From NCBI RefSeq assembly GCF_029870955.1, contig NZ_PGFQ01000001.1, positions 372,001 through 436,000 of the forward strand: 64,000 nucleotides of DNA, given 5' to 3'. The DNA is from Sulfitobacter faviae. Lineage in GTDB: Bacteria > Pseudomonadota > Alphaproteobacteria > Rhodobacterales > Rhodobacteraceae. Every line of letters begins with the position of its first letter. Positions within the stretch are counted from its first letter, which is position 1. Under the pieces are notes generated by a model. That model made no database searches, was not told the origin of the DNA, and saw only the letters and a list, made by a program, of their open reading frames with translations. This document shows, one piece after another, positions 1 to 64,000 of the stretch. A program made the position numbers and the translations under genes.

Positions 1-253
1 TGAAATGCCTTATGAGATGGACGCGCTTTTCGATCATCTGGCCGAGGCGGATATCTTCGCCGCCATCGGCACATCGGGCAATGTCTACCCCGCTGCCGGT
101 TTCGTCGCCGAGGCCCGCCGTGCCGGGGCGCATACGATTGAGTTCAACCTCGAACGCTCCGCCGTGGGCAATCAGTTCGCCGAACATCGCATCGGGCCTG
201 CCAGCCAGACAGTGCCGGAATGGGTGGCCGAAGTGCTTGAGGCGCGCCGCTAA
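1..253 (+). CDS. cobB: NAD-dependent protein deacylase (sirtuin), C-terminal part
   Basis: This is the C-terminal end of a Sir2/CobB-type sirtuin, which removes acyl groups from protein lysines using NAD and acts in the cytoplasm. The frame is open from the window edge, so the start lies outside. The visible part carries the motif GTSGNVYPAAGF, the late NAD-binding signature of the family, followed by the C-terminal strand with IEFNLE. About 83 residues are visible. The downstream BCCT gene is convergent, with only 21 bases between the two stops. The identification is from motif recognition; the catalytic His lies upstream and cannot be checked here. Confidence 0.88.
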   Translation, partial: EMPYEMDALFDHLAEADIFAAIGTSGNVYPAAGFVAEARRAGAHTIEFNLERSAVGNQFAEHRIGPASQTVPEWVAEVLEARR

Positions 254-274
254 CCACCGGCGCGCCACAGGCCG

Positions 275-1914
275 TCAGCGCGGTTCGCTGCGCAGCCCTT
301 TGTAGATCGTGTAACACATCACCAGCATCAGAATCGCGAAGGGCACCCCCGTCGCGGTGACCCCGGCCTGCAACGCCGACAGCCCGCCGCCGATCAGCAG
401 CACGATGGCGATCAACCCTTCGACAATGCACCAGAAGATGCGCTGCGGCACCGGGGCGTCAATCTTGCCCCCCGCCGTGATCGTATCGACAACCAGCGAC
501 CCCGAATCCGATGAGGTGACGAAAAACACCAACGCCAGAAGGATCGCGATGGTCGACGCGATCTTGGTAAAGGGAAGCTCATTCAGCATCCCGAAGAGCG
601 AGAGTTCCGGCGAATAGCTGTCGATCACATTGGCCTTGACCAGCGATGTCTCAGGGCTGGCAAGGATCTGATCGATCGCGATGCCGCCAAAGACGCCCAT
701 CCAGATGAAGATGATCAGCGACGGGATCAGCAACACGCAGATAAAGAACTCCCGCACCGTGCGCCCGCGCGAGACGCGCGCGATGAACATGCCCACGAAA
801 GGCGCCCAAGAGACCCACCACGCCCAATAGAACGCGGTCCAGCCTTCGCGGTAGGAATCATCCTCCCGTCCGAAGGGATTGGAGAGCGGGATGATCTCTT
901 GCGTATAGGCCAACAGACCGGTCCAAAACCCGTCGAGCCCCACCAGCGTCGGGCCGACGAAAAGCACGAAGAGGAAGAATAGGACCGCCACGATCATGTT
1001 CACCTCCGACAGGATCTTCACCCCGCCATCCAGCCCGCGCCAGACCGACACCAGCGCCACGGCGGTCACCAAGAGAATGATGATCACCTGCACATTGGTC
1101 GAAATCTCAAGCCCGAAAGCGAAGTTGAACCCTGCATTGGCCTGCTGCGCGCCAAGGCCAAGCGATGTGGCAAGACCAAAGAGCGTCGCGAAAACCGCCA
1201 GAATATCAATGATATGCCCCGGCCAGCCCCAGACCCGGTCACCCAGCAGGGGGTAGAAACAAGACCGGATCGAAAAGGGCAGCCCCTTGTTATAGGTGAA
1301 GAGCGCCAAGGCTAGCGCCATGATCGCATAGACCGCCCAACCGTGCAGCCCCCAGTGATAAAAGGTCGCCGCAAGACCCATGGCGCGGGCAGCCTCCACA
1401 TTCTCGGGAATGATCGAGCCATCCTCGGCAATCGGTAGGGGCACCCCAACGGGCCGGAGACGTTCATATGATACACCGGTTCGAGCACCCCAAAGAACAA
1501 CAGGCCAATCCCCATGCCCGCGGCAAAAAGCATAGCGAACCACGCCAGATAGGAATATTCCGGCACGGCCTCTTGCCCGCCGAGCCTGACCTTTGAAATC
1601 GGCATGAAAATCAGCGCAATGCAGAACAGAACGAAGATGTTCACGATGATCATGAACAGCCAATCCAGCTTGGTCGTGGCGAAATCGCGAACGGCGAGGA
1701 AGACCACCCCGGCCTGATCCGGGAAGAGCATGGTCAGCAGCACAAAGGCCACCGCCGTCAGGCCCGAGACCATGAAGACCGGGTTGTGAATATCAAAACC
1801 CAACGGGCCGAGGGATCCGTCGATATTGTCTTGGCCGACCTCGAAATCAGTCTCAATCTCATTCATATCGGGTGGCGTAGTGGAACTGGGCGTGCCGGGT
1901 GTGGGGTCGGTCAT
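275..1914 (-). CDS. BCCT-family betaine/choline/carnitine transporter (frameshifted in this sequence)
   Basis: Sodium- or proton-coupled importer of quaternary amines such as glycine betaine or choline, with twelve expected membrane helices. The N-terminal part (first about 160 residues, ending GVLEPVYHMN) and the C-terminal part (from VPLPIAEDGS) are in different frames. Adding one G in the run at 1443-1446 joins them as GPLGVPLPIAEDG and gives about 546 residues, normal for the family. The family signature WAWWVSWAPFVGMFIARVS is intact. The ATG at 1914 begins a hydrophilic N-terminal tail typical of the family. The substrate cannot be told from sequence. The shift is probably a sequencing error (see findings), but a real pseudogene is possible. 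Confidence 0.85.
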
Positions 1915-2118
1915 GGAGTCTCCGATCTTGATGCACTGTCTGAACCCCGCTCGGCAGGTAGCATGGCCAGAACAACAATTGTCGGAAGATCAATTAGCGC
2001 GCCTTTCCAAGGTTTCCCGAATAAAAACATGCCCCTGCGCAAGAAAATTACCCCGAGCCGCCACGGCCCTAGCCCCTGATAGGCCGGAAACCCTAACAAA
2101 ACCCTAAACCCAAAACGA

Positions 2119-2152
2119 AAAAGGCCCCGATCCTTTCGGATCGAGGCCCCAA
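2119..2152 (-). terminator. Rho-independent terminator of rpmB
   Basis: On the minus strand a GC-rich hairpin with arms around GGCCTCGATCC and GGATCGGGGCC and a GAAA-type loop is followed by a run of T. It lies about 20 bases after the rpmB stop, so it most likely ends that transcript before the BCCT gene. Confidence 0.8.
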
Positions 2153-2169
2153 TCTCTATGCGATAAGCC

Positions 2170-2469
2170 TTAGCTCAGCACATCGGCTGTCGCGCTGGAT
2201 TTCGCGATGGCCTTTTTGATTTTCAACGCGTTGTCGGACAGTTCAACGTCTTTGGCTTTTGCCAGGAACTTGTCCAGACCACCACGGTGGTCAACGCTGC
2301 GCAGGGCTGCGGCAGAGATGCGCAGCTTGAACGCGCGGCCCAGTGCTTCGGACTGCAACGACACGTCGTTGAGGTTCGGCAGGAACCGACGGCGTGTACG
2401 GTTGTTGGCGTGGCTTACGTTGTTGCCCGTCATCGGGCCTTTTCCGGTCAATTCGCAACGGCGCGACAT
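2170..2469 (-). CDS. rpmB: 50S ribosomal protein L28
   Basis: Structural protein of the large ribosomal subunit. The 99-residue product starts [12 protein letters not shown] and carries [16 protein letters not shown], both diagnostic of bL28. The start at 2469 is chosen because the protein then begins exactly at the conserved MSRRC; the open frame runs further upstream without family similarity. The gene is monocistronic, with its own terminator, and is divergent from pcs. Confidence 0.97.
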
Positions 2470-2738
2470 GGGTTCATCCTTTTGCTGTTGTGTCTTTCCA
2501 GCGATCCGGAAACACACATAACGTGGGGGCCGCGCAGAGCCGACCCTGAATTGGTTCGCTGGCTTTAAGGGGAATCGCGCTAGCCGTCAACCCGGTGCGC
2601 GGGACTTGGCCATATTTCCTGCGCCCGCCGCCGATCGCGTCAAGCATAGCTGCCCCGCCCTGCCCCGGCTACGCTGGTTTTTGCCATCGGGGCCAGAGTT
2701 TCCTTTGCATCCCCCCGGCGGATTTGCGATGCAGACGC

Positions 2739-3434
2739 ATGACCATACAGATGCGCGCCCTCTTCGTTCACCTTTTCACTGCCACCGGAGCAGTGCTGGC
2801 CATGCTCGCCATGCTCGCCGCCGTGGAAGAGAAATGGGACCTCATGTTCCTATGGCTGGTGATCGCCTTTTTCGTCGATGGCATCGACGGGCCGCTGGCG
2901 CGCAAATATGATGTGAAGACCAACGCGCCTGAGTTCGATGGCGTCTTGATGGATCTGATCATCGATTATCTGACTTACGTCTTCATCCCGGCCTTCGCGC
3001 TCTTTACCTCGGGGCTGATGGATGGCTGGAGCGGTTGGGCGATGATCATCATCATCACCTTCGCCAGCGTCATGTATTTCTCTGACACGCGCATGAAAAC
3101 AAAGGATAATTCCTTTAAGGGCTTCCCCGGCTGCTGGAACATGCTGGTGCTGGTGCTCTTTGCCTTGCAGCCCGAATGGTGGATCAGCCTGATCGTGGTC
3201 ACGATCCTTGCCGCAGCGATGTTTCTGCCGATCAAATTCGTCCACCCCGTCCGGACCGAGCGGTGGCGCCCCGTGACGCTGCCCATGGCGCTGGCTTGGA
3301 CCTTCTTTGCGGGCTGGTCCGCTTGGGTGAACTTCCACCCCGAAAGCTGGGCGCATTGGGGTCTGGTGATCACCTCGGTCTACCTGATCTGCGCCGGTGC
3401 CGCGCAGCAGTTGATCCCGTCGGGCGACGACTAA
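2739..3434 (+). CDS. pcs: Phosphatidylcholine synthase
   Basis: Membrane enzyme that condenses CDP-diacylglycerol with free choline to give phosphatidylcholine. The 231-residue product is a multi-helix membrane protein of the CDP-alcohol phosphatidyltransferase class with the altered motif typical of Pcs: FFVDGIDGPLARK near residue 48 and the acidic EFDGVLMDLIIDY about 15 residues later. The ATG at 2739 is preferred because longer in-frame starts add a proline-rich, unlike stretch; ATG 2751 is an alternative. With pmtA at 55921 the organism has two routes to phosphatidylcholine. It is convergent with ogt, 15 bases apart. Confidence 0.9.
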   Translation: MTIQMRALFVHLFTATGAVLAMLAMLAAVEEKWDLMFLWLVIAFFVDGIDGPLARKYDVKTNAPEFDGVLMDLIIDYLTYVFIPAFALFTSGLMDGWSGWAMIIIITFASVMYFSDTRMKTKDNSFKGFPGCWNMLVLVLFALQPEWWISLIVVTILAAAMFLPIKFVHPVRTERWRPVTLPMALAWTFFAGWSAWVNFHPESWAHWGLVITSVYLICAGAAQQLIPSGDD

Positions 3435-3449
3435 ACCCGCCATTGCTCC

Positions 3450-3905
3450 TCAAATCAACAGCCCCGCCGCGCCTTCATGTCGCAGCAGGGCGACCTTGGT
3501 CTCCACCCCGCCCGCGCCGCTGAAACCGGTGAGCCCCTTGGCACCCATGACGCGGTGGCAGGGGATGAGGATCGGAATCGGATTGCCGCCACAGGCCCCG
3601 CCCACGGCCTGCGCTGGCACGCCGAGGTCACGGGCGATCTCGCCGTAGGTGCGGGTGTGGCCGAAGGGAATGGCCGCAATGGCGGCGCAAACCGCGCGCT
3701 GGAAATCGCTGCCGGTGACGCGCAGCGGCAGGTCAAATTGCTGGCGCTGGCCTGTGGCGTATTCGTTCAGTTGGCGCAGTGCGGTGTCAAGCAGCTCCGA
3801 GCGCTGCTGGCGTGCCGCCTGCCCCCAGCCGAGCGCCGTGATCGCGCCATCCTCTTCAGTGACGATCAGATCGCCGAAGGGCGTGGAGAGGGAAGCTTGT
3901 TTCAT
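3450..3905 (-). CDS. ogt: Methylated-DNA--protein-cysteine methyltransferase
   Basis: Suicide DNA-repair protein that transfers alkyl groups from O6-alkylguanine (and O4-alkylthymine) to its own cysteine. The 151-residue protein has the active-site motif IPCHRVMGAKG and the DNA-binding segment FGHTRTYGEIA of the ATase winged-helix domain. There is no Ada regulatory domain, so it is an Ogt-type stand-alone enzyme. ATG 3905 is taken as start; a GTG lies directly before it. A family B repeat element lies between this gene and ileS. Confidence 0.93.
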   Translation of the reverse strand: MKQASLSTPFGDLIVTEEDGAITALGWGQAARQQRSELLDTALRQLNEYATGQRQQFDLPLRVTGSDFQRAVCAAIAAIPFGHTRTYGEIARDLGVPAQAVGGACGGNPIPILIPCHRVMGAKGLTGFSGAGGVETKVALLRHEGAAGLLI

Positions 3906-3942
3906 CACTCTACTCTGCGCCAGAATTCACGCCTGCGAAAGA

Positions 3943-4073
3943 GCGCTGAGGGCATCGCCCTCCCTGGGGGCGATACGCCCTATCTGGCGGGCAGATAGGT
4001 GCGTGACAAGCTGACCAAGCAATGCGCGCAAACGCTGCAAAATCGCCCCCCGGGGGAGGGAGGGCGATGCCCG
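3943..4073 (-). repeat. Intergenic inverted-repeat element, family B, copy 1
   Basis: About 130 bases bounded by inverted arms: ggcatcgccctccct at the left and agggagggcgatgcc at the right. Its reverse complement matches the element at 54145-54278, sharing the outer arms, the GGGCGAT inner arm, the segment TTGCA-CGTTT and the terminal CCCTCAGCGC. It lies between co-directional ileS and ogt and has the same orientation relative to its neighbours as copy 2. No protein-coding potential is seen. Confidence 0.75.
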
Positions 4074-4111
4074 TGGTTCCCACGGGCGGGGCATTGGCGA
4101 CCTGACAAACG

Positions 4112-4144
4112 AAAACGGGCGCCGGTTTTCCCGACGCCCGTTTT
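4112..4144 (-). terminator. Rho-independent terminator of ileS
   Basis: Strong hairpin with arms AAAACGGGCG and CGCCCGTTTT separated by a 13-base loop, 20 bases after the ileS stop. T-rich flanks on both sides make it potentially bidirectional. Confidence 0.85.
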
Positions 4145-4163
4145 ATCAGTCTCTTAGAAAGCC

Positions 4164-7133
4164 TCAGGCTTCCGCCAACGCCTCACGCACTGCCTCATCA
4201 CAGCGCCCGCAGACGCCGGGATATTCATGTGTGCCGACATCCGGCAGCACCTTCCAGCAGCGCTCGCATTTCGCGCCCTCGGCCTTTTCAAAAACCACGG
4301 CCACGCCGTCGGTCTCGGGCATGCGGAACGCCTCGGCAGGTGCCGGATCGCCGGTCACGGTGATGTCTGAGGTGATGCTGACATCCTCGAAGGACACGCT
4401 CTCCAGCGCCTCGCGCTGCGCCGCGTCCTCGACATGTACCACGGGGGCCGCCTCGAGCGACGCGCCGATCACCTTCTCGGTCCGCTGCACTTCGAGCGCT
4501 GCGGTCACCACCCGGCGCGCGGCGCGGACCTTGGCCCATTTCGCCGCCAGTTCCGGGTTCAACCATGCTTCGGGCGTCTCGGGCATGTCGACCAGATGCA
4601 CCGAGGAGTCGTCGCCCGGGAAGCGTTCCAGCCAGACTTCTTCCATGGTGAAGACCAGCACCGGGGCCAGCCATGTGGTCAGACGGTGGAAGAGGATATC
4701 CAGCACCGTGCGCGCGGCACGGCGGCGCAGGGTGTCGCCATCGCAGTAAAGCGCGTCCTTGCGGATATCGAAGTAAAAGGCCGAGAGATCGACCGTGGCA
4801 AAGGTGAAGACCGCTTGGAACACGCCTTGGAAGTCGAAACGCGCGAAACCGTCGCGCACGACCTTGTCGAGTTCCGCCACCCGGTGCAGCACCCACTGCT
4901 CCAGTTCCGGCATCTCTGCCGGGTCCACGCGGTCCGCCTCGGAGAAGTCACTCAGCGCGCCCAGCATGTAGCGCATGGTGTTGCGCAAGCGGCGATAGCT
5001 GTCGGCCACGCCTTTGAGGATCTCATCCCCGATGCGCTGGTCGGCGGTGTAATCGGTCTGCGCCACCCAGAGCCGCAGGATATCCGCGCCATATTGCTGC
5101 ACGATCTTCTCGGGCACGATGGTGTTTCCGATGGACTTGGACATCTTCATGCCCTTGGCATCCAGCGTGAAGCCATGGGTCACCACGTTGCGATAGGGCG
5201 CGCGGCCCGTGGTGCCGACGGATTGCAAGAGCGAGGAATGGAACCAGCCACGGTGCTGGTCGGTGCCTTCCATGTAGACATCGGCGATGCCGTCCTCGGT
5301 ACCGTCCTCGCGGTCGCGCAGGGTGAAGGCATGGGTCGAACCGCTGTCGAACCAGACGTCGAGGATGTCGGTCACCTGATCGAATTCCGTCGGGTCGACG
5401 ATGCCCGAAAGGAACCGCTCCTTGGCGCCATCGGCATACCAGGCGTCCGCGCCTTCGGCCTCGAAAGCCTCCACGATGCGCTGGTTCACTTCCTCGTTGC
5501 GCAGCAGGAAGTTCTCGTCCGTGGGCGCCACGCCCTTGCGCACGAAGCAGGTCAGCGGCACGCCCCAGGCGCGCTGGCGGCTCAGCACCCAGTCGGGCCG
5601 CGCCTCCATCATCGAATGCAGGCGGTTGCGCCCGGATTTCGGCACCCAGTTGACCTTGTCGATGCAAGTGAGCGCACGCTCGCGGATGGTTGTGCCGTTT
5701 TGATCCAGACCGTCGCCCACCTCCTTGTCGATGGCGGCGAACCACTGCGGCGTGTTGCGGTAGATCACCGGCGCCTTGGAGCGCCAGCTATGCGGATAGC
5801 TGTGCTTGATCTTACCGCGCGCCAGCAACCCGCCGACCTCCACGAGCTTGTCGATGATGGCGGCATTGGCGTTGCCCTCCTTGCCGTTGGGCTTAAGGAT
5901 CGCCTTGCCGCCGAAGAACGGCAGATCGTCGCGGAAACGGCCGTCTTCCATGACGTTGTAGGTGATAACCTGCGGCAGCATGCCGAGATCGCGGTAGAGC
6001 TCGTATTCCTCCAGACCGTGGGACGGCGCGCAATGCACGAAGCCGGTGCCCTCGTCCGAGGTGACGAAATCGGCGGCACGGAAATCGCGCAGATCGTCCC
6101 ATTCGCCGTTTGCGCCTTCGGCACCGGCCAGCGGGTGACGCAATTTCAGCCCTTTTAGCTGATCGGTCGGGACCTCCCGAAGACGAACCCAATGCTCGTC
6201 GCCAAGCCGCGCTTTGGAAAACACATCAGCCGCCAAATCATCAGCGAGAAGATACCGGTCGCCCACGTTTGCCCAGCATTCGTCCGGCGTACCGGTGACC
6301 TCGTAAAGACCATAAGAGATGCCCTCGCCGTAGACCACGGCCTTGTTGCTTGGCATTGTCCAAGGTGTCGTTGTCCAGATTACAACGTATGAGTTAAGCA
6401 GATCATCGGTATTCGACTGCTTTTCTGCAATGTTGTCTTTCGACGCATCGCTCAGCTCTTGGTTTGTCACCTCAAACTTCACCCAGACGGTATGGCTTTC
6501 CTTGTCGTGATACTCGACCTCGGCCTCGGCCAGCGCGGTCTTCTCGACAGGCGACCACATCACGGGCTTGGAGCCTTGGTAGAGCGTGCCGTTCATCAGG
6601 AACTTCATGAATTCCTCGGCGATCACCCGCTCGGCGTGGAAATCCATTGTGAGATAGGGATTTTCCCAGTTGCCGGTGATGCCAAGGCGCTTGAACTCCT
6701 CGCGCTGCACGTCGACCCATTTGGCGGCGAAGTCGCGGCATTCAGCGCGGAACTCGTTGACCGGGACCTGATCCTTGTCGCGGCCCTTCTTGCGGTACTG
6801 CTCTTCGATCTTCCACTCGATCGGCAGGCCGTGGCAATCCCAACCGGGGATGTAGCGCGCGTCATAGCCCATCATCTGGTGGGAGCGCACGATCATGTCC
6901 TTGATCGTCTTGTTCAGCGCATGGCCGATGTGCAGGTTGCCGTTGGCGTAAGGCGGGCCGTCATGCAGAGTGAAAGGCTCCCGCCCCTCCTTCTCGCGCA
7001 GGCGGTCATAGACGCCGATCTTCTCCCAGCGTTCCAGCCAGCCGGGTTCGCGCTTGGGCAGTCCGGCGCGCATGGGGAAATCGGTTTTGGGCAGGTTCAG
7101 CGTGGCTTTGTAGTCGGGGGTCTCGGCGCACAT
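4164..7133 (-). CDS. ileS: Isoleucine--tRNA ligase
   Basis: Charges tRNA-Ile with isoleucine and edits mischarged valine. The 989-residue protein has the class I signatures: the HIGH-type motif GNLHIGHALN near residue 64, the KMSKS loop in GMKMSKSIGNTI near residue 660, and a C-terminal zinc-binding segment with CERC and CGRC pairs. The editing domain region contains TTTPWTMPSNKA. Length is slightly above the usual 940-970 because of a short insertion around residues 220-245 of unusual Asn/Ser/Asp-rich composition (near 6390-6480). The frame is intact. The long upstream gap and the terminator suggest a single-gene transcript. Confidence 0.98.
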   Translation of the reverse strand: MCAETPDYKATLNLPKTDFPMRAGLPKREPGWLERWEKIGVYDRLREKEGREPFTLHDGPPYANGNLHIGHALNKTIKDMIVRSHQMMGYDARYIPGWDCHGLPIEWKIEEQYRKKGRDKDQVPVNEFRAECRDFAAKWVDVQREEFKRLGITGNWENPYLTMDFHAERVIAEEFMKFLMNGTLYQGSKPVMWSPVEKTALAEAEVEYHDKESHTVWVKFEVTNQELSDASKDNIAEKQSNTDDLLNSYVVIWTTTPWTMPSNKAVVYGEGISYGLYEVTGTPDECWANVGDRYLLADDLAADVFSKARLGDEHWVRLREVPTDQLKGLKLRHPLAGAEGANGEWDDLRDFRAADFVTSDEGTGFVHCAPSHGLEEYELYRDLGMLPQVITYNVMEDGRFRDDLPFFGGKAILKPNGKEGNANAAIIDKLVEVGGLLARGKIKHSYPHSWRSKAPVIYRNTPQWFAAIDKEVGDGLDQNGTTIRERALTCIDKVNWVPKSGRNRLHSMMEARPDWVLSRQRAWGVPLTCFVRKGVAPTDENFLLRNEEVNQRIVEAFEAEGADAWYADGAKERFLSGIVDPTEFDQVTDILDVWFDSGSTHAFTLRDREDGTEDGIADVYMEGTDQHRGWFHSSLLQSVGTTGRAPYRNVVTHGFTLDAKGMKMSKSIGNTIVPEKIVQQYGADILRLWVAQTDYTADQRIGDEILKGVADSYRRLRNTMRYMLGALSDFSEADRVDPAEMPELEQWVLHRVAELDKVVRDGFARFDFQGVFQAVFTFATVDLSAFYFDIRKDALYCDGDTLRRRAARTVLDILFHRLTTWLAPVLVFTMEEVWLERFPGDDSSVHLVDMPETPEAWLNPELAAKWAKVRAARRVVTAALEVQRTEKVIGASLEAAPVVHVEDAAQREALESVSFEDVSITSDITVTGDPAPAEAFRMPETDGVAVVFEKAEGAKCERCWKVLPDVGTHEYPGVCGRCDEAVREALAEA

Positions 7134-7504
7134 GGGGGGCGTCCTTTAGGCATTTGGGGGTTATTCAATCTCGGTCGGTGCGAATGGCTCAAGCACCTCG
7201 GCCCGGCGTCTCAATTGCTTAGAGCGCCGGGAATATAATTCGAATAATGATCGCGGTGAGGCGTGTCATGGGCCCGCTTATAAACAGCCCCCCTGCCCCG
7301 ACAAGCCCCGGAAGACGCGCGACAATCGGGGCTGAAAACACTGCCACAGTCGCCGCCCGACGGACTTAACATTTTTTATGATCCCCGGCCTTCGCTTGAA
7401 TTTTTCGGCGAAAACAGCATCATAAGGTATTCGACAAAGCTTTATTACCGCGGACTCCGTTTTGGGGAAACCGCGACAATTCTAATGGGCAGAAAGACCT
7501 GCGT
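7134..7504. other. Intergenic region between divergent ileS and the Crp/Fnr gene
   Basis: About 370 bases without a gene. It must hold the promoters of both flanking genes. I see an inverted pair AGCCCCG (7304-7310) and CGGGGCT (7327-7333) and AT-richer stretches near 7230-7250 and 7370-7440, but no riboswitch or tRNA pattern that I recognise. Confidence 0.4.
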
Positions 7505-8253
7505 GTGACCATCAAAGACACCTTTTATCACGATATGGCCGTAAAACCGTCGGGCATGGTCGACCACCTAAGCGGCGCGCAATGGGCCAAGCTTGCCCCG
7601 CTGATGACCCAACACGAGCGTTTCACGCCCGGAACCGTGATCAGTCGCAGGGGGATTTTCTGGATCACAGCCTGTTGCTGCTCGATGGGTTGATCGCCCG
7701 CAGCGTGCCGCGCGGACAGCGTGCCCGCAGCACCTTCGTCGCTCTCCAATTCCCCGGTGAGTTTGTCGATCTGCACGCCTTCCCGCTGAAACAACTCGAC
7801 CATGATGTGATCTCGCTGACCGATACCCATGTCGCCATCATCTCGCATGAGCCGCTGCGCGAGTTGCTCAATGGCGATGTCGAGATGGCCCGGAAACTCT
7901 GGCTGATGACCTTGGTCGATGCCTCCATCCACCGCCATTGGGTGATGCGCAACAGCGCCATGCGCGCGCTGGCGCGGGTGGCGAATTTCCTGAGCGAATT
8001 CGATGCCCGCATGACCGCCGCCTATGGGATGGAGCGTCAGAGCCTGCCCTTCAGCCTGCGCCAGACCGATATCGCCGATGCCACCGGCCTCACCTCCGTC
8101 CATGTCAGCCGCACCCTGCGTGAGCTGCGCGAGCATGGCTGCTGCGCCGTGACGGGCGGCAAACTGCTGATCCACGACCGCGCGGGGCTGCATAAAGTGG
8201 GCCAGTTCGAGCCTGCCTACCTCTATATGCCCCGAGCCGAAGCGGCGCTTTAG
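7505..8253 (+). CDS. Crp/Fnr-family transcription regulator (frameshifted in this sequence)
   Basis: DNA-binding regulator with an N-terminal cyclic-nucleotide-type sensor fold and a C-terminal winged helix. The first about 50 residues (to VISRRG) lie in one frame and the rest (from DFLDHSLLLLDG) in another; one added G in the run at 7650-7654 restores VISRRGDFLDHSL and about 249 residues. The C-terminal helix-turn-helix reads LRQTDIADATGLTSVHVSRT, the usual Crp-type recognition region. There are no cysteines placed for an Fnr iron-sulfur cluster. The GTG at 7505 is a weak start; ATG 7535 is possible. It overlaps the end of the convergent glycosyltransferase gene by 4 bases. Confidence 0.82.
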
Positions 8254-9406
8254 CCCGCCTCTGCCAGAGGCTGCGGCGCACCTTCCACCTGCAAAGCAAC
8301 CGCCGGATAGGTTTTACGCGGCAGCGCGACATCCCTCTGCGCCCGGGCCGCGTGATAGAGCCGTTCGAACTTCGTCACCATCGCCTGCGCATCAAAGAGC
8401 CGTGCCACACGGGCGCGGGGCACTTCGGCGGGAATATCGCGCGCCTGTAGCAAGGCCTGCGCCAAGGCAGCCGCGCCATCCCCCGCCGCGATGACACCCG
8501 CCTCGCCAAGCACCTCCTCAACCGCGCCATGCGGGGTCGCGGCAACAGGCAGGCCCGTCGCCATCGCCTCCACCGCGGCAAGGCCAAAGGGTTCCTCCCA
8601 CTGCGGGGTGAAGAGCGCCACCGAGGCCCGCCCATAGGCCGCCCCAAGCGCCGCCGTTTCCAGGTGCCCGACATAGGCCACATCGCCATAAAGATGCGGT
8701 CTTACCATATCGTTAAAGTAATCCTGATGCTCGACCACCCCGTAGATGCGCAGGGGCACCCCTGCGATCTGCGCCGCCTCTGCCGCCAGATGGGTGCCCT
8801 TGGTCGGGGTGATCCGCCCCGCCCAAACGGCGCTGCCATCCCCCGGCCCGCCTTGGGGCCATTCGTCAAGGTCGATCCCGTTGTGCACCACATGCGACGT
8901 GTCGGGCGCGCCCTCGGGCCACCAGATGCCGCGTTGCCGGGCCGAGACGACAGAGGACAGATGCCATGGCGCCGCCCCATCCATCAGCGCAGCGCGCAGC
9001 ACTTTGAAGGGCGGAATATGCAGCGAGGTCACCATCGGCAGCCGCTCCGCCCGCGACAGGCGCGGCAGGAAGCGGTGCAGCGCGTTGTTGTGCACCACGT
9101 CAAAGCCACCCTCCAGCAAGAGCCGCGCAGCGCGGGCATAGCAGGCGTCGAGGTGGTCGTTCAGCGCGTCGGTGCCGTGAAAGTCATGCCATGGAAAACG
9201 CGCGTCGTAATGCGCGTCACAGATCGGCAGCAGCTTCACCCCCGGCGGCAGGCTCGCCGCGCTGTCCTCGCTGGCCAATAGGGTCACCTCATGCCCGCGT
9301 TCGGCCAAGATTCGGGCAAGACCGTGGGTAAACGCCTCCATCCCGCCCTTGAAGGGGCGGCGATGGGATGGCGAATATGGCCGACGATGGCGATGCGCCG
9401 GGTCAT
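8250..9406 (-). CDS. Glycosyltransferase family 4 protein (frameshifted in this sequence)
   Basis: GT-B fold transferase using a nucleotide sugar; last gene of the 13523-to-8250 operon. The N-terminus MTRRIAIVGHIRHPIAA and the remainder from PFKGGMEAF are in different frames; one added G (plus strand) in 9354-9357 joins them into about 385 residues. The GT4 features are visible: a glycine-rich loop FKGGMEAFTHGLA, the donor-binding WAGRITPTKGTHLA, and the EX7E-type motif in EEPFGLAAVEAMATGLPV. ATG 9406 overlaps the stop of the preceding gene as ATGA, which supports this start and indicates translational coupling. Acceptor and product are unknown. Confidence 0.85.
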
Positions 9407-10347
9407 TCCGCCGCGATCCGCTCTTCGCCGCGCAGATAGCGCAGCACCCGCGCGGTATTGGCGTAAGGCTGATCCGACTGCTGCTCGCAAAGCGCGAAGT
9501 CATCCGCATCCGGCTCGCGCAGCTGCACCAGCGCGTCACCGTCGCTCCCCACCAGCCCCATCAGGCGAAAGGCGGTGAGCCAGTGGTTCATGGTGCGGTG
9601 ACCCCATTTGTCGGCGAAAATCTCGGTATTGCGCAGGATCGACGGGATGTGATGGATCGGCGGCATGCAATGCGGGTGATGCTGGTGAAACACCTTCGCC
9701 CCCTTCGCCCAGTGGATCGGCACGCCGCGTTCGTCCAACTCTCGGCCAAAGTCGGTATCCTCACCTCCGTAGCCGGTGAAACGCTCGTCAAACCCGCCGG
9801 AGCGGTCCCAATCTTCGCGGTGGATGGCAAAGTTGAGCGACCAGAAACAACGGTAGTCGTTGCAGCGTTTCAGCCCCTCGGCGGGCGGCCCCTGACGGTC
9901 GGAATGGCGCACGGCGACGGCTTCCAGTTTGGGATAGCTCCAACCTTCGGTGGCCGTGCCTGCAGGCAGGTAGTTGACCTCGCCCATGATCAACCCGTTG
10001 CCCGGCACCGCATAGCCCATATAGTCGGCGATCAGCTCCGGCGCCGGGATGCAATCCACGTCGAGAAAGACCAGACAGTCGCCCGTGGCCTCTGCCGCGA
10101 CGGTATTGCGCGCGCGTGAGAGGGGCAATTCGCTGCCCGTCACCTGAACCTGCCGGATCGGGAAATCGGTCTGCGGCAGGTCGTCGTAAAGCCTATCCTG
10201 CATGACCCCGATCACCAGTTCATCCGGCTGCCGGGTCTGACGGGTCAGGCCAAGGATCACATTGCGCAGATGCGCCGCCCGCCCCCGCGCGAGCGTCAGC
10301 GCGCTAACTGTGGTATTCTCAGGCACGGATGGGGTGAACGACGTCAT
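9403..10347 (-). CDS. Glycosyltransferase family 2 protein
   Basis: GT-A fold transferase of 314 residues. Visible features are the DXD-type metal and nucleotide site FLDVDCIPAPE, an N-terminal half with LPLSRARNTVAAEATGD, and a galactosyltransferase-like C-terminal motif GFDERFTGYGGEDTDFG. These resemble chondroitin-polymerase-type and GT27-like domains that use UDP-GalNAc or UDP-sugars; the actual donor cannot be deduced. The start overlaps the end of the upstream glycosyltransferase gene by 29 bases and the stop overlaps the next start (ATGA), so it is translated in a coupled operon. Confidence 0.85.
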   Translation of the reverse strand: MTSFTPSVPENTTVSALTLARGRAAHLRNVILGLTRQTRQPDELVIGVMQDRLYDDLPQTDFPIRQVQVTGSELPLSRARNTVAAEATGDCLVFLDVDCIPAPELIADYMGYAVPGNGLIMGEVNYLPAGTATEGWSYPKLEAVAVRHSDRQGPPAEGLKRCNDYRCFWSLNFAIHREDWDRSGGFDERFTGYGGEDTDFGRELDERGVPIHWAKGAKVFHQHHPHCMPPIHHIPSILRNTEIFADKWGHRTMNHWLTAFRLMGLVGSDGDALVQLREPDADDFALCEQQSDQPYANTARVLRYLRGEERIAAE

Positions 10348-11476
10348 GTAAGTCTCCGGTATCTTTGGGTGTTTCTAATAGCAGCTGGTCGGTCAGGCCG
10401 ATCAGCCAATTGGCCGTCTCTACGGCGGCATCCTCATTGACCAAGGCCCGTTGCAGGGCCGGGTCATGGGCATCGAAGGTGTCTTGAATCGCGCAGCGCC
10501 ATGCCGCGGCGGAAGACGGAAAATGCGGCAGGTGATGCGCCGCCCCCGCCCGCGCCAGCGCCTCGGCCTTTTCGACCTGTTCGTCGAAATAGCGCCACTC
10601 CGGCACGGCGAGCCACGGGGTCTCTGCCGCGAGGATCTGGTGGCAGGTGGTGTTCCCGGTCGAGGCCACGACCATATCCGCCGCCGCCAGATAATCCGCC
10701 GCGTTATCGACCCAGCCGTGATGGCGCAGGTTGGCGGGTTCGGTCGCATGCCAATCACGCGCCATGCGCCCGATGGTGATGAAAGCCGTCTCGGGCATCG
10801 CCCGCGCCGCGATGCCGAAGGGGGCGGAGGCGAACCCCGTGCCGCCCCCGCCCGACATGACCAGCACCATGCGCTGCTCTGGCCCGACGCCAAGCCTCTC
10901 GCGCAACCTGTCCCGCCGCGCGGGATCGGGGCGTTTCACATCGACGCCCAAGCCCCCGGCGAAATGCGTCTTGGCCATATGCCGCGCGGGCCAGTCCGGC
11001 TGCGCCAGCGCCTTGGCGGCGGGACAAAGCAACCCGACCGCCCCGTCATAGGCCGCCCGATGCCCCGGATCGCCGCGCTGACCGTGTTGCAGCACCTTCA
11101 CATGCGGCACCGAACAGATCCGCGCAAGCTGCGCCACCTCAGCCGAGACATCGCTGATCATCAGCACCGGATTGGCGCTGGCGAACCAAGCGGCCAGTTG
11201 TGCCATGGCCTGCCGGATGCCGGGCCAGCCAAGCGGCGCGCAATGCACCATATCCGGCGCGCTGGTGGTGTCGTTGATGTCCTCGGCCCCGGTCGCCTCG
11301 AAAAGTGATGGCAGGGTGATGACCTCCACCGCCCGGGTGAAGGTGGGGAAAATGTCCGGTTTCGCGCAGAAGACGGTCACCGGCTGGCTCTCGGGCAGCG
11401 CGTTGACGACCGCCGCGCAGCGCTCCGCATGGCCGCGGCCCTGATGGTGGACGAAGTAACCGATGGGCCGCGTCAT
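10319..11476 (-). CDS. MurG-like (GT28-type) glycosyltransferase
   Basis: GT-B protein of 385 residues. The N-terminus GYFVHHQGRGHAERC is a glycine/histidine-rich first Rossmann loop as in GT28/GT1 enzymes. The C-terminal half has the loop VMSGGGGTGFA and a MurG-like acceptor/donor segment ADMVVASTGNTTCHQILA. No membrane segment is evident. It starts in a four-base ATGA overlap with the sucrose-phosphate-synthase-like gene and runs into the family 2 glycosyltransferase. Role inferred only from context: a step in making a glycan or glycoside begun by the upstream fusion enzyme. Confidence 0.8.
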   Translation of the reverse strand: MTRPIGYFVHHQGRGHAERCAAVVNALPESQPVTVFCAKPDIFPTFTRAVEVITLPSLFEATGAEDINDTTSAPDMVHCAPLGWPGIRQAMAQLAAWFASANPVLMISDVSAEVAQLARICSVPHVKVLQHGQRGDPGHRAAYDGAVGLLCPAAKALAQPDWPARHMAKTHFAGGLGVDVKRPDPARRDRLRERLGVGPEQRMVLVMSGGGGTGFASAPFGIAARAMPETAFITIGRMARDWHATEPANLRHHGWVDNAADYLAAADMVVASTGNTTCHQILAAETPWLAVPEWRYFDEQVEKAEALARAGAAHHLPHFPSSAAAWRCAIQDTFDAHDPALQRALVNEDAAVETANWLIGLTDQLLLETPKDTGDLHDVVHPIRA

Positions 11477-13523
11477 TGCGCCACCATCTTCACCGGCGGT
11501 TCCATCGCGTTGAGGGCGAAGCCGAAGGTTTCCAACCCCTCTAAGACCCCAGCCGCATGGGCCGCGCGGGCGTGGTAGAGCCGTTTGCCGCTTAGGCGTT
11601 CGCGCAGCCCGTCCATCGCATTGCCGACCAAGATGCCCCGACCCGGGCCATCCTCCACCGCCTGCAACATGTCGAAATCATTGCCACTGTCCCCGGCCAC
11701 CACAACCCGGTCCATCGGCATGCCCAACCGCCGCGCGGCGGCACAGACGGCAGGCCCCTTGCCCGCCGCCAAGGGCAGAACATCGATCAGCCGCCCATGC
11801 GAAGCCACGATCTGCGCCGCAGCACCGCGCCGCGCCAGATGCCGCTCCAACCGGCGCGCCGTGCGCATGTCGCCGAAACCGCTGAGCTTCCACCGCCGCT
11901 GCTCGACCGGCGCTTGCCAGTTAAAGCCGAAGTCCTTCAGCGCCCGCTCCACCCCGGCCCGGTCCCATCCGGCGTCAAGCTTTTGGGCAAAACGCTCATC
12001 CAGACACAGCCGCCCCTCGGCATCGGGCAGGTAGACCTCGGTGCCGACAGAGGTGATAAAGACGCGCGGGCTGGGTAGGTTCCAATCGCGCAGGATGCGG
12101 CGGGCTTCCGGCAGGCTGCGGCCCGTGGCGACGGCAAAAAGCGGGCGGTCGCGGGCGATCCATGCGTTGAAGAGGGCTGCGGAAGGTGCACAGCCCGTCA
12201 GCGTGTTGTCGATATCGCTGGCAAGCAAGACCGGCGCAGGCGTCGTCACTGGCGCGGCGTGGCGGATATCTTCGCAGATGTGCTGCACGTCCTCGGCCCA
12301 TTTCGACCAGTCGTAGCGCCCGACATGGGCGCGCCCGGCCTCAGATGCCTCGGCCCAGAATGCGCGATCGTCCAACAGCTTCAACAGCGCCGCTTCAATC
12401 GCATCCATGTCACGCGGCGGCACACACAGACCATGGCCAAGGTCCGCCACGATATCGGCAGGCCCGCCTTCGCGCGTGGCCACCACCGGCAGGCCATGCG
12501 ATGCCGCCTCCAACATGGTCAGGCCAAAGGGCTCATGCAGTGCGAGGTTAACAAAAACCCCACCGGTCTGCGCCGCGCGGTCATAGAGGGCCGCCACATC
12601 GCCCTGCGTATGGCTCGGCGGCAGCGCCACTTTGCCGCGCAGTTCCGGCACCTCCAACGTCTGGCGCAGGCGGATCAGCTCCGCGCGGGCCTCTGCATTC
12701 GCCTGAAGCGCATCGCCATGCTGGCCGGCAAGGATCACAAGGTTCGCCCGCGCCTGCAAAGCGGGGCTTTGCGCATAGACCCGCGCCAGGGTCGCAAGGT
12801 TCTTGCGGGCCACGGGGCGCGCCACGGCAAGCAGCGTCGGGCGGTCGGGGTCGCTTAACTGATCGGCCAAAAGCGCACGGCCCGCCCCCGCCTCAGCCGG
12901 GCGGCGCAGCGACACGCCCGGAGAGACGCGGTGCACCCGCGCCTGCGCATCCGCCCCATAGGCCGCGACCTGCACCTCGGCCTCATCGCGCGAAGAGAGC
13001 ACCACCGCATCGGCCTCCAACAGCGCGCGGCGCTCCGCCGCCACGCGCGGGGCATCCACCTTAGCCCCTGACTTGCTCAAAGCCAGCGAATGGGGGGTAT
13101 AGATCACCGGAATGCCGAACCGCGACCGCGCCGCCAGCGCCAATTGCGCCGCATCGGCGAAATGCGCGTGGATCACATCCGGCAGCCGTTTGGCCTGCGC
13201 CAAGTCCTCAAGAAACGCCTCAACCAGCGCGGGGATTTCCGCGGCGAGGTTTTCCTTGCTCAGATACCCCCGCTCCGCCGTCCAAAGCCGCCGGATCGAC
13301 AGGCTGCGGCTGACCTGCTGCTCGGTCTGGGCATGCACGGCCCCAAGGCTCGGTTCATCGAAAGCACGGGTCACGATCTGCACCGCATCCACATCGCCCC
13401 GCGCCGCCTGCGCGCGGGCCGCCCCAAGATATAGGCGATGTGACCGCCGGTATCTTCGGTCACGCCATAGTTGACAGACGGCGCCGTGAGGCAGCCCCCG
13501 AGGGCAATGTGACAAATGAACAT
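11473..13523 (-). CDS. Sucrose-phosphate synthase/phosphatase-like fusion (GT4 + HAD; frameshifted in this sequence)
   Basis: Two-domain enzyme of about 683 residues. Residues about 1-460 are a GT4 domain resembling sucrose-phosphate synthase: the N-terminal loop YGVTEDTGGHIAYIL, then RGYLSKENL, YTPHSLALSKSG and the nucleotide-sugar motif EPFGLTMLEAASHGLPVV. Residues about 465-683 are a HAD-IIB phosphatase like sucrose-6-phosphate phosphatase, with DIDNTLTG, ATGRSL and GDSGNDFDMLQ. One added G in the run at 13422-13425 restores the N-terminus. ATG 13523 is chosen because AAGGAG lies 8 bases before it and the conserved loop follows. First gene of a four-gene operon. Sucrose synthesis fits the family, but another phospho-glycoside product is possible. 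Confidence 0.8.
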
Positions 13524-13674
13524 GAATGGGTCTCCTTATGGAGGGGTGACCCCCCTCACGGGCCATCCGTTCCGATAACAAATGTTAATGCATACATCGC
13601 TGGACAGCGCGGTTGGACGTCCTAGCTGCCTGCCATTGAACCCCGCCTCTCTCCCCCCAATCAGAGCCGTCGTG

Positions 13675-14453
13675 ATGCCCTCAGAAATCCCCCGCGCTAC
13701 CTGTTCATCGGCGGGCTGCACCGCTCTGGCACCTCGCTGGTCAACCGCTTGGCCAATGCCCTGCCCGGCGCGGGCGGCATCACCGGATCGGCGGCGCCCG
13801 AGAATGAGGGGGCCTACCTGCAAGGGGCCATTCCCCATACGGCGCAATCCGGGCGGCCCATGCATTTCGCGACCAACCCTGAGGAACATCTGACCGAGGC
13901 GCATCCGCTCAACAGTTTGGAGACGAAGACCCGGCTGGCGCAGGACTGGGCGCCGTGGTTCGCCCCGGACCTGCACTGGCGGGTCGAGAAGTCGCCGGTG
14001 AACCTGACCCGCATGCGGCTGATGCAGCAACTCTTTCCCATGTCGCAATTCATCGTGGTCCTGCGCCACCCCGAGGCCGTCGCCGGCTCGGTCGCGTCAT
14101 GGGTCGATGCCCCGGCGCAGGCGTTGATCGATCATTGGATCGCGGCGCAAGCCCAGATGCTGGATGACCTGCCCTATCTGCATGCGGTGATGGTTCTGCG
14201 CTACGAGGATATCGTCGCCGACGCCCCCCGCGCCCTGCGCCGGATCGCGCGTTTCGTCGACTTGCCTGAGGCGGCATTGCCCGAAGGCATCGCGGATGGA
14301 AACCAGACCTACGCCGGAGCTACGCAGATGACGAAGGCACAGGCGGCTGAGGCCGCGCGATGGGGCTATGCCCCCGGGTTGCAGGTCTCGCCTTGGCCCG
14401 GTCTGGTCCAGCACCCGCTGCGCGCCGTGCGCGAAGCGGTCGAGGCAGCCTGA
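13675..14453 (+). CDS. Sulfotransferase family protein (frameshifted in this sequence)
   Basis: PAPS-dependent sulfotransferase-like protein of about 259 residues. The 5'-phosphosulfate loop reads FIGGLHRSGTSLVNRLA and the 3'-phosphate motif is FIVVLRHPEAVAGSVASW; both are characteristic. The ATG at 13675 (MPSEIP) and the rest of the gene (from RYLFIGG) are in different frames; one added C in the run at 13689-13693 gives MPSEIPPRYLFIGG. An in-frame start further upstream at 13582 cannot be excluded. Divergent from the four-gene glycosyltransferase operon, it may sulfate that pathway's product; this is inference from position only. Confidence 0.8.
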
Positions 14454-14457
14454 TCGG

Positions 14458-15462
14458 TCAGCCCTCGCCGAGCACCCCGGTCAGCGCGCGTTTAATGATG
14501 CCCCGCACCCCGGGGCGTTTTTCGCGGGCAAAGGGCAGCGGGCGGCAAACCTCGATCGCGGCCACGCCGACCCGCGCGGTCAGCGCCCCGTTCACCAGCC
14601 CCTCGCCGAAACGGCGGCTCAGCTTGGCGACGATGGACCCGCCCAAGAGCGGCTCGATCAGATCATCCCCCACGGCCACGGCGCCCGTCGCCACCAGATG
14701 CGACAGCACCGCGCGGGTCAGCCGCCACGAGCCGAAAAAGCCTGAGCGCCCGCCGTAGATTTCGGCGATGCATCGGATCATACGCAGGTTGCTGCTGAGG
14801 GCGGCGGCAACATCGGCCAGCGCCAGAGGCACCAGCGCGGTCACGGCGGCGACCTGCCGGGCTGCGGCCTCGACCTCGCGGGTGGCGGCACGGTCCAGCG
14901 GGGCCAGAACCTCGCTCTCAGCCAGCCCCAGAAGCGCTTCGGCATCGAATTGATCGCCCCGCAGCTCCGTCAGCCGGTCGCGGCCCCAGCGGGTATCCTC
15001 ACGGTGTTTGTAAAGCGCCTCAAGCCGGTCCGTGACGCTGCGCGCGGCGGTCAGATCGCCCTGCGCCAGCGCTTCGCCCGCGTCATGGCGCAGCCCGTCG
15101 AGCCGCGCGAGCCGTCCAAAGGCCGCCATTTCGCGCAGCGACAGCAACAAGAGGACCAGCAGAAACGCCCCGATCAGCAACGTCATCGCCCAGCCCAGCA
15201 ACGGGTAGCGCGCCATCAGGTCGGTGACGAAAGTCCAAGCCGCGATCGACACCAGCGCGGTGACCAATGCCCCCGCCAGCGCCCAGAACAGCCGTACCAA
15301 GCGCGACGGCTTGCGCGCGGCAAGCCGGGCGGCGATCTGCATCGCTTGGCCCTTGGGCGGTGGAGCCTCGACGTCCAACTCGGGCACGGCGGGCGCATCG
15401 GCGACCGAGGGCTGCGGCTTGGTGTCTTCCTCAAGGTCGAACAGGATCGGTCCGCGGGCCAT
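14458..15462 (-). CDS. YcjF/TIGR01620-family inner-membrane protein
   Basis: Membrane protein of 334 residues of unknown biochemical role, of the DUF697/YcjF type that is usually paired with the YcjX GTPase-like protein. Two transmembrane segments are visible around residues 60-115 (LFWALAGALVTALVSIAAW and a following LLIGAFLLVLLLLS), preceded by a Pro-rich hydrophilic tail. The C-terminal DUF697-like region contains LVPLALADVAAALSSNLRMI. The start codon at 15462 overlaps the GNAT stop (TAATG). It is convergent with the sulfotransferase gene, 4 bases apart. Confidence 0.83.
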   Translation of the reverse strand: MARGPILFDLEEDTKPQPSVADAPAVPELDVEAPPPKGQAMQIAARLAARKPSRLVRLFWALAGALVTALVSIAAWTFVTDLMARYPLLGWAMTLLIGAFLLVLLLLSLREMAAFGRLARLDGLRHDAGEALAQGDLTAARSVTDRLEALYKHREDTRWGRDRLTELRGDQFDAEALLGLAESEVLAPLDRAATREVEAAARQVAAVTALVPLALADVAAALSSNLRMIRCIAEIYGGRSGFFGSWRLTRAVLSHLVATGAVAVGDDLIEPLLGGSIVAKLSRRFGEGLVNGALTARVGVAAIEVCRPLPFAREKRPGVRGIIKRALTGVLGEG

Positions 15463-15914
15463 TAGGCAGCCTCCCTTTGCCAGTGCAATGTCAAATCGGG
15501 CAGCCCTTCGTCATTGGCGCTGCCATCGCTGCGCGCGGTCTCGGCAAACCCGTGTTGGCGGTAGAAGGCGATAGCCCGCGCATTGGCCTGAAAGGTCCAG
15601 CAGGTCAGCGACTTATGCCGTGTCTTTAACGCGCCCAGAAGGGCCGAGCCGATGCCCTGCCCCCGGGCCGATTGCGCCACGAATAACGCGTCCAATGCGC
15701 CGCCCTCACAAGCCGCGAAACCGGCCACGCGGCCCTCCCGCTCGGCCACCGTGACCCAGCCCCGGGCGATCATCGCATCCGCATGGGCGATATCCTCGGC
15801 ACCGGTATGAATGCGCGGCAACCAGGCTGTATCGCGGGCGAAATCGCTCATGATCCCGCCCACGGCGCCTGCGTCGAGAGGCTGCGCCGGGCGCAGGGTG
15901 GCGGGGCCTGTCAC
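15462..15914 (-). CDS. GNAT-family N-acetyltransferase
   Basis: Acetyl-CoA-dependent transferase of about 150 residues. The acetyl-CoA loop reads ARGQGIGSALLGAL (Q/RxxGxG/A) and the C-terminal motif NARAIAFYRQHGFAET is typical of GNAT proteins. No ATG lies near the start of similarity, so a GTG at 15914 is chosen; a TTG overlapping the ycjX stop is an alternative. The gene sits inside the ycjX-ycjF pair, which are normally adjacent. Substrate unknown. Confidence 0.82.
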   Translation of the reverse strand: MTGPATLRPAQPLDAGAVGGIMSDFARDTAWLPRIHTGAEDIAHADAMIARGWVTVAEREGRVAGFAACEGGALDALFVAQSARGQGIGSALLGALKTRHKSLTCWTFQANARAIAFYRQHGFAETARSDGSANDEGLPDLTLHWQREAA

Positions 15915-15922
15915 AACCGCGC

Positions 15923-17350
15923 TCAAAGCCGGTCCCCAATCAGGAATTCCGCCGCGCGGTCGAGCCGGATATGCGGCGGCCCATCGCCGGGCCGCAGGTC
16001 CAACACCGCAGGGGCAAAGCGCATGATCTGATAATCCGCCCCCAGCCATTCCTGCGCGCCCTGCCGCGCGGGGGTCAGCAGGTGCGCCGGATCTTCGGGC
16101 AGTTCACCGGGATAGAAGGCTGCCTGCCGCCCGCGCGTCTCATCCTCGTTCAAAAGCGTGCCGCGCACCACGTCGAGCGGCTCTCCCCCATGGGTCATCA
16201 CGTCTTCGGTCGTGGCGCGCAGGCTGGCGATGGCCATGGCCCGCGTGCCCGCGCCCGCATATTGCGCCCGGTCCCGCGCCTCACGGATCAGCGCCTGCAT
16301 GATCCCGCTCAGCCGGGGATGCTGGCTGTGGTGCAGATGGTCGGCCTTGGTCGCGGCAAAGAGGATTTTCTCGACCCGTTTGCCCCGCAGGAGGGTGGTC
16401 AGAAAGTTATTCGTTCCCGGCCGGAACGCGCCCAGAATATCGGCCATGGCGCCGCGCAGGTCTTCGACCGCCTGCGGCCCTTGGTGGATCGCGCCAAGGG
16501 CGTCAACCAGCACCACTTGCCGGTCGATCCGCGAAAAGTGATCGCGGAAGAAGGGCTGCACCACCTGTTTCTTATAGGCCTCGAACCGCCGCGCCATTTC
16601 GCGGATCAGCGATTTGCGCGGCGCGCCTTCCGATCCCGGCAGCGGCGCAAAGGTCAGCACCGGTGAGCCTGCAAGGTCACCGGGCAGCAGGAACCGCCCC
16701 GGCGTGCAATCGGAATAGCCATTGGCACGGGCGGTTTGCAGATAGTCGGCAAAGCTGTCGGCAAGCCTGCGGGCGGTGGTCTCCTCCAACTCGGCATGGG
16801 GATCGGTCTGCTCGGCCAGTGCGCGGTAGCCCGCCGCCTCTTCACGCGACGCAATGCGTTCAATGACCTGCGCCGACCATTCGGCGTAGGAGATATCCAT
16901 CAACGCCAGATCCAGCAGCCATTCGCCGGGGTAATCCACGATATCCAGATGCAGGGTGCGCGGCCCTTGAAAGCCCGCCAGCAACCCATTGGGCCGCACC
17001 TTGAGCGAGAGCCGCAGTTCCGAAATCGCCCGCGTGCTCTCGGGCCAATGAGGCGTCTTCCCGGTCAGCGCGGCAAGGTGGGTCTCATACTCGAACCGGG
17101 GCACGGTATCGTCGGGCTGGGGCTGCAGAAACGCCGCCTCGATCCGCCCCTCAGAGGCCGCGAGCAGCCCCGGCATCCGCCCCCGGTCCAGCAGGTTGGC
17201 CACCAGCGAGGTGATGAAGACCGTCTTGCCCGAACGCGCAAGCCCCGTGACCCCAAGCCGGATCACCGGCTCGAAAAACGTCTCGCCCACCGTGTCGGTG
17301 ACATTCTCAAACTGCCGCCAAATCCCGTCGGCAATGCCTGTGATACCCAA
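15923..17350 (-). CDS. ycjX: YcjX-like GTP-binding family protein
   Basis: YcjX/DUF463-family protein of 475 residues, an ATPase/GTPase-like protein associated in other bacteria with envelope stress regulons; its function is not settled. The P-loop [19 protein letters not shown] starts near residue 36, a Walker-B-like [14 protein letters not shown] lies near residue 135, and a C-terminal NKxD-like [11 protein letters not shown] near residue 330. The pairing with the YcjF-type gene two positions downstream supports the call. The divergent neighbour is truA. Confidence 0.87.
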
Positions 17351-17439
17351 AGCTGCGCCCGTCCTTCTTTCTTTGGCCTCAACATAGGGCCGGCAGGCAG
17401 GGATTGCCAGAAGCGCCCGCCCGCGCTAAGGCCCCGGTC

Positions 17440-18213
17440 ATGCCCAGATATGCCCTGAAAATCGAATACCACGGCGCGCCCTTCAACGGCTGGCAGCGTC
17501 AGGTTGACCAGCCCACGGTGCAAGGCGCAATCGAAGCCGCTTTGGCCAAGCTGGAACCCGGTGACCACACCATCGCCGCCGCCGGGCGCACCGATACCGG
17601 GGTGCATGGGCTGGCGCAGGTCGCGCATTGCGACATGGCCCGCGATTGGTCGCCCTTCCGGCTGGGCGAGGCGCTGAACTACCACCTTAAGCCGCAGCCC
17701 ATCGCGATCACCGATTGCGTGCTGGCGCCCGAGGATTTTCACGCCCGCTTTTCGGCGCTTGAGCGGCGCTACCACTTCCGCATTCTCAGCCGCCGTGCCC
17801 CGGCGGTGCATCAAGCGGGGCTGGTCTGGCAGATCAAACACCGCCTAGATGTCGCGGCCATGCAGGCGGCGGCGGATATTTTGGTGGGCAAACATGATTT
17901 CACCACCTTCCGCTCGACCGTTTGTCAGGCGGAAAGCCCGGTGAAAACACTCGACCGGTTACAGGTCTCGCAGGTCGAGACCATGGTCGGGACGGAGTAT
18001 CATTTCGACGTGCGCGCGCGGTCCTTCCTGCACAATCAGGTGCGCAGTTTCGTCGGTTCGCTGGAGCGGGTCGGCGCGGGGTCTTGGAGCGTGGCGGATA
18101 TGGGTGCAGCACTTGCGGCGAAGGATCGGGCCGCCTGCGGGCCGGTCTGCCCGCCGCAGGGGTTATACTTGGCGCATGTGAGCTATCCGGTGGACCCGTT
18201 CGGCAAGGCGTGA
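17440..18213 (+). CDS. truA: tRNA pseudouridine(38-40) synthase
   Basis: Converts uridines 38-40 of the anticodon stem-loop to pseudouridine. The 257-residue protein starts [12 protein letters not shown] and has the catalytic Asp in GRTDTGVHG near residue 55, plus the C-terminal [14 protein letters not shown] and QGLYLAHV motifs. ATG 17440 is used because the family begins with this strand; the open frame extends 12 codons further with no similarity. A family A repeat directly follows the stop. Confidence 0.97.
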
Positions 18214-18379
18214 CGAGGACCATCGCCTGCCCGCGGGGTGGCGATGCTTCAGTCGGTTCATGCCACTTTATCGTGCAGCCTCGGGGCGCGTTGCCCAGAG
18301 GACACCGCCCTTGGCGAGTTCGCCTCCCCGACCGGGCGGGCAGGCGATGGTCCGGCGTCTTCAGCTTGATTCCGGACCT
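18214..18379 (+). repeat. Intergenic inverted-repeat element, family A, copy 1
   Basis: About 165 bases bounded by a perfect 15-base inverted repeat, ccatcgcctgcccgc (18220-18234) and gcgggcaggcgatgg (18336-18350). The core TGCCACTTTAT and flank CTTGATTCCGG are shared with the element at 61967-62136. It begins at the truA stop and fills the space between convergent truA and gnd, so it may act as a bidirectional terminator or an RNA-stability element. Confidence 0.8.
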
Positions 18380-18389
18380 ATAAGCCCTC

Positions 18390-19853
18390 TTACGGCAGAG
18401 GCGTCCACGTCCCGTGGAATTTACCCTCTTCGCTGATCCGCTCAAACCCATGCGCACCAAAGAAATCGCGCTGCGCTTGGATCATATTCGCCGTGCCCCG
18501 CGCCCGGCGCATGCTGTCATACCACGCCAGCGCCGCCGACAGCGCGGGCAGCGCGACACCGAGCAGAGCGCCCGCCGCCACCACCCGGCGCAACGCCGGA
18601 ATGCTTTCTTCCAAGCGTTTGCGCATGGCGGGGGCGAGGATCAGATGCCCGCCGGGCAATTCGCCCCGGAAGGCATCGGCAAATTCGTCCAACAACGCCG
18701 AGCGGATGATGCAGCCTGCCCGCCAAATCTCAGAAATACGCGCCATGTCGAGCGACCAGTCAAACTCCTCCGACGCCGCCGACAGGATGCGAAAGCCCTG
18801 CGCGTGGCCGATGATCCGCCCCGCCAAAAGCGCCATCTCAAGATCCGCCACCTCGGGCAGCGGCGCGTCCTGCACGCCTTCGGGTAACAGCGGCTCGGCC
18901 ATTTCGCGCACAGCCTTCTCGCTCGACCATCCGCGCGCGCCGACGGCGGCTTCGATGGTATTGGCCGATTGCCCCATCTTGAGCGCTTCGATCAAGGTCC
19001 AACGCCCGGTGCCCTTTTGCCCGGCCTGATCGCGGATCACATCGACCATCGGCGTCCCGGTCTGGGTGTCGACCGACAAAAGCGCCGCGGCCGAGACTTC
19101 GATCAGATAGGAGTTCAGCGGCCCTTTGCGCCAATCGGCAAAGAGGTTGCCAATTTCCACCGCGCCCTGCCCGCCGGCATCGCGCAGCAGGCCGTAGACT
19201 TCGGCGATCATCTGCATGTCGGCATATTCGATGCCGTTATGCACCGTTTTGACAAAATGCCCCGCCCCGTCGGGGCCGAGATGCGCCACGCAAGGCGTGC
19301 CCTCGAATTGCGCGGCAATCTTCTCGGCCATCGGTTTGAACTGGGTCCAAGAATGCGCGCTGCCGCCGACCATCATCGACGGACCATTGCGCGCCCCGGC
19401 CTCGCCACCCGACACGCCCATGCCGACGAAATGCAGCCCCGTGCCTTCGAGTTCGGCACTGCGGCGGCGGGTGTCGTGGAAATCGGCGTTGCCGCCGTCG
19501 ATCAAAGTGTCGCCCTCATCCAGCAGCGGTTTGATCGCCTCGATCATCGCATCGACCGGCGCGCCGGAGGGGATCATGAAAAGAATGCTGCGCGGGCGGG
19601 CGATGGCGGCGACGAACTCCTCAAGCTGCTCAGCCCCGATCAGGCGCTCGGCCAGCGGTCCGGCCTCATCAAGGAACGGCGCGATCCAATCGGCCTCGCG
19701 GTTGCTCACCGCCACAGTAAATCCATTATCGGCCAAGTTCAGCGCCAGTGCCGAGCCCATGGTGCCCAGACCGTATACCCCGATATCGGCGCCTGCGCCC
19801 TGTGCCGCGCCCCGTCCGCCTGCGTGCCAGTTGCCATAACGATCATGCCTCAT
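18390..19853 (-). CDS. gnd: 6-phosphogluconate dehydrogenase, decarboxylating
   Basis: Pentose phosphate pathway enzyme oxidising 6-phosphogluconate to ribulose 5-phosphate with NADP. The 487-residue protein has the Rossmann loop GLGTMGSALALNLADNGF, the substrate motif GMGVSGGEAGARNGPSMM and the catalytic-helix signature KTVHNGIEYADMQ. ATG 19853 is chosen; the open frame runs a further 170 codons antisense to the Nudix gene, which is not credible. The N-terminus has about 22 extra residues (RYGNWHAGGRG) before the Rossmann strand, so a later start is conceivable. Confidence 0.96.
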   Translation of the reverse strand: MRHDRYGNWHAGGRGAAQGAGADIGVYGLGTMGSALALNLADNGFTVAVSNREADWIAPFLDEAGPLAERLIGAEQLEEFVAAIARPRSILFMIPSGAPVDAMIEAIKPLLDEGDTLIDGGNADFHDTRRRSAELEGTGLHFVGMGVSGGEAGARNGPSMMVGGSAHSWTQFKPMAEKIAAQFEGTPCVAHLGPDGAGHFVKTVHNGIEYADMQMIAEVYGLLRDAGGQGAVEIGNLFADWRKGPLNSYLIEVSAAALLSVDTQTGTPMVDVIRDQAGQKGTGRWTLIEALKMGQSANTIEAAVGARGWSSEKAVREMAEPLLPEGVQDAPLPEVADLEMALLAGRIIGHAQGFRILSAASEEFDWSLDMARISEIWRAGCIIRSALLDEFADAFRGELPGGHLILAPAMRKRLEESIPALRRVVAAGALLGVALPALSAALAWYDSMRRARGTANMIQAQRDFFGAHGFERISEEGKFHGTWTPLP

Positions 19854-19973
19854 TTCTAGCCTGTCATACTGCCAAGCCCGCCCATCCGGCAGGCCGCAGT
19901 TTGATTTGCGTTCGGGAAGACTATATAATGTGCGGATAACAAGAAAAACACCCGACCGAGGCATAGTTCTGTA

Positions 19974-20435
19974 ATGACACAAGTATTTAGACGCGCATGG
20001 GAGGATATGGTCCTTCCTATTTTTAAACGTCCCCGCCGTGTGCAGGTTGCCGCCCTGTGCTACCGCGACACCGAGGCGGGTAAAAAGGTCCTGCTGATCA
20101 CCAGCCGCGACACGGGCCGCTGGATTTTGCCCAAGGGCTGGCCGATCGACGGGTTGGACGGCGCCGGAGCCGCCTTGCAAGAAGCATGGGAAGAGGCCGG
20201 GGTGACGAAAGCCGATATCGAATCCGATCCGATGGGTATTTTCGACTATGACAAGGGCCTCGGCGAAGGATTGACCGTGCCCGTGACCACACAGGTCTAC
20301 CTCACCCGCGTGCGCGATCTGAGCGAGGAATACCCCGAAGCGGGCATGCGCAAACGCGCGTGGTTCACCCCGCAAGAGGCATCGGAACTCGTGGATGAGC
20401 CTGATCTTAAAGCAATCTTATCCGCCTTCCATTAA
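19974..20435 (+). CDS. Nudix hydrolase
   Basis: Small (153 residues) Nudix pyrophosphohydrolase resembling the diphosphoinositol-polyphosphate/diadenosine-polyphosphate type. The core reads WILPKGWPIDGL followed by LQEAWEEAGV. Compared with the consensus box GX5EX7REUXEEXGU, the first Glu is Leu and the Arg is Gln, while the metal-binding EAWEEAG core is kept. The C-terminal WFTPQEASEL is typical. Substrate unknown. It is divergent from gnd with about 120 bases between. Confidence 0.88.
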   Translation: MTQVFRRAWEDMVLPIFKRPRRVQVAALCYRDTEAGKKVLLITSRDTGRWILPKGWPIDGLDGAGAALQEAWEEAGVTKADIESDPMGIFDYDKGLGEGLTVPVTTQVYLTRVRDLSEEYPEAGMRKRAWFTPQEASELVDEPDLKAILSAFH

Positions 20436-20443
20436 GCCCCTTC

Positions 20444-20467
20444 GGCACCGGGCCGCTGTCCGGTGCC
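20444..20467 (+). terminator. Hairpin after the Nudix gene (possible terminator)
   Basis: Perfect 8-base stem GGCACCGG/CCGGTGCC with an 8-base loop, 8 bases after the stop. There is no T run, so intrinsic termination is uncertain. Confidence 0.4.
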
Positions 20468-20593
20468 ATATCCCCCCTGCCCCATTGCCGCCCCTGCCCG
20501 TTTCGGGATGTTACAATTTTGTGACAGGGTGACTTGCGCCCTCGGTAGCCTTATGTCACCCCCCTGAACGTTAGGATCGGAGATCATACAGGA

Positions 20594-22074
20594 ATGGCAA
20601 CGGAACCGCAGGGCAGCCAGTGGAAGACACTGGACAAGGACCTCAACCGCATTTCGCAAGTCGAACTGGCCGCGACCTATGTCGCCCGCCCCCTCGTGGC
20701 GCCGGGCATCGCGCTGGCCTTTATCGTGGTGGCAGGTGCCGTTGCGGCGGTAATCTTCGGGCAACAGCCCTCCAGCTTTGTCGTGATCGCCGCGGCGGTC
20801 TTTGGCGCCTATATGGCGGTGAACATCGGCGCGAATGACGTGGCCAACAACATGGGCCCCGCCGTGGGGGCTAATGCGCTGACCATGGGCGGCGCCATCG
20901 TTATCGCGGCCTTGTGCGAATCCGCCGGGGCCTTGCTGGCGGGGGCGATGTCGTCTCGACCATTTCCAAGGGCATCATCGACCCGGCGAGTGTCGCGGAC
21001 ACGCGCATCTTCATATGGGCGATGATGGCGGCGCTGGTCTCCTCCGCGCTCTGGGTCAACCTTGCCACATGGGTCGGCGCGCCGGTCTCGACCACCCATT
21101 CGGTCGTCGGCGGGGTCATGGGCGCGGGGATCGCGGCAGCGGGCCTTGGCGCGGTGAACTGGAGCTCGATGAGCATGATCGCCGCAAGCTGGGTGATCTC
21201 GCCCGTATTGGGCGGCGCCGTAGCGGCGATGTTCTTGGCCTTTATCAAGGCGCGCATCCTCTACCAAGATGACAAGATCGCCGCTTCGCGCACTTGGGTG
21301 CCGGTGCTGGTGGGGCTAATGGCCGGGGTCTTTGCCGCCTATCTGGCGCTCAAGGGTCTCAAAAAGATCATCAGCATCGATATGCCGGTCGCCCTGATCA
21401 TCGGGCTTGTAACCGGGCTGGTGGTCTATGCCATCTCCGCCCCGCTGATCCGGCGCGCCTCGGAAGGGATGGAGAACCGCAACCGCTCGGTCAAAACGCT
21501 CTTTGGCCTGCCGCTGGTCCTCTCTGCCGCGCTGCTCAGCTTTGCCCATGGGGCCAACGACGTGGCCAATGCGGTCGGCCCGCTGGCGGCAATCGTCCAT
21601 GCGACCGAGTTCGGCGGTTTCGAGGATAAGGTGAGCATTCCCACATGGGTGATGATCATCGGGGCCTTCGGCATCTCCTTCGGTCTGTTCCTGTTCGGGC
21701 CGAAACTGATCCGCATGGTCGGCAGCCAGATCACCAAACTGAACCCGATGCGCGCCTATTGCGTGGCGCTTTCGGCGGCGATCACGGTGATCGTGGCAAG
21801 CTGGCTCGGCCTGCCTGTGTCCTCCACCCATATCGCTGTGGGCGGGGTCTTTGGCGTGGGCTTTTACCGTGAATGGCATATGGAGCGCCGCCTGCGCCGG
21901 ATCGGGGCCAAGACCGGTGAGGTCAAGCGTATCGCCAAGGAAGAGCGCCGCCGCCGCAAGCTGGTGCGCCGCTCGCATTTCATGACCATCGTCGCGGCTT
22001 GGGTGATCACCGTGCCCGCAGCAGCGCTGCTCTCTGGCATCGTCTTTTGGGTGCTGAACGCCTTCGTAAACTAA
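20594..22074 (+). CDS. pitA: Inorganic phosphate permease, PiT family (frameshifted in this sequence)
   Basis: Low-affinity phosphate (metal-phosphate) symporter with about ten membrane helices. Both duplicated PiT motifs are present: GANDVANNMGPAVGA in the first half and GANDVANAVGPLAA in the second, plus VSTTHSVVGGVMGAG. The frame breaks after ALLAG; one added G in the run at 20941-20945 restores ALLAGGDVVSTISKG and about 493 residues. ATG 20594 begins a hydrophilic tail followed by the first helix. No accessory PhoU-like gene is adjacent. Confidence 0.9.
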
Positions 22075-22093
22075 GGTCAGGCGCGGGCGCGCC

Positions 22094-23128
22094 TCACCCC
22101 TCTTGCCGGTCCTGCCCTGCCGCCATTTCGGCCCGCAGGGCGGTGACCGGCAAATGCGGCAGCCCTTCATCCGCAAGCTCTGCCCAGCCCATCACCCGCA
22201 GCACCATATCCGTCACCGGCGTCGCGCGGCCAAGCGCCCTTGCGCGGCGCTGCACCTCGCCTTGGAGCGCGTCGATCTCGGTCGGGCGGCGGGCGGCGAG
22301 GTCTTGCGCCATGGAGGTCCGTGCCTGCGGGTCGATCTGCAACATGGTGGCGGCGACGCGGGTAAAAATCAGCGTCGGCAGGCGCAGGAGTGTCGGCACC
22401 AGCCGCGCCGGGATCGGCGTGGTCATGGCGGGGCGGATCTTGTCGGCGCGCAGGACCGCCAGCGCCTCGGCCCATTGATCGGCCATCAGACGCCGCCACG
22501 CCCGATCCTGCAACTGCGCTTGGAGCGGCAAGCCGCTCAGCGCATTCAGGGCGTTGTTGAGGTTCATCAGAAACTTGCCCCATTGCAGGGCGGTGATATC
22601 GGCGCGTTCCTCTACCTTCAGGTCCGGCAGCGAGAGGCGCGCGGCCAGATCAGCCGGGCCCGCCTCGATCACCAGATCGCCCGAGCTTGCCCGGTGATAG
22701 CAGCCCTGCCCCATGGCCACGACGTTGAACGGCACCAGCCCCGCGCGCAGATCATGCTGCGGCAGGTGCCGGGCCAAGGCCGCGCGGTTGCCCATGCCGT
22801 TTTGCAGGCTGATGACCTGCACGCCCGGCGCGCTGTGGTGGGCGATCAGCCGGGCCATGTCTTCGGTGTCGCGCGATTTGACCGTGACCAGCACGATATC
22901 GGCATCGCGCAGGCAGGTCTCATCCCCCGCAAGGTTCAGATCATCCGGCGAGAGGTAGCGCGCCATGCCGCCGAAATCCGTCAGGGTCAGCCCATGGGTG
23001 CGGATTTCGGCCTGAATGCGGGGCCGCGCCAGCAGGGTCACAGCATGGCCCGCCCCGGCCAGCAGCCCGCCGACAAAGCAGCCCACCGCCCCCGCGCCCG
23101 CAACAACGATGCGGGGGCCGTCGCTCAT
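22094..23128 (-). CDS. panE: 2-dehydropantoate 2-reductase family protein
   Basis: NADPH-dependent ketopantoate reductase-like enzyme of 344 residues. The N-terminal Rossmann loop is [20 protein letters not shown]; the catalytic region has SLQNGMGN and the Lys in [15 protein letters not shown]. Several paralogues of this family act on other substrates, so pantothenate synthesis is likely but not certain. The ATG at 23128 overlaps the argF stop (ATGA), which fixes the start and places it in the argD-argF-panE transcript. Confidence 0.85.
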
Positions 23129-24030
23129 GCGCCCAGACACCAGCGCATGACGGCTTTCTGCGCGTGCAGACGGTTCTCGGCCTCGTCAAAGATCACCGAA
23201 TGCGGCCCATCCATGACCGAGCTTGTCGCCTCGTCATCGCGGTGCGCGGGCAGGCAATGCATGAAAAGCGCATCCGGCTTCGCCAGCGCCATCAGCGCAT
23301 CGTTCACCTGATAGCCGCGCAGCTGATTGTGCCGCCGCTCCCGCGCCGATTGCGGATCATGCATGCTGACCCAAGTGTCGGTGACCACCAGATCGGCGCC
23401 CTCCACGGCCTTCTGGGGGTCGCGCTCGGTGGTATAAAGCCCGTCGAGCGCGCGCTCGGGGTCGAGCGGCTCAGGCCCGGTGAAGACAAGATCGAAGTCG
23501 AACTGCTTGGCCGCATGGGCGAAACTGGCAAAGACGTTGTTGCCGTCGCCCGACCAGACCACCTTGCGCCCTTTGATCGGGCCGCGGTGTTCTTCAAAGG
23601 TCTGAATGTCGGCCATGATCTGACAGGGATGCGTGCGGTTGGTCAGCCCGTTGATCACCGGAACGGAGGCATATTCCGCCATCTCCAGCAGGGTCTGCTC
23701 CTCAAAAGTGCGGATCATGATCATATCGACATAGCGCGACAGCACGCGGGCGGTGTCGGCGATGGTCTCCCCATGGCCAAGCTGCATATCGGCGCCCGAA
23801 AGCACCATCGTCTGCCCGCCCATCTGACGCACGCCCACGTCGAAGGAGACACGCGTCCGGGTCGAGGGTTTCTCAAAAATCAGCGCGACCATGTGATCTT
23901 TCAACGGCTGGTCATCATCCGGCGCGCCGCGCGGGCGGCCATTGCGCGCGGCTTTCATGGCGGCGGCATTGTCGATGATCTGCCGCAGATCGGCGGGGTC
24001 GGTTTGGTGGATATCGAGGAAATGGTTCAT
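23125..24030 (-). CDS. argF: Ornithine carbamoyltransferase
   Basis: Makes citrulline from ornithine and carbamoyl phosphate in arginine synthesis. The 301-residue protein shows the carbamoyl-phosphate motif [21 protein letters not shown] and the ornithine-binding/catalytic [15 protein letters not shown] 24030 (MNHFLDIHQ) is the family-consistent start. It lies 73 bases after argD in the same direction and overlaps panE by 4 bases. Confidence 0.97.
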
Positions 24031-24103
24031 CTGTCGTCTCTGTCTTGCGGGGTCCAAGGCCACGGCCTTGAAAGCCCGAGGAATGTTTTGGGGTGAATGG
24101 CGC

Positions 24104-25279
24104 TCAGGCCGGGGTCAGGTCACGCGCGATGGCGTCAAGGCGGGTCACCGCCTCGGCAATCTCATCGTCGGAAATGGTCAGCGGCGGCAGCAGGCGGATC
24201 ACATTGTCGGCGGCGGGCACGGTGATCAGCTCATGGGCATAGCCCGAGGTGACCACATCGGCATTCGCCACTTTGCATTTCAGCCCCAGCATCAGCCCCG
24301 CGCCGCGCACCTCTTCAAAGACCTCCGGGTGCTCAGCAACCAGCCCTTCGAGACGTTGACGCAGCAGCCCCGCCTTGCGGCTCACCTCGGCCAGAAAGGC
24401 CGCGTCGGCCACCACATCCAGCACGGCGCAGCCCACGGCACAGCCCAGCGGGTTGCCACCATAGGTCGAGCCATGGGTGCCTGCGGTCATGCCCGAGGCC
24501 GCCTTTTCCGTGGCCAGCACCGCGCCCAGCGGAAAGCCCCCGCCGATGCCCTTGGCGACCATCATGATGTCGGGGGTGATCCCGGCCCATTCATGGGCAA
24601 AGAGCCGCCCGGTCCGGCCCACGCCGCATTGCACCTCATCGCAAATCAGCAAAAGCCCATGGGCGTCGCAAAGCGCGCGCATCTGTTGCAACTCGGCATC
24701 CGGCACGGCGCGGATACCGCCTTCGCCCTGTACCGGCTCAACCATGATGGCGGCGGTCTTGTCGGTGATGGCGGCCTCAAGTGCGGCGCTGTCGCCAAGG
24801 TTGAGATGCACGAAACCCGGCAGTTGCGGGCCGAAGCCTTTGGTCATCTTCTCAGACCCCGCCGCCGCGATCCCGGCGGAAGAGCGGCCGTGAAAGGCCC
24901 CGTTGAAGGCGATGATCTCGACCCGCTCGGGCTGGCCCGCCTCATAGAAATACTTGCGCGCCATCTTCACCGCCAATTCGCAGGCCTCGGTCCCCGAATT
25001 GCAAAAGAAGGCTGTGTCGGCAAAGGTCTCGGCCACCAGCCGGTCGGCCAGCGCCTCTTGCTGCGGAATGTGGTAGAGGTTCGAGGTATGCCACAGCGCC
25101 TGCGCCTGATCGGTCAGCGCCTTCACCAGCGCCGGATGCGCATGGCCAAGCGCATTTACCGCGATCCCCGCGCCCAGATCAAGAAAACGTCGCCCATCCG
25201 CCTCGATCAGCCAAGTGCCTTCGCCTTTGACGAAGGTCAAAGGAGCGCGATTATAGGTTGGCAGAACGGAAGGGATCAT
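24104..25279 (-). CDS. argD: Acetylornithine aminotransferase
   Basis: PLP enzyme converting N-acetylglutamate semialdehyde to N-acetylornithine (family members can also act on succinyl-diaminopimelate). The 391-residue class III aminotransferase has the PLP lysine in [15 protein letters not shown], the Asp in [12 protein letters not shown] and [14 protein letters not shown] near the phosphate site. ATG 25279 ([13 protein letters not shown]) is the usual family start. It is followed by argF in one operon. Confidence 0.96.
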
Positions 25280-25641
25280 CTGTTTGTCCTTGAAAGAGGG
25301 CCGTGTCACGCCGGTAAAAGGGCATGGGGCTGGCGCAGGGTCAATGGGATTTGCTTGTTTTTGAAAGGATGCAGCACGCAGGCTGCGAGATCAGGTCATC
25401 ACGCCGCCCCAAAGGGGGCACCATGTTATCGGACGAAGCGTCGTCGGATGGAATATGCGGCAGATTTGATCATGGCTCTTGCATAGCCGCCCTTCATCCC
25501 CCACGTAAAGCCCCAATCGCAGCGCCCCGTGCCCAGAGGGCATCGGCGCTTGCACCTGCGGCCCCAGAAGATAAAATGGGGGCCGATACACTGACAAAGC
25601 GGTCCGGGCTAGGGGGCCGCTTTTTAACTGGGGAACCCCGT
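25280..25641. other. Intergenic region between divergent argD and gcrA
   Basis: About 360 bases without a convincing gene; the open frame on the plus strand that continues upstream of gcrA has no family similarity. The region holds the argD promoter, and close to gcrA a terminator-like hairpin described separately. I did not see a GANTC methylation site close to the gcrA start. Confidence 0.45.
25599..25624 (+). terminator. Terminator-like hairpin in the gcrA leader
   Basis: Sequence AAGCGG, a loop of about 15 bases, then CCGCTTTTT, ending only 18 bases before the gcrA ATG. It could end a short upstream transcript or act as an attenuator of gcrA. A second short hairpin GGGGAACCCC at 25631-25640 covers the ribosome-binding region. 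Confidence 0.5.
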
Positions 25642-26262
25642 ATGTCCTGGACTGATGAGCGCGTAGAGACACTGAAAAAGATGTGGGGCGAAGGCCAGTC
25701 CGCCAGCCAGATCGCGAAGGAACTGGGTGGGGTGACGCGCAACGCCGTGATCGGCAAGGTGCACCGTCTGGGCCTGTCGAACCGCACCGCGGGCGCGCCT
25801 GCCGCCGCGGCGGCGGCGACTGCCAAGCCGGAACCCAAGGCCAAGCCCGCAGCCCCCAAGGCCGAGGCAAAGGCAAAGCCCGCCGCCAAAGCCGCGCCCG
25901 AGCCGGAGGCCGAAGCCGCCCCCGCGCCCGAAGCCGAAGAGCCCGCCGCAGCCCCGGCACCCAAGCCCAACCTGCCCGCGCGCAAGCAGATCATCCCCGC
26001 AGGCCAACCCCTGCCGCCGCAGCCGTCGGCGAATGAGATCAGCCCCGAGGCGCTTGCCAAGGTCAGCGAAGTTGAGAAGAAGGCCAAGAAGATCGGCCTG
26101 ATGGAACTGACCGAACGCACCTGCAAATGGCCCGTGGGCGACCCGGCGACCGATGATTTCTGGTTCTGCGGCCTGCCCGTGCAGCAGGGCAAACCCTATT
26201 GCGAGGCCCATGTCGGCGTCGCCTTCCAACCGATGAGCGCCCGGCGCGACCGCCGCCGCTAA
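25642..26262 (+). CDS. gcrA: GcrA cell-cycle regulator
   Basis: Alphaproteobacterial sigma70-associated regulator that acts at promoters carrying CcrM-methylated GANTC sites. The 206-residue protein has the GcrA N-terminal helix-turn-helix MSWTDERVETLKKMW, SASQIAKELGGVTRNAVIG, then a long Ala/Pro/Lys/Glu-rich linker (residues about 55-130) and the conserved C-terminal sigma-binding segment LTERTCKWPVGDP with CGLPVQQGKPYCEAH. ATG 25642 starts exactly at the family N-terminus. The linker is low complexity and longer than in Caulobacter. Confidence 0.96.
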   Translation: MSWTDERVETLKKMWGEGQSASQIAKELGGVTRNAVIGKVHRLGLSNRTAGAPAAAAAATAKPEPKAKPAAPKAEAKAKPAAKAAPEPEAEAAPAPEAEEPAAAPAPKPNLPARKQIIPAGQPLPPQPSANEISPEALAKVSEVEKKAKKIGLMELTERTCKWPVGDPATDDFWFCGLPVQQGKPYCEAHVGVAFQPMSARRDRRR

Positions 26263-26280
26263 GACCGGCGGGATAAAATG

Positions 26281-26320
26281 AAAAAAGGCGGGCGGGCCTG
26301 AGTGCCCTGCCCGCCTTTTT
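26281..26320. terminator. Bidirectional terminator between gcrA and the SseB-like gene
   Basis: Hairpin with arms GGCGGGC-GGGC and GCCC-GCCCGCC flanked by six A on the left and five T on the right, located between convergent genes, so it can serve both strands. Confidence 0.88.
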
Positions 26321-26338
26321 CTTTGCCTCAGGTCAAGA

Positions 26339-27144
26339 TCAGCGCAGCTTCGGCGGCTTCGCCGGATCGCTGCCCGGGGCCATCCGGGGCGTGTTCTGCA
26401 AAGGCTCCATCTGTGGCAGGTCAAACCGCAGGCCGACGCGGGCCAGCTTCTCGACCACCGCGTCATTGGGGCCGAAGAAGCCGACATCCATCGCCCCCGC
26501 CTCGATCCCCGAAAAGGTCAGCGCCTCGGACGCCGCGCGCACCAGCGCGTCTTGCGCGCGGGGATCGCGCCGACGAAGGCCAGCAGATGCCCGCGCCCGC
26601 CGCCGCTGTATTCGACACCGACAAGGAAGGCCCCTGCCGCCATGCCCGTGGCCGTGGCGAGCTTTGCGTCAATCGCGGCGATCAGCGTCTCAGGCAAGCC
26701 CTGCGGCGGGAACACACGGTCGATGCCCGCCTCCACCTCGCCCGGCGCATGGGCCAATGTGCTGCGCAGCCAGTCCATCGCCTCGGCAGGCAGCAGGATC
26801 TCGGACGGGGCCACGCCGATGTTCACCGCCATGCCCAAGGGCTGCCCCTCCAACATCGCGGCAATCGCACGCCCCGAGAGCGCCACATAAGGAGATGCCT
26901 CCCCCACATGGGCCGAGAGCCGCGCCGCGCGGTCGAAGACCATGACATAGCTGTCGTCAAGCAGCACCGGGCTGATCTGATCGCCCTGCGGCTCATCCTC
27001 AAGCAACATGAACAGCTCGACATCCGCGATACGCTCGTAAAAACGCAGCCGCGCCGCGTCGTCGTCAGGGGCGGAGGTCATCGCAGCATGGGCTTGGTCG
27101 AGCGGGGTCGGCTCGGTCTTGGGGTCAGTTTGGCGGTCGGTCAT
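26339..27144 (-). CDS. SseB-family protein (frameshifted in this sequence)
   Basis: Protein of about 268 residues related to the SseB domain family (enhanced serine sensitivity/secretion-associated); function unknown. The N-terminal SseB-like domain contains [24 protein letters not shown] and LPAEAMDWLRSTL. The C-terminal part with FSGIEAGAMDVGFFGP lies in another frame; one added base in the run at 26560-26563 joins VGAIPRAQDALVRAASEAL. ATG 27144 overlaps the end of the upstream glycosylase gene by 20 bases, so the two are probably one transcript. Confidence 0.75.
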
Positions 27145-27724
27145 TCATCACCTCGGACACGGCGGCGCGCAGACGGGGCAAGACCTCTTCCGCGAACCAG
27201 GGATTCTTGTTCAACCATCCGGTATTGCGCCACGACGGATGAGGCAAGGCAAAGACCCCCGGTGGATGATCCCGCCAGCCCGCCACGGCCTCGGTCACAT
27301 TGCGAAATCCGGGGAGGTGATATTTCATCGCATAGGCCCCAATCAACACCGTCAGCCGCAGATCGGGCAGCATCTCCAGCACCGGTTTGCGCCAAGTCTG
27401 CGCACAGATACGCGGCGGTGGCAGGTCGCTGCCCTTGGCGTCATAGCCCGGAAAGCAAAAGCCCATCGGCACGATGGCGACCCTGTCGCGGTCATAGAAT
27501 GTCGCCTCATCTAGCCCCAGCCAGTCGCGCAGGCGGGTGCCGGACATATCCCAAAACGGCTTGCCCGCCTCATGCACCCGCTTGCCGGGCGCTTGGCTGG
27601 CGATCAGCAGCCGCGCGCCGGGTTTAAACCAGACGATGGGCCGCGGGCGATGCTGGGTGGCGGTCACGGCGAAACGCTCGGCACAAAGGCGGCAGGCCGC
27701 CAGATCATCTCGGATATCCTTCAT
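27125..27724 (-). CDS. Uracil-DNA glycosylase family protein
   Basis: 199-residue protein of the uracil-DNA glycosylase superfamily (COG1573-like), which removes uracil or related damaged bases from DNA. Motif 1 is IASQAPGKRVHEAGKPFWD and the C-terminal loop is ALPHPSWRNTGW, with the conserved His-Pro-Ser. An N-terminal CRLC pair is present, but the four-cysteine iron-sulfur set of family 4 enzymes is not evident, so the subfamily is open. ATG 27724 (MKDIRDDLAACRLC) is the likely start; upstream extension has no similarity. Confidence 0.83.
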   Translation of the reverse strand: MKDIRDDLAACRLCAERFAVTATQHRPRPIVWFKPGARLLIASQAPGKRVHEAGKPFWDMSGTRLRDWLGLDEATFYDRDRVAIVPMGFCFPGYDAKGSDLPPPRICAQTWRKPVLEMLPDLRLTVLIGAYAMKYHLPGFRNVTEAVAGWRDHPPGVFALPHPSWRNTGWLNKNPWFAEEVLPRLRAAVSEVMNDRPPN

Positions 27725-27784
27725 GAGCAGGAGATAAGCGATAGGGCCAAAAGATAAAGGGCGGCGAGCCGTCACTTCGACAAT

Positions 27785-27822
27785 TATCGAAATAAACCTT
27801 GCATCGCGCTGACGTTTCGATA
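27785..27822. promoter_or_regulatory. Dyad upstream of arsR (candidate operator)
   Basis: Perfect 8-base inverted pair TATCGAAA (27785-27792) and TTTCGATA (27815-27822) lying 12-49 bases before the arsR start, where an autoregulatory ArsR site would be expected. The 22-base spacing is wide, so the two arms may be separate half-sites. Confidence 0.4.
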
Positions 27823-27833
27823 TTTCTAGAATC

Positions 27834-28175
27834 ATGAAACAAGAATCCTCAACCCCCGCACTCACCCTTGCCGCCAGCAGCTTTGCGGCGCTTGGATCGG
27901 AACAACGCCTTCTGGTGCTGCGCACGCTGGTGCGCGCCGGATCAGAGGGGCTGAACATCGGCACGCTGGGCGAACGCACCGGCGTGACCGGCTCGACCCT
28001 GACACATCATCTGAAACTTTTGGCCTCTGCCGGTCTGGTGAAACAGGAAAAACAAGGCCGCAGCACCATCTGCGCCGCCGTCGCCTATGAAGAAGTGCAA
28101 GCCTTGGCGAATTTCCTGCTGACCGAATGCTGCGCGGACGCAATCGACGGCTGCACGGAGCATACCCATGGCTGA
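27834..28175 (+). CDS. ArsR/SmtB-family transcription regulator
   Basis: Winged-helix metal- or metalloid-responsive repressor of 113 residues. The recognition helix region reads GERTGVTGSTLTHHLKLLA followed by the wing KQGRSTICAAV. It lacks the ELCVCD motif of classical ArsR; instead cysteines cluster at the C-terminus (ECC, then C and His-rich tail), the likely sensor site. It overlaps the downstream permease gene by 8 bases, so it almost certainly controls it. Confidence 0.9.
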   Translation: MKQESSTPALTLAASSFAALGSEQRLLVLRTLVRAGSEGLNIGTLGERTGVTGSTLTHHLKLLASAGLVKQEKQGRSTICAAVAYEEVQALANFLLTECCADAIDGCTEHTHG

Positions 28176-29199
28176 TACCACACAAACCCTCCCCGCGTTG
28201 CACCGCTTGGCCTTTCTGAAAGGCGCTTGGGGCATCACGCTGGCGCTCTTGGCGCTGATTGCGCTGCTGGATCCGCCGCAGGTCATGCCAACAGTCATTT
28301 TCGCGTCCGAGGCGCTTTTGCACACCGCGCCCTTCATCGCCTTCGCGGTGCTGGCCGTGGCCTATCTCAAAGCCAGCGGAGCCGAGAGCCTGCTTGCCCG
28401 CGCGTTCGAGGGCAACCCGGCACGGATGGTGGTAATGGCAGCGGCGCTTGGCGGCCTGTCCCCCTTTTGCAGCTGCGAGGTGATCCCCTTCATCGCCGCG
28501 CTGCTGGCGGTCGGCGCCCCGCTCGGCGCGGTGATGGCCTTTTGGCTGGCCTCCCCGCTGATGGACCCGGCGATGTTCGCGATCACCTCGGGCACGCTCG
28601 GCTTCGACTTCGCCTTGGCGAAAACCATCGCGGCGCTTGGCGTCGGCATGTTCGGGGGTTTCACCGTCATGGCCCTGTCCCGCACGCCGATTTTCAACGC
28701 CCCCCTGCGCCCGCAGCCTGCGAAAAGCAGCTGCTGTTCTTCGGCCAAACCCTTTTCCGGCGCGCCGGTCTGGAAGTTCTGGCAAGAGGCCGAGCGCCGC
28801 GCGAGCTTTGCCGACACGGCACTGACCAATGCGCTGTTCCTCGTCAAATGGTTGACCCTCGCCTATGTGGTCGAAGCCCTCATGCTGACCTATGTGCCCG
28901 CGGAATGGATTGCCAATGTCTTGGGCGGCACCGGGATCATGCCGATCATTCTGGGCGCATTCGTCGGCGCGCCGGCCTACCTGAATGGCTATGCCGCCGT
29001 GCCCCTGATCGACGCGCTGCTGGCGCAAGGGATGACCCAAGGCGCGGCCATGTCCTTTGTCGTGGCGGGCGGGGTAAGCTGCATTCCGGCGGCCATCGCG
29101 GTCTGGGCACTAGTGAAACCGCATGTCTTCGCCGCCTATATCGGCTTTGCCTTCGTCGGAGCGATCTTTGCGGGTGTGATCTGGCAGTTGGTGGCGTGA
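28168..29199 (+). CDS. Permease of the DUF318/ArsP-like (PF03773) family
   Basis: Multi-helix membrane protein of 343 residues, related to ArsP and SO_0444-type metal or organoarsenical efflux permeases. The family motif SPFCSCEVIPF lies near residue 97, and the second-half repeat with GGVSCIPAAIAVWALV near residue 300. A cytoplasmic loop near residue 188 has SSCCSS, a possible metal site. About eight to ten membrane segments are visible. Coupling to a cysteine-rich ArsR regulator supports metal or metalloid export; the actual ion is unknown. Confidence 0.85.
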   Translation: MADTTQTLPALHRLAFLKGAWGITLALLALIALLDPPQVMPTVIFASEALLHTAPFIAFAVLAVAYLKASGAESLLARAFEGNPARMVVMAAALGGLSPFCSCEVIPFIAALLAVGAPLGAVMAFWLASPLMDPAMFAITSGTLGFDFALAKTIAALGVGMFGGFTVMALSRTPIFNAPLRPQPAKSSCCSSAKPFSGAPVWKFWQEAERRASFADTALTNALFLVKWLTLAYVVEALMLTYVPAEWIANVLGGTGIMPIILGAFVGAPAYLNGYAAVPLIDALLAQGMTQGAAMSFVVAGGVSCIPAAIAVWALVKPHVFAAYIGFAFVGAIFAGVIWQLVA

Positions 29200-29225
29200 C
29201 CGAATCAAACTGACGACCCGAATGC

Positions 29226-29255
29226 GGGGGCGGGAGAAATGCCGCCCCCTTTTTT
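29226..29255 (+). terminator. Rho-independent terminator of the arsR-permease operon
   Basis: Perfect 8-base stem GGGGGCGG/CCGCCCCC with an 8-base loop followed by six T, 27 bases after the permease stop. Confidence 0.92.
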
Positions 29256-29327
29256 CGTTTCGACTGTTACTGAGGCGAGGGCAGATGCCGCCCACGCCGA
29301 GAGGCCGGGTAGCGAGGCGCTCGCGAC

Positions 29328-30803
29328 TTACGCCGCCGCGCGCTCCCCATCTGGCTTGTCAGAAGCCTCATCCCCAATCGGCCCCTCGCCATTCACCATA
29401 TCTTTGACAGCCATCCCATGGGGCAATTCCTTCCCCGTACCATTGCCCAAGGGCATATCGATATAGAAGGTCGTGCCGGGGCCATCGTTCTTGAAATAGT
29501 CGATCTGCCCGCCCAAGGCTTCGATGATCCGTTTGGAGATGTTCATCCCCAGCCCGGTGCCGCCAACGGCCCGCTGGTCCGAGGAATCGATTTGCGAGAA
29601 TTCATCAAAGACCTTCTCGCGCTCGGATTCGGCAAGGCCGATCCCCTCGTCGATCACGCTGATCCGCACCTTGTCGCCAAGGTTGACCGAGGTGACCTTG
29701 ACCGTCGACCCGGCGGGCGAGAATTTGGCCGCGTTCGACAGAAGGTTGGACATCACCTGTTGCAGGCGTTTCTCGTCCGTAGCGATCCCTGCAGGCTCCG
29801 ACGGTTTGGCATAGCGCAGCGTCACGCCAAGATTGCCTGCAAAGGATTGGTTCAACTCAATCGCATCTTCGATGATGGTCTGCACCTCAAGCGGTTCGAT
29901 ATCAAAGCTGATCTTGCCCGCCTCGAACTTTTGCAGGTCGAGAATCTCGTTAATGATCGACGTCAGCCGCGCCGAATTGCGCTGTGCGATCTTTAGAACT
30001 TTCTCCATCTGCGGGGTCATTTCGCCCAAAACCCCGGCGCAGGCCATATCAAGCGACCCTTTGATCGAGGTCATCGGCGTGCGCAGCTCATGGCTGATGG
30101 TCGAGACGAATTCAGTCTTCACCTTGAACGCGATCTTGGTTTTCTCATGCTCGACCTTGAGTTCTTCAAGCTGGCGCAGATTGGTGCGGTACATCTTCAG
30201 GAAGATGCGAGAGCAATCGACGATAAAATAGAGGACGAAGACCACGGTGAACAACTGGGTCCAAAGCTCGGATTCGATGCTCGCCCCCGTGCGCACGATA
30301 TCCCAGATCGGGATGAAGAGGAATGTCGCGCCATAGATCGCAAGCCGCAGCATCAGCACCGGCAGGATATGGTGGTTGTTCATCGAGGCGAAGAGCGCCG
30401 CGGCAAAAAGGAAGAACAGCGGCAGGAAATGCGTCGTCGCCCCCTGCTGAAGCGCGATCCCAAGGGCGAAATAGCTGATCACCCCGGCGCTCAGCACCGT
30501 GCCGATATAGATGCGGTTCATGAACAAACGCGCCAAACGTGGGCTGCGCCCCCGCCAGCGGGTGATGCGCAGGAAAAGCAGATAGTCAAAAGTCTCAGAA
30601 ATCGCGATCAGGATCACGGTCGAGATCGACAGCCACAGATCGTAATAGAACGCAGACAGGAAAATGGCCGCCGCAAAGATCATCTGCCGCTGCCAGAAAA
30701 GGTTAACACCGACTTGGGAGTAGTCCCGCATCTGCTGTACCTTTGTCGCGTCTGCCAGATGCGGCGTTTGAATCGGGCCGTATGTTACTTTTTCCTGCGA
30801 CAT
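29328..30803 (-). CDS. Membrane sensor histidine kinase
   Basis: 491-residue two-component sensor with an N-terminal region of about six membrane helices (residues about 40-200), a short coiled segment (LRQLEELKVEHEKTKIAFK), a HisKA domain with phospho-acceptor STISHELRTPMTSIKG, and a HATPase domain with N box SNLLSNAAKFSPAG, G1 DEGIGLAESE, F box FDEFSQID and G2 GGTGLGMNISKRI. No receiver domain or adjacent response regulator is present. ATG 30803 (MSQEKVTYG) is preferred over an upstream Arg-rich extension. It shares a 210-base divergent region with the LuxI-family gene, suggesting a functional link to signalling. Confidence 0.92.
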   Translation of the reverse strand: MSQEKVTYGPIQTPHLADATKVQQMRDYSQVGVNLFWQRQMIFAAAIFLSAFYYDLWLSISTVILIAISETFDYLLFLRITRWRGRSPRLARLFMNRIYIGTVLSAGVISYFALGIALQQGATTHFLPLFFLFAAALFASMNNHHILPVLMLRLAIYGATFLFIPIWDIVRTGASIESELWTQLFTVVFVLYFIVDCSRIFLKMYRTNLRQLEELKVEHEKTKIAFKVKTEFVSTISHELRTPMTSIKGSLDMACAGVLGEMTPQMEKVLKIAQRNSARLTSIINEILDLQKFEAGKISFDIEPLEVQTIIEDAIELNQSFAGNLGVTLRYAKPSEPAGIATDEKRLQQVMSNLLSNAAKFSPAGSTVKVTSVNLGDKVRISVIDEGIGLAESEREKVFDEFSQIDSSDQRAVGGTGLGMNISKRIIEALGGQIDYFKNDGPGTTFYIDMPLGNGTGKELPHGMAVKDMVNGEGPIGDEASDKPDGERAAA

Positions 30804-30861
30804 CGCTCTCGTTTTCTTCGGTCGGCTGCTCGAATGCCGGCATTCTGCCGACAAACGCCCT

Positions 30862-30896
30862 TAACATGTTGCATTTAGGCATCGAAGCACATGTTA
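30862..30896. promoter_or_regulatory. Dyad between sensor kinase and luxI-type gene
   Basis: Inverted 7-base arms TAACATG (30862-30868) and CATGTTA (30890-30896) in the shared upstream region of two divergent genes. The position suits a regulator site; the factor is unknown. Confidence 0.35.
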
Positions 30897-30968
30897 GACG
30901 CGATCATCTTCCCTTCTACACCCGGAAATGGGACATAAGTATGGCCATTTCATGCAACTAGAGGTTAG

Positions 30969-30990
30969 CCTCTTGATAAGAGGTATTTTT
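30969..30990 (+). terminator. Terminator-like hairpin in the leader of the luxI-type gene
   Basis: Stem CCTCTT/AAGAGG with loop GAT followed by TATTTTT, ending 23 bases before the ATG. The upstream GAGGTTAGCCTC (30961-30972) overlaps it and could form an alternative hairpin (GAGG/CCTC), an arrangement like an attenuator. Confidence 0.5.
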
Positions 30991-31013
30991 ACAGCGAATT
31001 TTCGAGGTCCAAC

Positions 31014-31820
31014 ATGAGTCTGCAAGGACGGAGCTTCAGTGGAAAATCTTGGCAGGATGTTCTTCCCGAACTGACGCCACAGGACGCTAAGGCGCTGGAA
31101 GTAAAGAACAACCGCTTTCCGCGAAAGCTGCTTGGCAGCAAATCGACAGAGACTGATCCCTATAGCCCCGAAGCCCTTGCGCGGGCCAACCCCTATATGC
31201 GTGCCACAACTTTGTCATTTTTGAACATGCATCAGCACGGGGAATTATTCGTTAACTTCCTCCGGGCGCGGCGCCGAATCTTCATCGACGACAAGCAATG
31301 GGATCTCCCTCAGGTTGATGGGATGGAGTTTGACCAATACGACACGCCCCGCGCGCGTTGGATCGTTTTGCATGAATATGGGGAGGTCATGGGCGGCGTG
31401 CGCCTAATGCCCACCACCTCGACCTGCGCGCAATACAGCTACATGCTGCGTGATGCGCAACTGGGGATGCTGCCGGACATTCCGCAGGACGTGCTGTTTT
31501 TCAAAGCGCCCGTGCGCGACGACATCTGGGAAGCCACCCGCCTGTTCCTGACCAGCGCAGTCCCCGCCCAACGCCGCATTGCCGTGCAACGTATGCTGAT
31601 GAACCAGATGGCCGGTGCCGCCTATGCCATGGGCGCAAGCCATGTTCTGGGCATCGTGCCCGCCACCTTCAGCCGCTGGATGACCCGGCTCGGCTTGATG
31701 AGCGCCGTGCCCGTGGGCCCGGTGCAAAACATCGACGGAGACCGCACGCAGGCGGCCTTGATGAACGTCAGCTACATCGGCGAGATGGCCCCGACCGAGA
31801 GCACCCACACGCTGCACTGA
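31014..31820 (+). CDS. LuxI-family acyl-homoserine-lactone synthase-like protein
   Basis: Predicted to make an acyl-homoserine lactone signal from SAM and acyl-carrier protein. The invariant LuxI positions can be matched: R86/R87, F90 and W96 in RRRIFIDDKQWDL, D107 and D110 in EFDQYDTP, R130 in GGVRLMPTT, and E173/R176 in IWEATRLFL. At 268 residues it is longer than the usual 190-220 because of an N-terminal extension of about 65 residues. No luxR gene is adjacent; the neighbour is a sensor kinase. GNAT-like function other than AHL synthesis is possible, since both folds are related. Confidence 0.82.
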   Translation: MSLQGRSFSGKSWQDVLPELTPQDAKALEVKNNRFPRKLLGSKSTETDPYSPEALARANPYMRATTLSFLNMHQHGELFVNFLRARRRIFIDDKQWDLPQVDGMEFDQYDTPRARWIVLHEYGEVMGGVRLMPTTSTCAQYSYMLRDAQLGMLPDIPQDVLFFKAPVRDDIWEATRLFLTSAVPAQRRIAVQRMLMNQMAGAAYAMGASHVLGIVPATFSRWMTRLGLMSAVPVGPVQNIDGDRTQAALMNVSYIGEMAPTESTHTLH

Positions 31821-31867
31821 CCCCCGCGCGGGCGCGGGCCGATATGCCCTTCCCTTATGCCCCCTCC

Positions 31868-31891
31868 CCCGCAGGATACCCGTCCTGCGGG
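31868..31891 (+). terminator. Hairpin after the luxI-type gene (probable terminator)
   Basis: Perfect 9-base stem CCCGCAGGA/TCCTGCGGG with loop TACCCG, 47 bases after the stop, followed by CAGCAGGTTTT. The T run is short and displaced. Confidence 0.6.
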
Positions 31892-32051
31892 CAGCAGGTT
31901 TTACCGTTACCAAACAGCCCCTCACGGCGCCCTGCCCCAGCGAACGCCCGCGTTTCGACATATTGTGGTCAAATTCCGTGAATAAACGGTTAAGATACCT
32001 CTGATACCAGAGGCGCCGCGACGCCCCGCTTAGCACCAACCGGAGCAGCGA

Positions 32052-32711
32052 ATGCTGGAATTTGAAAATGTGTCCAAGTCCTTTTGGACGGGATCGCAGC
32101 ACAAGGTCATTCTTGACCGGGTGTCTTTTCGCGTGGAGCTTGGCAACTCCTTGGGCATTCTGGCCCCCAACGGCACCGGCAAAACGACCCTGATCAACAT
32201 GATGGCCGGGCTAGAAAAACCCGACGAAGGTGAGATCAGGCGCGGCTGTAACATCTCGTTTCCTTTGGGTTTTATGGGCGGGGTGGTCAACAAGGTCTCA
32301 GCCATGGAGAACGCCCGCTATATCGCGCGGCTCTATGGGCTTGACCCCGATTACGTGGAAAGCTTTTGCCGCTGGCTCTGCGGTTTGGGGGAATATTTCG
32401 ACCAGCCGCTCGGCACCTATTCCGCCGGGATGCGGGCGCGTTTCTCATTCGCGCTGATGTTGGCGCTGGATTTTGATATCTATCTGATTGACGAAGGCAT
32501 GCCCGGCACGACAGACGTGGAATTCAACCGCAAGGCGGGTGATATTCTGAAAGAACGGCTGCGGACCACCACGATCATCATCGTCTCGCATCAGGCCCAT
32601 ACGCTTGAGAAATTTGCCCGCTCCGCCGCTGTCCTTTTGGACGGCAAGCTACATATGTTCGACACCTTGGAAGAAGCGAAACAGCTCTATGACTACGAAA
32701 CCCAAGGCTAG
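32052..32711 (+). CDS. kpsT: Capsule polysaccharide ABC transporter ATP-binding protein
   Basis: ATPase subunit of a group-2 capsule-type polysaccharide exporter, on the cytoplasmic face of the inner membrane. 219 residues with Walker A LAPNGTGKTTLI, the signature-like GTYSAGMRARFSFALML, Walker B IYLIDEGMPGTTD and switch His in IVSHQAHTL, as in KpsT/CtrD. A CCTCTG/CAGAGG hairpin (31998-32013) lies in its leader. The partner permease KpsM is not in this operon. The stop overlaps the next gene by 23 bases. Confidence 0.92.
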   Translation: MLEFENVSKSFWTGSQHKVILDRVSFRVELGNSLGILAPNGTGKTTLINMMAGLEKPDEGEIRRGCNISFPLGFMGGVVNKVSAMENARYIARLYGLDPDYVESFCRWLCGLGEYFDQPLGTYSAGMRARFSFALMLALDFDIYLIDEGMPGTTDVEFNRKAGDILKERLRTTTIIIVSHQAHTLEKFARSAAVLLDGKLHMFDTLEEAKQLYDYETQG

Positions 32712-34425
32712 AAAATTCCGCATCCGCAAGGCGCCGCCCCCCTCGGGCAGCAGCACCGCGCCGAGCAGCACCGAGAAGGCGCAAGCGGGCCAGACGGACG
32801 CCGAAAAGGCCGCGCGCAAGGCCAAGCTGCGCGCCGTCGCCGATGCGACCGAGGTGGAACCCTCGCACAGCAAGGAAGCCTTGGAACATGCTGCGCGCAG
32901 CGGCAAAGCCCCCCACTCCGAAAGCGCCCGCTCGGGCGAGGTGTCTTCCGCCAATGAAGTCTCAGCCGAGCAGGACATTGACGCGATCCGCCGCGAGGGG
33001 CTGACAGGCCGCCAATTGCGCATGGCGCGTCGCGTAGCGCAGAAACACGGGCTGGCGCCGACCTCGGATTTCGACGCGGTGCGCCTTTTGCGCGCCAAGG
33101 GGATCGACCCGTTTCAACGGTCCAACATGCTGGAACTCGTGGTCCCGCAATCGGGCGATCCGGCGGACAGCGGCCTGCCCGCCACCCGCGGCCAGCCCGG
33201 CGATCCAAAGGTGCAACTGCCCCAGACCACGCCCCGCGGCCCGCGCGGTCTGCCCTCGACCGATGTCAGCCCCGCCGAACGTCGACAGCGCGAGATCTCG
33301 GACATTCAGCGCGACATCACCCGCCGCCGCCGCCGCAAAGCGGCCATGCTGCTGGTCCGGCTGGCCTTTTTCGTCATGCTGCCGACCATCGCCGCGGGTT
33401 ATTATTTCTACAAAATCGCCACACCGATGTATGCCACCGAAAGCCAGTTTCTGATCATTCAGAACGAGGGTGGCGGCGGCTCCAGCCCCTTTGGCGGGCT
33501 GCTGCCCACGCAATTCGCCAATAGCGCCGACAGCATCGCCACGCAGGCCTATCTGCAATCGAAAGACGCGATGCTGCGGCTCGACGAAGACGCAGGGTTT
33601 CGCGCCCATTTCGCCGACCCTGAGATCGACGCCATCCAACGGCTTTCGGAAAACCCCAGCAACGAAGAAGCCTATAAGTCCTACAAGAAGAACGTCAAAA
33701 TCGGTTACGACCCGACCGAAGGCGTGATCCGGATGGAGGTGATCGCCGCCGATCCCGAGGTCTCGGAAGAATTCTCGAAACGTCTGCTGACCTATGCCGA
33801 AGAGCGGGTGAATGACCTGAGCAAGCAAAAGCGCGAAGACGGCATGCGCGACGCGCTGGAGGGTTATGAAACGGCGCTGGAGAACCGCCGCGCAGCGCAG
33901 GAGGCGCTGATCAAATTGCAGGTCGACAACAACGTCGACCCCGAGGCGATGATCGCCTCGATCCGCACGCAGATCACCAATTACGAGACCCTGTTGATCG
34001 AAAAGGAACTTGAACTCGCCGCCCTGCTCGACAACCAGCGCCCGAACCAAGCCAAGGTCGATGGCGCGCGCGGGGATGTGCGACGGCTACGCGAGCAGCT
34101 CACCAAACTGCGTGAGCGGATGACCGCCGCCAACGAAGGCGAAAACTCGCTGGCGCAACAGGCGGTCGCCGCCCAGCTTGCGCAGGCCGATCTGGCCTCT
34201 GCCGACATGGTGCTGCAAAGCGCGCAAACCGCAATGGAACAGGCCCGAACCGAGGCCGGGCGGCAGGTTCGCTACCTCACCGTGGCGGTCAACCCCGTGG
34301 CCCCGGACGAGGCGACCTACCCCCGCAAGTTCGAAAACACGATATTGGCTTTCCTTATCTTTGCAGGCATCTACCTGATGTTGTCTCTGACAGCGTCCAT
34401 TCTAAGAGAACAGGTAACTTCATGA
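32689..34425 (+). CDS. kpsE: KpsE/CtrB/BexC-family capsule export inner-membrane protein
   Basis: Periplasmic adaptor-type protein (polysaccharide co-polymerase class) that links the inner-membrane exporter with the outer-membrane channel. 578 residues: a long disordered, charged N-terminal region (about 1-210) containing a conserved-looking segment TGRQLRMARRVAQKHGLAP; a membrane helix near 218-243 (MLLVRLAFFVMLPTIAAGYY); a periplasmic domain starting TPMYATESQFLI; coiled-coil stretches near 380-520; and a C-terminal helix (AFLIFAGIYLMLSL). The N-terminal cytoplasmic extension is much longer than in E. coli KpsE. ATG 32689 lies inside kpsT; the stop overlaps the kdsA start (ATGA). Confidence 0.85.
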   Translation: MTTKPKARKFRIRKAPPPSGSSTAPSSTEKAQAGQTDAEKAARKAKLRAVADATEVEPSHSKEALEHAARSGKAPHSESARSGEVSSANEVSAEQDIDAIRREGLTGRQLRMARRVAQKHGLAPTSDFDAVRLLRAKGIDPFQRSNMLELVVPQSGDPADSGLPATRGQPGDPKVQLPQTTPRGPRGLPSTDVSPAERRQREISDIQRDITRRRRRKAAMLLVRLAFFVMLPTIAAGYYFYKIATPMYATESQFLIIQNEGGGGSSPFGGLLPTQFANSADSIATQAYLQSKDAMLRLDEDAGFRAHFADPEIDAIQRLSENPSNEEAYKSYKKNVKIGYDPTEGVIRMEVIAADPEVSEEFSKRLLTYAEERVNDLSKQKREDGMRDALEGYETALENRRAAQEALIKLQVDNNVDPEAMIASIRTQITNYETLLIEKELELAALLDNQRPNQAKVDGARGDVRRLREQLTKLRERMTAANEGENSLAQQAVAAQLAQADLASADMVLQSAQTAMEQARTEAGRQVRYLTVAVNPVAPDEATYPRKFENTILAFLIFAGIYLMLSLTASILREQVTS

Positions 34426-35254
34426 CCCAGCTGCGCATTGGCAATCTGACCGTCGGCAATGATCGTCCCCTCACCGTGATCGCTGGCCCCTGCCAGTTGG
34501 AGAGCGAAGACCACGCGCAGATGGTCGCGGGGTGTTGAAAGAGGCATGTGACGCCGCAGGCGCGCAGTTCATCTTCAAGGGCAGCTATGACAAGGCCAAC
34601 CGCACCTCCCTCTCGGGCAAACGCGGTTTGGGCATCGAAAAGGGGCTGCAAGTCCTGCAATCTGTGGCCCGCGCCAATGAAGTGCCGGTGCTGACGGATG
34701 TGCATAATGAGGCGCAATGCGCGCAGGCCGGTGACGTGGTCGACGTGTTGCAAATCCCCGCCTTCCTCTGCCGCCAAACCGACCTGCTGCTCGCCGCCGG
34801 GGAGACCGGAAAGGCGGTGAACGTGAAGAAGGGTCAGTTCCTCGCCCCTTGGGAAATGCAGAACATCGTCGACAAGATCGAAAGCACCGGGAACCGCAAC
34901 ATCCTGCTGACCGAACGCGGCACCACCTTTGGCTACAACACGCTGGTTGCCGACATGCGCAGCCTGCCGCAGATGGCTCAGACCGGCTACCCGGTGGTGA
35001 TGGACGCGACCCATTCCGTCGCCCAGCCCGGCGGCAAGGGCGGCTCTTCGGGCGGCCAGCGTGAGTTTGCCCCGGTCATGGCCCGCGGTGCTGCCGCCAT
35101 CGGCGTTGCGGCGATCTTCATGGAAACCCACGAAGACCCCGACCGCGCGCCTAGCGACGGGCCCAATATGATCTACCTCGACCAGATGCCGGGGCTGATC
35201 AACCTGCTGATGCAATTCGACGCGCTGGCCAAAAGCCATCCGCTGACTTTCTAA
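34422..35254 (+). CDS. kdsA: 3-deoxy-8-phosphooctulonate synthase (frameshifted in this sequence)
   Basis: Condenses arabinose 5-phosphate with phosphoenolpyruvate to Kdo-8-phosphate, needed for LPS and Kdo-linked capsule. The first 36 residues (to HAQMVAG) and the rest (from LKEACDAAGAQFIF) are in different frames; one added G in the run at 34530-34533 restores MVAGVLKEACD and about 277 residues. Motifs: IAGPCQLES, FKGSYDKANRTS, TDVHNEAQ, VMDATHSVAQPGG. The Cys in AGPC suggests the metal-dependent class. ATG 34422 overlaps the KpsE stop, giving tight coupling to capsule export. Confidence 0.93.
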
Positions 35255-35281
35255 ATTTATCTTAAAAAGCGAGTATTTGAC

Positions 35282-36778
35282 GTGAGTAAACCGGCCTCCA
35301 CCGTGACCCCGAACACTTGGGAATTTCTGCGCGATGCGATGATCACCCCGACAGGTTTTCGCGAATATGACGCGCGTTGGAAATACCCCGATGACATTAA
35401 CCTGCCCGGCATCACCGCCCTTGGCCTTGGGCTTGGCACGCAGATGCATGCGCGTGGGATTGAGCCTGTCATCGCCGTGGGCAATGACTATCGCGACTAT
35501 TCGCTCTCGATCAAAAACGCGCTGATGCTGGGGCTGATGCAGGCCGGGATCACGGTCAAGGATATCGGCCCGGCGCTTTCCCCAATGGCCTATTTCGCTC
35601 AGTTCCACCTCGATGCCCCCGCCGTTGCCATGGTCACGGCGAGCCACAACCCGAACGGCTGGACCGGCGTCAAAATGGGCTTCCAACGCCCCCTGACCCA
35701 CGGCCCCGACGAGATGGCCGAACTGCGCGACATCGTCCTGAATGGCCGTGGTGAACGGCGTCCGGGCGGGGCCTACGAGTTCGTCGAGGGCGTGCGCGAA
35801 GCCTATCTGGATGACCTTGTCGGTGACTTCAAGATGACCCGCAAACTGAAGGTCGTCTGCGCCACCGGCAATGGCACCGCATCGGCCTTCGCGCCCGAAT
35901 TGTTCCGCCGCTTGGGGGTCGAGGTCGTCGATAGCCACAACACGCTCGACTACACCTTCCCCCATTACAACCCGAACCCCGAAGCCATGGAGATGCTACA
36001 TGACATGGCTGACAGCGTCCGCGCCTCCGGCGCTGATCTGGCGCTCGGTTTCGACGGTGACGGGGACCGCTGCGGCGTGGTGGATGACGAGGGCGAAGAG
36101 ATCTTCGCCGATAAGATGGGTGTCATCATGGCCCGCGATCTGGCCAAACTGCACCCAACCAGCACCTTCGTCGCGGATGTGAAATCCACCGGGCTCTTCG
36201 CCTCGGACCCTGAGTTGCAGAAGCACGGGGCCAAGGCGGACTATTGGAAAACCGGCCACAGCCACATGAAACGCCGTGTCAAAGAACTGGGCGCGCTGGC
36301 GGGCTTCGAAAAGTCCGGCCACTATTTCTTGGCCGAGCCGATTGGCCGGGGCTATGACTGCGGCATGCGCGTCGCGGTGGAAATCTGCAAGTTGATGGAC
36401 CGCAACCCCGACAAATCCATGTCGGACCTGCGCCGCGCCCTGCCCCAGACCTATTCGACGCCCACCATGTCGCCCTATGCCTCGGACACCGAGAAATACG
36501 CCATCCTCGACCGGATCGTGCAAAAGCTCACCGCCAAGGCCGAGGCCGGGGACAAGATCGGCGGCCGCGCGATTGCCGAGGTCATTACCGTCAATGGCGC
36601 GCGCGTCATGCTGGACAACGGCGGCTGGGGCCTCGTGCGGGCTTCCTCCAACACGCCGAACCTCGTCGTGGTCTGCGAAAGCCCCGAATCTGACGCGGAA
36701 ATGCGCGCGATCTTCGCTGATATCGATGCGGTGATCCGCACAGAGCCGGGCGTGGGCGATTACGATCAATCGATCTAA
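35282..36778 (+). CDS. Phosphomannomutase/phosphoglucomutase
   Basis: Alpha-D-phosphohexomutase of 498 residues interconverting hexose 6- and 1-phosphates for sugar-nucleotide synthesis. The phosphoserine loop is MVTASHNPNGWTGVKMG, the metal loop GFDGDGDRCGVVDD, and the sugar-binding region GFEKSGHYFLAEP; the C-terminal phosphate site is probably RASSNTPNLVV. A GTG at 35282 is the start. It lies 27 bases after kdsA in the same direction, so it probably supplies precursors for the same envelope polysaccharide. Specificity for mannose or glucose cannot be settled here. Confidence 0.92.
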   Translation: MSKPASTVTPNTWEFLRDAMITPTGFREYDARWKYPDDINLPGITALGLGLGTQMHARGIEPVIAVGNDYRDYSLSIKNALMLGLMQAGITVKDIGPALSPMAYFAQFHLDAPAVAMVTASHNPNGWTGVKMGFQRPLTHGPDEMAELRDIVLNGRGERRPGGAYEFVEGVREAYLDDLVGDFKMTRKLKVVCATGNGTASAFAPELFRRLGVEVVDSHNTLDYTFPHYNPNPEAMEMLHDMADSVRASGADLALGFDGDGDRCGVVDDEGEEIFADKMGVIMARDLAKLHPTSTFVADVKSTGLFASDPELQKHGAKADYWKTGHSHMKRRVKELGALAGFEKSGHYFLAEPIGRGYDCGMRVAVEICKLMDRNPDKSMSDLRRALPQTYSTPTMSPYASDTEKYAILDRIVQKLTAKAEAGDKIGGRAIAEVITVNGARVMLDNGGWGLVRASSNTPNLVVVCESPESDAEMRAIFADIDAVIRTEPGVGDYDQSI

Positions 36779-36803
36779 TCGCCAGTTACGGCACCAGAAC
36801 GAC

Positions 36804-36836
36804 AAAGGCCCGGGGCATCGCCACCGGGCCTTTTTT
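36804..36836. terminator. Bidirectional terminator between hexomutase and trpF
   Basis: Stem AAAGGCCCGG/CCGGGCCTTT with a 10-base loop and a T run, between convergent genes. Confidence 0.92.
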
Positions 36837-36853
36837 CTTTGAACTAGAAGGTC

Positions 36854-37501
36854 TTACTTCAGCGCCGCTTCGCAGAAGGCGCGGATGCGTTCGGCATCCT
36901 TCATCCCCGGCGCGCTCTCAACCCCCGAAGAGACATCAACCTGTCGCGCCCCGGTGAGGGCAATCGCCTCCCCCACATTCTCGGCGTTCAGCCCCCCGGC
37001 GAGCATCCAAGGCTTCGGCCAGCGCCGCCCGGCGATTAGCCGCCAGTCAAAGGCCAGCCCGTTGCCCCCCGGCAGCACGGCATCCTTGGGTGGTTTGGCA
37101 TCGAGCAAAAGCTGATCCGCGACGGTGACATAGTCGTTCAGCAGCGCCAGATCATCGCGATCGGCCACGCCGACGGCTTTCATCACCGGCAGTCCATAGC
37201 GCGCCTTGACCTCGGCCACCCGCGCCGGGCTTTCGCTGCCGTGCAGCTGTAGCATGTCCAGAAAGGGCACCGCGGCCAGCAGCGCATCCAGCGCCGCATC
37301 GTCGGCATTGACGGTCAGCGCGACCTTGCAAATGCCGTCAGGCACCGCCTCGGTCATATGCGCCGCGGCCTCCAGCGACAGATGGCGGGGGGATTTTTCG
37401 AAAAAGACGAACCCCAGCGTGCGTGCGCCCGCCAGAAGGGCGGCGGGCACATCGGCAGGGTCGGTCAGACCGCAGATTTTTACGTTAACGTTCTCAGGCA
37501 T
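36854..37501 (-). CDS. trpF: Phosphoribosylanthranilate isomerase
   Basis: Third step of tryptophan synthesis from anthranilate. The 215-residue TIM-barrel protein starts with [12 protein letters not shown] (catalytic Cys) and has [34 protein letters not shown] and [15 protein letters not shown], all TrpF signatures. It is last in the ihfB-lapA-trpF run on the minus strand, 9 bases after lapA. Confidence 0.97.
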
Positions 37502-37510
37502 GGGTGGGGT

Positions 37511-37861
37511 TTAGCCTGCTTCGTCGAGCAGCGCCAGCACCTCATCCTTGCCCTGATGCTTCTCTTCCTTGAGGCGGATCACCTCACGCTCCAACCGGCG
37601 CCGCTCGCGTGCCTGCCGCGCCAGTTCGGCCCGGTGGCCGTGTTCGCGGATCCATTCCCAAACGAAGCCCACCAAAAGCCCTACGATGATCCCGCCAAGG
37701 ATCACGATAAAGAGCGGCAGTTCGATAGAGGGGTTCACGGCAAACCAACCTGAAATCTCGGTCGGAAGCACTTGAAGTGTCACGATGTTCCGGTTCGCCA
37801 GAGCAACGGAAACCAGCGCAATCGCGAAAAGCGCGATGCAGGCATAACGAATGTAACGCAT
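37511..37861 (-). CDS. LapA-domain inner-membrane protein
   Basis: 116-residue membrane protein of the LapA/DUF1049 family, which in other bacteria helps assemble lipopolysaccharide or interacts with its quality control; role here not established. Two membrane segments (residues about 5-22 and 45-68, LPLFIVILGGIIVGLLVGF) are followed by an Arg/Glu-rich coiled tail. The start overlaps the ihfB stop as TGATG, and trpF follows closely. Confidence 0.85.
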   Translation of the reverse strand: MRYIRYACIALFAIALVSVALANRNIVTLQVLPTEISGWFAVNPSIELPLFIVILGGIIVGLLVGFVWEWIREHGHRAELARQARERRRLEREVIRLKEEKHQGKDEVLALLDEAG

Positions 37862-38145
37862 CAGCTTTTCCCGTTCAGCCGGTCACGCAAGAGCTTGCCC
37901 GTCTTGAAGAAGGGCACATGCTTTTCTTCGACATTCACCGTCTCACCGGTGCGCGGGTTGCGCCCCACTCGGGCATCGCGTTTCTTAACGGAAAAAGCAC
38001 CGAAGCCGCGCAATTCGACCCGGTCCCCACGCGCCATGGCGCCCGTGATCTCATCAAAGACCGTGTTTACGATCCGCTCAACATCACGTTGATAAAGATG
38101 CGGATTGTCGTCAGCGATCTTCTGGATCAGTTCCGACCGGATCAT
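37861..38145 (-). CDS. ihfB: Integration host factor subunit beta
   Basis: DNA-bending HU/IHF-family protein of 94 residues; partner of IhfA. The family signature is [20 protein letters not shown] and the DNA-contacting arm is [10 protein letters not shown]. The N-terminus [17 protein letters not shown] is typical of beta subunits. It is translationally coupled to lapA, and the rpsA terminator lies between it and rpsA. Confidence 0.96.
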
Positions 38146-38367
38146 GGCACGTCCCCCGAGAATTTATTGATGTCTTACCCGACTATAGGAAATAACGCCC
38201 CACACGGGAAGGTGTTCCACCAGCGCCGCGATAGATTTTTCGCAGCGAAACCCCTGTTATTTCGGCCCTTTTCCGCCGCCTGCCGCCGCTGAAGGCCAAG
38301 GCGCGTAGGGATTGGGCATAAGGGCTAAAACCCGCTTCGCGATTCGACCCCGCCCCCGGAACAGCAA

Positions 38368-38397
38368 AAGGCCCCGCATGTCGCCATGCGGGGCCTT
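38368..38397 (-). terminator. Rho-independent terminator of rpsA
   Basis: Perfect 13-base stem AAGGCCCCGCATG/CATGCGGGGCCTT with a 4-base loop; on the minus strand the right arm runs into TTTT. It begins about 30 bases after the rpsA stop and separates rpsA from ihfB. Confidence 0.93.
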
Positions 38398-38429
38398 CGC
38401 TAAGGTCACATATTCAACGTGGAATATGC

Positions 38430-40105
38430 TTACTCGTCGTCGCCTTTCAGCGCCGCACCAAGGATGTCGCCCAAGCTCGCGCCGGAGTCGGAGGAACCGT
38501 ACTGCTGTACCGCCTCTTTCTCTTCCGCGATCTCGCGTGCCTTGATGGAGACGCCCAGACGGTGTGCTTTCGCGTCGACGTTGGTGATGCGCACGTCGAC
38601 CTTGTCACCGACCGAGAAACGCTCGGGCGCTGTTCGGCACGGTCACGGCTGAGGTCGGAACGACGGATGAAGCTCTTCATGCCTTCGTATTCGACTTCGA
38701 TGCCGCCATCTTCGATGGAGGTCACGGTCACGGTCACGATCGAGCCGCGCTTCACGCCGCCCACGGCTTCGGCGAACTTGTCACCGCCGACGTTCTTGAT
38801 CGACAGCGAGATGCGCTCCTTCTCGACGTCCACTTCGGAGACAACGGCCTGAACCACGTCACCTTTGCGGTAGTCTTGGATGGCTTCTTCGCCGCGCTGG
38901 TCCCAGCTGAGGTCGGAGAGGTGAACCATGCCGTCGATGTCACCGGGCAGGCCAACGAACAGACCGAATTCGGTGATGTTCTTGACTTCGCCTTCGACCT
39001 CGGTGCCCTCGGGGTGGGTCTCAGCAAAGACTTCCCATGGGTTGCGCATGGTCTGCTTCAGACCAAGGGAAACGCGACGTTTGGCGCTGTCGATTTCCAG
39101 AACCATGACTTCGACTTCTTGCGAAGTGGAGACGATCTTGCCGGGGTGCACGTTCTTCTTGGTCCAGGACATCTCGGAGACGTGGACCAGACCTTCGACA
39201 CCGGGCTCCAGCTCGACGAATGCGCCGTAGTCGGTGATGTTGGTCACGCGGCCGCTGTGCACGGAACCCAGCGGGTATTTCGCGCCAACCAGATCCCACG
39301 GATCTTCCTGCAGCTGCTTCATGCCGAGGCTGATGCGGTGGGTCTCTTTGTTGATCTTGATGACCTGAACCTTGATGGTCTCGCCGATCGACAGGATCTC
39401 GGACGGGTGGTTCACGCGGCGCCATGCCATGTCGGTGACGTGCAGCAGGCCGTCGACACCACCAAGGTCAACAAACGCACCGTATTCGGTGATATTCTTG
39501 ACCACACCATCGACGGTCTGACCTTCGGTCAGGTTGCCAATGACTTCGGCACGCTGTTCGGCGCGGGACTCTTCGAGGATCGCACGGCGCGATACAACGA
39601 TGTTGCCACGACGGCGGTCCATCTTGAGGATTTGGAACGGCTGCTTGAGACCCATGAGCGGGCCTGCGTCGCGCACGGGGCGCACATCGACTTGGGAGCC
39701 GGGCAGGAATGCAACTGCGCCGCCGAGGTCGACGGTGAAGCCACCTTTGACACGGCCAAAGATCGCGCCTTCGACACGCTCTTCTGCGGCATAGGCTTTT
39801 TCCAGACGATCCCAGGCTTCCTCACGGCGGGCCATTTCGCGGCTGATGACGGCTTCGCCACGCGCGTTTTCGACTTGGCGAAGGAAAACTTCGACTTCGT
39901 CGCCAACTTCGATTTTGGGGGATTCGCCGGGATCAGCAAATTCTTTCAGCTCAACGCGGCCTTCCATTTTGTAGCCGACGTCGATGATGGCTTGGCCCGC
40001 TTCGACAGCGATCACCTTGCCTTTGACGACTGTGCCCTCTTGGGGCGTGTCCATTTCAAAGCTTTCGTTAAGAAGCGCTTCGAATTCGTCCATTGCTTTA
40101 GTCAT
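38430..40105 (-). CDS. rpsA: 30S ribosomal protein S1 (frameshifted in this sequence)
   Basis: Six-S1-domain mRNA-binding ribosomal protein, essential for initiation on most mRNAs. The product starts MTKAMDEFEALLNESF and repeats of GxVxNITEYGAFVDL type are visible. Near the C-terminus the frame slips after SDLSRDRAEQRP; one added base in the GGG run (plus strand) at 38625-38627 restores PERFSVGDKVDVRITNVDAK and the terminal SLGDILGAALKGDDE, ending at 38430, about 558 residues. Because S1 is essential and the alternative tail is Arg/Ser nonsense, I treat this as a sequence error. Confidence 0.95.
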
Positions 40106-40519
40106 GTAGCTTTTCGTATCCTTATCAAATGTTTCTGGCCGCGCGGTTGTCTCCGCCGGTCTGGAGTTGCAATTGGTCGTTGTGGTGGCACCGTGCCGTT
40201 CTTGTCAGAGAAGCTCCGACATAAAAGCACAGCGGTTGACCCGCAGCCGAACGCAAACAAAAGAGGGCCGGTTAGTACCGACCCTGCCCGCTATATCGCG
40301 TCCGAAGCTGTAACCGCCCCTTAGACAAGGCGCGTATAGGCGAATTTTGACGCTCCTGCAAGGGCTATGGCGTGCTGGCCGGGGATATGCGGGGTTCTGC
40401 CGGGCAAGGGTTCCATAGCACGCCCGGGGATAGAGGGCACCACAACTGATCAGGGCCATCGCGGCGCTGCAACCTCTTCATAGCGATCTGCACGGCCTCC
40501 GCCGCGGTAAGCCTGCCGC
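40106..40519. other. Region between rpsA and the response regulator gene
   Basis: About 410 bases upstream of rpsA that must contain its promoter. On the minus strand AGGGTCGGT and ACCGGCCCT (40264-40272 and 40277-40285, one mismatch) form a hairpin followed by CTTTTGTTT, a plausible terminator for the upstream response-regulator transcript. No RNA gene is recognised. Confidence 0.45.
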
Positions 40520-41272
40520 TCACCCGCCCCAGCCCGCGCCCAGCCCCGGCGCGGGTTTCGGCGGATCGGCAAGATCGCCTTCGGCAAGGTCACTGCCTTG
40601 ATAGCTGGCAAGGTCCTCAACAAACTCCCACAGACGCAAGAAAGTATAGTCGACCTTCCCCAACGCCTCCGCCACGGCGGCGGGGTTCGACCGGTCCAAG
40701 GCGCATAGCGCGCGCATGTTCTCATTCATCATCGGCTTGATATCCTGCGCGCATTCCTCGGTGAACCGCCGTAGAACGCTTCGCAGTTCAGACCGTTTTT
40801 GCTCCTGCGTGGCCACGCCCAGTTGCAGCGCGGTCTTGTGAAGCGCGTGAAAGGCGGAACGCCTCAGCGTGCTTTGCGAGAGTTCATCCTTGGCGATATA
40901 GTCACTACAGCCGCCGCGCAGCGCTTCGATTGCGACGTCGCTCTGCTCCGTCCCGGTGACCATCACCGTGGCCACACCGCCGTTGCGCGGGTGGGCGCGG
41001 ATCATCTGCAAGCCGCGCAGGCCATCCCCATCGGGCAGGTTGTAGTCCAGCAAGATGAGGTCAAACGCCCCCTCATCCAACTGCTGAGCAAGGGCGGCGA
41101 CGCTCTCTGCCTCGGTCAAAGAAACCGGAAAGTCCAAGCCACCGCAGAGCCGTTTGATCCGCATCCGATCAAAGCGCTGGTCATCGACGATCAGGATACG
41201 CGCCGCCGCCAAAGGCCCCGCCGCGCCATCCGCCCTATCGCCTGCACCGCTTCCGCGCCTTGCCACGCTCAT
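40520..41272 (-). CDS. Response regulator receiver protein
   Basis: 250-residue protein with an N-terminal receiver domain: acidic pair in ILIVDDQRFDRMR, phospho-acceptor Asp in LILLDYNLPDGDG, Thr in VMVTGTEQSD and Lys in DYIAKDEL. The C-terminal half is helical without a recognised DNA-binding domain. A different frame continues past the stop with SGRLTAAEAVQIAMKRLQRR; one added G near 40525 would extend the protein to about 40365, so its C-terminus is uncertain. No kinase is adjacent. Confidence 0.83.
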   Translation of the reverse strand: MSVARRGSGAGDRADGAAGPLAAARILIVDDQRFDRMRIKRLCGGLDFPVSLTEAESVAALAQQLDEGAFDLILLDYNLPDGDGLRGLQMIRAHPRNGGVATVMVTGTEQSDVAIEALRGGCSDYIAKDELSQSTLRRSAFHALHKTALQLGVATQEQKRSELRSVLRRFTEECAQDIKPMMNENMRALCALDRSNPAAVAEALGKVDYTFLRLWEFVEDLASYQGSDLAEGDLADPPKPAPGLGAGWGG

Positions 41273-41402
41273 CAGCCGTCCCCCTGCTTTGCCTCGGCAT
41301 TTAGACCCACGGAGCCTAACAAATGGTTAACCCGCCCCTATTCGCCGCCAGCCTTGCAGAGGAATGTTGCGGTGGCGCGGCGGGGCCGCTACATGAGCCG
41401 CC

Positions 41403-42104
41403 ATGAGTGATACAACACGCCCCCGCCGCAACTTCTATGGCCGCCTCAAAGGCAAAGCGCTGAAGAAGTCGCAAAAGACCTATATTGACGAAGACCTCGA
41501 CGCATTGTCGCCGGGGGCCGTCGATTGGGAGAGCAATCCCGACCGTAGGCCCCTCGACCTCGATACGCTGTTTGGCGGGCGCAAGGTCTGGCTGGAAATC
41601 GGCTTTGGCGGCGGTGAGCATCTGGTGCATCAGGCCGGGCAGAACCCCGATGTGGGCATCATCGGCTGCGAGCCCTATATCAACGGCGTCGCGATGTTGC
41701 TGGGCAAAATCCGGCGCGCGGGCGTGGACAACCTCGCCATTCATCCCGGTGACGTGCGCGATATGTTCGACGTGCTGCCCGAAGCCTCCATCGACCGGGC
41801 GTTCCTGCTTTATCCCGATCCTTGGCCGAAAACCCGTCACCACCGCCGCCGTTTTGTCACGCCCGAGCATCTGGAGCCCTTGGCCCGCGTGTTGAAACCC
41901 GGCGCGATCTTCCGCGTGGCGACGGATATCGAAGACTACGTTCGCCAGACGCTCGAACAGGTGCCGCAGCATGGGTTTGATTGGCTGGCCGAAGGGCCTG
42001 ACGATTGGCGCGCGCCTTGGGATGACTGGATTTCGACCCGCTATGAGCAAAAGGCGCTGCGCGAAGGGCGCACCCCGCATTACCTGACCTTTCGCAAACG
42101 CTAA
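41403..42104 (+). CDS. trmB: tRNA (guanine(46)-N7)-methyltransferase
   Basis: SAM-dependent enzyme making m7G46 in the tRNA variable loop. The 233-residue protein has the SAM loop LEIGFGGGEHL, the acidic position in GCEPYINGV, the family signature FLLYPDPWPKTRHHRRRFV and the C-terminal STRYEQKA. The start ATG 41403 gives the usual basic N-terminus. It precedes aroA with about 100 bases between. Confidence 0.96.
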   Translation: MSDTTRPRRNFYGRLKGKALKKSQKTYIDEDLDALSPGAVDWESNPDRRPLDLDTLFGGRKVWLEIGFGGGEHLVHQAGQNPDVGIIGCEPYINGVAMLLGKIRRAGVDNLAIHPGDVRDMFDVLPEASIDRAFLLYPDPWPKTRHHRRRFVTPEHLEPLARVLKPGAIFRVATDIEDYVRQTLEQVPQHGFDWLAEGPDDWRAPWDDWISTRYEQKALREGRTPHYLTFRKR

Positions 42105-42210
42105 GTATTTGCAGCTGATACCACCCCGTTTCCAATCCATCGCACGCGCGGCGATGGACGCTGCCGCCCGCCTGCGATAATAGGAACCTTGAGCAGATCA
42201 GAGGTACCTC

Positions 42211-43562
42211 ATGTCCAGTCACGGCAGCCCCATTCCCATGTCATCGCGCGCCTGCGGGCCGCTTAGCGGCACCGCCGAAGTGCCCGGCGACAAGTCGATC
42301 TCGCACCGCAGCCTGATCCTTGGCGCTATGGCTGTGGGCGAGACCACGATCACCGGGCTTTTGGAGGGGCAAGACGTGCTCGACACCGCCAAAGCCATGC
42401 GCGCTTTCGGGGCCGAGGTGGTCGACCACGGCGGCGGTTCCTATTCCGTGCATGGCGTGGGCGTCGGCGGCTTTGCCGAGCCGGACAATGTGATCGATTG
42501 CGGCAATTCCGGCACTGGTGTGCGGCTGTTGATGGGGGCGATGGCGACCTCTCCGATCAGCGTGACCTTCACGGGCGATGCCAGCCTCAACAGCCGCCCG
42601 ATGGCGCGGGTGACCGATCCGCTGGCGCTGTTTGGCACGCAATCCGTGGGCCGCGCCGGGGGCCGCCTGCCGATGACACTGGTCGGCGCCGCCGAGCCTG
42701 TGCCGGTGCGCTACACCGTGCCCGTGCCTTCCGCGCAGGTGAAATCCGCGGTGCTGCTGGCGGGGCTGAATGCGCCGGGCAAAACCGTGGTGATCGAGGC
42801 CGAAGCCACCCGCGACCATACCGAACGGATGCTGGCGGGCTTTGGCGCCGAGATCACGGTTGAAGAGACCGACGAGGGCCGCGTCATCACCCTGACCGGC
42901 CAGCCCGAGTTGAAGCCGCAGCATATCGACGTGCCGCGCGACCCCTCCTCCGCCGCTTTCCCGGTTTGCGCCGCGCTGATCGTGCCCGGCTCGGACGTGC
43001 TGGTGCCGGGCATCGGGTTGAACCCGACCCGCGCAGGGCTGTTCACCACCCTGCGCGAAATGGGCGCGGATCTGACGTATGAAAACGAACGTACCGAGGG
43101 CGGCGAGCCTGTGGCCGACCTGCGCGCAAAGTTCTCGCCCAACCTCAAGGGGATCGAAGTCCCCCCGAACGTGCGGCGAGCATGATCGACGAATACCCCG
43201 TGCTCTCTGTCGTTGCAGCCTGTGCGACGGGCGAGACCGTGATGCGCGGCGTCAAGGAACTCCGCGTCAAGGAAAGCGACCGGATCGAGGCCATGGCCAG
43301 CGGCCTGCGCGCCAATGGGGTCGCGGTCGAAGACGGGCCGGATTGGTGGACTGTCAAAGGGCTGGGCCATGGCAATATCCCCGGGGGTGCGACCTGCCAA
43401 AGCCATCTCGACCACCGTATCGCCATGTCGTTCCTGATCCTTGGCATGGTCGCACAACAGCCGGTGCAGGTGGACGATGGCGGGCCCATCGCCACCTCCT
43501 TCCCGATTTTCGAGCCGCTGATGGCCTCTTTGGGTGCACAGGTCGAACGGTTGCCTGCGTGA
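42211..43562 (+). CDS. aroA: 3-phosphoshikimate 1-carboxyvinyltransferase (EPSP synthase; frameshifted in this sequence)
   Basis: Sixth step of the shikimate pathway. Two pieces (to GIEVPP; from [15 protein letters not shown]) are in different frames; one added C in the run at 43161-43166 gives [16 protein letters not shown] and about 450 residues. Signatures: [46 protein letters not shown] and [12 protein letters not shown]. The segment [10 protein letters not shown] has Ser where class I enzymes have LRxRPM, pointing to the class II type. The stop overlaps the next start (GTGA). Confidence 0.95.
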
Positions 43563-44062
43563 CAGGCAACCGGCTGATCTGGCTCAGCCTTTGCGCTGCA
43601 CTGGCCTTTGCAGCCCTTGCGGGCTTTGCCGAGACAGATCTGCGCGCGGCGGGCATGGGCGTCTTGGACGGGCGGCTTCTGGGCTATGATCTGCCCGGGG
43701 CGCGCGCCTATCTGTCAGCACTCAGCCCCGAACAGACGGCGCTGTATCTCGGCCAGTTCCGGCTGGCCGACACCGCGTTTCCTGCCCTCTTGGCGCTTGC
43801 CCTGCTGCTGTGGTTCCGGCGCTGGTCGTCGGGCGGGCTGCGGCTGGGGCTGACGCTGGCCGTGGCACTATATCTGGGGGCGGATTACACCGAAAACATG
43901 CTGATCGGGCGGCTGGTCGAATTGGGGCCGGACCGGATCACCGCACAGGCCGTCGCAACGGCGAGCCTGTTCACAAAGGCGAAATGGGTGATACTGGCGG
44001 GCTGTTTCACGGCGGCCCTGCTGCTTGGCCTACGGGCCCGGAACAAAAGGAATTTGCAATGA
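43559..44062 (+). CDS. Hypothetical membrane protein between aroA and cmk
   Basis: 167-residue protein with about four membrane helices: residues 4-20 ([17 protein letters not shown]), around 70-90 ([13 protein letters not shown]), 98-112 and 135-155. I do not recognise a family. The GTG start overlaps the aroA stop as GTGA and its stop overlaps the cmk start as ATGA, so it is translated as part of an aroA-X-cmk unit. No signal or catalytic motif is seen. Confidence 0.75.
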
Positions 44063-44685
44063 CAGATAACAGAACCAACGGCATCACCGTTGCCATCGAC
44101 GGCCCCGCCGCTGCGGGCAAAGGCACCGTGGCCAAGGCGGTGGCGGCGCATTTCGGCTTTGCGCATCTCGACACCGGGCTTTTGTACCGCGCGGTCGCGG
44201 CCAAGACCCTCACCGGGATGGACCCCGAGGAAGCGGCCCAGACCCTCGCCCCCGTCGATCTGGAAGACCCTACTCTGCGCAGCCCCGAGGTGGCCCAAGA
44301 GGCCAGCAAAGTGGCGGTGATCCCCGCAGTGCGTGCCGCCCTTGTGCGGTTCCAGCGCAGCTTTGCCACCCGCGCGGGCGGCGCGGTGCTCGACGGGCGC
44401 GACATCGGCACGGTGATCTGCCCCGACGCGCCGGTCAAACTCTTCATCACCGCCAGCCCCGAAGTGCGCGCACAGCGCCGTTTCGCCGAACTGTCGGGCA
44501 AGGGGATCGAGACCAGCTATGAAGATGTGTTGGAAGATGTACGCCAGCGCGACCTGCGCGACATGAGCCGGGACCAAGCGCCGCTGAAACCCGCCGAGGA
44601 CGCCAAACAGATCGACACAACGGAAATGGCGATCGAAGATGCGGTGGCCGCCGCCGTGGCCTTGGTCGAGGCGAAACGGGGCTAA
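44059..44685 (+). CDS. cmk: Cytidylate kinase
   Basis: Phosphorylates CMP and dCMP. The 208-residue protein has the P-loop [16 protein letters not shown], the CMP-binding [10 protein letters not shown] and [19 protein letters not shown], and the lid [21 protein letters not shown] 44059 overlaps the stop of the preceding small membrane gene. In many alphaproteobacteria cmk leads into rpsA, but here rpsA is on the other strand 4 kb away. Confidence 0.97.
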
Positions 44686-44700
44686 CCCCGCTGCGAAAAG

Positions 44701-44720
44701 GGTGGGCGCTGTCGCCCACC
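44701..44720. terminator. Hairpin between convergent cmk and metK
   Basis: Perfect 8-base stem GGTGGGCG/CGCCCACC with loop CTGT; an A4 run on the left gives it a T tract for the minus-strand metK transcript. Confidence 0.7.
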
Positions 44721-44730
44721 CCCTCAATAC

Positions 44731-45911
44731 TTACACAGCCGTTTTCAACTGATCGACCAGATCGCGGCGCTCCCAGCTGAAACCGCCATCCGCGTCGGGC
44801 GCGCGGCCAAAGTGGCCATAGGCCGCCGTGCGCTGGTAGATCGGCTTGTTCAACTGCAAATGCTCACGAATGCCGCGCGGGGTCAGGTCAATGATCTGGC
44901 GGATCGCCTTTTCGATCGCCGCGTCATGCACGTCACCGGTGCCATGGGTGTCGCAATAGATCGACAGCGGCTCGCTCACGCCAATCGCATAGCTCAACTG
45001 GATGGTGCATTTGTTCGCCAGCCCTGCCGCCACGACGTTCTTGGCCAGATAGCGCGCCACATAGGCCGCCGAACGGTCGACCTTGGTTGGGTCTTTGCCC
45101 GAGAACGCGCCGCCGCCATGCGGTGCGGCCCCGCCATAGGTATCGACGATGATCTTGCGCCCGGTGAGGCCCGCGTCGCCATCCGGCCCGCCGATCACGA
45201 AAACGCCGGTGGGGTTCACGTGCCAGACGGTGTCGGCGTCGATCCACCCCTCGGGCAGCACCTCACGGATATAGGGCTCCACGATCTCGCGGATATCGGC
45301 GCTGGTCTGGCTTTCGCTCTCATGCTGCGTCGACAGCACGATGGAGCTTACGCCCACCGGTTTGCCGTTCTCGTAACGCACCGAGAGTTGGCTTTTCGCA
45401 TCGGGCCGCAGGGTCGGCTCGGTCCCGTCTTTGCGCACCTCGGCCAGACGGCGCAGGATCGCATGGGCGTAGTGGATCGGCGCGGGCATCAACTCGGGCG
45501 TCTCATCGGTGGCAAAACCGAACATGATGCCCTGATCGCCTGCGCCCTCTTCCTTGCCATCGGAGGCATCGACGCCTTGGGCGATATGCGCCGACTGCGG
45601 GTGCAGCAGATTGGTGATCTCACATGTCGCGTGGTGGAACTCATCCTGCTCGTAACCGATGTCTTTGATGCAGGCGCGGGCGATATCCTCGACACCCGCC
45701 AGATATTCATCGAGCTTGGTCTTGTTGGCCAGCCCGACCTCGCCCCGATCACGACGCGGTTGGTGGTGGCAAAGGTTTCGGCGGCGACCCGCGCTTCGGG
45801 TTCCTCGCTGATGAAAGCGTCGAGGATGGCATCGGAAATCCGGTCGCAGACCTTATCCGGGTGCCCCTCGGAAACGGATTCCGAAGTGAAAGTATAGTTC
45901 TGACGGGACAT
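44731..45911 (-). CDS. metK: S-adenosylmethionine synthase (frameshifted in this sequence)
   Basis: Makes SAM from methionine and ATP; essential. The N-terminal part ([20 protein letters not shown]) and the rest (from [16 protein letters not shown] and upstream) are in different frames; one added base in the run at 45743-45746 restores [14 protein letters not shown] and about 393 residues. Further signatures: [16 protein letters not shown] [13 protein letters not shown], and [23 protein letters not shown] 45911 ([13 protein letters not shown]) is preferred, with GGAG six bases before it inside the riboswitch. Expression is predicted to be shut by SAM/SAH binding to that leader. Confidence 0.96.
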
Positions 45912-45915
45912 GTAG

Positions 45916-45961
45916 TGCTCCAATAAAAATTACGCACCACGTCAGGAAGCCGTTGTGGTGC
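45916..45961 (-). promoter_or_regulatory. SAM/SAH riboswitch controlling metK
   Basis: On the minus strand, GCACCAC (45961-45955) pairs with GTGGTGC (45940-45934) around the conserved AACGGCTTCCTGAC, followed by an AT-rich linker and TTGGAGCA (45923-45916). This matches the known SAM/SAH riboswitch consensus (CACAACGGCUUCCUGGCGUG ... UUGGAGCA). The GGAG segment is both the pseudoknot partner of GCUUCC and the Shine-Dalgarno of metK, so ligand binding should block translation. Upstream arm AAGCCGTT (45975-45968), overlapping the lnt stop codon, is perfectly complementary to the aptamer core AACGGCTT (45954-45947). Confidence 0.92.
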
Positions 45962-45973
45962 TCTCCCAACGGC

Positions 45974-47493
45974 TTAGACAACCGCTGGTGGATGGTCAAT
46001 CGGCATTCCCGGGCTGCGACGGCGGGCCACGGCAAGCCCGGCAAGGCAGAGGGTCAGAAGCAGGATCAAAGGCAAATCACCGCTGCGGCTGTAGAGCGTG
46101 GGCGCCAGTGGCGCCGGCAGCGGCGCGTCGATGAAGCCTGCGGAATTGAGCGGCAGCGAAGCGATCACCCGCCCCTGCGGGTCAATCATCGCCGAGATCC
46201 CGGTATTGGCCGCCCGGGCCATGGGCAACCCCTGCTCGATCGCGCGCATCCGCGCTTGGGCCAGATGCTGGCGCGGGCCTGCGGCCTTGCCGAACCATGC
46301 GTCATTGGTGACCTGCATCAGGAAAGCGGGCCGCGCTGGCGCGGCGTTCACGTCATGGGCAAAGACGGCCTCGTAGCAAATCAACGGCAATGCGGCGCCG
46401 AGCGGCCCCAGATCCAAAACCTGCGCGCCCGGCCCGCTGGAAAAACCGTTCCCCTCCTGCGCGGCGAGGCCGTGGATCCCGAAACGCGCCATCAGATCGC
46501 CCAAAGGCATATATTCGCCAAAGGGCACGAGGTGATGTTTGTCATAAAGCTGATCGACCGCGCCGCCTTCGTCCAACACAACAAGCGAGTTGTAATAGCG
46601 CATGTTCGACCGACGCTGCACGCCCAGCACCACCGGCACGTCCGAGGCTGCGCCGATCTCATCCAAGGCGCTCCCCGCCATGTCCAACGACCATGGGATC
46701 GCGGTCTCGGGCCAGATCACCAGATCGGGGGCGGCGCCTTTGTCCTGCGGCGCGGCGGCGGTGTAGTCGAGCTGGCGGGAGAAATAGAATTCAAAGGTAT
46801 CGGGGTTCCACTTGTCGCGTTGCGCGGCATTGGGCTGCACCAAACGCACCACGTTCTCGGTCAGCACCGCGGGCGTCGCTTGCGGGGGCAGCAGCAACAG
46901 CAGCACCGTCGAGAAGGCCAACGCCCCCTGCCCCAACCGCAGGCTCAAAGGGCCGCGCAGCAGCAAGATCGCGGCGATGGCGAATAGCCAGAGGTTCAGC
47001 GCATAGGGGCCGACCCAAGCAAGGCCCTGCCCCGCCATCACGCCGACCAGTCCTTGAGCGGGCATGGCCCATGGAAAGCCCGTGAAAATATAGGCCCGCA
47101 GCAGTTCCACCGCCGCCCAAGTCAGCGCCAGCGCTAGCTCACGCTTCGGCGCGATCCAACGGGCGAGGCCAAAGGCCAGCCCCCAGAACAGCGCCATGCC
47201 AGCGGCCAGCAGGATCAGCGCAAAAGGCGCCATCCACCCATGCCGCGCCACATCGACCATGAAGGGCGAGACGATCCACTGCAGCGCATGCAGGAAATAG
47301 CCAAAGCCAAAGCCCCAGCCCAAAAGCGCCGCGCGCATTGGCCCGCCAGATTGCGCGCGAAACAGCCAAAACGCCGCCACCAGCCCGGCAAAGAGCAGAA
47401 TAGGCAGTTCATAAGGCGCTTGCCCGAAGGCTGCGATGGCCCCGGCGAGGGGGCCAGCAGCAACCGGCCCCGCATCGCCAGCCGTTGCCTCAT
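45974..47493 (-). CDS. lnt: Apolipoprotein N-acyltransferase (frameshifted in this sequence)
   Basis: Inner-membrane enzyme adding the third acyl chain to lipoproteins. N-terminal membrane helices are followed by a nitrilase-like domain with catalytic Glu in VIWPETAIPW, Lys region YDKHHLVPFGEYMPLGD and Cys in LPLICYEAVF. The open frame continues without a stop into corC, but the family N-terminus is found in another frame: MRQRLAMRGRLLLAP, joined by one added base in the run at 47449-47453 to LAGAIAAFGQAPYEL. That gives a start at 47493 and about 506 residues. Its stop lies at the metK riboswitch leader, so read-through transcription into metK is likely. Confidence 0.9.
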
Positions 47494-48390
47494 CCCCGGC
47501 CCCTTGGGTGCGGACCCGCAACCGTTTGATGCGGCGCGGGTCGGCGTCGATCACCTCGAACTCCGGCCCATCGGGGTGCAAGACCACCTCGCCCCGCGCA
47601 GGCACGCGGCCCGACAGCATGAAGACCAAGCCGCCAAGCGTGTCGATCTCTTCTTCGTCGACGGTTTCATGATCGGTCAGGGAATGGCCAATCTCAGCCT
47701 CAAAATCCCCAGCGGGGTCTTGGCGAGTGCCAGATAAGTGCCGGGCTTTTCGACCGTCCAATAGGTGCCCTCGTCGACGTCATGTTCGTCTTCGATCTCA
47801 CCTATGACCTGTTCGATCAGGTCTTCGATGGTCACCAGCCCGTCGACACCGCCATATTCGTCGATCACCAGCGCCATATGCCGCCGCTCGGCCTGCATTT
47901 TGGTGAGCAGCACGCCGATGGTCATCGACGGCGGCACATAGACCAAGGGCCGCAGCAGGGTGCGCAGATCGAACTTGGTGTTTTTGCCGTTGAAACCGTG
48001 GTTTAGCGCCAGGTCTTTGAGGTGGACCATGCCCACGGGCGTATCGAGCGTGCCATCATAGACCGGCAGGCGGGTCATCCCGCTTTCCTTGAAGACCGAG
48101 ACCAGCTCATCCAGCGTGGCGCTGACCGGCACGGCGGTGATATCCGCCTTTGGGATCGCCACGTCATCGACCCGCATCCGGCGCAGGTTCATCATGCCAT
48201 GGCCCGTGGGCCGCTCGGCCTCTGCCGAGGTCTCTGGCGTGTCGTCCTCGCTGTCCGATGGGCTTAGCGCCTCGAACACCCGAGAAAAGAAATTACCGGT
48301 GCGCATCGCGCCATCATCCGGCTGCTCATGTCTGTCTTCATCTGTCAGCGCGCTCTGCGCCGCGTCAGATGATCCGTCTGTATCGCCCAT
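47490..48390 (-). CDS. corC: CorC/HlyC-family CBS-domain protein (frameshifted in this sequence)
   Basis: Protein of about 300 residues with two CBS domains and a CorC_HlyC (transporter-associated) C-terminal domain, linked to magnesium/cobalt efflux or envelope homeostasis. CBS parts include MRVDDVAIPKADITAVP, GMTRLPVYDG and MALVIDEYGGVDGLVTIEDL. The frame breaks at AKTPLG; one added base in the run at 47707-47710 restores AKTPLGDFEAEIGHSLTD. The exact end is uncertain: a stop overlapping the lnt ATG (47490) needs one more base near 47508-47511, otherwise the stop is at 47409. No membrane domain is present. Confidence 0.85.
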
Positions 48391-48417
48391 TGGGTCCCGT
48401 CTGTGTTACAAAGCCCC

Positions 48418-48933
48418 TCAAGGCCCATTTTCCTTATATGGGTCATCATAACCCATTTTGCCAAGTATTTCGCGCTCCAACCCCTCCATCAACGTCGCGT
48501 CGGGGTCATTTTCATGGTCATAGCCCAGAAGATGCAACAGCCCGTGCACGATTAAATGGGTCACATGGGCATCTAATGGCTTCTCCGCCGCCGCGGCTTC
48601 GGCGGCGCAGGTCTCGAAAGCCAAGGCGATGTCGCCCAGTTCGAGCATCCCGTCAATGCCGGGGGCGACAGGCAGCGGATCGCCGCCCGGGGTGACCGCG
48701 CCGCGTTCCTCCGCAGGCCAGCTCAGCACATTGGTCGCCCGCGCTTTGCCGCGAAAGTCTTCGTTCAGCGCGGCGATGCGGCTGTCGTTGCAGGCCAGCA
48801 GGGTCATCTCAGCGGCTTCGGCATCAAGGCCGAGATGGCCCAGAGTAGCCCGCGCCGCGGCATGGGCGCGCGCCTCAAGGTCGACCGCCGCCCAGCGGTC
48901 GTCTTCGATCACGATGGCGAAATCTTCCAGCAT
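48418..48933 (-). CDS. ybeY: Endoribonuclease YbeY
   Basis: Metal-dependent RNase acting in 16S rRNA maturation and ribosome quality control. The zinc motif HLIVHGLLHLLGYDHEND (H3xH5xH) is intact, and the N-terminal half has ACNDSRIAALNEDFRGKARA with TNVLSWP. ATG 48933, four bases after the phoH stop, is chosen; a longer start at 48963 would overlap phoH. Together with phoH, corC and lnt it forms the widely conserved cluster. Confidence 0.94.
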   Translation of the reverse strand: MLEDFAIVIEDDRWAAVDLEARAHAAARATLGHLGLDAEAAEMTLLACNDSRIAALNEDFRGKARATNVLSWPAEERGAVTPGGDPLPVAPGIDGMLELGDIALAFETCAAEAAAAEKPLDAHVTHLIVHGLLHLLGYDHENDPDATLMEGLEREILGKMGYDDPYKENGP

Positions 48934-48937
48934 CACG

Positions 48938-49927
48938 TCAAGCGGCACCGCTATCGGCCTCATATGCTTCGATAATCGCGGCGACCAGCGGATGGCGCAC
49001 CACGTCCTTGGACGAGAAGTAGTTGAAGCTGATGCTGGGAATTTGCTTGAGCAAGCGCTCCGCATCCTGAAGCCCCGACTGCACCCCGCGCGGCAGGTCG
49101 ATCTGGGTTCGGTCGCCGGTGATCACCATGCGAGAGTTCTGCCCCAGCCGGGTCAGGAACATCTTCATCTGCATCGAGGTGGCGTTTTGCGCTTCGTCCA
49201 GCACCACGAAAGCGTTCGACAGCGTGCGGCCCCGCATGAAGGCCAGCGGCGCGATCTCGATGCGCTTTTCCTCCAGCAGTTTGGCCAATTGCTTGCTCGG
49301 CAAAAAGTCGTTCAGCGCGTCGTAGAGCGGCTGCATATAGGGGTCGACCTTGTCTTTCATGTCGCCCGGCAGGTAGCCCAGCTTCTCGCCCGCCTCGACC
49401 GCGGGGCGGCTGAGGATGATCCGATCCACATGGCCGCCGATGAACATCGACACGCCCACGGCGACAGCCAGATAGGTCTTGCCGGTGCCCGCAGGGCCGA
49501 TGCCAAAAGCCAGTTCGTTGTCGAAGAGCGATTGCACATAGGCTTTCTGCGCATCGGTGCGCGGCTCCACCCGTTTTTTGCGGGTCTGGATCTCGATCGC
49601 GTCCGAGATCGGCATCTCCAACTGGTCGCCCTGACGCACGCCGGTGCCCGCGCCGGAGTTGCCCATGCGCAGCAGCCCGTCCACATCCGCAGGTTCAACC
49701 GCGCGGCCACTTTCCAGCCGGACATAGAGTGCATTGAGCAGGCTCTCGGCCTTCTCAACAGCCTCGCCCTCGCCCAGAATTTGCAAGTGGTTGCCACGCC
49801 TTATGATCTGCACCTCAAGCGATTTTTCGATGGCCGCCAGATGCGCGTCATAGGCGCCGCAGAGGTCGATCAAAAGGCGGTTGTCGGGAAATTCCACCAC
49901 CCGTTCGGCCGCGGTTTCCGGTGTCAT
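48938..49927 (-). CDS. ybeZ: PhoH-like ATPase (YbeZ)
   Basis: 329-residue P-loop ATPase of the PhoH family, functionally linked to YbeY in RNA metabolism. Walker A is GIGPAGTGKTYLAVAVG, Walker B AFVVLDEAQNAT and a following GDRTQIDLPRG. The N-terminal KH-like segment carries IIRRGNHLQILGE. ATG 49927 (MTPETAAERVV) is selected; the open frame upstream lacks similarity. It heads the ybeZ-ybeY-corC-lnt cluster. Confidence 0.94.
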   Translation of the reverse strand: MTPETAAERVVEFPDNRLLIDLCGAYDAHLAAIEKSLEVQIIRRGNHLQILGEGEAVEKAESLLNALYVRLESGRAVEPADVDGLLRMGNSGAGTGVRQGDQLEMPISDAIEIQTRKKRVEPRTDAQKAYVQSLFDNELAFGIGPAGTGKTYLAVAVGVSMFIGGHVDRIILSRPAVEAGEKLGYLPGDMKDKVDPYMQPLYDALNDFLPSKQLAKLLEEKRIEIAPLAFMRGRTLSNAFVVLDEAQNATSMQMKMFLTRLGQNSRMVITGDRTQIDLPRGVQSGLQDAERLLKQIPSISFNYFSSKDVVRHPLVAAIIEAYEADSGAA

Positions 49928-50016
49928 CAGATCAGTTGAAGGCAATGCGCGTATCCTTTGTGAAGCACTAAATGTTGAAATAGTCAGACCAGATCGATTT
50001 ACCAACCCGTCGCGAC

Positions 50017-50048
50017 AAAAAGGGCCGAAGCGCAACGCGCTCCGGCCC
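50017..50048 (-). terminator. Terminator after the lipoprotein gene
   Basis: On the minus strand a 12-base stem GGGCCGGAGCGC/GCGCTTCGGCCC (one G-T pair) with loop GTT is followed by five T, 27 bases after the lipoprotein stop. Confidence 0.9.
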
Positions 50049-50074
50049 GGGGTCTGTGATATGGCCCGCCAAGG

Positions 50075-50398
50075 TCAGTTCGGGTCTTTGATGTTGGAGC
50101 CACCCTTGAAGTGGCCCGCGGTATGTGTCGGTGGCGCCACGCCCGAGCAGACCGGCTTGCCGAATTTATCGAGCCGCGCCGAAAGATAGCCCTCGACCCC
50201 GTCGTCGATGATCCAGTGGTCGCAACCGTTGGGATCGACCCAGATGCCCGCCTGAAGGTTGCTCAGGTGCTTTTTGTCGATGCCCCGGTCAAAGGTCTTG
50301 TCCGAAGGGTAGCCCCGGCCCAGACCGCCTTCGTAATCGGTACAGGCCGAAAGGCCGACGGCACAGGCTGTGACCATGAGAAGTTTCGTCTTAATCAC
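50075..50398 (-). CDS. Small predicted lipoprotein with WVDPxGCxHW module
   Basis: 107-residue protein with a signal peptide and lipobox LSAC (cysteine near residue 19), so it is probably a periplasmic lipoprotein. Residues about 50-90 carry IWVDPNGCDHWIIDDGVEGY and end KPVC, a module also present in the adjacent OmpA-family protein. A GTG at 50398 is the best start: it gives a basic n-region (IKTK). It follows the OmpA gene by 13 bases in the same transcript. Function unknown; the paired cysteines suggest a disulfide-stabilised fold. Confidence 0.72.
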   Translation of the reverse strand: MIKTKLLMVTACAVGLSACTDYEGGLGRGYPSDKTFDRGIDKKHLSNLQAGIWVDPNGCDHWIIDDGVEGYLSARLDKFGKPVCSGVAPPTHTAGHFKGGSNIKDPN

Positions 50399-50411
50399 TT
50401 TTACGGTCCCT

Positions 50412-50987
50412 TCAGCGAATGCAGATGATTTCGACACGGCGGTTCTTGGCCATGTTCGCAGCGGAATTGTTCGGCACGGCGGGCATCCGTTCGCCATAGC
50501 CCCGCACATCGGCGATCTTGGCACCCACTTGATTGGCGATGCGCGCCACGGCATTGGCCCGGTTGTAGGACAGGCGCATGTTATAGGCGTCCGACGCGCG
50601 GCTGTCGGTATGGCCGGTGATGATGTAGGACACCGCCCCGGTCGATTGGAAGAAGTTCGCCAGACGCGCACGACCTTGCGGCGAGATGCTGTATTTGTCG
50701 GTGGCAAAGAACTGATCCGCCTCCATCACGCCGCAGACATCGCCGCGGCGGCACACCGGAATGCCCTGCCGGGTGACATGGGGGGTCATATAGCCCTCGG
50801 CCCCGTCATCCATAACCCAATGTTCACAGCCATCCGGGTCGACCCAGATGGTCGGCGTGTAAACGCCCTTGTCACGGCCCTGTTGCGAGGGTGTCTGCGC
50901 ATCGACCGAGGTGCTGGCCACGGTCAGCGCCGCTGCCATCGTCAGGCTGGCCATGGCGCGCAGTGCTTTGGAAATAGTGGGTCCCAC
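50412..50987 (-). CDS. OmpA-family protein with N-terminal WVDPxGCxHW module
   Basis: 191-residue exported protein: signal peptide (residues about 1-30, cleavage near VDAQTP), then the module IWVDPDGCEHWVMDDGAEGY ... GIPVC, then an OmpA C-terminal peptidoglycan-binding domain with YIITGHTDSRASDAYNMRLS, RANAVARI and NRRVEI. It probably sits in the periplasm bound to peptidoglycan. A GTG start at 50987 gives a proper basic n-region; AGGA lies just upstream; ATG 50954 is an alternative. It is cotranscribed with the small lipoprotein that shares its module. Confidence 0.83.
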   Translation of the reverse strand: MGPTISKALRAMASLTMAAALTVASTSVDAQTPSQQGRDKGVYTPTIWVDPDGCEHWVMDDGAEGYMTPHVTRQGIPVCRRGDVCGVMEADQFFATDKYSISPQGRARLANFFQSTGAVSYIITGHTDSRASDAYNMRLSYNRANAVARIANQVGAKIADVRGYGERMPAVPNNSAANMAKNRRVEIICIR

Positions 50988-51411
50988 AGCGTTTGTCCTA
51001 TTCTAATTTCTGGTTCTTATCTTTGGCAAATGCGACCCCTCCCCGGACCCGCGCCTTTTGAGTATAGGGTCAGGTTAGGTAAAAACGGTCTCGCTGTGAA
51101 GCTGTGAAATCAACATTTTGTGGCCGAACCTTAGCGGCTTACAACGAATCCGCCGCGGGGTAGCGGCAAAAGGGCTTCGGAGCGCGGCCATTTCACCCTG
51201 CCCCGATCCGCCGAAAACGGGCCATTGAAGACGGCTTGGCGACAATCCCACGCAAGCACCTGGGATTGTTCGCAAACACCGGCCCCTGCCATTGAATCTT
51301 CTTGAAAACCGCACCTTTAGACCTAAACCTCTTTCCATCGGATCGCGAGGGTGGGACTTCGCGCGGCTTTGCCGATCTTGATTGCTGCAATGAGAACTGG
51401 GGGACCAACTT
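50988..51411. other. Divergent intergenic region between ompA-like and small secreted gene
   Basis: About 420 bases with no convincing gene. It contains a perfect 9-base inverted repeat ACAATCCCA (51242-51250) and TGGGATTGT (51261-51269) with a 10-base spacer. No RNA family is recognised. Confidence 0.4.
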
Positions 51412-51755
51412 ATGATGAGAACGCTACTCGCCACCGCCGTCACCGGCCTGCTTGCCCTGCCCGCTTTCGCGGGGGTGTGAAATACGCCTATCACAACCAA
51501 GGTGTGGCCCATCCCACGGGCAATGTGATCCACGTCAGCTGCTACCGTGGCCCGTGGAACGACGTGATCTGGGACCGGCCAAACTCGGTCTTCGTGGATA
51601 GCCTCGTGGCCGTGGGCTATGACTTTGCCACCGCCCATGCCGTGGCAGAACGGGTCTGCCGGGATCACACACTCGTCGGCAACCCCGAGGGGCTGAAAGC
51701 GACGATGAAGCGGATCTTTGCGGATGCCGCATCGCACCGCAAACACAACTACTGA
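51412..51755 (+). CDS. Small secreted protein of unknown function (frameshifted in this sequence)
   Basis: About 114 residues. The N-terminal MMRTLLATAVTGLLALPAFAG is a clear signal peptide but runs into a stop; one added G in the run at 51471-51475 restores PAFAGGVKYAYHNQGVAHP and the remainder, with VSCYRGPWNDVIWDRP and two cysteines (SCYR, RVCRD) that could form a disulfide. I do not recognise the family. It is probably periplasmic. Convergent with miaB. Confidence 0.7.
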
Positions 51756-51763
51756 CAAGCCAA

Positions 51764-51785
51764 GGGTGCGCGGCGACGCGCACCC
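51764..51785. terminator. Hairpin between the secreted-protein gene and miaB
   Basis: Perfect 9-base stem GGGTGCGCG/CGCGCACCC with tetraloop GCGA between convergent genes. There is no clear T run, so its termination strength is uncertain. Confidence 0.6.
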
Positions 51786-51810
51786 GTTGCAGACCCTTTG
51801 GGGCTGCGGA

Positions 51811-53115
51811 TCAGACCAGAACGGCGGCCAGAGAGTTCGTCTTGGCCTCGGTCACCCGCACGCGCTGGATGTCACCGATCTGCGCTGTGCTATCCTCGAT
51901 ATGCACCGCATGCAGATACTCCGACTTGCCCAGCATCTGACCGGGTAGACGGCCCTTCTTCTCAACCAGAACCGAGACTTCGCGCCCCACCATCGACTGC
52001 TGGATTTCCTGCTGGTGCTGGGTGATCAGCCCTTGCAGACGCTGCAACCGGTCATCGGCCACGGCTGGATCGACCAGCGGACGTTCGGCGGCCGGCGTGC
52101 CGGGGCGGGTCGAGTATTTGAAGGAATAGGCATAGCCGTAGCGCACCTGCCGGACGAGCTCCATCGTGGCCTCGAAATCCGCTTCGGTTTCTTCCGGGAA
52201 GCCGACGATGAAATCACCCGACAGCACGATGTCGGGCCGTGCTTCGCGGATGCGCTCGAGCAGCTTGAGGTAGCTCTCGGCGGTGTGGCTGCGGTTCATC
52301 CGTTTCAGGATATGGTCGCTGCCCGACTGCACCGGCAGATGCAGATAGGGCATCAGTTCGGGCACCTCGCCATGGGCCGCGATCAGGTCATCGCCCATGT
52401 CGTTGGGGTGGCTGGTGGTGTAGCGGATACGCTCCAGCCCGTCGATCTTGGCCAGCGCACGGATCAACCCGGCGAGCGTCATGCCGCCGTGGTAGGCGTT
52501 GACGTTCTGACCCAGCAAGGTGACCTCGCGCACGCCGCGCTCGACCAGATCGCGCGCCTCGTCCAACACCTTCTCGGCGGGGCGGGAGACTTCGGCGCCG
52601 CGGGTATAGGGCACCACGCAGAAGGCGCAGAACTTGTCGCAGCCCTCTTGCACGGTCAGGAAGGCGGCGGGGGCGCGTTTCGCCTTGGGGCGGCCCTTGA
52701 GGTGGTCGAATTTGTCTTCCGCCGGGAAATCGGTGTCGAGCGCGCTTTGCCCGCCCTGCACCTTCGCCTCCATCTCGGGCAGACGGTGGTAGCTTTGCGG
52801 GCCAACCACCAGATCGACGGCAGGCTGGCGGCGCATGATCTCTTCGCCCTCGGCTTGGGCCACACAGCCCGCCACGCCGATCTTCAGATCGGGCCGCGCG
52901 TCTTTCAGCGGTTTCAGACGGCCCAGTTCGGAATAGACCTTCTCCGCCGCCTTCTCGCGAATGTGGCAGGTGTTGAGCAGGATCATATCCGCGTCATCGG
53001 CGCGGTCGGTGGTGACATAGCCTTGCCCGCCCAGGCTCTCGGCCATGCGTTCGCTGTCATAGACGTTCATCTGGCAACCATAGGTCTTGATGAACAGCTT
53101 TTTCGGTTGGGTCAT
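51811..53115 (-). CDS. miaB: tRNA-2-methylthio-N6-dimethylallyladenosine synthase
   Basis: Radical-SAM enzyme that methylthiolates i6A37 of tRNAs. The 434-residue protein has an N-terminal cluster domain with [23 protein letters not shown] and GVAGCVAQ, the radical-SAM motif [25 protein letters not shown] [17 protein letters not shown] and a C-terminal TRAM domain. ATG 53115 ([14 protein letters not shown]) is chosen; ATG 53124 is an alternative. Confidence 0.97.
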
Positions 53116-53237
53116 GGCGGGCATCCAAGGGTTTTGACGGATTTCGGGCAGATGGCGTCGTCTAACAGCGGTGGCCGCGTCTTGCAATGCACCCGGAATT
53201 GGCCGACTTTACCGGCGGCAAATTCCAGCGGGGGCCT

Positions 53238-54106
53238 ATGCGGTATCGCGATCTCGACCAGCTTATCCAAGAGGGCCGCACGGCGTTGAACACAGGCCCT
53301 ATCGCCATGATCTTGGTCGAGGATAAGGTTGAGGTCGACACCACCCTGCGTCACCACCAACAGGCGGGGTTCGACAGCGTCGTGGCGCTGATGCCCCCGG
53401 TTTCGACCTGCCCCGCGACTTAGAGGAAAGCGTGCTGCGGGTCGACTATGACGCCACCGCCGAAGCCGCGTTGGAGCGGGCAGTGAACCGCATGATCGCG
53501 GCGGTGCCGGGGCAATGGATTTATTACTGCTACAACGCCGAATATCTGTTCCACCCCTTCAGCGAGACACGCAACGTCAAGGAATTGCTGGCCTTTCATA
53601 GCGAAGAGCGGCGCGATGCCATGCTGGGCTATGTGGTGGACCTCTATGCGCTGGACCTTAAGCAATACCCCGATGCCGTTTCACTCGATCAGGCGCATTT
53701 GGACCGATCGGGCTATTACGCGCTGGCGCGCAAGGATGCGGCCCGGCAGGGGCACCCCAAGGAACGGCAGCTTGATTTCTTTGGCGGGCTGCGCTGGCGG
53801 TTCGAGGAACATGTGCCGCTGCAAAGCCGCAAGATCGACCGTATTCCGCTGTTTCGCGCCAAACCGGGGCTGAAGCTGCGCGGCGACCACACGCTCAACG
53901 ACGAGGAATACAACACCTACGCCTGCGAGTGGCATCACAACGTCACGGCGGCGATCTGCTCGTTCCGCACGGCCAAGGCGCTGAAGCGCAATCCCGGCAG
54001 CCGCTATGACATCCCCACATTCCAATGGCACAACTCCGAACCGTTCGAGTGGCATTCCCGGCAGTTGATGGATCTGGGTTTGATGGAGCCGGGGCAGTGG
54101 TTTTGA
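53238..54106 (+). CDS. Glycosyltransferase-like protein of unknown specificity (frameshifted in this sequence)
   Basis: About 289 residues. The N-terminal part ([25 protein letters not shown]) and the remainder (from [11 protein letters not shown]) are in different frames; one added C in the run at 53394-53398 restores [16 protein letters not shown]. The fold start ([16 protein letters not shown]) and [12 protein letters not shown] look like a family 2 glycosyltransferase, but a DXD motif is not obvious, so the call is tentative. Other features are a Trp/His-rich C-terminus ([13 protein letters not shown]). ATG 53238 is used; ATG 53187 is possible. Confidence 0.6.
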
Positions 54107-54437
54107 CAGGCTCCCCCTTTTAACTGACCCGCCCGGTGGCACACCGGGCATCGCCCTCCCTCCCCCCGGAGGGCGATCTTGCAACGTTTCGGTGGACGGG
54201 CCAGTCAGGGTCCAGAATGACTGTCCCTACATCACGCAAGCGCTCATCGCCCCCCAGGGAGGGCGACACCCTCAGCGCATGGCGGCTAACATTTTCGATG
54301 CCCGGACAAGACGCCGCCGGTATCCGCTACCCTCACCGTTCAGCCCGCAACCGCCCAAAACCCGCGCCCGTCCAAAACCTCCTTGCACTCACCTGCCATG
54401 CACCTATGACGGAAGACAGCCTGAACGGGAGGGTCCG
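54107..54437. other. Intergenic region before psd
   Basis: About 330 bases holding the family B repeat (copy 2) in its first half and the psd promoter region in the second. An open frame continuing upstream of psd is Pro/Arg-rich and not credible as protein. Confidence 0.5.
54145..54278 (+). repeat. Intergenic inverted-repeat element, family B, copy 2
   Basis: About 134 bases with arms CGGGCATCGCCCTCCCT at the left and AGGGAGGGCGACACC at the right; matches the reverse complement of 3943-4073. It lies between co-directional genes in the same orientation relative to them as copy 1. Confidence 0.75.
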
Positions 54438-55130
54438 ATGGCCGTCAACTTGCTCGATACATTCATCAAACCGATGCACCGCGAGGGCATCAAATTCGTG
54501 GCGATCTTCGCCGCTGTCACGCTGGTGCTCTTTGCCATCGAAGAAGTCCTCGGCTGGATCGGCGTCGGCCTGACGATCTGGTGCTACTACTTCTTCCGCG
54601 ACCCCGAGCGCGTCACCCCCGACCGGCCCGACCTGATCGTCAGCCCTGCCGACGGAATCGTCTCACTCATCGAGCCTGCGGTGCCGCCCGCCGAACTGGG
54701 GATGCCGGATGTGCCGCTGACCCGCGTCAGCGTCTTCATGAGCGTCTTTAACTGCCACATCAACCGCGCCCCCGTCGCGGGCAAGGTGCAGGCCGTGGCC
54801 TACCGGCCGGGCAAGTTCTTCAACGCCTCGCTCGACAAGGCCAGCGCCGACAATGAGCGCAACAGCCTGTGCATCCGCATGGGCGACGGGCGCGACATTG
54901 CCGTGGTGCAGATCGCGGGCCTTGTGGCGCGGCGCATCGTCTGTTTCGTGAAATCCGGCGACGGGCTTGAGGCCGGCGAACGCTTCGGCTTGATCCGCTT
55001 CGGCTCGCGGCTAGATGTTTACCTGCCCGAAGGCGTCGACCCGATGGTGCGCATCGGGCAGACCATGGTCGCCGGGGAAACCGTGCTGGCCGAGTTGAAA
55101 CAGCCGGTCATAGAGACCGCCCCGCTTTAG
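54438..55130 (+). CDS. psd: Phosphatidylserine decarboxylase (short form)
   Basis: Decarboxylates phosphatidylserine to phosphatidylethanolamine at the inner membrane. The 230-residue protein is the short archaeal/alphaproteobacterial type with a membrane segment near residues 17-50, [33 protein letters not shown], and the self-cleavage site [10 protein letters not shown] whose Ser becomes the pyruvoyl group. ATG 54438 follows GGAGGG. It is followed by pssA after 10 bases: a phospholipid operon. Confidence 0.95.
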
Positions 55131-55140
55131 GAAAGACCCC

Positions 55141-55919
55141 ATGCGCCCCCTTCTGAAAAGACCGGCGCAGACCTTGCGCTGATCCAGCTTCTGCCCAATG
55201 CGCTGACGATCACCGCGATTTGCGCAGGGCTTTCGGCGATCCGCTTTGGGGTGCAGGGCAACTACGTGCTGGCGGTGCAGCTGATCCTTTTGGCCTGCGT
55301 GCTGGATGGGTTGGACGGGCGGCTTGCGCGGCTCTTGCGGTCTTCCAGCCCGATGGGGGCGGAATTGGACTCGCTGGCCGATTTTTTGAACTTCGGCGTG
55401 GCCCCGCCGCTGATCCTCTATTTCTGGGCGCTGCAAGACATGCGCAGCGCGGCTTGGATTTCCGTGCTCGTCTACGCGGTCTGCTGCGTGGTGCGGCTGG
55501 CGCGGTTCAACGTCAACGACAAGGCCGAAGCCGCCAAGGCCAAGAACGGCGATGCGGTGGGCGAATCCGGCTCCTTCTTCACCGGCATCCCCTCACCCGC
55601 AGGCGCGCTTTTGGTGCTCTTGCCGATGACCCTGTCCTTTGCCTTTCACAACCGGCCCATTCTGCCGGATTGGATGATCTGCCTGCATATGGTGCTGATC
55701 GGTTTTCTGATGATCAGCCGCATCCCCACATGGTCTTTCAAAACCACCAAAGTCTCCCGACGTCATGTGAAATACCTGCTGGTAGGCGTGGCAATTTTCG
55801 CCGCCGCCCTGGCCACCTACGCTTGGACCACGCTCGTCGTGCTCTGCTTGGCCTATATCGGCATGGTGATCTGGGGGCTTTTGAGAGCACGGAAAACGAG
55901 TTTAACCAAAAGGAATTGA
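55141..55919 (+). CDS. pssA: CDP-diacylglycerol--serine O-phosphatidyltransferase (frameshifted in this sequence)
   Basis: Makes phosphatidylserine from CDP-diacylglycerol and serine; multi-helix membrane enzyme. The CDP-alcohol motif is complete: VLDGLDGRLARLL, then GAELDSLADFLNFGVAP. The start MRPPSEKTGADLALIQLLPN is recovered by one added C in the run at 55146-55150; without it the ATG frame stops after 13 codons. Restored length is about 259 residues. It sits between psd and pmtA. Confidence 0.93.
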
Positions 55920-55920
55920 A

Positions 55921-56538
55921 ATGGACATCAAGGCGGTCGAGACATCCTATGCCCGTTGGGCACCGATCTACGACAAGACCTTCGGCGCGCTGACCAGCGG
56001 CGGTCGCCGCCATGTCGTGGCCCATATCAACAAGGGCAGCGGCTCTGTCCTCGAAGTGGGGGTCGGCACCGGCCTGTCCCTGCCCCACTACGCGCCGCAT
56101 CTCTCCGTCACGGGCATCGATTTCAGCGATGAAATGCTTGCCAAGGCCCGCCAGCGCGTCACCCGCGAAGGGCTGCAACATGTAGCTGACCTGCGCCAGA
56201 TGGACGCGCGCGACCTCGACTTCCCCGATGCCAGTTTCGACACGATCGCCGCGATGCATGTGCTGTCCGTGGTGCCCGAGCCAGAGCGGGTGATGGAGGA
56301 AATCGCCCGCGTGCTGAAACCCGGCGGTCAGGTGGTCATCGCCAACCATTTCATGCGCACCACGGGGCTGCTGGGCTTTCTGGAAAAAGTCTCGGCCCCC
56401 TTTGCGAATACGCTCGGCTGGCATTCGGATTTCGAGATGGAAACCGTGCTGCAACAAGATGCGCTGGAGGTCGAGGACGAACGCGCCCTGCCGCCAATGG
56501 GCATGATGACCTTCCTGGTGTTGCGAAAACGCGGCTGA
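55921..56538 (+). CDS. pmtA: Phosphatidylethanolamine N-methyltransferase
   Basis: SAM-dependent methyltransferase of 205 residues, of the Rhodobacter PmtA type, which converts phosphatidylethanolamine stepwise to phosphatidylcholine. The SAM motif is VLEVGVGTGLSLPHY, followed by VTGIDFSDEMLAKA and the motif MHVLSVVPEPERVM. Start ATG 55921 immediately follows the pssA stop. Position after psd-pssA strongly supports this substrate over other methyltransferase roles; ubiE-type activity is the main alternative. Confidence 0.86.
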   Translation: MDIKAVETSYARWAPIYDKTFGALTSGGRRHVVAHINKGSGSVLEVGVGTGLSLPHYAPHLSVTGIDFSDEMLAKARQRVTREGLQHVADLRQMDARDLDFPDASFDTIAAMHVLSVVPEPERVMEEIARVLKPGGQVVIANHFMRTTGLLGFLEKVSAPFANTLGWHSDFEMETVLQQDALEVEDERALPPMGMMTFLVLRKRG

Positions 56539-56569
56539 TCACGCAGGCGGCAGGGCCTGCCCCGCCGGT

Positions 56570-56988
56570 TCAGGTCTTCCGGCGCAGCCGGATCACCACA
56601 TCGACCGAGGCAATCTCGGCCCCTCGGGCGCGTCGGGAAGCTGCGCGATCACCAACTCTTCCGAGGGCGCATCGGTCAGCTTGCTGTCGTCTTCCCAAAA
56701 GAAATGCGGGTGATCGTGGGTGTTGGTGTCGAAATAGCTTTTCGAGCCATCCACGGTCACCTCCTGCAACAGCCCCGCATCGCAGAACGCCCGCAGCGTG
56801 TTGTAGACCGTGGCCAGCGACACGGCCTCGCCCTGCCCCTTCGCAGCCTCGAACAGGCTTTCGGCGGTGACGTGACGGTCTTGCCCATCGCCTACCAGAA
56901 GACTTGCCAGCGTGACACGTTGGCGCGTGGGGCGCAGCCCGGCCTGAGCCAACCAGCGCGTTCCGACCTCTTGTACCTCTGCGGACAT
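56570..56988 (-). CDS. irr: Iron response regulator Irr (Fur family; frameshifted in this sequence)
   Basis: Heme-responsive Fur-family regulator that controls iron and heme genes in alphaproteobacteria. The winged-helix part has GLRPTRQRVTLASLLVG, HVTAESLFEAA and SLATVYNTLRAFCDAGLL; the His-rich segment THDHPHFFWED lacks the CxxC zinc motifs of true Fur. The C-terminus slips after PDAPEG; one added base in the run at 56620-56623 restores EGAEIASVDVVIRLRRKT and 139 residues. ATG 56988 has AGGGA upstream. Divergence from fabA is a conserved arrangement and supports Irr. Confidence 0.9.
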
Positions 56989-57030
56989 CAGTTCCCTGCC
57001 TTTCAGGGTCATATAAAGGAGGAAATCCCC

Positions 57031-57048
57031 GGTTTTCAATTGAAAACC
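57031..57048. promoter_or_regulatory. 18-bp perfect palindrome upstream of irr
   Basis: GGTTTTCAATTGAAAACC, centred about 50 bases before the irr start and about 110 before fabA. A perfect palindrome here suits a dimeric regulator acting on irr, fabA or both. It does not match the ICE motif I know for Irr targets. Confidence 0.55.
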
Positions 57049-57150
57049 TCGCACCAATCGTCGCAGCGTCCCTGCCGCGCCCTTGCGGCACGCGGCGGCG
57101 GGTGCTAAACGGGGCCGGATGTTATAACAGAGCAGCAGGAGAGCCGCAGG

Positions 57151-57660
57151 ATGGCCGACTACCCCACGAGTTTCGACAAGGAAGATCTGCTGAAATGCGC
57201 CCGCGGCGAGCTTTTTGGCCCCGGCAACGCACAGCTTCCCGCCCCGCCGATGCTCATGATGGACCGGATCACCGATGTCTCGGCCGATGGCGGCGCCCAT
57301 GGCAAGGGCCATATCACCGCCGAGTTCGACATCACCCCGGACCTGTGGTTCTTTGAGTGCCACTTCCCCGGCAATCCGATCATGCCCGGCTGCCTCGGCC
57401 TCGACGGTCTGTGGCAGCTCACCGGCTTCAACCTCGGCTGGCGCGGCTGGCAGGGGCGCGGCTATGCGCTTGGCGTGGGCGAGGTGAAGCTCACCGGCAT
57501 GGTGCGTCCGGACCGCAAGATGCTGACCTATAAGATTGATTTCACCAAGGCGATCCAAACCCGCCGCCTGACCATGGGCGTGGCCGACGGCATCGTCGAA
57601 GCCGATGGTGAGGTGATCTATCAGGTGAAAGACATGAAAGTCGCCCTTAGCGAGAGCTGA
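57151..57660 (+). CDS. fabA: 3-hydroxydecanoyl-ACP dehydratase/isomerase
   Basis: Introduces the double bond into C10 intermediates of unsaturated fatty-acid synthesis. The 169-residue hot-dog-fold protein has the active-site His in [15 protein letters not shown] and Asp in LGLDGLWQL, and the N-terminus [13 protein letters not shown] fitting ribosome site (CAGGAGAGCCGCAGG) precedes the start. Its partners fabB and fabI are 2.3 kb downstream beyond an opposite-strand pair. Confidence 0.97.
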
Positions 57661-57684
57661 AGCGCTGCGACTTTACGGATATGA

Positions 57685-57708
57685 AAAGGGGGCCACACGG
57701 CCCCCTTT
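57685..57708. terminator. Bidirectional terminator after fabA
   Basis: Perfect 10-base stem AAAGGGGGCC/GGCCCCCTTT with loop ACAC, between convergent fabA and the SDR-type gene. Confidence 0.9.
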
Positions 57709-57719
57709 GGCATTGTCGC

Positions 57720-58322
57720 TCAAAGCGTCTGCATTTCCTGAACCTTACCGTCATGACGCCCGGTCACTGCGGCCTCGGCCAGCACGGCTGCCACATCGGC
57801 ACGATGCGCCTCGCCCTTCTGATCGACACCCTCGCCCAGATTGACCGCATTGGTCTTGGGGTCATCGGTCAGCGCCACGGGCCGCAGGATCGAATGGGTC
57901 AGGCCAGAGGCTTGCAGATGTTCATCCGCCGCCTGTTTCGCCTTGAGGTAATGGGTCATCTCATGATCCTCCGGCGGGTTGTCAGCGCCCACGGAACTCA
58001 GCATTACAAAGCGGTCGACCTCGGCCTCGCGGGCCAGATCGACCAGACGCTGCGCGCCTTCGCGGTCGACCTTCTCAGTCATCTCCGGCCCCGTGCTGCC
58101 GCCCGACCCGGCGGCGAAAACAACGGCGTCGACACCGTCGCACACGCCCGTTTGCAGGTTGGTCAGATCGCCTTTCCGCTCTTCGGTGCCCTCGGGCAGA
58201 ACAGAGGTATCGGAGCCGTCGCGCACCAGTGCGATGGGCTCGGCCCCGCGGTCTTTCAATTCACTGACGAGCAGACGCCCGGTTTTGCCGGTCGCACCGG
58301 CGACAAGTACTTTCATGGTCAT
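57720..58322 (-). CDS. NAD(P)H-binding SDR-type protein (atypical, YwnB-like)
   Basis: 200-residue Rossmann-fold protein with VLVAGATGKTGRLLVSEL, DGVDAVVFAAGS and FVMLSSVGADNP, typical of NAD(P)-binding proteins of the atypical SDR5 group (putative NADH-flavin reductases or epimerase-like). The usual YxxxK pair is replaced by a Tyr-Leu-Lys-Ala-Lys segment, so classical SDR catalysis is doubtful. ATG 58322 has GGAGAGG seven bases upstream. It follows the aldehyde dehydrogenase gene by 66 bases. Confidence 0.83.
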   Translation of the reverse strand: MTMKVLVAGATGKTGRLLVSELKDRGAEPIALVRDGSDTSVLPEGTEERKGDLTNLQTGVCDGVDAVVFAAGSGGSTGPEMTEKVDREGAQRLVDLAREAEVDRFVMLSSVGADNPPEDHEMTHYLKAKQAADEHLQASGLTHSILRPVALTDDPKTNAVNLGEGVDQKGEAHRADVAAVLAEAAVTGRHDGKVQEMQTL

Positions 58323-58388
58323 ATGGAACCTCTCCGAATTTAGTTTGATACGGGCGAGCGGCATTTCGCGCCGCCCGCCCTTTGCCGG

Positions 58389-59768
58389 TTACGACGGCAG
58401 GAAAATCGACTTGGCGTTGACGAACTCTTTCATGCCAAAGCCGCCGTGTTCGCGCCCATAGCCGGAATTCTTCACCCCGCCGAAGGGCATATTCGGATCG
58501 GCGGCGCCAAAGTTGTTGATCCGCACCATGCCGGTGTCGAACTCATCCCGCGCAAGGCGCAGGGCGTGTTCTTCATCCGTGCAGAAGATGCCGCCGCCCA
58601 GACCATAGCGGCTGTCATTGGCAATGCGCATCGCGTCTTCGTCATCCTTCGCCCGGATGATCGAGGCGACGGGGCCGAAGATCTCATCGTCATAGGCTGG
58701 CATGCCCGGCTTGACCTCGGCCAGTACGGTTGCGGGATAATAGGCACCCGTGCGGTCGGGCACTTCGCCACCGCAGAGCACCTTGGCCCCCTTCTCAACA
58801 CTCTCTTTCACCTGATCGCGGACGGATTCGAACTGCTCTTGGCTCGACAGCGGCCCGAGCTTGGTGTCTTCGTCCATCGGATCGCCCATCGGGATCGCCT
58901 TCATCGCATCGACATAGGCGCTCACGAAAGCGTCGTAATTCTTCTCGGTCACAATGAAACGCTTGGCCGAGACGCAGGTCTGGCCGTTGTTATAAAGCCG
59001 CCCCATGGTCGAGAATTTCACCGCCGTTTCGATATCGGCGTCGTCCAGCACGAGATAGGCGTCGTTCGAGCCCAGTTCGAGCACGGATTTCTTCAGATGT
59101 TTCGCGGCCTCGGACCCGATATGGCTGCCCGCGCTGTCAGAGCCGGTCATGGTCACGCCGCGCACCAGCTTATGGCCGATCAGCTTGTCGGAGGTATCGT
59201 GGTCGATGATGATAACGTTAAACAGGTCTTTGGGCAGGCCCGCTTCTTCGCAAAGCTCTTTCAAACGCAAGCCGCTGCCGGTGCAGATTTCCGCGTGTTT
59301 CAGGACGCAGCCGTTGCCGGTCATCAGGTTCGCGGCCAGCACGCGCACGGGCTGGTAGAGGGGGAAGTTCCACGGCTGGATCTGATAGATCACGCCGATG
59401 GGCTGATAGGTCACCACACCGCGCTTCTTGCCGCCGGCGTGTTTGCGCTCTTCGTCCTTCAGCATTTCGGGGCCGTTCTCGGCGGTGTATTCAAAGATCT
59501 GCGCGCAGAGTTCGACCTCGGTCAGCCCGTCTTTGTAGAGCTTGCCGACCTCTCGGGTCATCAATTCCGACAGGCTTTCCTTATTCTCGCGCAGCTTCTC
59601 GGCGATCTTTTTCAGATAGGGCGCGCGTTCTTCATGGGTCAGCTTGCGCCATTCCTTGAACGCCTCATGCGTGGCCTCGACCGCTTGGGTCGCTTCGGTT
59701 TCGGACATCACGTCATAGGTGTCGAGCACCTCTTCAGTGGCGGGATTTACCGTATTGATCTTGGGCAT
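58389..59768 (-). CDS. NAD(P)-dependent aldehyde dehydrogenase (succinate-semialdehyde dehydrogenase-like)
   Basis: 459-residue ALDH-superfamily enzyme resembling Sad/YneI. Catalytic Cys is in [13 protein letters not shown], the general-base Glu in [13 protein letters not shown], and the substrate/NAD region [35 protein letters not shown] is a normal N-terminus, and AAAGGAG lies seven bases before ATG 59768. Succinate semialdehyde is the likely substrate by resemblance, not proven. It sits on the opposite strand between fabA and fabB. Confidence 0.9.
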
Positions 59769-59931
59769 TCTAATCTCCTTTATGTCTCGTGAAGCCAACA
59801 CCGCCTGCCATTGCCCCGTTCCATCACAGAACCTTGACCGCGACCTTCGCGCGCAGAGGATCGGCAAACCGCTTGCGCCGTATGGGCGTGCTGGCATACA
59901 CCGGGGCTGCCAAAACAAAGGAGTGCTGCGC

Positions 59932-61161
59932 ATGCGCCGCGTCGTCGTCACAGGGTTGGGGATTGTCTCATCCATCGGAAACAACGCCGAAGAAGTGCTC
60001 GAAGCACTGAAAAACGGCACCTCCGGGATCGAAGCCAGCCCGGAGATGGCCGAACACGGGTTCCGCAGCCGCGTCGCCGGGACGCTGAAGATCAATCTGG
60101 CCGATCACATCGACAAGCGGACCTTGCGTTTCATGGGGCCGGGCGCGGGCTATGCCTATGTCGCCATGGATCAGGCGATCAAGGATGCGGGCCTCGACGA
60201 GGCGCAGATCAGCAATCCGCGCACCGGTCTGGTGGCAGGCTCCGGCGGGCCGTCGACCTCCGCCATGTTCGCCGCGCATAACATCGTGAAGGACACCGGG
60301 GCCACCAAGCGCATCGGGCCCTTCGCCGTGCCCAAGTGCATGTCTTCGACCGTCAGTGCGAACCTTTCGACCGCCTTCAAGATCAAGGGCATCAACTATT
60401 CCATCACCTCGGCCTGCTCCACCTCGCTACATTGCATCGGCAACGCGGCCGAGCAGATCATGCTGGGCAAGCAGGACGTGATGTTTGCCGGCGGCGGCGA
60501 GGAGTTGGACTGGACGCTCAGCTGCCTCTTCGACGCGATGGGGGCGATGTCCTCGAAGTACAACGACGCGCCCGAGACGGCGAGCCGCGCCTTCGACGCG
60601 GACCGCGACGGTTTCGTGATCTCCGGCGGCGGCGGCATGCTGGTGCTGGAAGACCTCGACCACGCGCTGGCGCGCGGTGCGAAAATCTACGCCGAGGTGA
60701 CCGGCTATGCCGCCACCAGCGACGGCCATGACATGGTCGCCCCTTCCGGCGAGGGCGGCGAGCGCGCCATGCGACTGGCGCTGGAGACCCTGCCCGAGGG
60801 CCGCAAGGTTGGCTACATCAACGCCCATGGCACCTCGACCCCGGTGGGCGATGTGGGCGAGATCGAGGCCGTGCGCCGCGTCTTCGGTCAGGGCAACACC
60901 CCGCCTGTCAGCTCCACCAAGTCGATGACTGGCCATGCACAAGGCGCTGCCGGCGCGCTGGAGGCGATCTTCTCGCTCCTGATGCTCGACAACGATTTCA
61001 TCGCCAAGTCAATCAACGTGCAGAACCTCGACCCCGCGCTCGATCCGTCCGAGATCGCGCTGGAGCGGGTCGACAACGCGGGTCTCGACTCGGTGATGAC
61101 GAACTCCTTCGGGTTCGGCGGCACCAACGGGTCGATGATCCTGTCGAAGTACCAAGGCTGA
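59932..61161 (+). CDS. fabB: Beta-ketoacyl-ACP synthase I
   Basis: Elongating condensing enzyme required for unsaturated fatty-acid synthesis. The 409-residue thiolase-fold protein has the Cys-His-His triad: Cys in [15 protein letters not shown], His in [12 protein letters not shown] and His in [18 protein letters not shown] 59932 ([16 protein letters not shown]) with AAAGGAG upstream is clear; the longer frame is not credible. It is followed by fabI after 9 bases. Confidence 0.97.
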
Positions 61162-61170
61162 GGGTTGGGC

Positions 61171-61962
61171 ATGTCTGGATTGCTTGCAGGAAAACGCGGC
61201 CTCGTCATGGGTGTGGCCAATGAACGCTCCATCGCCTGGGGCATCGCCAAGGCGATGGCCGAGGCCGGGGCGGAACTGGCCTTTACCTATCAGGGCGAGG
61301 CCTTTGGCAAGCGGCTGGAGCCGCTGGCGCAGAGCGTCGGCTCGGACTTCATGGTCGATGTGGACGTGACCGACGATGCCTCGCTCGACCGCGCCTTCGA
61401 GGAGCTGGGCGCGCGTTGGCCCACCATCGACTTCGTCGTGCATGCCATTGCTTTCTCGGACAAATCCGAACTGACGGGGCGGTTCTTGAACACCAGCCGG
61501 GCGAACTTCAAAAACTCGATGGACATCTCGGCCTATTCCTTCATCGACGTGGCGCGCCGCGCGCATCCGCTGATGGTCGAGAACGGCGGCACGCTGATGA
61601 CGCTGACCTACATGGGGTCGAACCGGGTGACGCCGAACTACAACGTGATGGGCGTGGCCAAGGCGGCGCTGGAAAGTGCGACGCGTTATCTGGCGAATGA
61701 TCTGGGGCCGGAAGGCATCCGCGTGAACGCGATTTCGCCGGGGCCGATGAAGACGCTGGCAGGGGCAGCCATCGGCGGGGCGCGCAAGACCTACAAGCAC
61801 ACGGATCAGAACGCGCCGCTGCGCTCGAACGCGACGCTCGAGGCTGTGGGCGGCACGGCGGTCTATCTGGCATCCGACGCAGGCGCCTGCACGACGGGTG
61901 AGATCATCCGCGTGGATGGTGGTTTCCACGTGCTGGGGATGCCGCAGGCGGAGCATCTTTAA
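61171..61962 (+). CDS. fabI: Enoyl-ACP reductase (NADH)
   Basis: Last reductive step of fatty-acid elongation and target of triclosan-type inhibitors. The 263-residue SDR protein has GLVMGVANERSIAWGIAKA at the N-terminus, HAIAFSDKSEL, the catalytic Tyr in NYNVMGVAKAALE with Lys six residues later, and the C-terminal GEIIRVDGGFHVLGM. ATG 61171 is preferred to the TTG two codons earlier. A family A repeat follows. Confidence 0.97.
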   Translation: MSGLLAGKRGLVMGVANERSIAWGIAKAMAEAGAELAFTYQGEAFGKRLEPLAQSVGSDFMVDVDVTDDASLDRAFEELGARWPTIDFVVHAIAFSDKSELTGRFLNTSRANFKNSMDISAYSFIDVARRAHPLMVENGGTLMTLTYMGSNRVTPNYNVMGVAKAALESATRYLANDLGPEGIRVNAISPGPMKTLAGAAIGGARKTYKHTDQNAPLRSNATLEAVGGTAVYLASDAGACTTGEIIRVDGGFHVLGMPQAEHL

Positions 61963-61966
61963 CGAA

Positions 61967-62136
61967 GCACGAGGGCCATCGCCTGCCCGCGGGTGGGCGC
62001 TGGCAACGGCTGGACCTTGCCACTTTATGGTTCAGCCGTGACGTGACTTCGCCAAGTCGCGTCCAGCCTCACCAAATCGCCTACCCGTCCGGGCGGGCAG
62101 GCGATGGCCCGGCGCCTGCGGCTTGATTCCGGGCCA
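61967..62136 (+). repeat. Intergenic inverted-repeat element, family A, copy 2
   Basis: About 170 bases with the same perfect 15-base inverted repeat as copy 1, ccatcgcctgcccgc (61976-61990) and gcgggcaggcgatgg (62093-62107), the same core TGCCACTTTAT and the flank CTTGATTCCGG. Like copy 1 it starts just after a plus-strand stop (fabI) and separates convergent genes. Confidence 0.8.
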
Positions 62137-62147
62137 AGTGGCAGCCT

Positions 62148-63272
62148 CTACCGCAACGCCTCGGTCTGCCAGAGCCAAATCTTCATCCCGCCATGCGCAA
62201 TCGCCGGCCCCTGCCCCTTCCAAGGCAGCCCGGTCGCCTTCGCAAGCGGCGGCTCCGAGGTCACGAGCCCGACACGCCAGCCACGGAACCGCGCCTTCAG
62301 CGTCTCGCCCAGCGTCCCGTAGAGCGGATAAAGCAACTTCTTGTTCCCGATCCGCCCGCCGTAGGGCGGGTTCACAATCACCAGCCCCGGCGGGCCTTCG
62401 GGCGGCTGCACCTCCCCTGCCCCGTGGCAGGCGAAGTGACACCACGCCCCCACCCCGGCACGGTCGGCATTGGCCGTGCTCATGCGGATCGCGCCCGCGT
62501 CCCGGTCAGAGCCGTGGAACCGCACAGCAGGCTCGACCTCCGCCCCGGCAGCGCGCATCTCTTCCCACGCCCCGGCATCGAAACTCGCCAGATCCTCGAA
62601 GGCGAAGCGCCGCGAGCGCCCGGGCTTCAACCCCGCCGCGATCTCGGCGGCCTCGATCAGGAACGTCCCCGAGCCGCACATCGGGTCGACCACCGGCTCA
62701 CCCGGCACATAGCCGCAAGACCGCAGCATCAGTGCCGCCATGTTCTCGCGCATCGGCGCCTTGCCCACGGCCTCCTTGTGGCCGCGCTTGTGCAGCGCCT
62801 CGCCGGAGGTATCGAGGCTGAAGGTCACCTGATTGTCGTGAATGCGCACCTTCAGCACCAGCGCGGCCTCGGCATCGACAGTGATGCCATGTCTCTCGCG
62901 CAGCGCCGTCTCCACCCGCTGGGCTGCCGCCCCGGCATGGTAGATCTTCGAGGCCTTGGTTGTCACCTGTACCTTCACCGGCACATCGGCCCGCAGCACG
63001 TCGCCGAAGGGAAACTTGCGGCAGCGTTTGTCCAACTGCGCCAGATGGAAGGCCATGAAACCGCCGATCCGCGCCAGCACCCGTGCGGCGCCGCGCAGCT
63101 CCAGATTGGCGCGCCAGACCTCGGGCCAGCCGCCCTGAACGGTCACGCCACCGGGCTGGGCCTGCGCTGCTGCAAAACCTTTTTCCTGCGCTTCGGCGCA
63201 GAGCAAATCCTCAAGCCCGGGCGGGCAGACAAGGAAAATCTCGAATGTATCTGGGGTATCTGGGGTATCCAT
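62148..63272 (-). CDS. THUMP-domain class I SAM-dependent RNA methyltransferase (RlmL/RlmK-like)
   Basis: 374-residue protein with an N-terminal THUMP region (EIFLVCPPGLEDLLCAEA onward) and a C-terminal UPF0020-type methyltransferase domain: GEPVVDPMCGSGTFLIEAA, HGSDRDAGAI and the catalytic VNPPYGGRIGNKK. It resembles the N-terminal half of RlmL that makes m2G in 23S rRNA; the exact target in this lineage is not known. ATG 63272 (MDTPDTPDTFEIF) is chosen; upstream codons are Arg/Pro-rich. Confidence 0.9.
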   Translation of the reverse strand: MDTPDTPDTFEIFLVCPPGLEDLLCAEAQEKGFAAAQAQPGGVTVQGGWPEVWRANLELRGAARVLARIGGFMAFHLAQLDKRCRKFPFGDVLRADVPVKVQVTTKASKIYHAGAAAQRVETALRERHGITVDAEAALVLKVRIHDNQVTFSLDTSGEALHKRGHKEAVGKAPMRENMAALMLRSCGYVPGEPVVDPMCGSGTFLIEAAEIAAGLKPGRSRRFAFEDLASFDAGAWEEMRAAGAEVEPAVRFHGSDRDAGAIRMSTANADRAGVGAWCHFACHGAGEVQPPEGPPGLVIVNPPYGGRIGNKKLLYPLYGTLGETLKARFRGWRVGLVTSEPPLAKATGLPWKGQGPAIAHGGMKIWLWQTEALR

Positions 63273-63367
63273 GGCCCCTGCATAAGCGCCAATGCGCGGG
63301 CGTGCGAGGGGAAAAGACGCCGGAGACGTCTTTGGGGCGGGCCGGGGGAAGCCCCCGGCCACCGATA

Positions 63368-63805
63368 TCAGGCCGCCGGAGCGATCTTGACCAGTTCGAT
63401 GTCGAACTGCAGGTCTTTGCCCGCCAGCGGGTGGTTGGCGTCGAGCGTGACGGTGGTCTCGTCAACCTCAACCACGGTCACCGGCAGCGCCTGACCTTCG
63501 GGCGTCTGCATCTGCAGCTGCGTGCCGGGATCGAGCGGGATGTCCGCCGGGATGCCCTCGCGCGGCACGGCCTGCCGCATCTCGGGATTCACGGGGCCGT
63601 AGGCCTCTTCGCTGGGCACTTGAACGACCTTCTTGTCGCCCTCGGTCATGCCGGGCAGCGCGCTGTCGAGGCCGGGGATGATCTGGCCCGAGCCCACAAC
63701 GAACTCCAGCGGGTCACGGCCCTCGGAGCTGTCGAATGTGGTGCCGTCTTTCAACGTGCCGGTATAGTGAATCTGTACTGTGTCGCCGGATTTGACCTCA
63801 GCCAT
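63368..63805 (-). CDS. FKBP-type peptidyl-prolyl cis-trans isomerase (SlyD-like)
   Basis: 145-residue two-domain isomerase/chaperone: FKBP part with VQIHYTGTLKDGTTFDSS and GSGQIIPGLDSALPGM, interrupted by an insert-in-flap domain (residues about 70-120) as in SlyD, ending VTVVEVDETTVTLDANHPLAGK with FDIEL. The His/Cys-rich metal tail of E. coli SlyD is absent. ATG 63805 starts at the family N-terminus MAEVKSGD. About 190 bases of sequence without a gene follow to the window end. Confidence 0.94.
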   Translation of the reverse strand: MAEVKSGDTVQIHYTGTLKDGTTFDSSEGRDPLEFVVGSGQIIPGLDSALPGMTEGDKKVVQVPSEEAYGPVNPEMRQAVPREGIPADIPLDPGTQLQMQTPEGQALPVTVVEVDETTVTLDANHPLAGKDLQFDIELVKIAPAA

Positions 63806-64000
63806 CGGGTGTCTCCAATCTGTAGGGGGAAAAAGGGAAGGAGGCCGCGTATCTGCGCGGGTGCTCCAAATTCCGCGACAGCATGAAGATTGTGACCCCG
63901 AGAGTAAACCCCCCGTCCGGGTCGATCGCGGAATTCGCCCCTTTTCGCCGCCGCGCCTGCGTGCCACTCTGCCGCGACACGGAAAGGGAGAGCCTGTCAG

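Follow-up and report, generated by a model that had tools for sequence, protein, structure and literature searches.

Background

In nanopore sequence data the length of same-base runs is underestimated, mainly through deletions, and runs of C or G are recovered less accurately than runs of A or T, according to the excerpted part of one study (PMC8486125). Homopolymer indels may then appear as spurious pseudogenes or frameshifts, as described in the available parts of two further reports (PMC8011154; PMC9262707). The bias towards G and C is not universal, since the excerpt of one long-read study gives, in its own data, about twice as many A/T-associated as G/C-associated deletions (PMC12007338).

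Frame breaks in mononucleotide runs are also found in reduced endosymbiont genomes, which are AT-rich, and where breaks at long A runs are tolerated through transcriptional slippage.

In this work we analyzed a stretch of 64,000 nucleotides (the window), which is part of a 3.2-Mb chromosome contig of a Sulfitobacter-group genome. The original prediction, made from the letters of the window, was that seventeen genes are each split by the lack of one base in a short run, as a result of systematic homopolymer undercalling. By comparison with related genomes we conclude that the deposited sequence is almost certainly a long-read consensus with homopolymer undercalling, and that the organism itself carries unbroken copies of these genes.

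Methods

Five syntenic congener genomes, with 83-90% DNA identity to the window in long aligned blocks, were aligned to it as the reference set; the alignments covered 63.2-63.7 of its 64 kb. Matching of gaps between relatives by exact position was tried and rejected, as the aligner sets the gap at different columns and many sites were thus missed. The working gap caller clustered gaps within 12-15 bases and summed them.

For a wider comparison, 262 kb from three chromosomal places of this genome were compared with the congeners. Private losses and gains were counted identically in G030, an equally distant congener, which served as the control. As G026 and G047 are sisters (~96% identical), G030 alone provides a like-for-like control. 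Losses in the first region numbered 56 or 57 in two counts, because the minimum alignment length differed between them.

The gene set for the frame and coding counts consisted of G026 reading frames defined by codon periodicity, without curation. In the coding/non-coding comparison of runs, genes outside this set were scored as non-coding and runs on gene edges were set aside. A run was assigned the length observed in this genome, increased by one base if a private loss had been called there; run length is thus itself an inferred quantity.

Results and discussion

Relative to the syntenic congeners, all 17 predicted sites lack one base, with less certainty for 13689-13693 (Table 1). Comparison with the genomes of close relatives, which had been proposed as a check, revealed exactly one extra base in all five at 15 of the sites; at a 16th, in pssA, the run is one base longer in all five in a multiple alignment. 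The weakest of the 17 is 13689-13693, at the start of the sulfotransferase gene. Gap clustering merged it into a mixed cluster, and one site-by-site alignment with the congeners contained no gap there. An additional base is present in the three relatives used, adjoining an opposite one-base difference at 13672, and the upstream DNA aligns poorly. When counted by eye, the segment that starts with the ATG and runs to the matching codon is one base longer in G030 (24 bases) than in the window (23).

The run coordinates in the BCCT-family transporter gene and in kdsA had been misplaced by one base and are corrected in Table 1. The missing base had been taken to be a G or C each time. For rpsA this is uncertain: each of the five relatives carries an A next to the GGG, and the missing base may be other than a G.

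Table 1. Positions in the window at which the deposited sequence is one base shorter than its relatives, with the genes concerned
Feature	Position	Strand	Observation
BCCT-family transporter gene	275..1914	-	split at C-run 1444-1447; one base fewer than 5/5 congeners; Pfam BCCT
non-coding C-run	7288..7294	.	one base short relative to 5/5 congeners; absent from the original prediction
Crp-like regulator gene	7505..8253	+	split at G-run 7650-7654; Pfam HTH_Crp_2
glycosyltransferase gene	8250..9406	-	split at G-run 9354-9357; Pfam
sucrose-phosphate synthase gene	11473..13523	-	split at C-run 13422-13425; intact 99%-identical database protein
sulfotransferase-family gene	13675..14453	+	split near start at C-run 13689-13693; weakest of the 17
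gnd-family gene (6-phosphogluconate dehydrogenase)	18390..19846	-	split near 19809; NCBIfam gnd; missed in the original prediction
PHO4-family phosphate transporter gene	20594..22074	+	split at G-run 20941-20945; Pfam PHO4
SseB-domain protein gene	26339..27144	-	split at G-run 26560-26563; Pfam
kdsA	34422..35254	+	split at G-run 34529-34532; NCBIfam KDO-8-P synthase
rpsA (ribosomal protein S1)	38430..40105	-	frame lost near 3' end, 38625-38627; NCBIfam rpsA
aroA	42211..43562	+	split at C-run 43161-43166; consecutive parts of TIGR01356 are matched by its two pieces
metK	44731..45923	-	split at C-run 45743-45746; each of its two pieces matches a different part of TIGR01034
lnt	45996..47493	-	shortened at G-run 47449-47453 and again near 46013; intact 98%-identical database protein
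corC	47490..48411	-	shortened at C-run 47707-47710 and again near 47497; NCBIfam CorC/GldE
congener-conserved gene	51412..51755	+	split at G-run 51471-51475; no Pfam match at E 1e-5
congener-conserved gene	53238..54106	+	split at C-run 53394-53398; no Pfam match at E 1e-5
pssA-type CDP-alcohol phosphatidyltransferase gene	55141..55919	+	split at C-run 55146-55150; Pfam CDP-OH_P_transf
irr	56570..57057	-	split at C-run 56620-56623; NCBIfam IrrA

Three coding losses were found beyond the 17, in the gnd-family gene and at the 3' ends of lnt (46013) and corC (47497). In the comparison with three relatives, a further seven positions of the window, located at the edges of genes or outside them, had a private one-base loss. 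One of these, near 7288-7293, lies in a C-run and was seen against all five relatives; the other six (25425, 36779, 57078, 57100, 62134 and 63290) may represent ordinary evolution. The claim that all the shifts are losses is correct for the 17 sites, but not for the window as a whole, which has seven private one-base gains (2623, 13672, 18280, 24089, 57116, 62001 and 63805) and one further gain relative to G026 (63829). Each of the gains listed is either intergenic or no more than 60 bases from the start of a gene as defined in G026.

Private one-base differences in the 262 kb amount to 96 losses and 17 gains for this genome, an imbalance not due to chance (sign test, P about 1e-14), compared with 17 losses and 17 gains in the control. 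The density of losses was 37.5, 36.2 and 34.4 per 100 kb in the three chromosomal regions. Among the 225 genes compared (134, 48 and 43 per region), 76 carry a frame-changing difference of any kind, and 64 still do when 30 bases are dropped at each gene end. These interior differences comprise 72 one-base losses and 10 gains. The corresponding numbers of genes are 13/225 in G030 and 0/222 in G047, the latter being the sister of the gene-defining genome.

The losses depend strongly on the length and the base of the run. For G/C runs of inferred length 3, 4, 5, 6 and 7 they amounted to 2/6362, 11/1873, 38/492, 29/88 and 5/6, respectively, i.e. 0.6% at length 4, 7.7% at 5 and 33% at 6, and for A/T runs of the same lengths to 4/3405, 3/814, 2/186, 1/30 and 0/3. 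The difference between G/C and A/T is significant at length 5 (P=0.0004) and at length 6 (P=0.0006). In runs of at least 5, losses affected 60/464 coding and 12/118 non-coding runs (P=0.53); this equality carries no mark of selection. For runs of inferred length 4, losses are more frequent in non-coding (4/310) than in coding DNA (6/1557), which speaks against independence from function. The bases beside deleted C/G runs resemble those of undeleted runs (83 versus 513, compared without a formal test). Several of the shortened runs, that at lnt 47449 for example, have no counterpart in the congeners, indicating that losses occur according to the runs of this genome itself.

The genome's own three 23S rRNA copies differ at two runs, with 5G/5C in one copy, 4G/6C in another and 4G/5C in the third; these runs hold the only indels among the copies inside 23S. 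The congeners have 6C in 20/20 loci (18 separate gene copies) and 5G in all 14 loci containing the G site (12 copies). A first pattern for the G site read 7 loci; a looser one read 14 of the 20, and the other six gave no match.

The original prediction of systematic homopolymer undercalling is thus supported by the excess of losses, their rise with run length, the predominance of G/C over A/T, the equal coding and non-coding rates in runs of at least 5, the occurrence in two chromosomal regions besides the first and on a plasmid, the disagreement between the 23S copies, and the intact state of the congeners and of near-identical database proteins. Same-base runs, chiefly of G and C, would have been recorded one base short with a probability that climbs with run length, and a run shortened within a gene would falsely break its reading frame, so that genes look split. 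In the bacterium itself the seventeen genes are very probably whole. The cause would be an error of basecalling or consensus, not the true DNA, and the platform was probably nanopore (R9-type) without short-read polishing. In the excerpts of the work on nanopore-only bacterial assemblies (Homopolish, PMC8011154; R10.4, PMC9262707; 'Troubles and biases', PMC8486125), run deletions likewise rise with length, C/G runs fare worse than A/T runs, and frameshifts and spurious pseudogenes result. Among the features tested none differs from this genome, whose nanopore origin we infer. Another reference-comparison study, in the part available, shares the deletions, which there affect runs two to eight bases in length, and describes one draft with 23.3% of its genes called as pseudogenes by PGAP, but its deletions are more frequent in A/T than in G/C, whereas G/C dominate here. 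A literature search with a narrow query found nothing on G/C deletions in PacBio data.

Real losses, arising by slippage deletion in mononucleotide runs of a mismatch-repair-deficient lineage, are very improbable. Such slippage likewise increases with run length, and the assembly has mutL divided between two reading frames, as it would be in a real mutator strain. However, the error rate of an artefact would by itself be expected to split mutL, and mutS is an open full-length frame. Real losses would have broken the 23S rRNA together with rpsA, metK, kdsA and pssA, which are generally held to be essential. The coding and non-coding rates in runs of at least 5, and the number of gains, the same as in the control, also argue against a mutator. 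A real mutL-defective Sulfitobacter strain with many of its longer G/C runs shortened, including those in essential genes, and surviving by slippage or suppression, is less probable still.

Programmed or tolerated slippage, in which ribosomal frameshifting or transcriptional slippage would read through the shorter runs, was originally judged far less likely than undercalling, and we consider it to have almost no chance of being correct. Slippage does occur at sites such as single-base runs, but none of the five congeners has the short form at alignable sites; they keep the unshifted frame. Losses are also present in non-coding DNA and in the 23S rRNA, neither of which is translated, and slippage would be needed by more than a quarter of the genes compared (64/225), against the far lower numbers in G030 and G047. 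The endosymbiont genomes resemble this one in having frame breaks in mononucleotide runs, and differ in that here the runs are short, of G/C, and also in rRNA.

Genuine pseudogenisation in a decaying genome, equally improbable, would account for many split genes, but the excess over the control sits in G/C runs of 4-7, substitutions in the split genes are still mainly at third codon positions (76-79%, against 78-84% in intact genes, slightly lower in split genes in each region, with no formal test), and near-identical intact proteins exist for both genes searched, Lnt (P0001, 470/482 residues identical) and sucrose-phosphate synthase (P0121, 641/649).

With undercalling as the preferred explanation, the significance of the split genes concerns data quality and not biology, as they would not be a real feature. 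The assembly is listed as 100% complete, yet its protein calls are affected, as had been predicted, in the proportion of genes given above. The 79 losses by which this genome exceeds the control in 262 kb, if extrapolated to 3.83 Mb, correspond to roughly 1,150 such errors. Claims of gene loss, pseudogenes or pangenome content drawn from this assembly would be wrong, and false differences would arise even among its own 23S rRNA copies. Some of the private indels are surely the result of real evolution, given the 17 losses of G030 in the same 262 kb. On a plasmid contig, two losses were observed relative to named plasmid records in about 10 kb.

Methods

The genome holding the window (G000; 3,830,987 bases in 5 contigs; the window is C1 372001-436000) was compared with five congeners (G026, G047, G030, G024 and G009), chosen from 58 genomes of the genus. 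They cover 63.2-63.7 of the window's 64 kb, with 83-90% DNA identity in long blocks. An 8-kb stretch of G000 was matched in all 58 sampled genomes, G000 included, and of the 80 loci retained for its IleS, those from Sulfitobacter records ranked highest. At each site, alignment gaps were summed within small clusters, window against the five relatives. Private losses and gains (one-base differences of one genome against its relatives) were counted over a total of 262 kb from three regions of the chromosome, near 0.4, 1.5 and 2.5 Mb. Wherever a loss was called, the true run length was taken as the observed length plus one. Genes were named from NCBIfam and Pfam, and reference genes for frame comparison were supplied by G026, of which G047 is the sister.

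Results and Discussion

The original prediction was that 17 genes of the window are each split by one base missing from a short G/C run. At 15 of the 17 sites all five relatives were one base longer by the clustered-gap sums, and multiple alignment gave the same 5/5 at 55146-55150 (pssA). Evidence is weaker at 13689-13693, in a sulfotransferase-family gene: the three relatives used are one base longer, and the start-codon distance, counted by eye, is one base shorter in the window than in G030, but an opposite difference adjoins at 13672 and the local alignment shows no gap. Local alignments also placed two of the 17 runs one base away from their predicted positions, and at several sites revealed no run of equal length in the relatives. 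The lost base was said always to be G or C, yet at the rpsA site it need not be a G. The list of coding losses was incomplete, three more being found near 19809 (gnd family), 46013 (lnt) and 47497 (corC); seven private losses lie outside genes or at gene edges, one of them (7288-7294) within a long C-run. Gains are indeed absent from the 17 sites, but the window carries seven private ones, all intergenic or near gene starts.

The losses are not local to the window. Over the 262 kb G000 has 96 losses versus 17 gains, with 34-38 losses per 100 kb in every region; G030, about as distant from all others as G000, has 17 of each, G026 has 5 and 2, and G047 3 and 1. A plasmid contig, of which about 10 kb was compared with four records, showed two G-run losses, against 3/3 and 2/2 of the named records covering them, and no gain common to at least two records. 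Interior frame-changing differences from G026 affect 64/225 genes in G000, 13/225 in G030 and 0/222 in G047. The completeness of G000 is nevertheless listed as 100%, a score thus blind to the problem.

Loss rises with inferred run length, from 11/1873 G/C runs of length 4 to 38/492 of length 5, 29/88 of length 6 and 5/6 of length 7. The corresponding A/T counts are 3/814, 2/186, 1/30 and 0/3 (G/C loss higher, P=0.0004 at length 5 and P=0.0006 at length 6). No G/C run of at least 8 was present in the 344 kb of G000 compared; three relatives have 0.6-1.2 per 100 kb, a handful each.

The shortened runs show no sign of selection, 60/464 coding and 12/118 non-coding G/C runs of inferred length at least 5 being affected (P=0.53). 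Few runs of length 4 are shortened, and among them non-coding DNA has a higher rate than coding DNA (4/310 versus 6/1557), as expected if some of these losses are ordinary indels. Third codon positions hold 76-79% of substitutions relative to G026 in split genes and 78-84% in intact ones, so the proteins encoded by the split genes have been under constraint.

Two database proteins are intact. Lnt of Sulfitobacter sp. 1A15299 matches the window's long Lnt piece at 470/482 residues (98%), and its first 15 residues agree with the window's other-frame translation at 14 positions. A 683-residue sucrose-phosphate synthase is identical at 641/649 residues (99%), its first 34 residues again equalling the other-frame translation. 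It probably comes from an assembly other than that of G000, given the 8/649 residue differences and a longest contig of 3,394,779 bases, exceeding the 3,206,887 of the G000 chromosome contig.

The three 23S rRNA genes of G000 differ by indels at two runs only, plus a few substitutions. Run lengths in the three copies are 5G/5C, 4G/6C and 4G/5C, whereas congeners have 6C at 20/20 loci (18 gene copies, two fetched twice) and 5G at all 14 loci showing that site (12 copies).

Coordinates of features in G000
Feature	Sequence	Positions	Strand
23S rRNA	C1	354110-357011	
23S rRNA	C1	1113791-1116693	
23S rRNA	C1	1907136-1910038	
mutL, two pieces (L196)	C1	1159524-1161148	
SAM/SAH riboswitch aptamer (RF01727, 62 bits)	window	45916-45964	-
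Plasmid stretch	L112 (part of C5)	7945-17883	

In a mutator strain the losses would be real mutations, and one fact supports this: the mutL match falls into two pieces, covering profile positions 1-358 and 433-555, that lie in two different frames. Undercalling also predicts a two-frame mutL, which is probably another false break, and the mutS reading frame is open. Recoding is ruled out as the cause of the 23S rRNA run differences, since no reading frame exists there.

The whole pattern is almost certainly an artefact of systematic homopolymer undercalling, as originally proposed; the loss excess, the rise with run length, the G/C bias, the 23S rRNA copies and the intact proteins all back it. 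In nanopore reads, errors in runs are described as mostly deletions, with run lengths underestimated and C/G runs read less accurately than A/T runs (PMC8486125). G000 is alike in its deletions in runs and in having C/G runs worse affected, and its assembly was probably made from nanopore reads too. In contrast to the G/C losses here, A/T deletions outnumber G/C deletions in the data reported in one study (PMC12007338), so the base bias varies. A polishing study describes surplus pseudogenes in nanopore-only genomes (PMC8011154), and genomes with many frameshift errors can reportedly attain the high-quality tier (PMC9262707).

Two further features were observed. The riboswitch aptamer adjoins the 5' end of metK. 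The plasmid stretch carries cation transporters, lspA, a cytochrome P450 and IS30. Plasmids from Sulfitobacter faviae, from a second Sulfitobacter and from Paracoccus sediminicola match it at 96-98% identity, which points to a recent exchange between genera.
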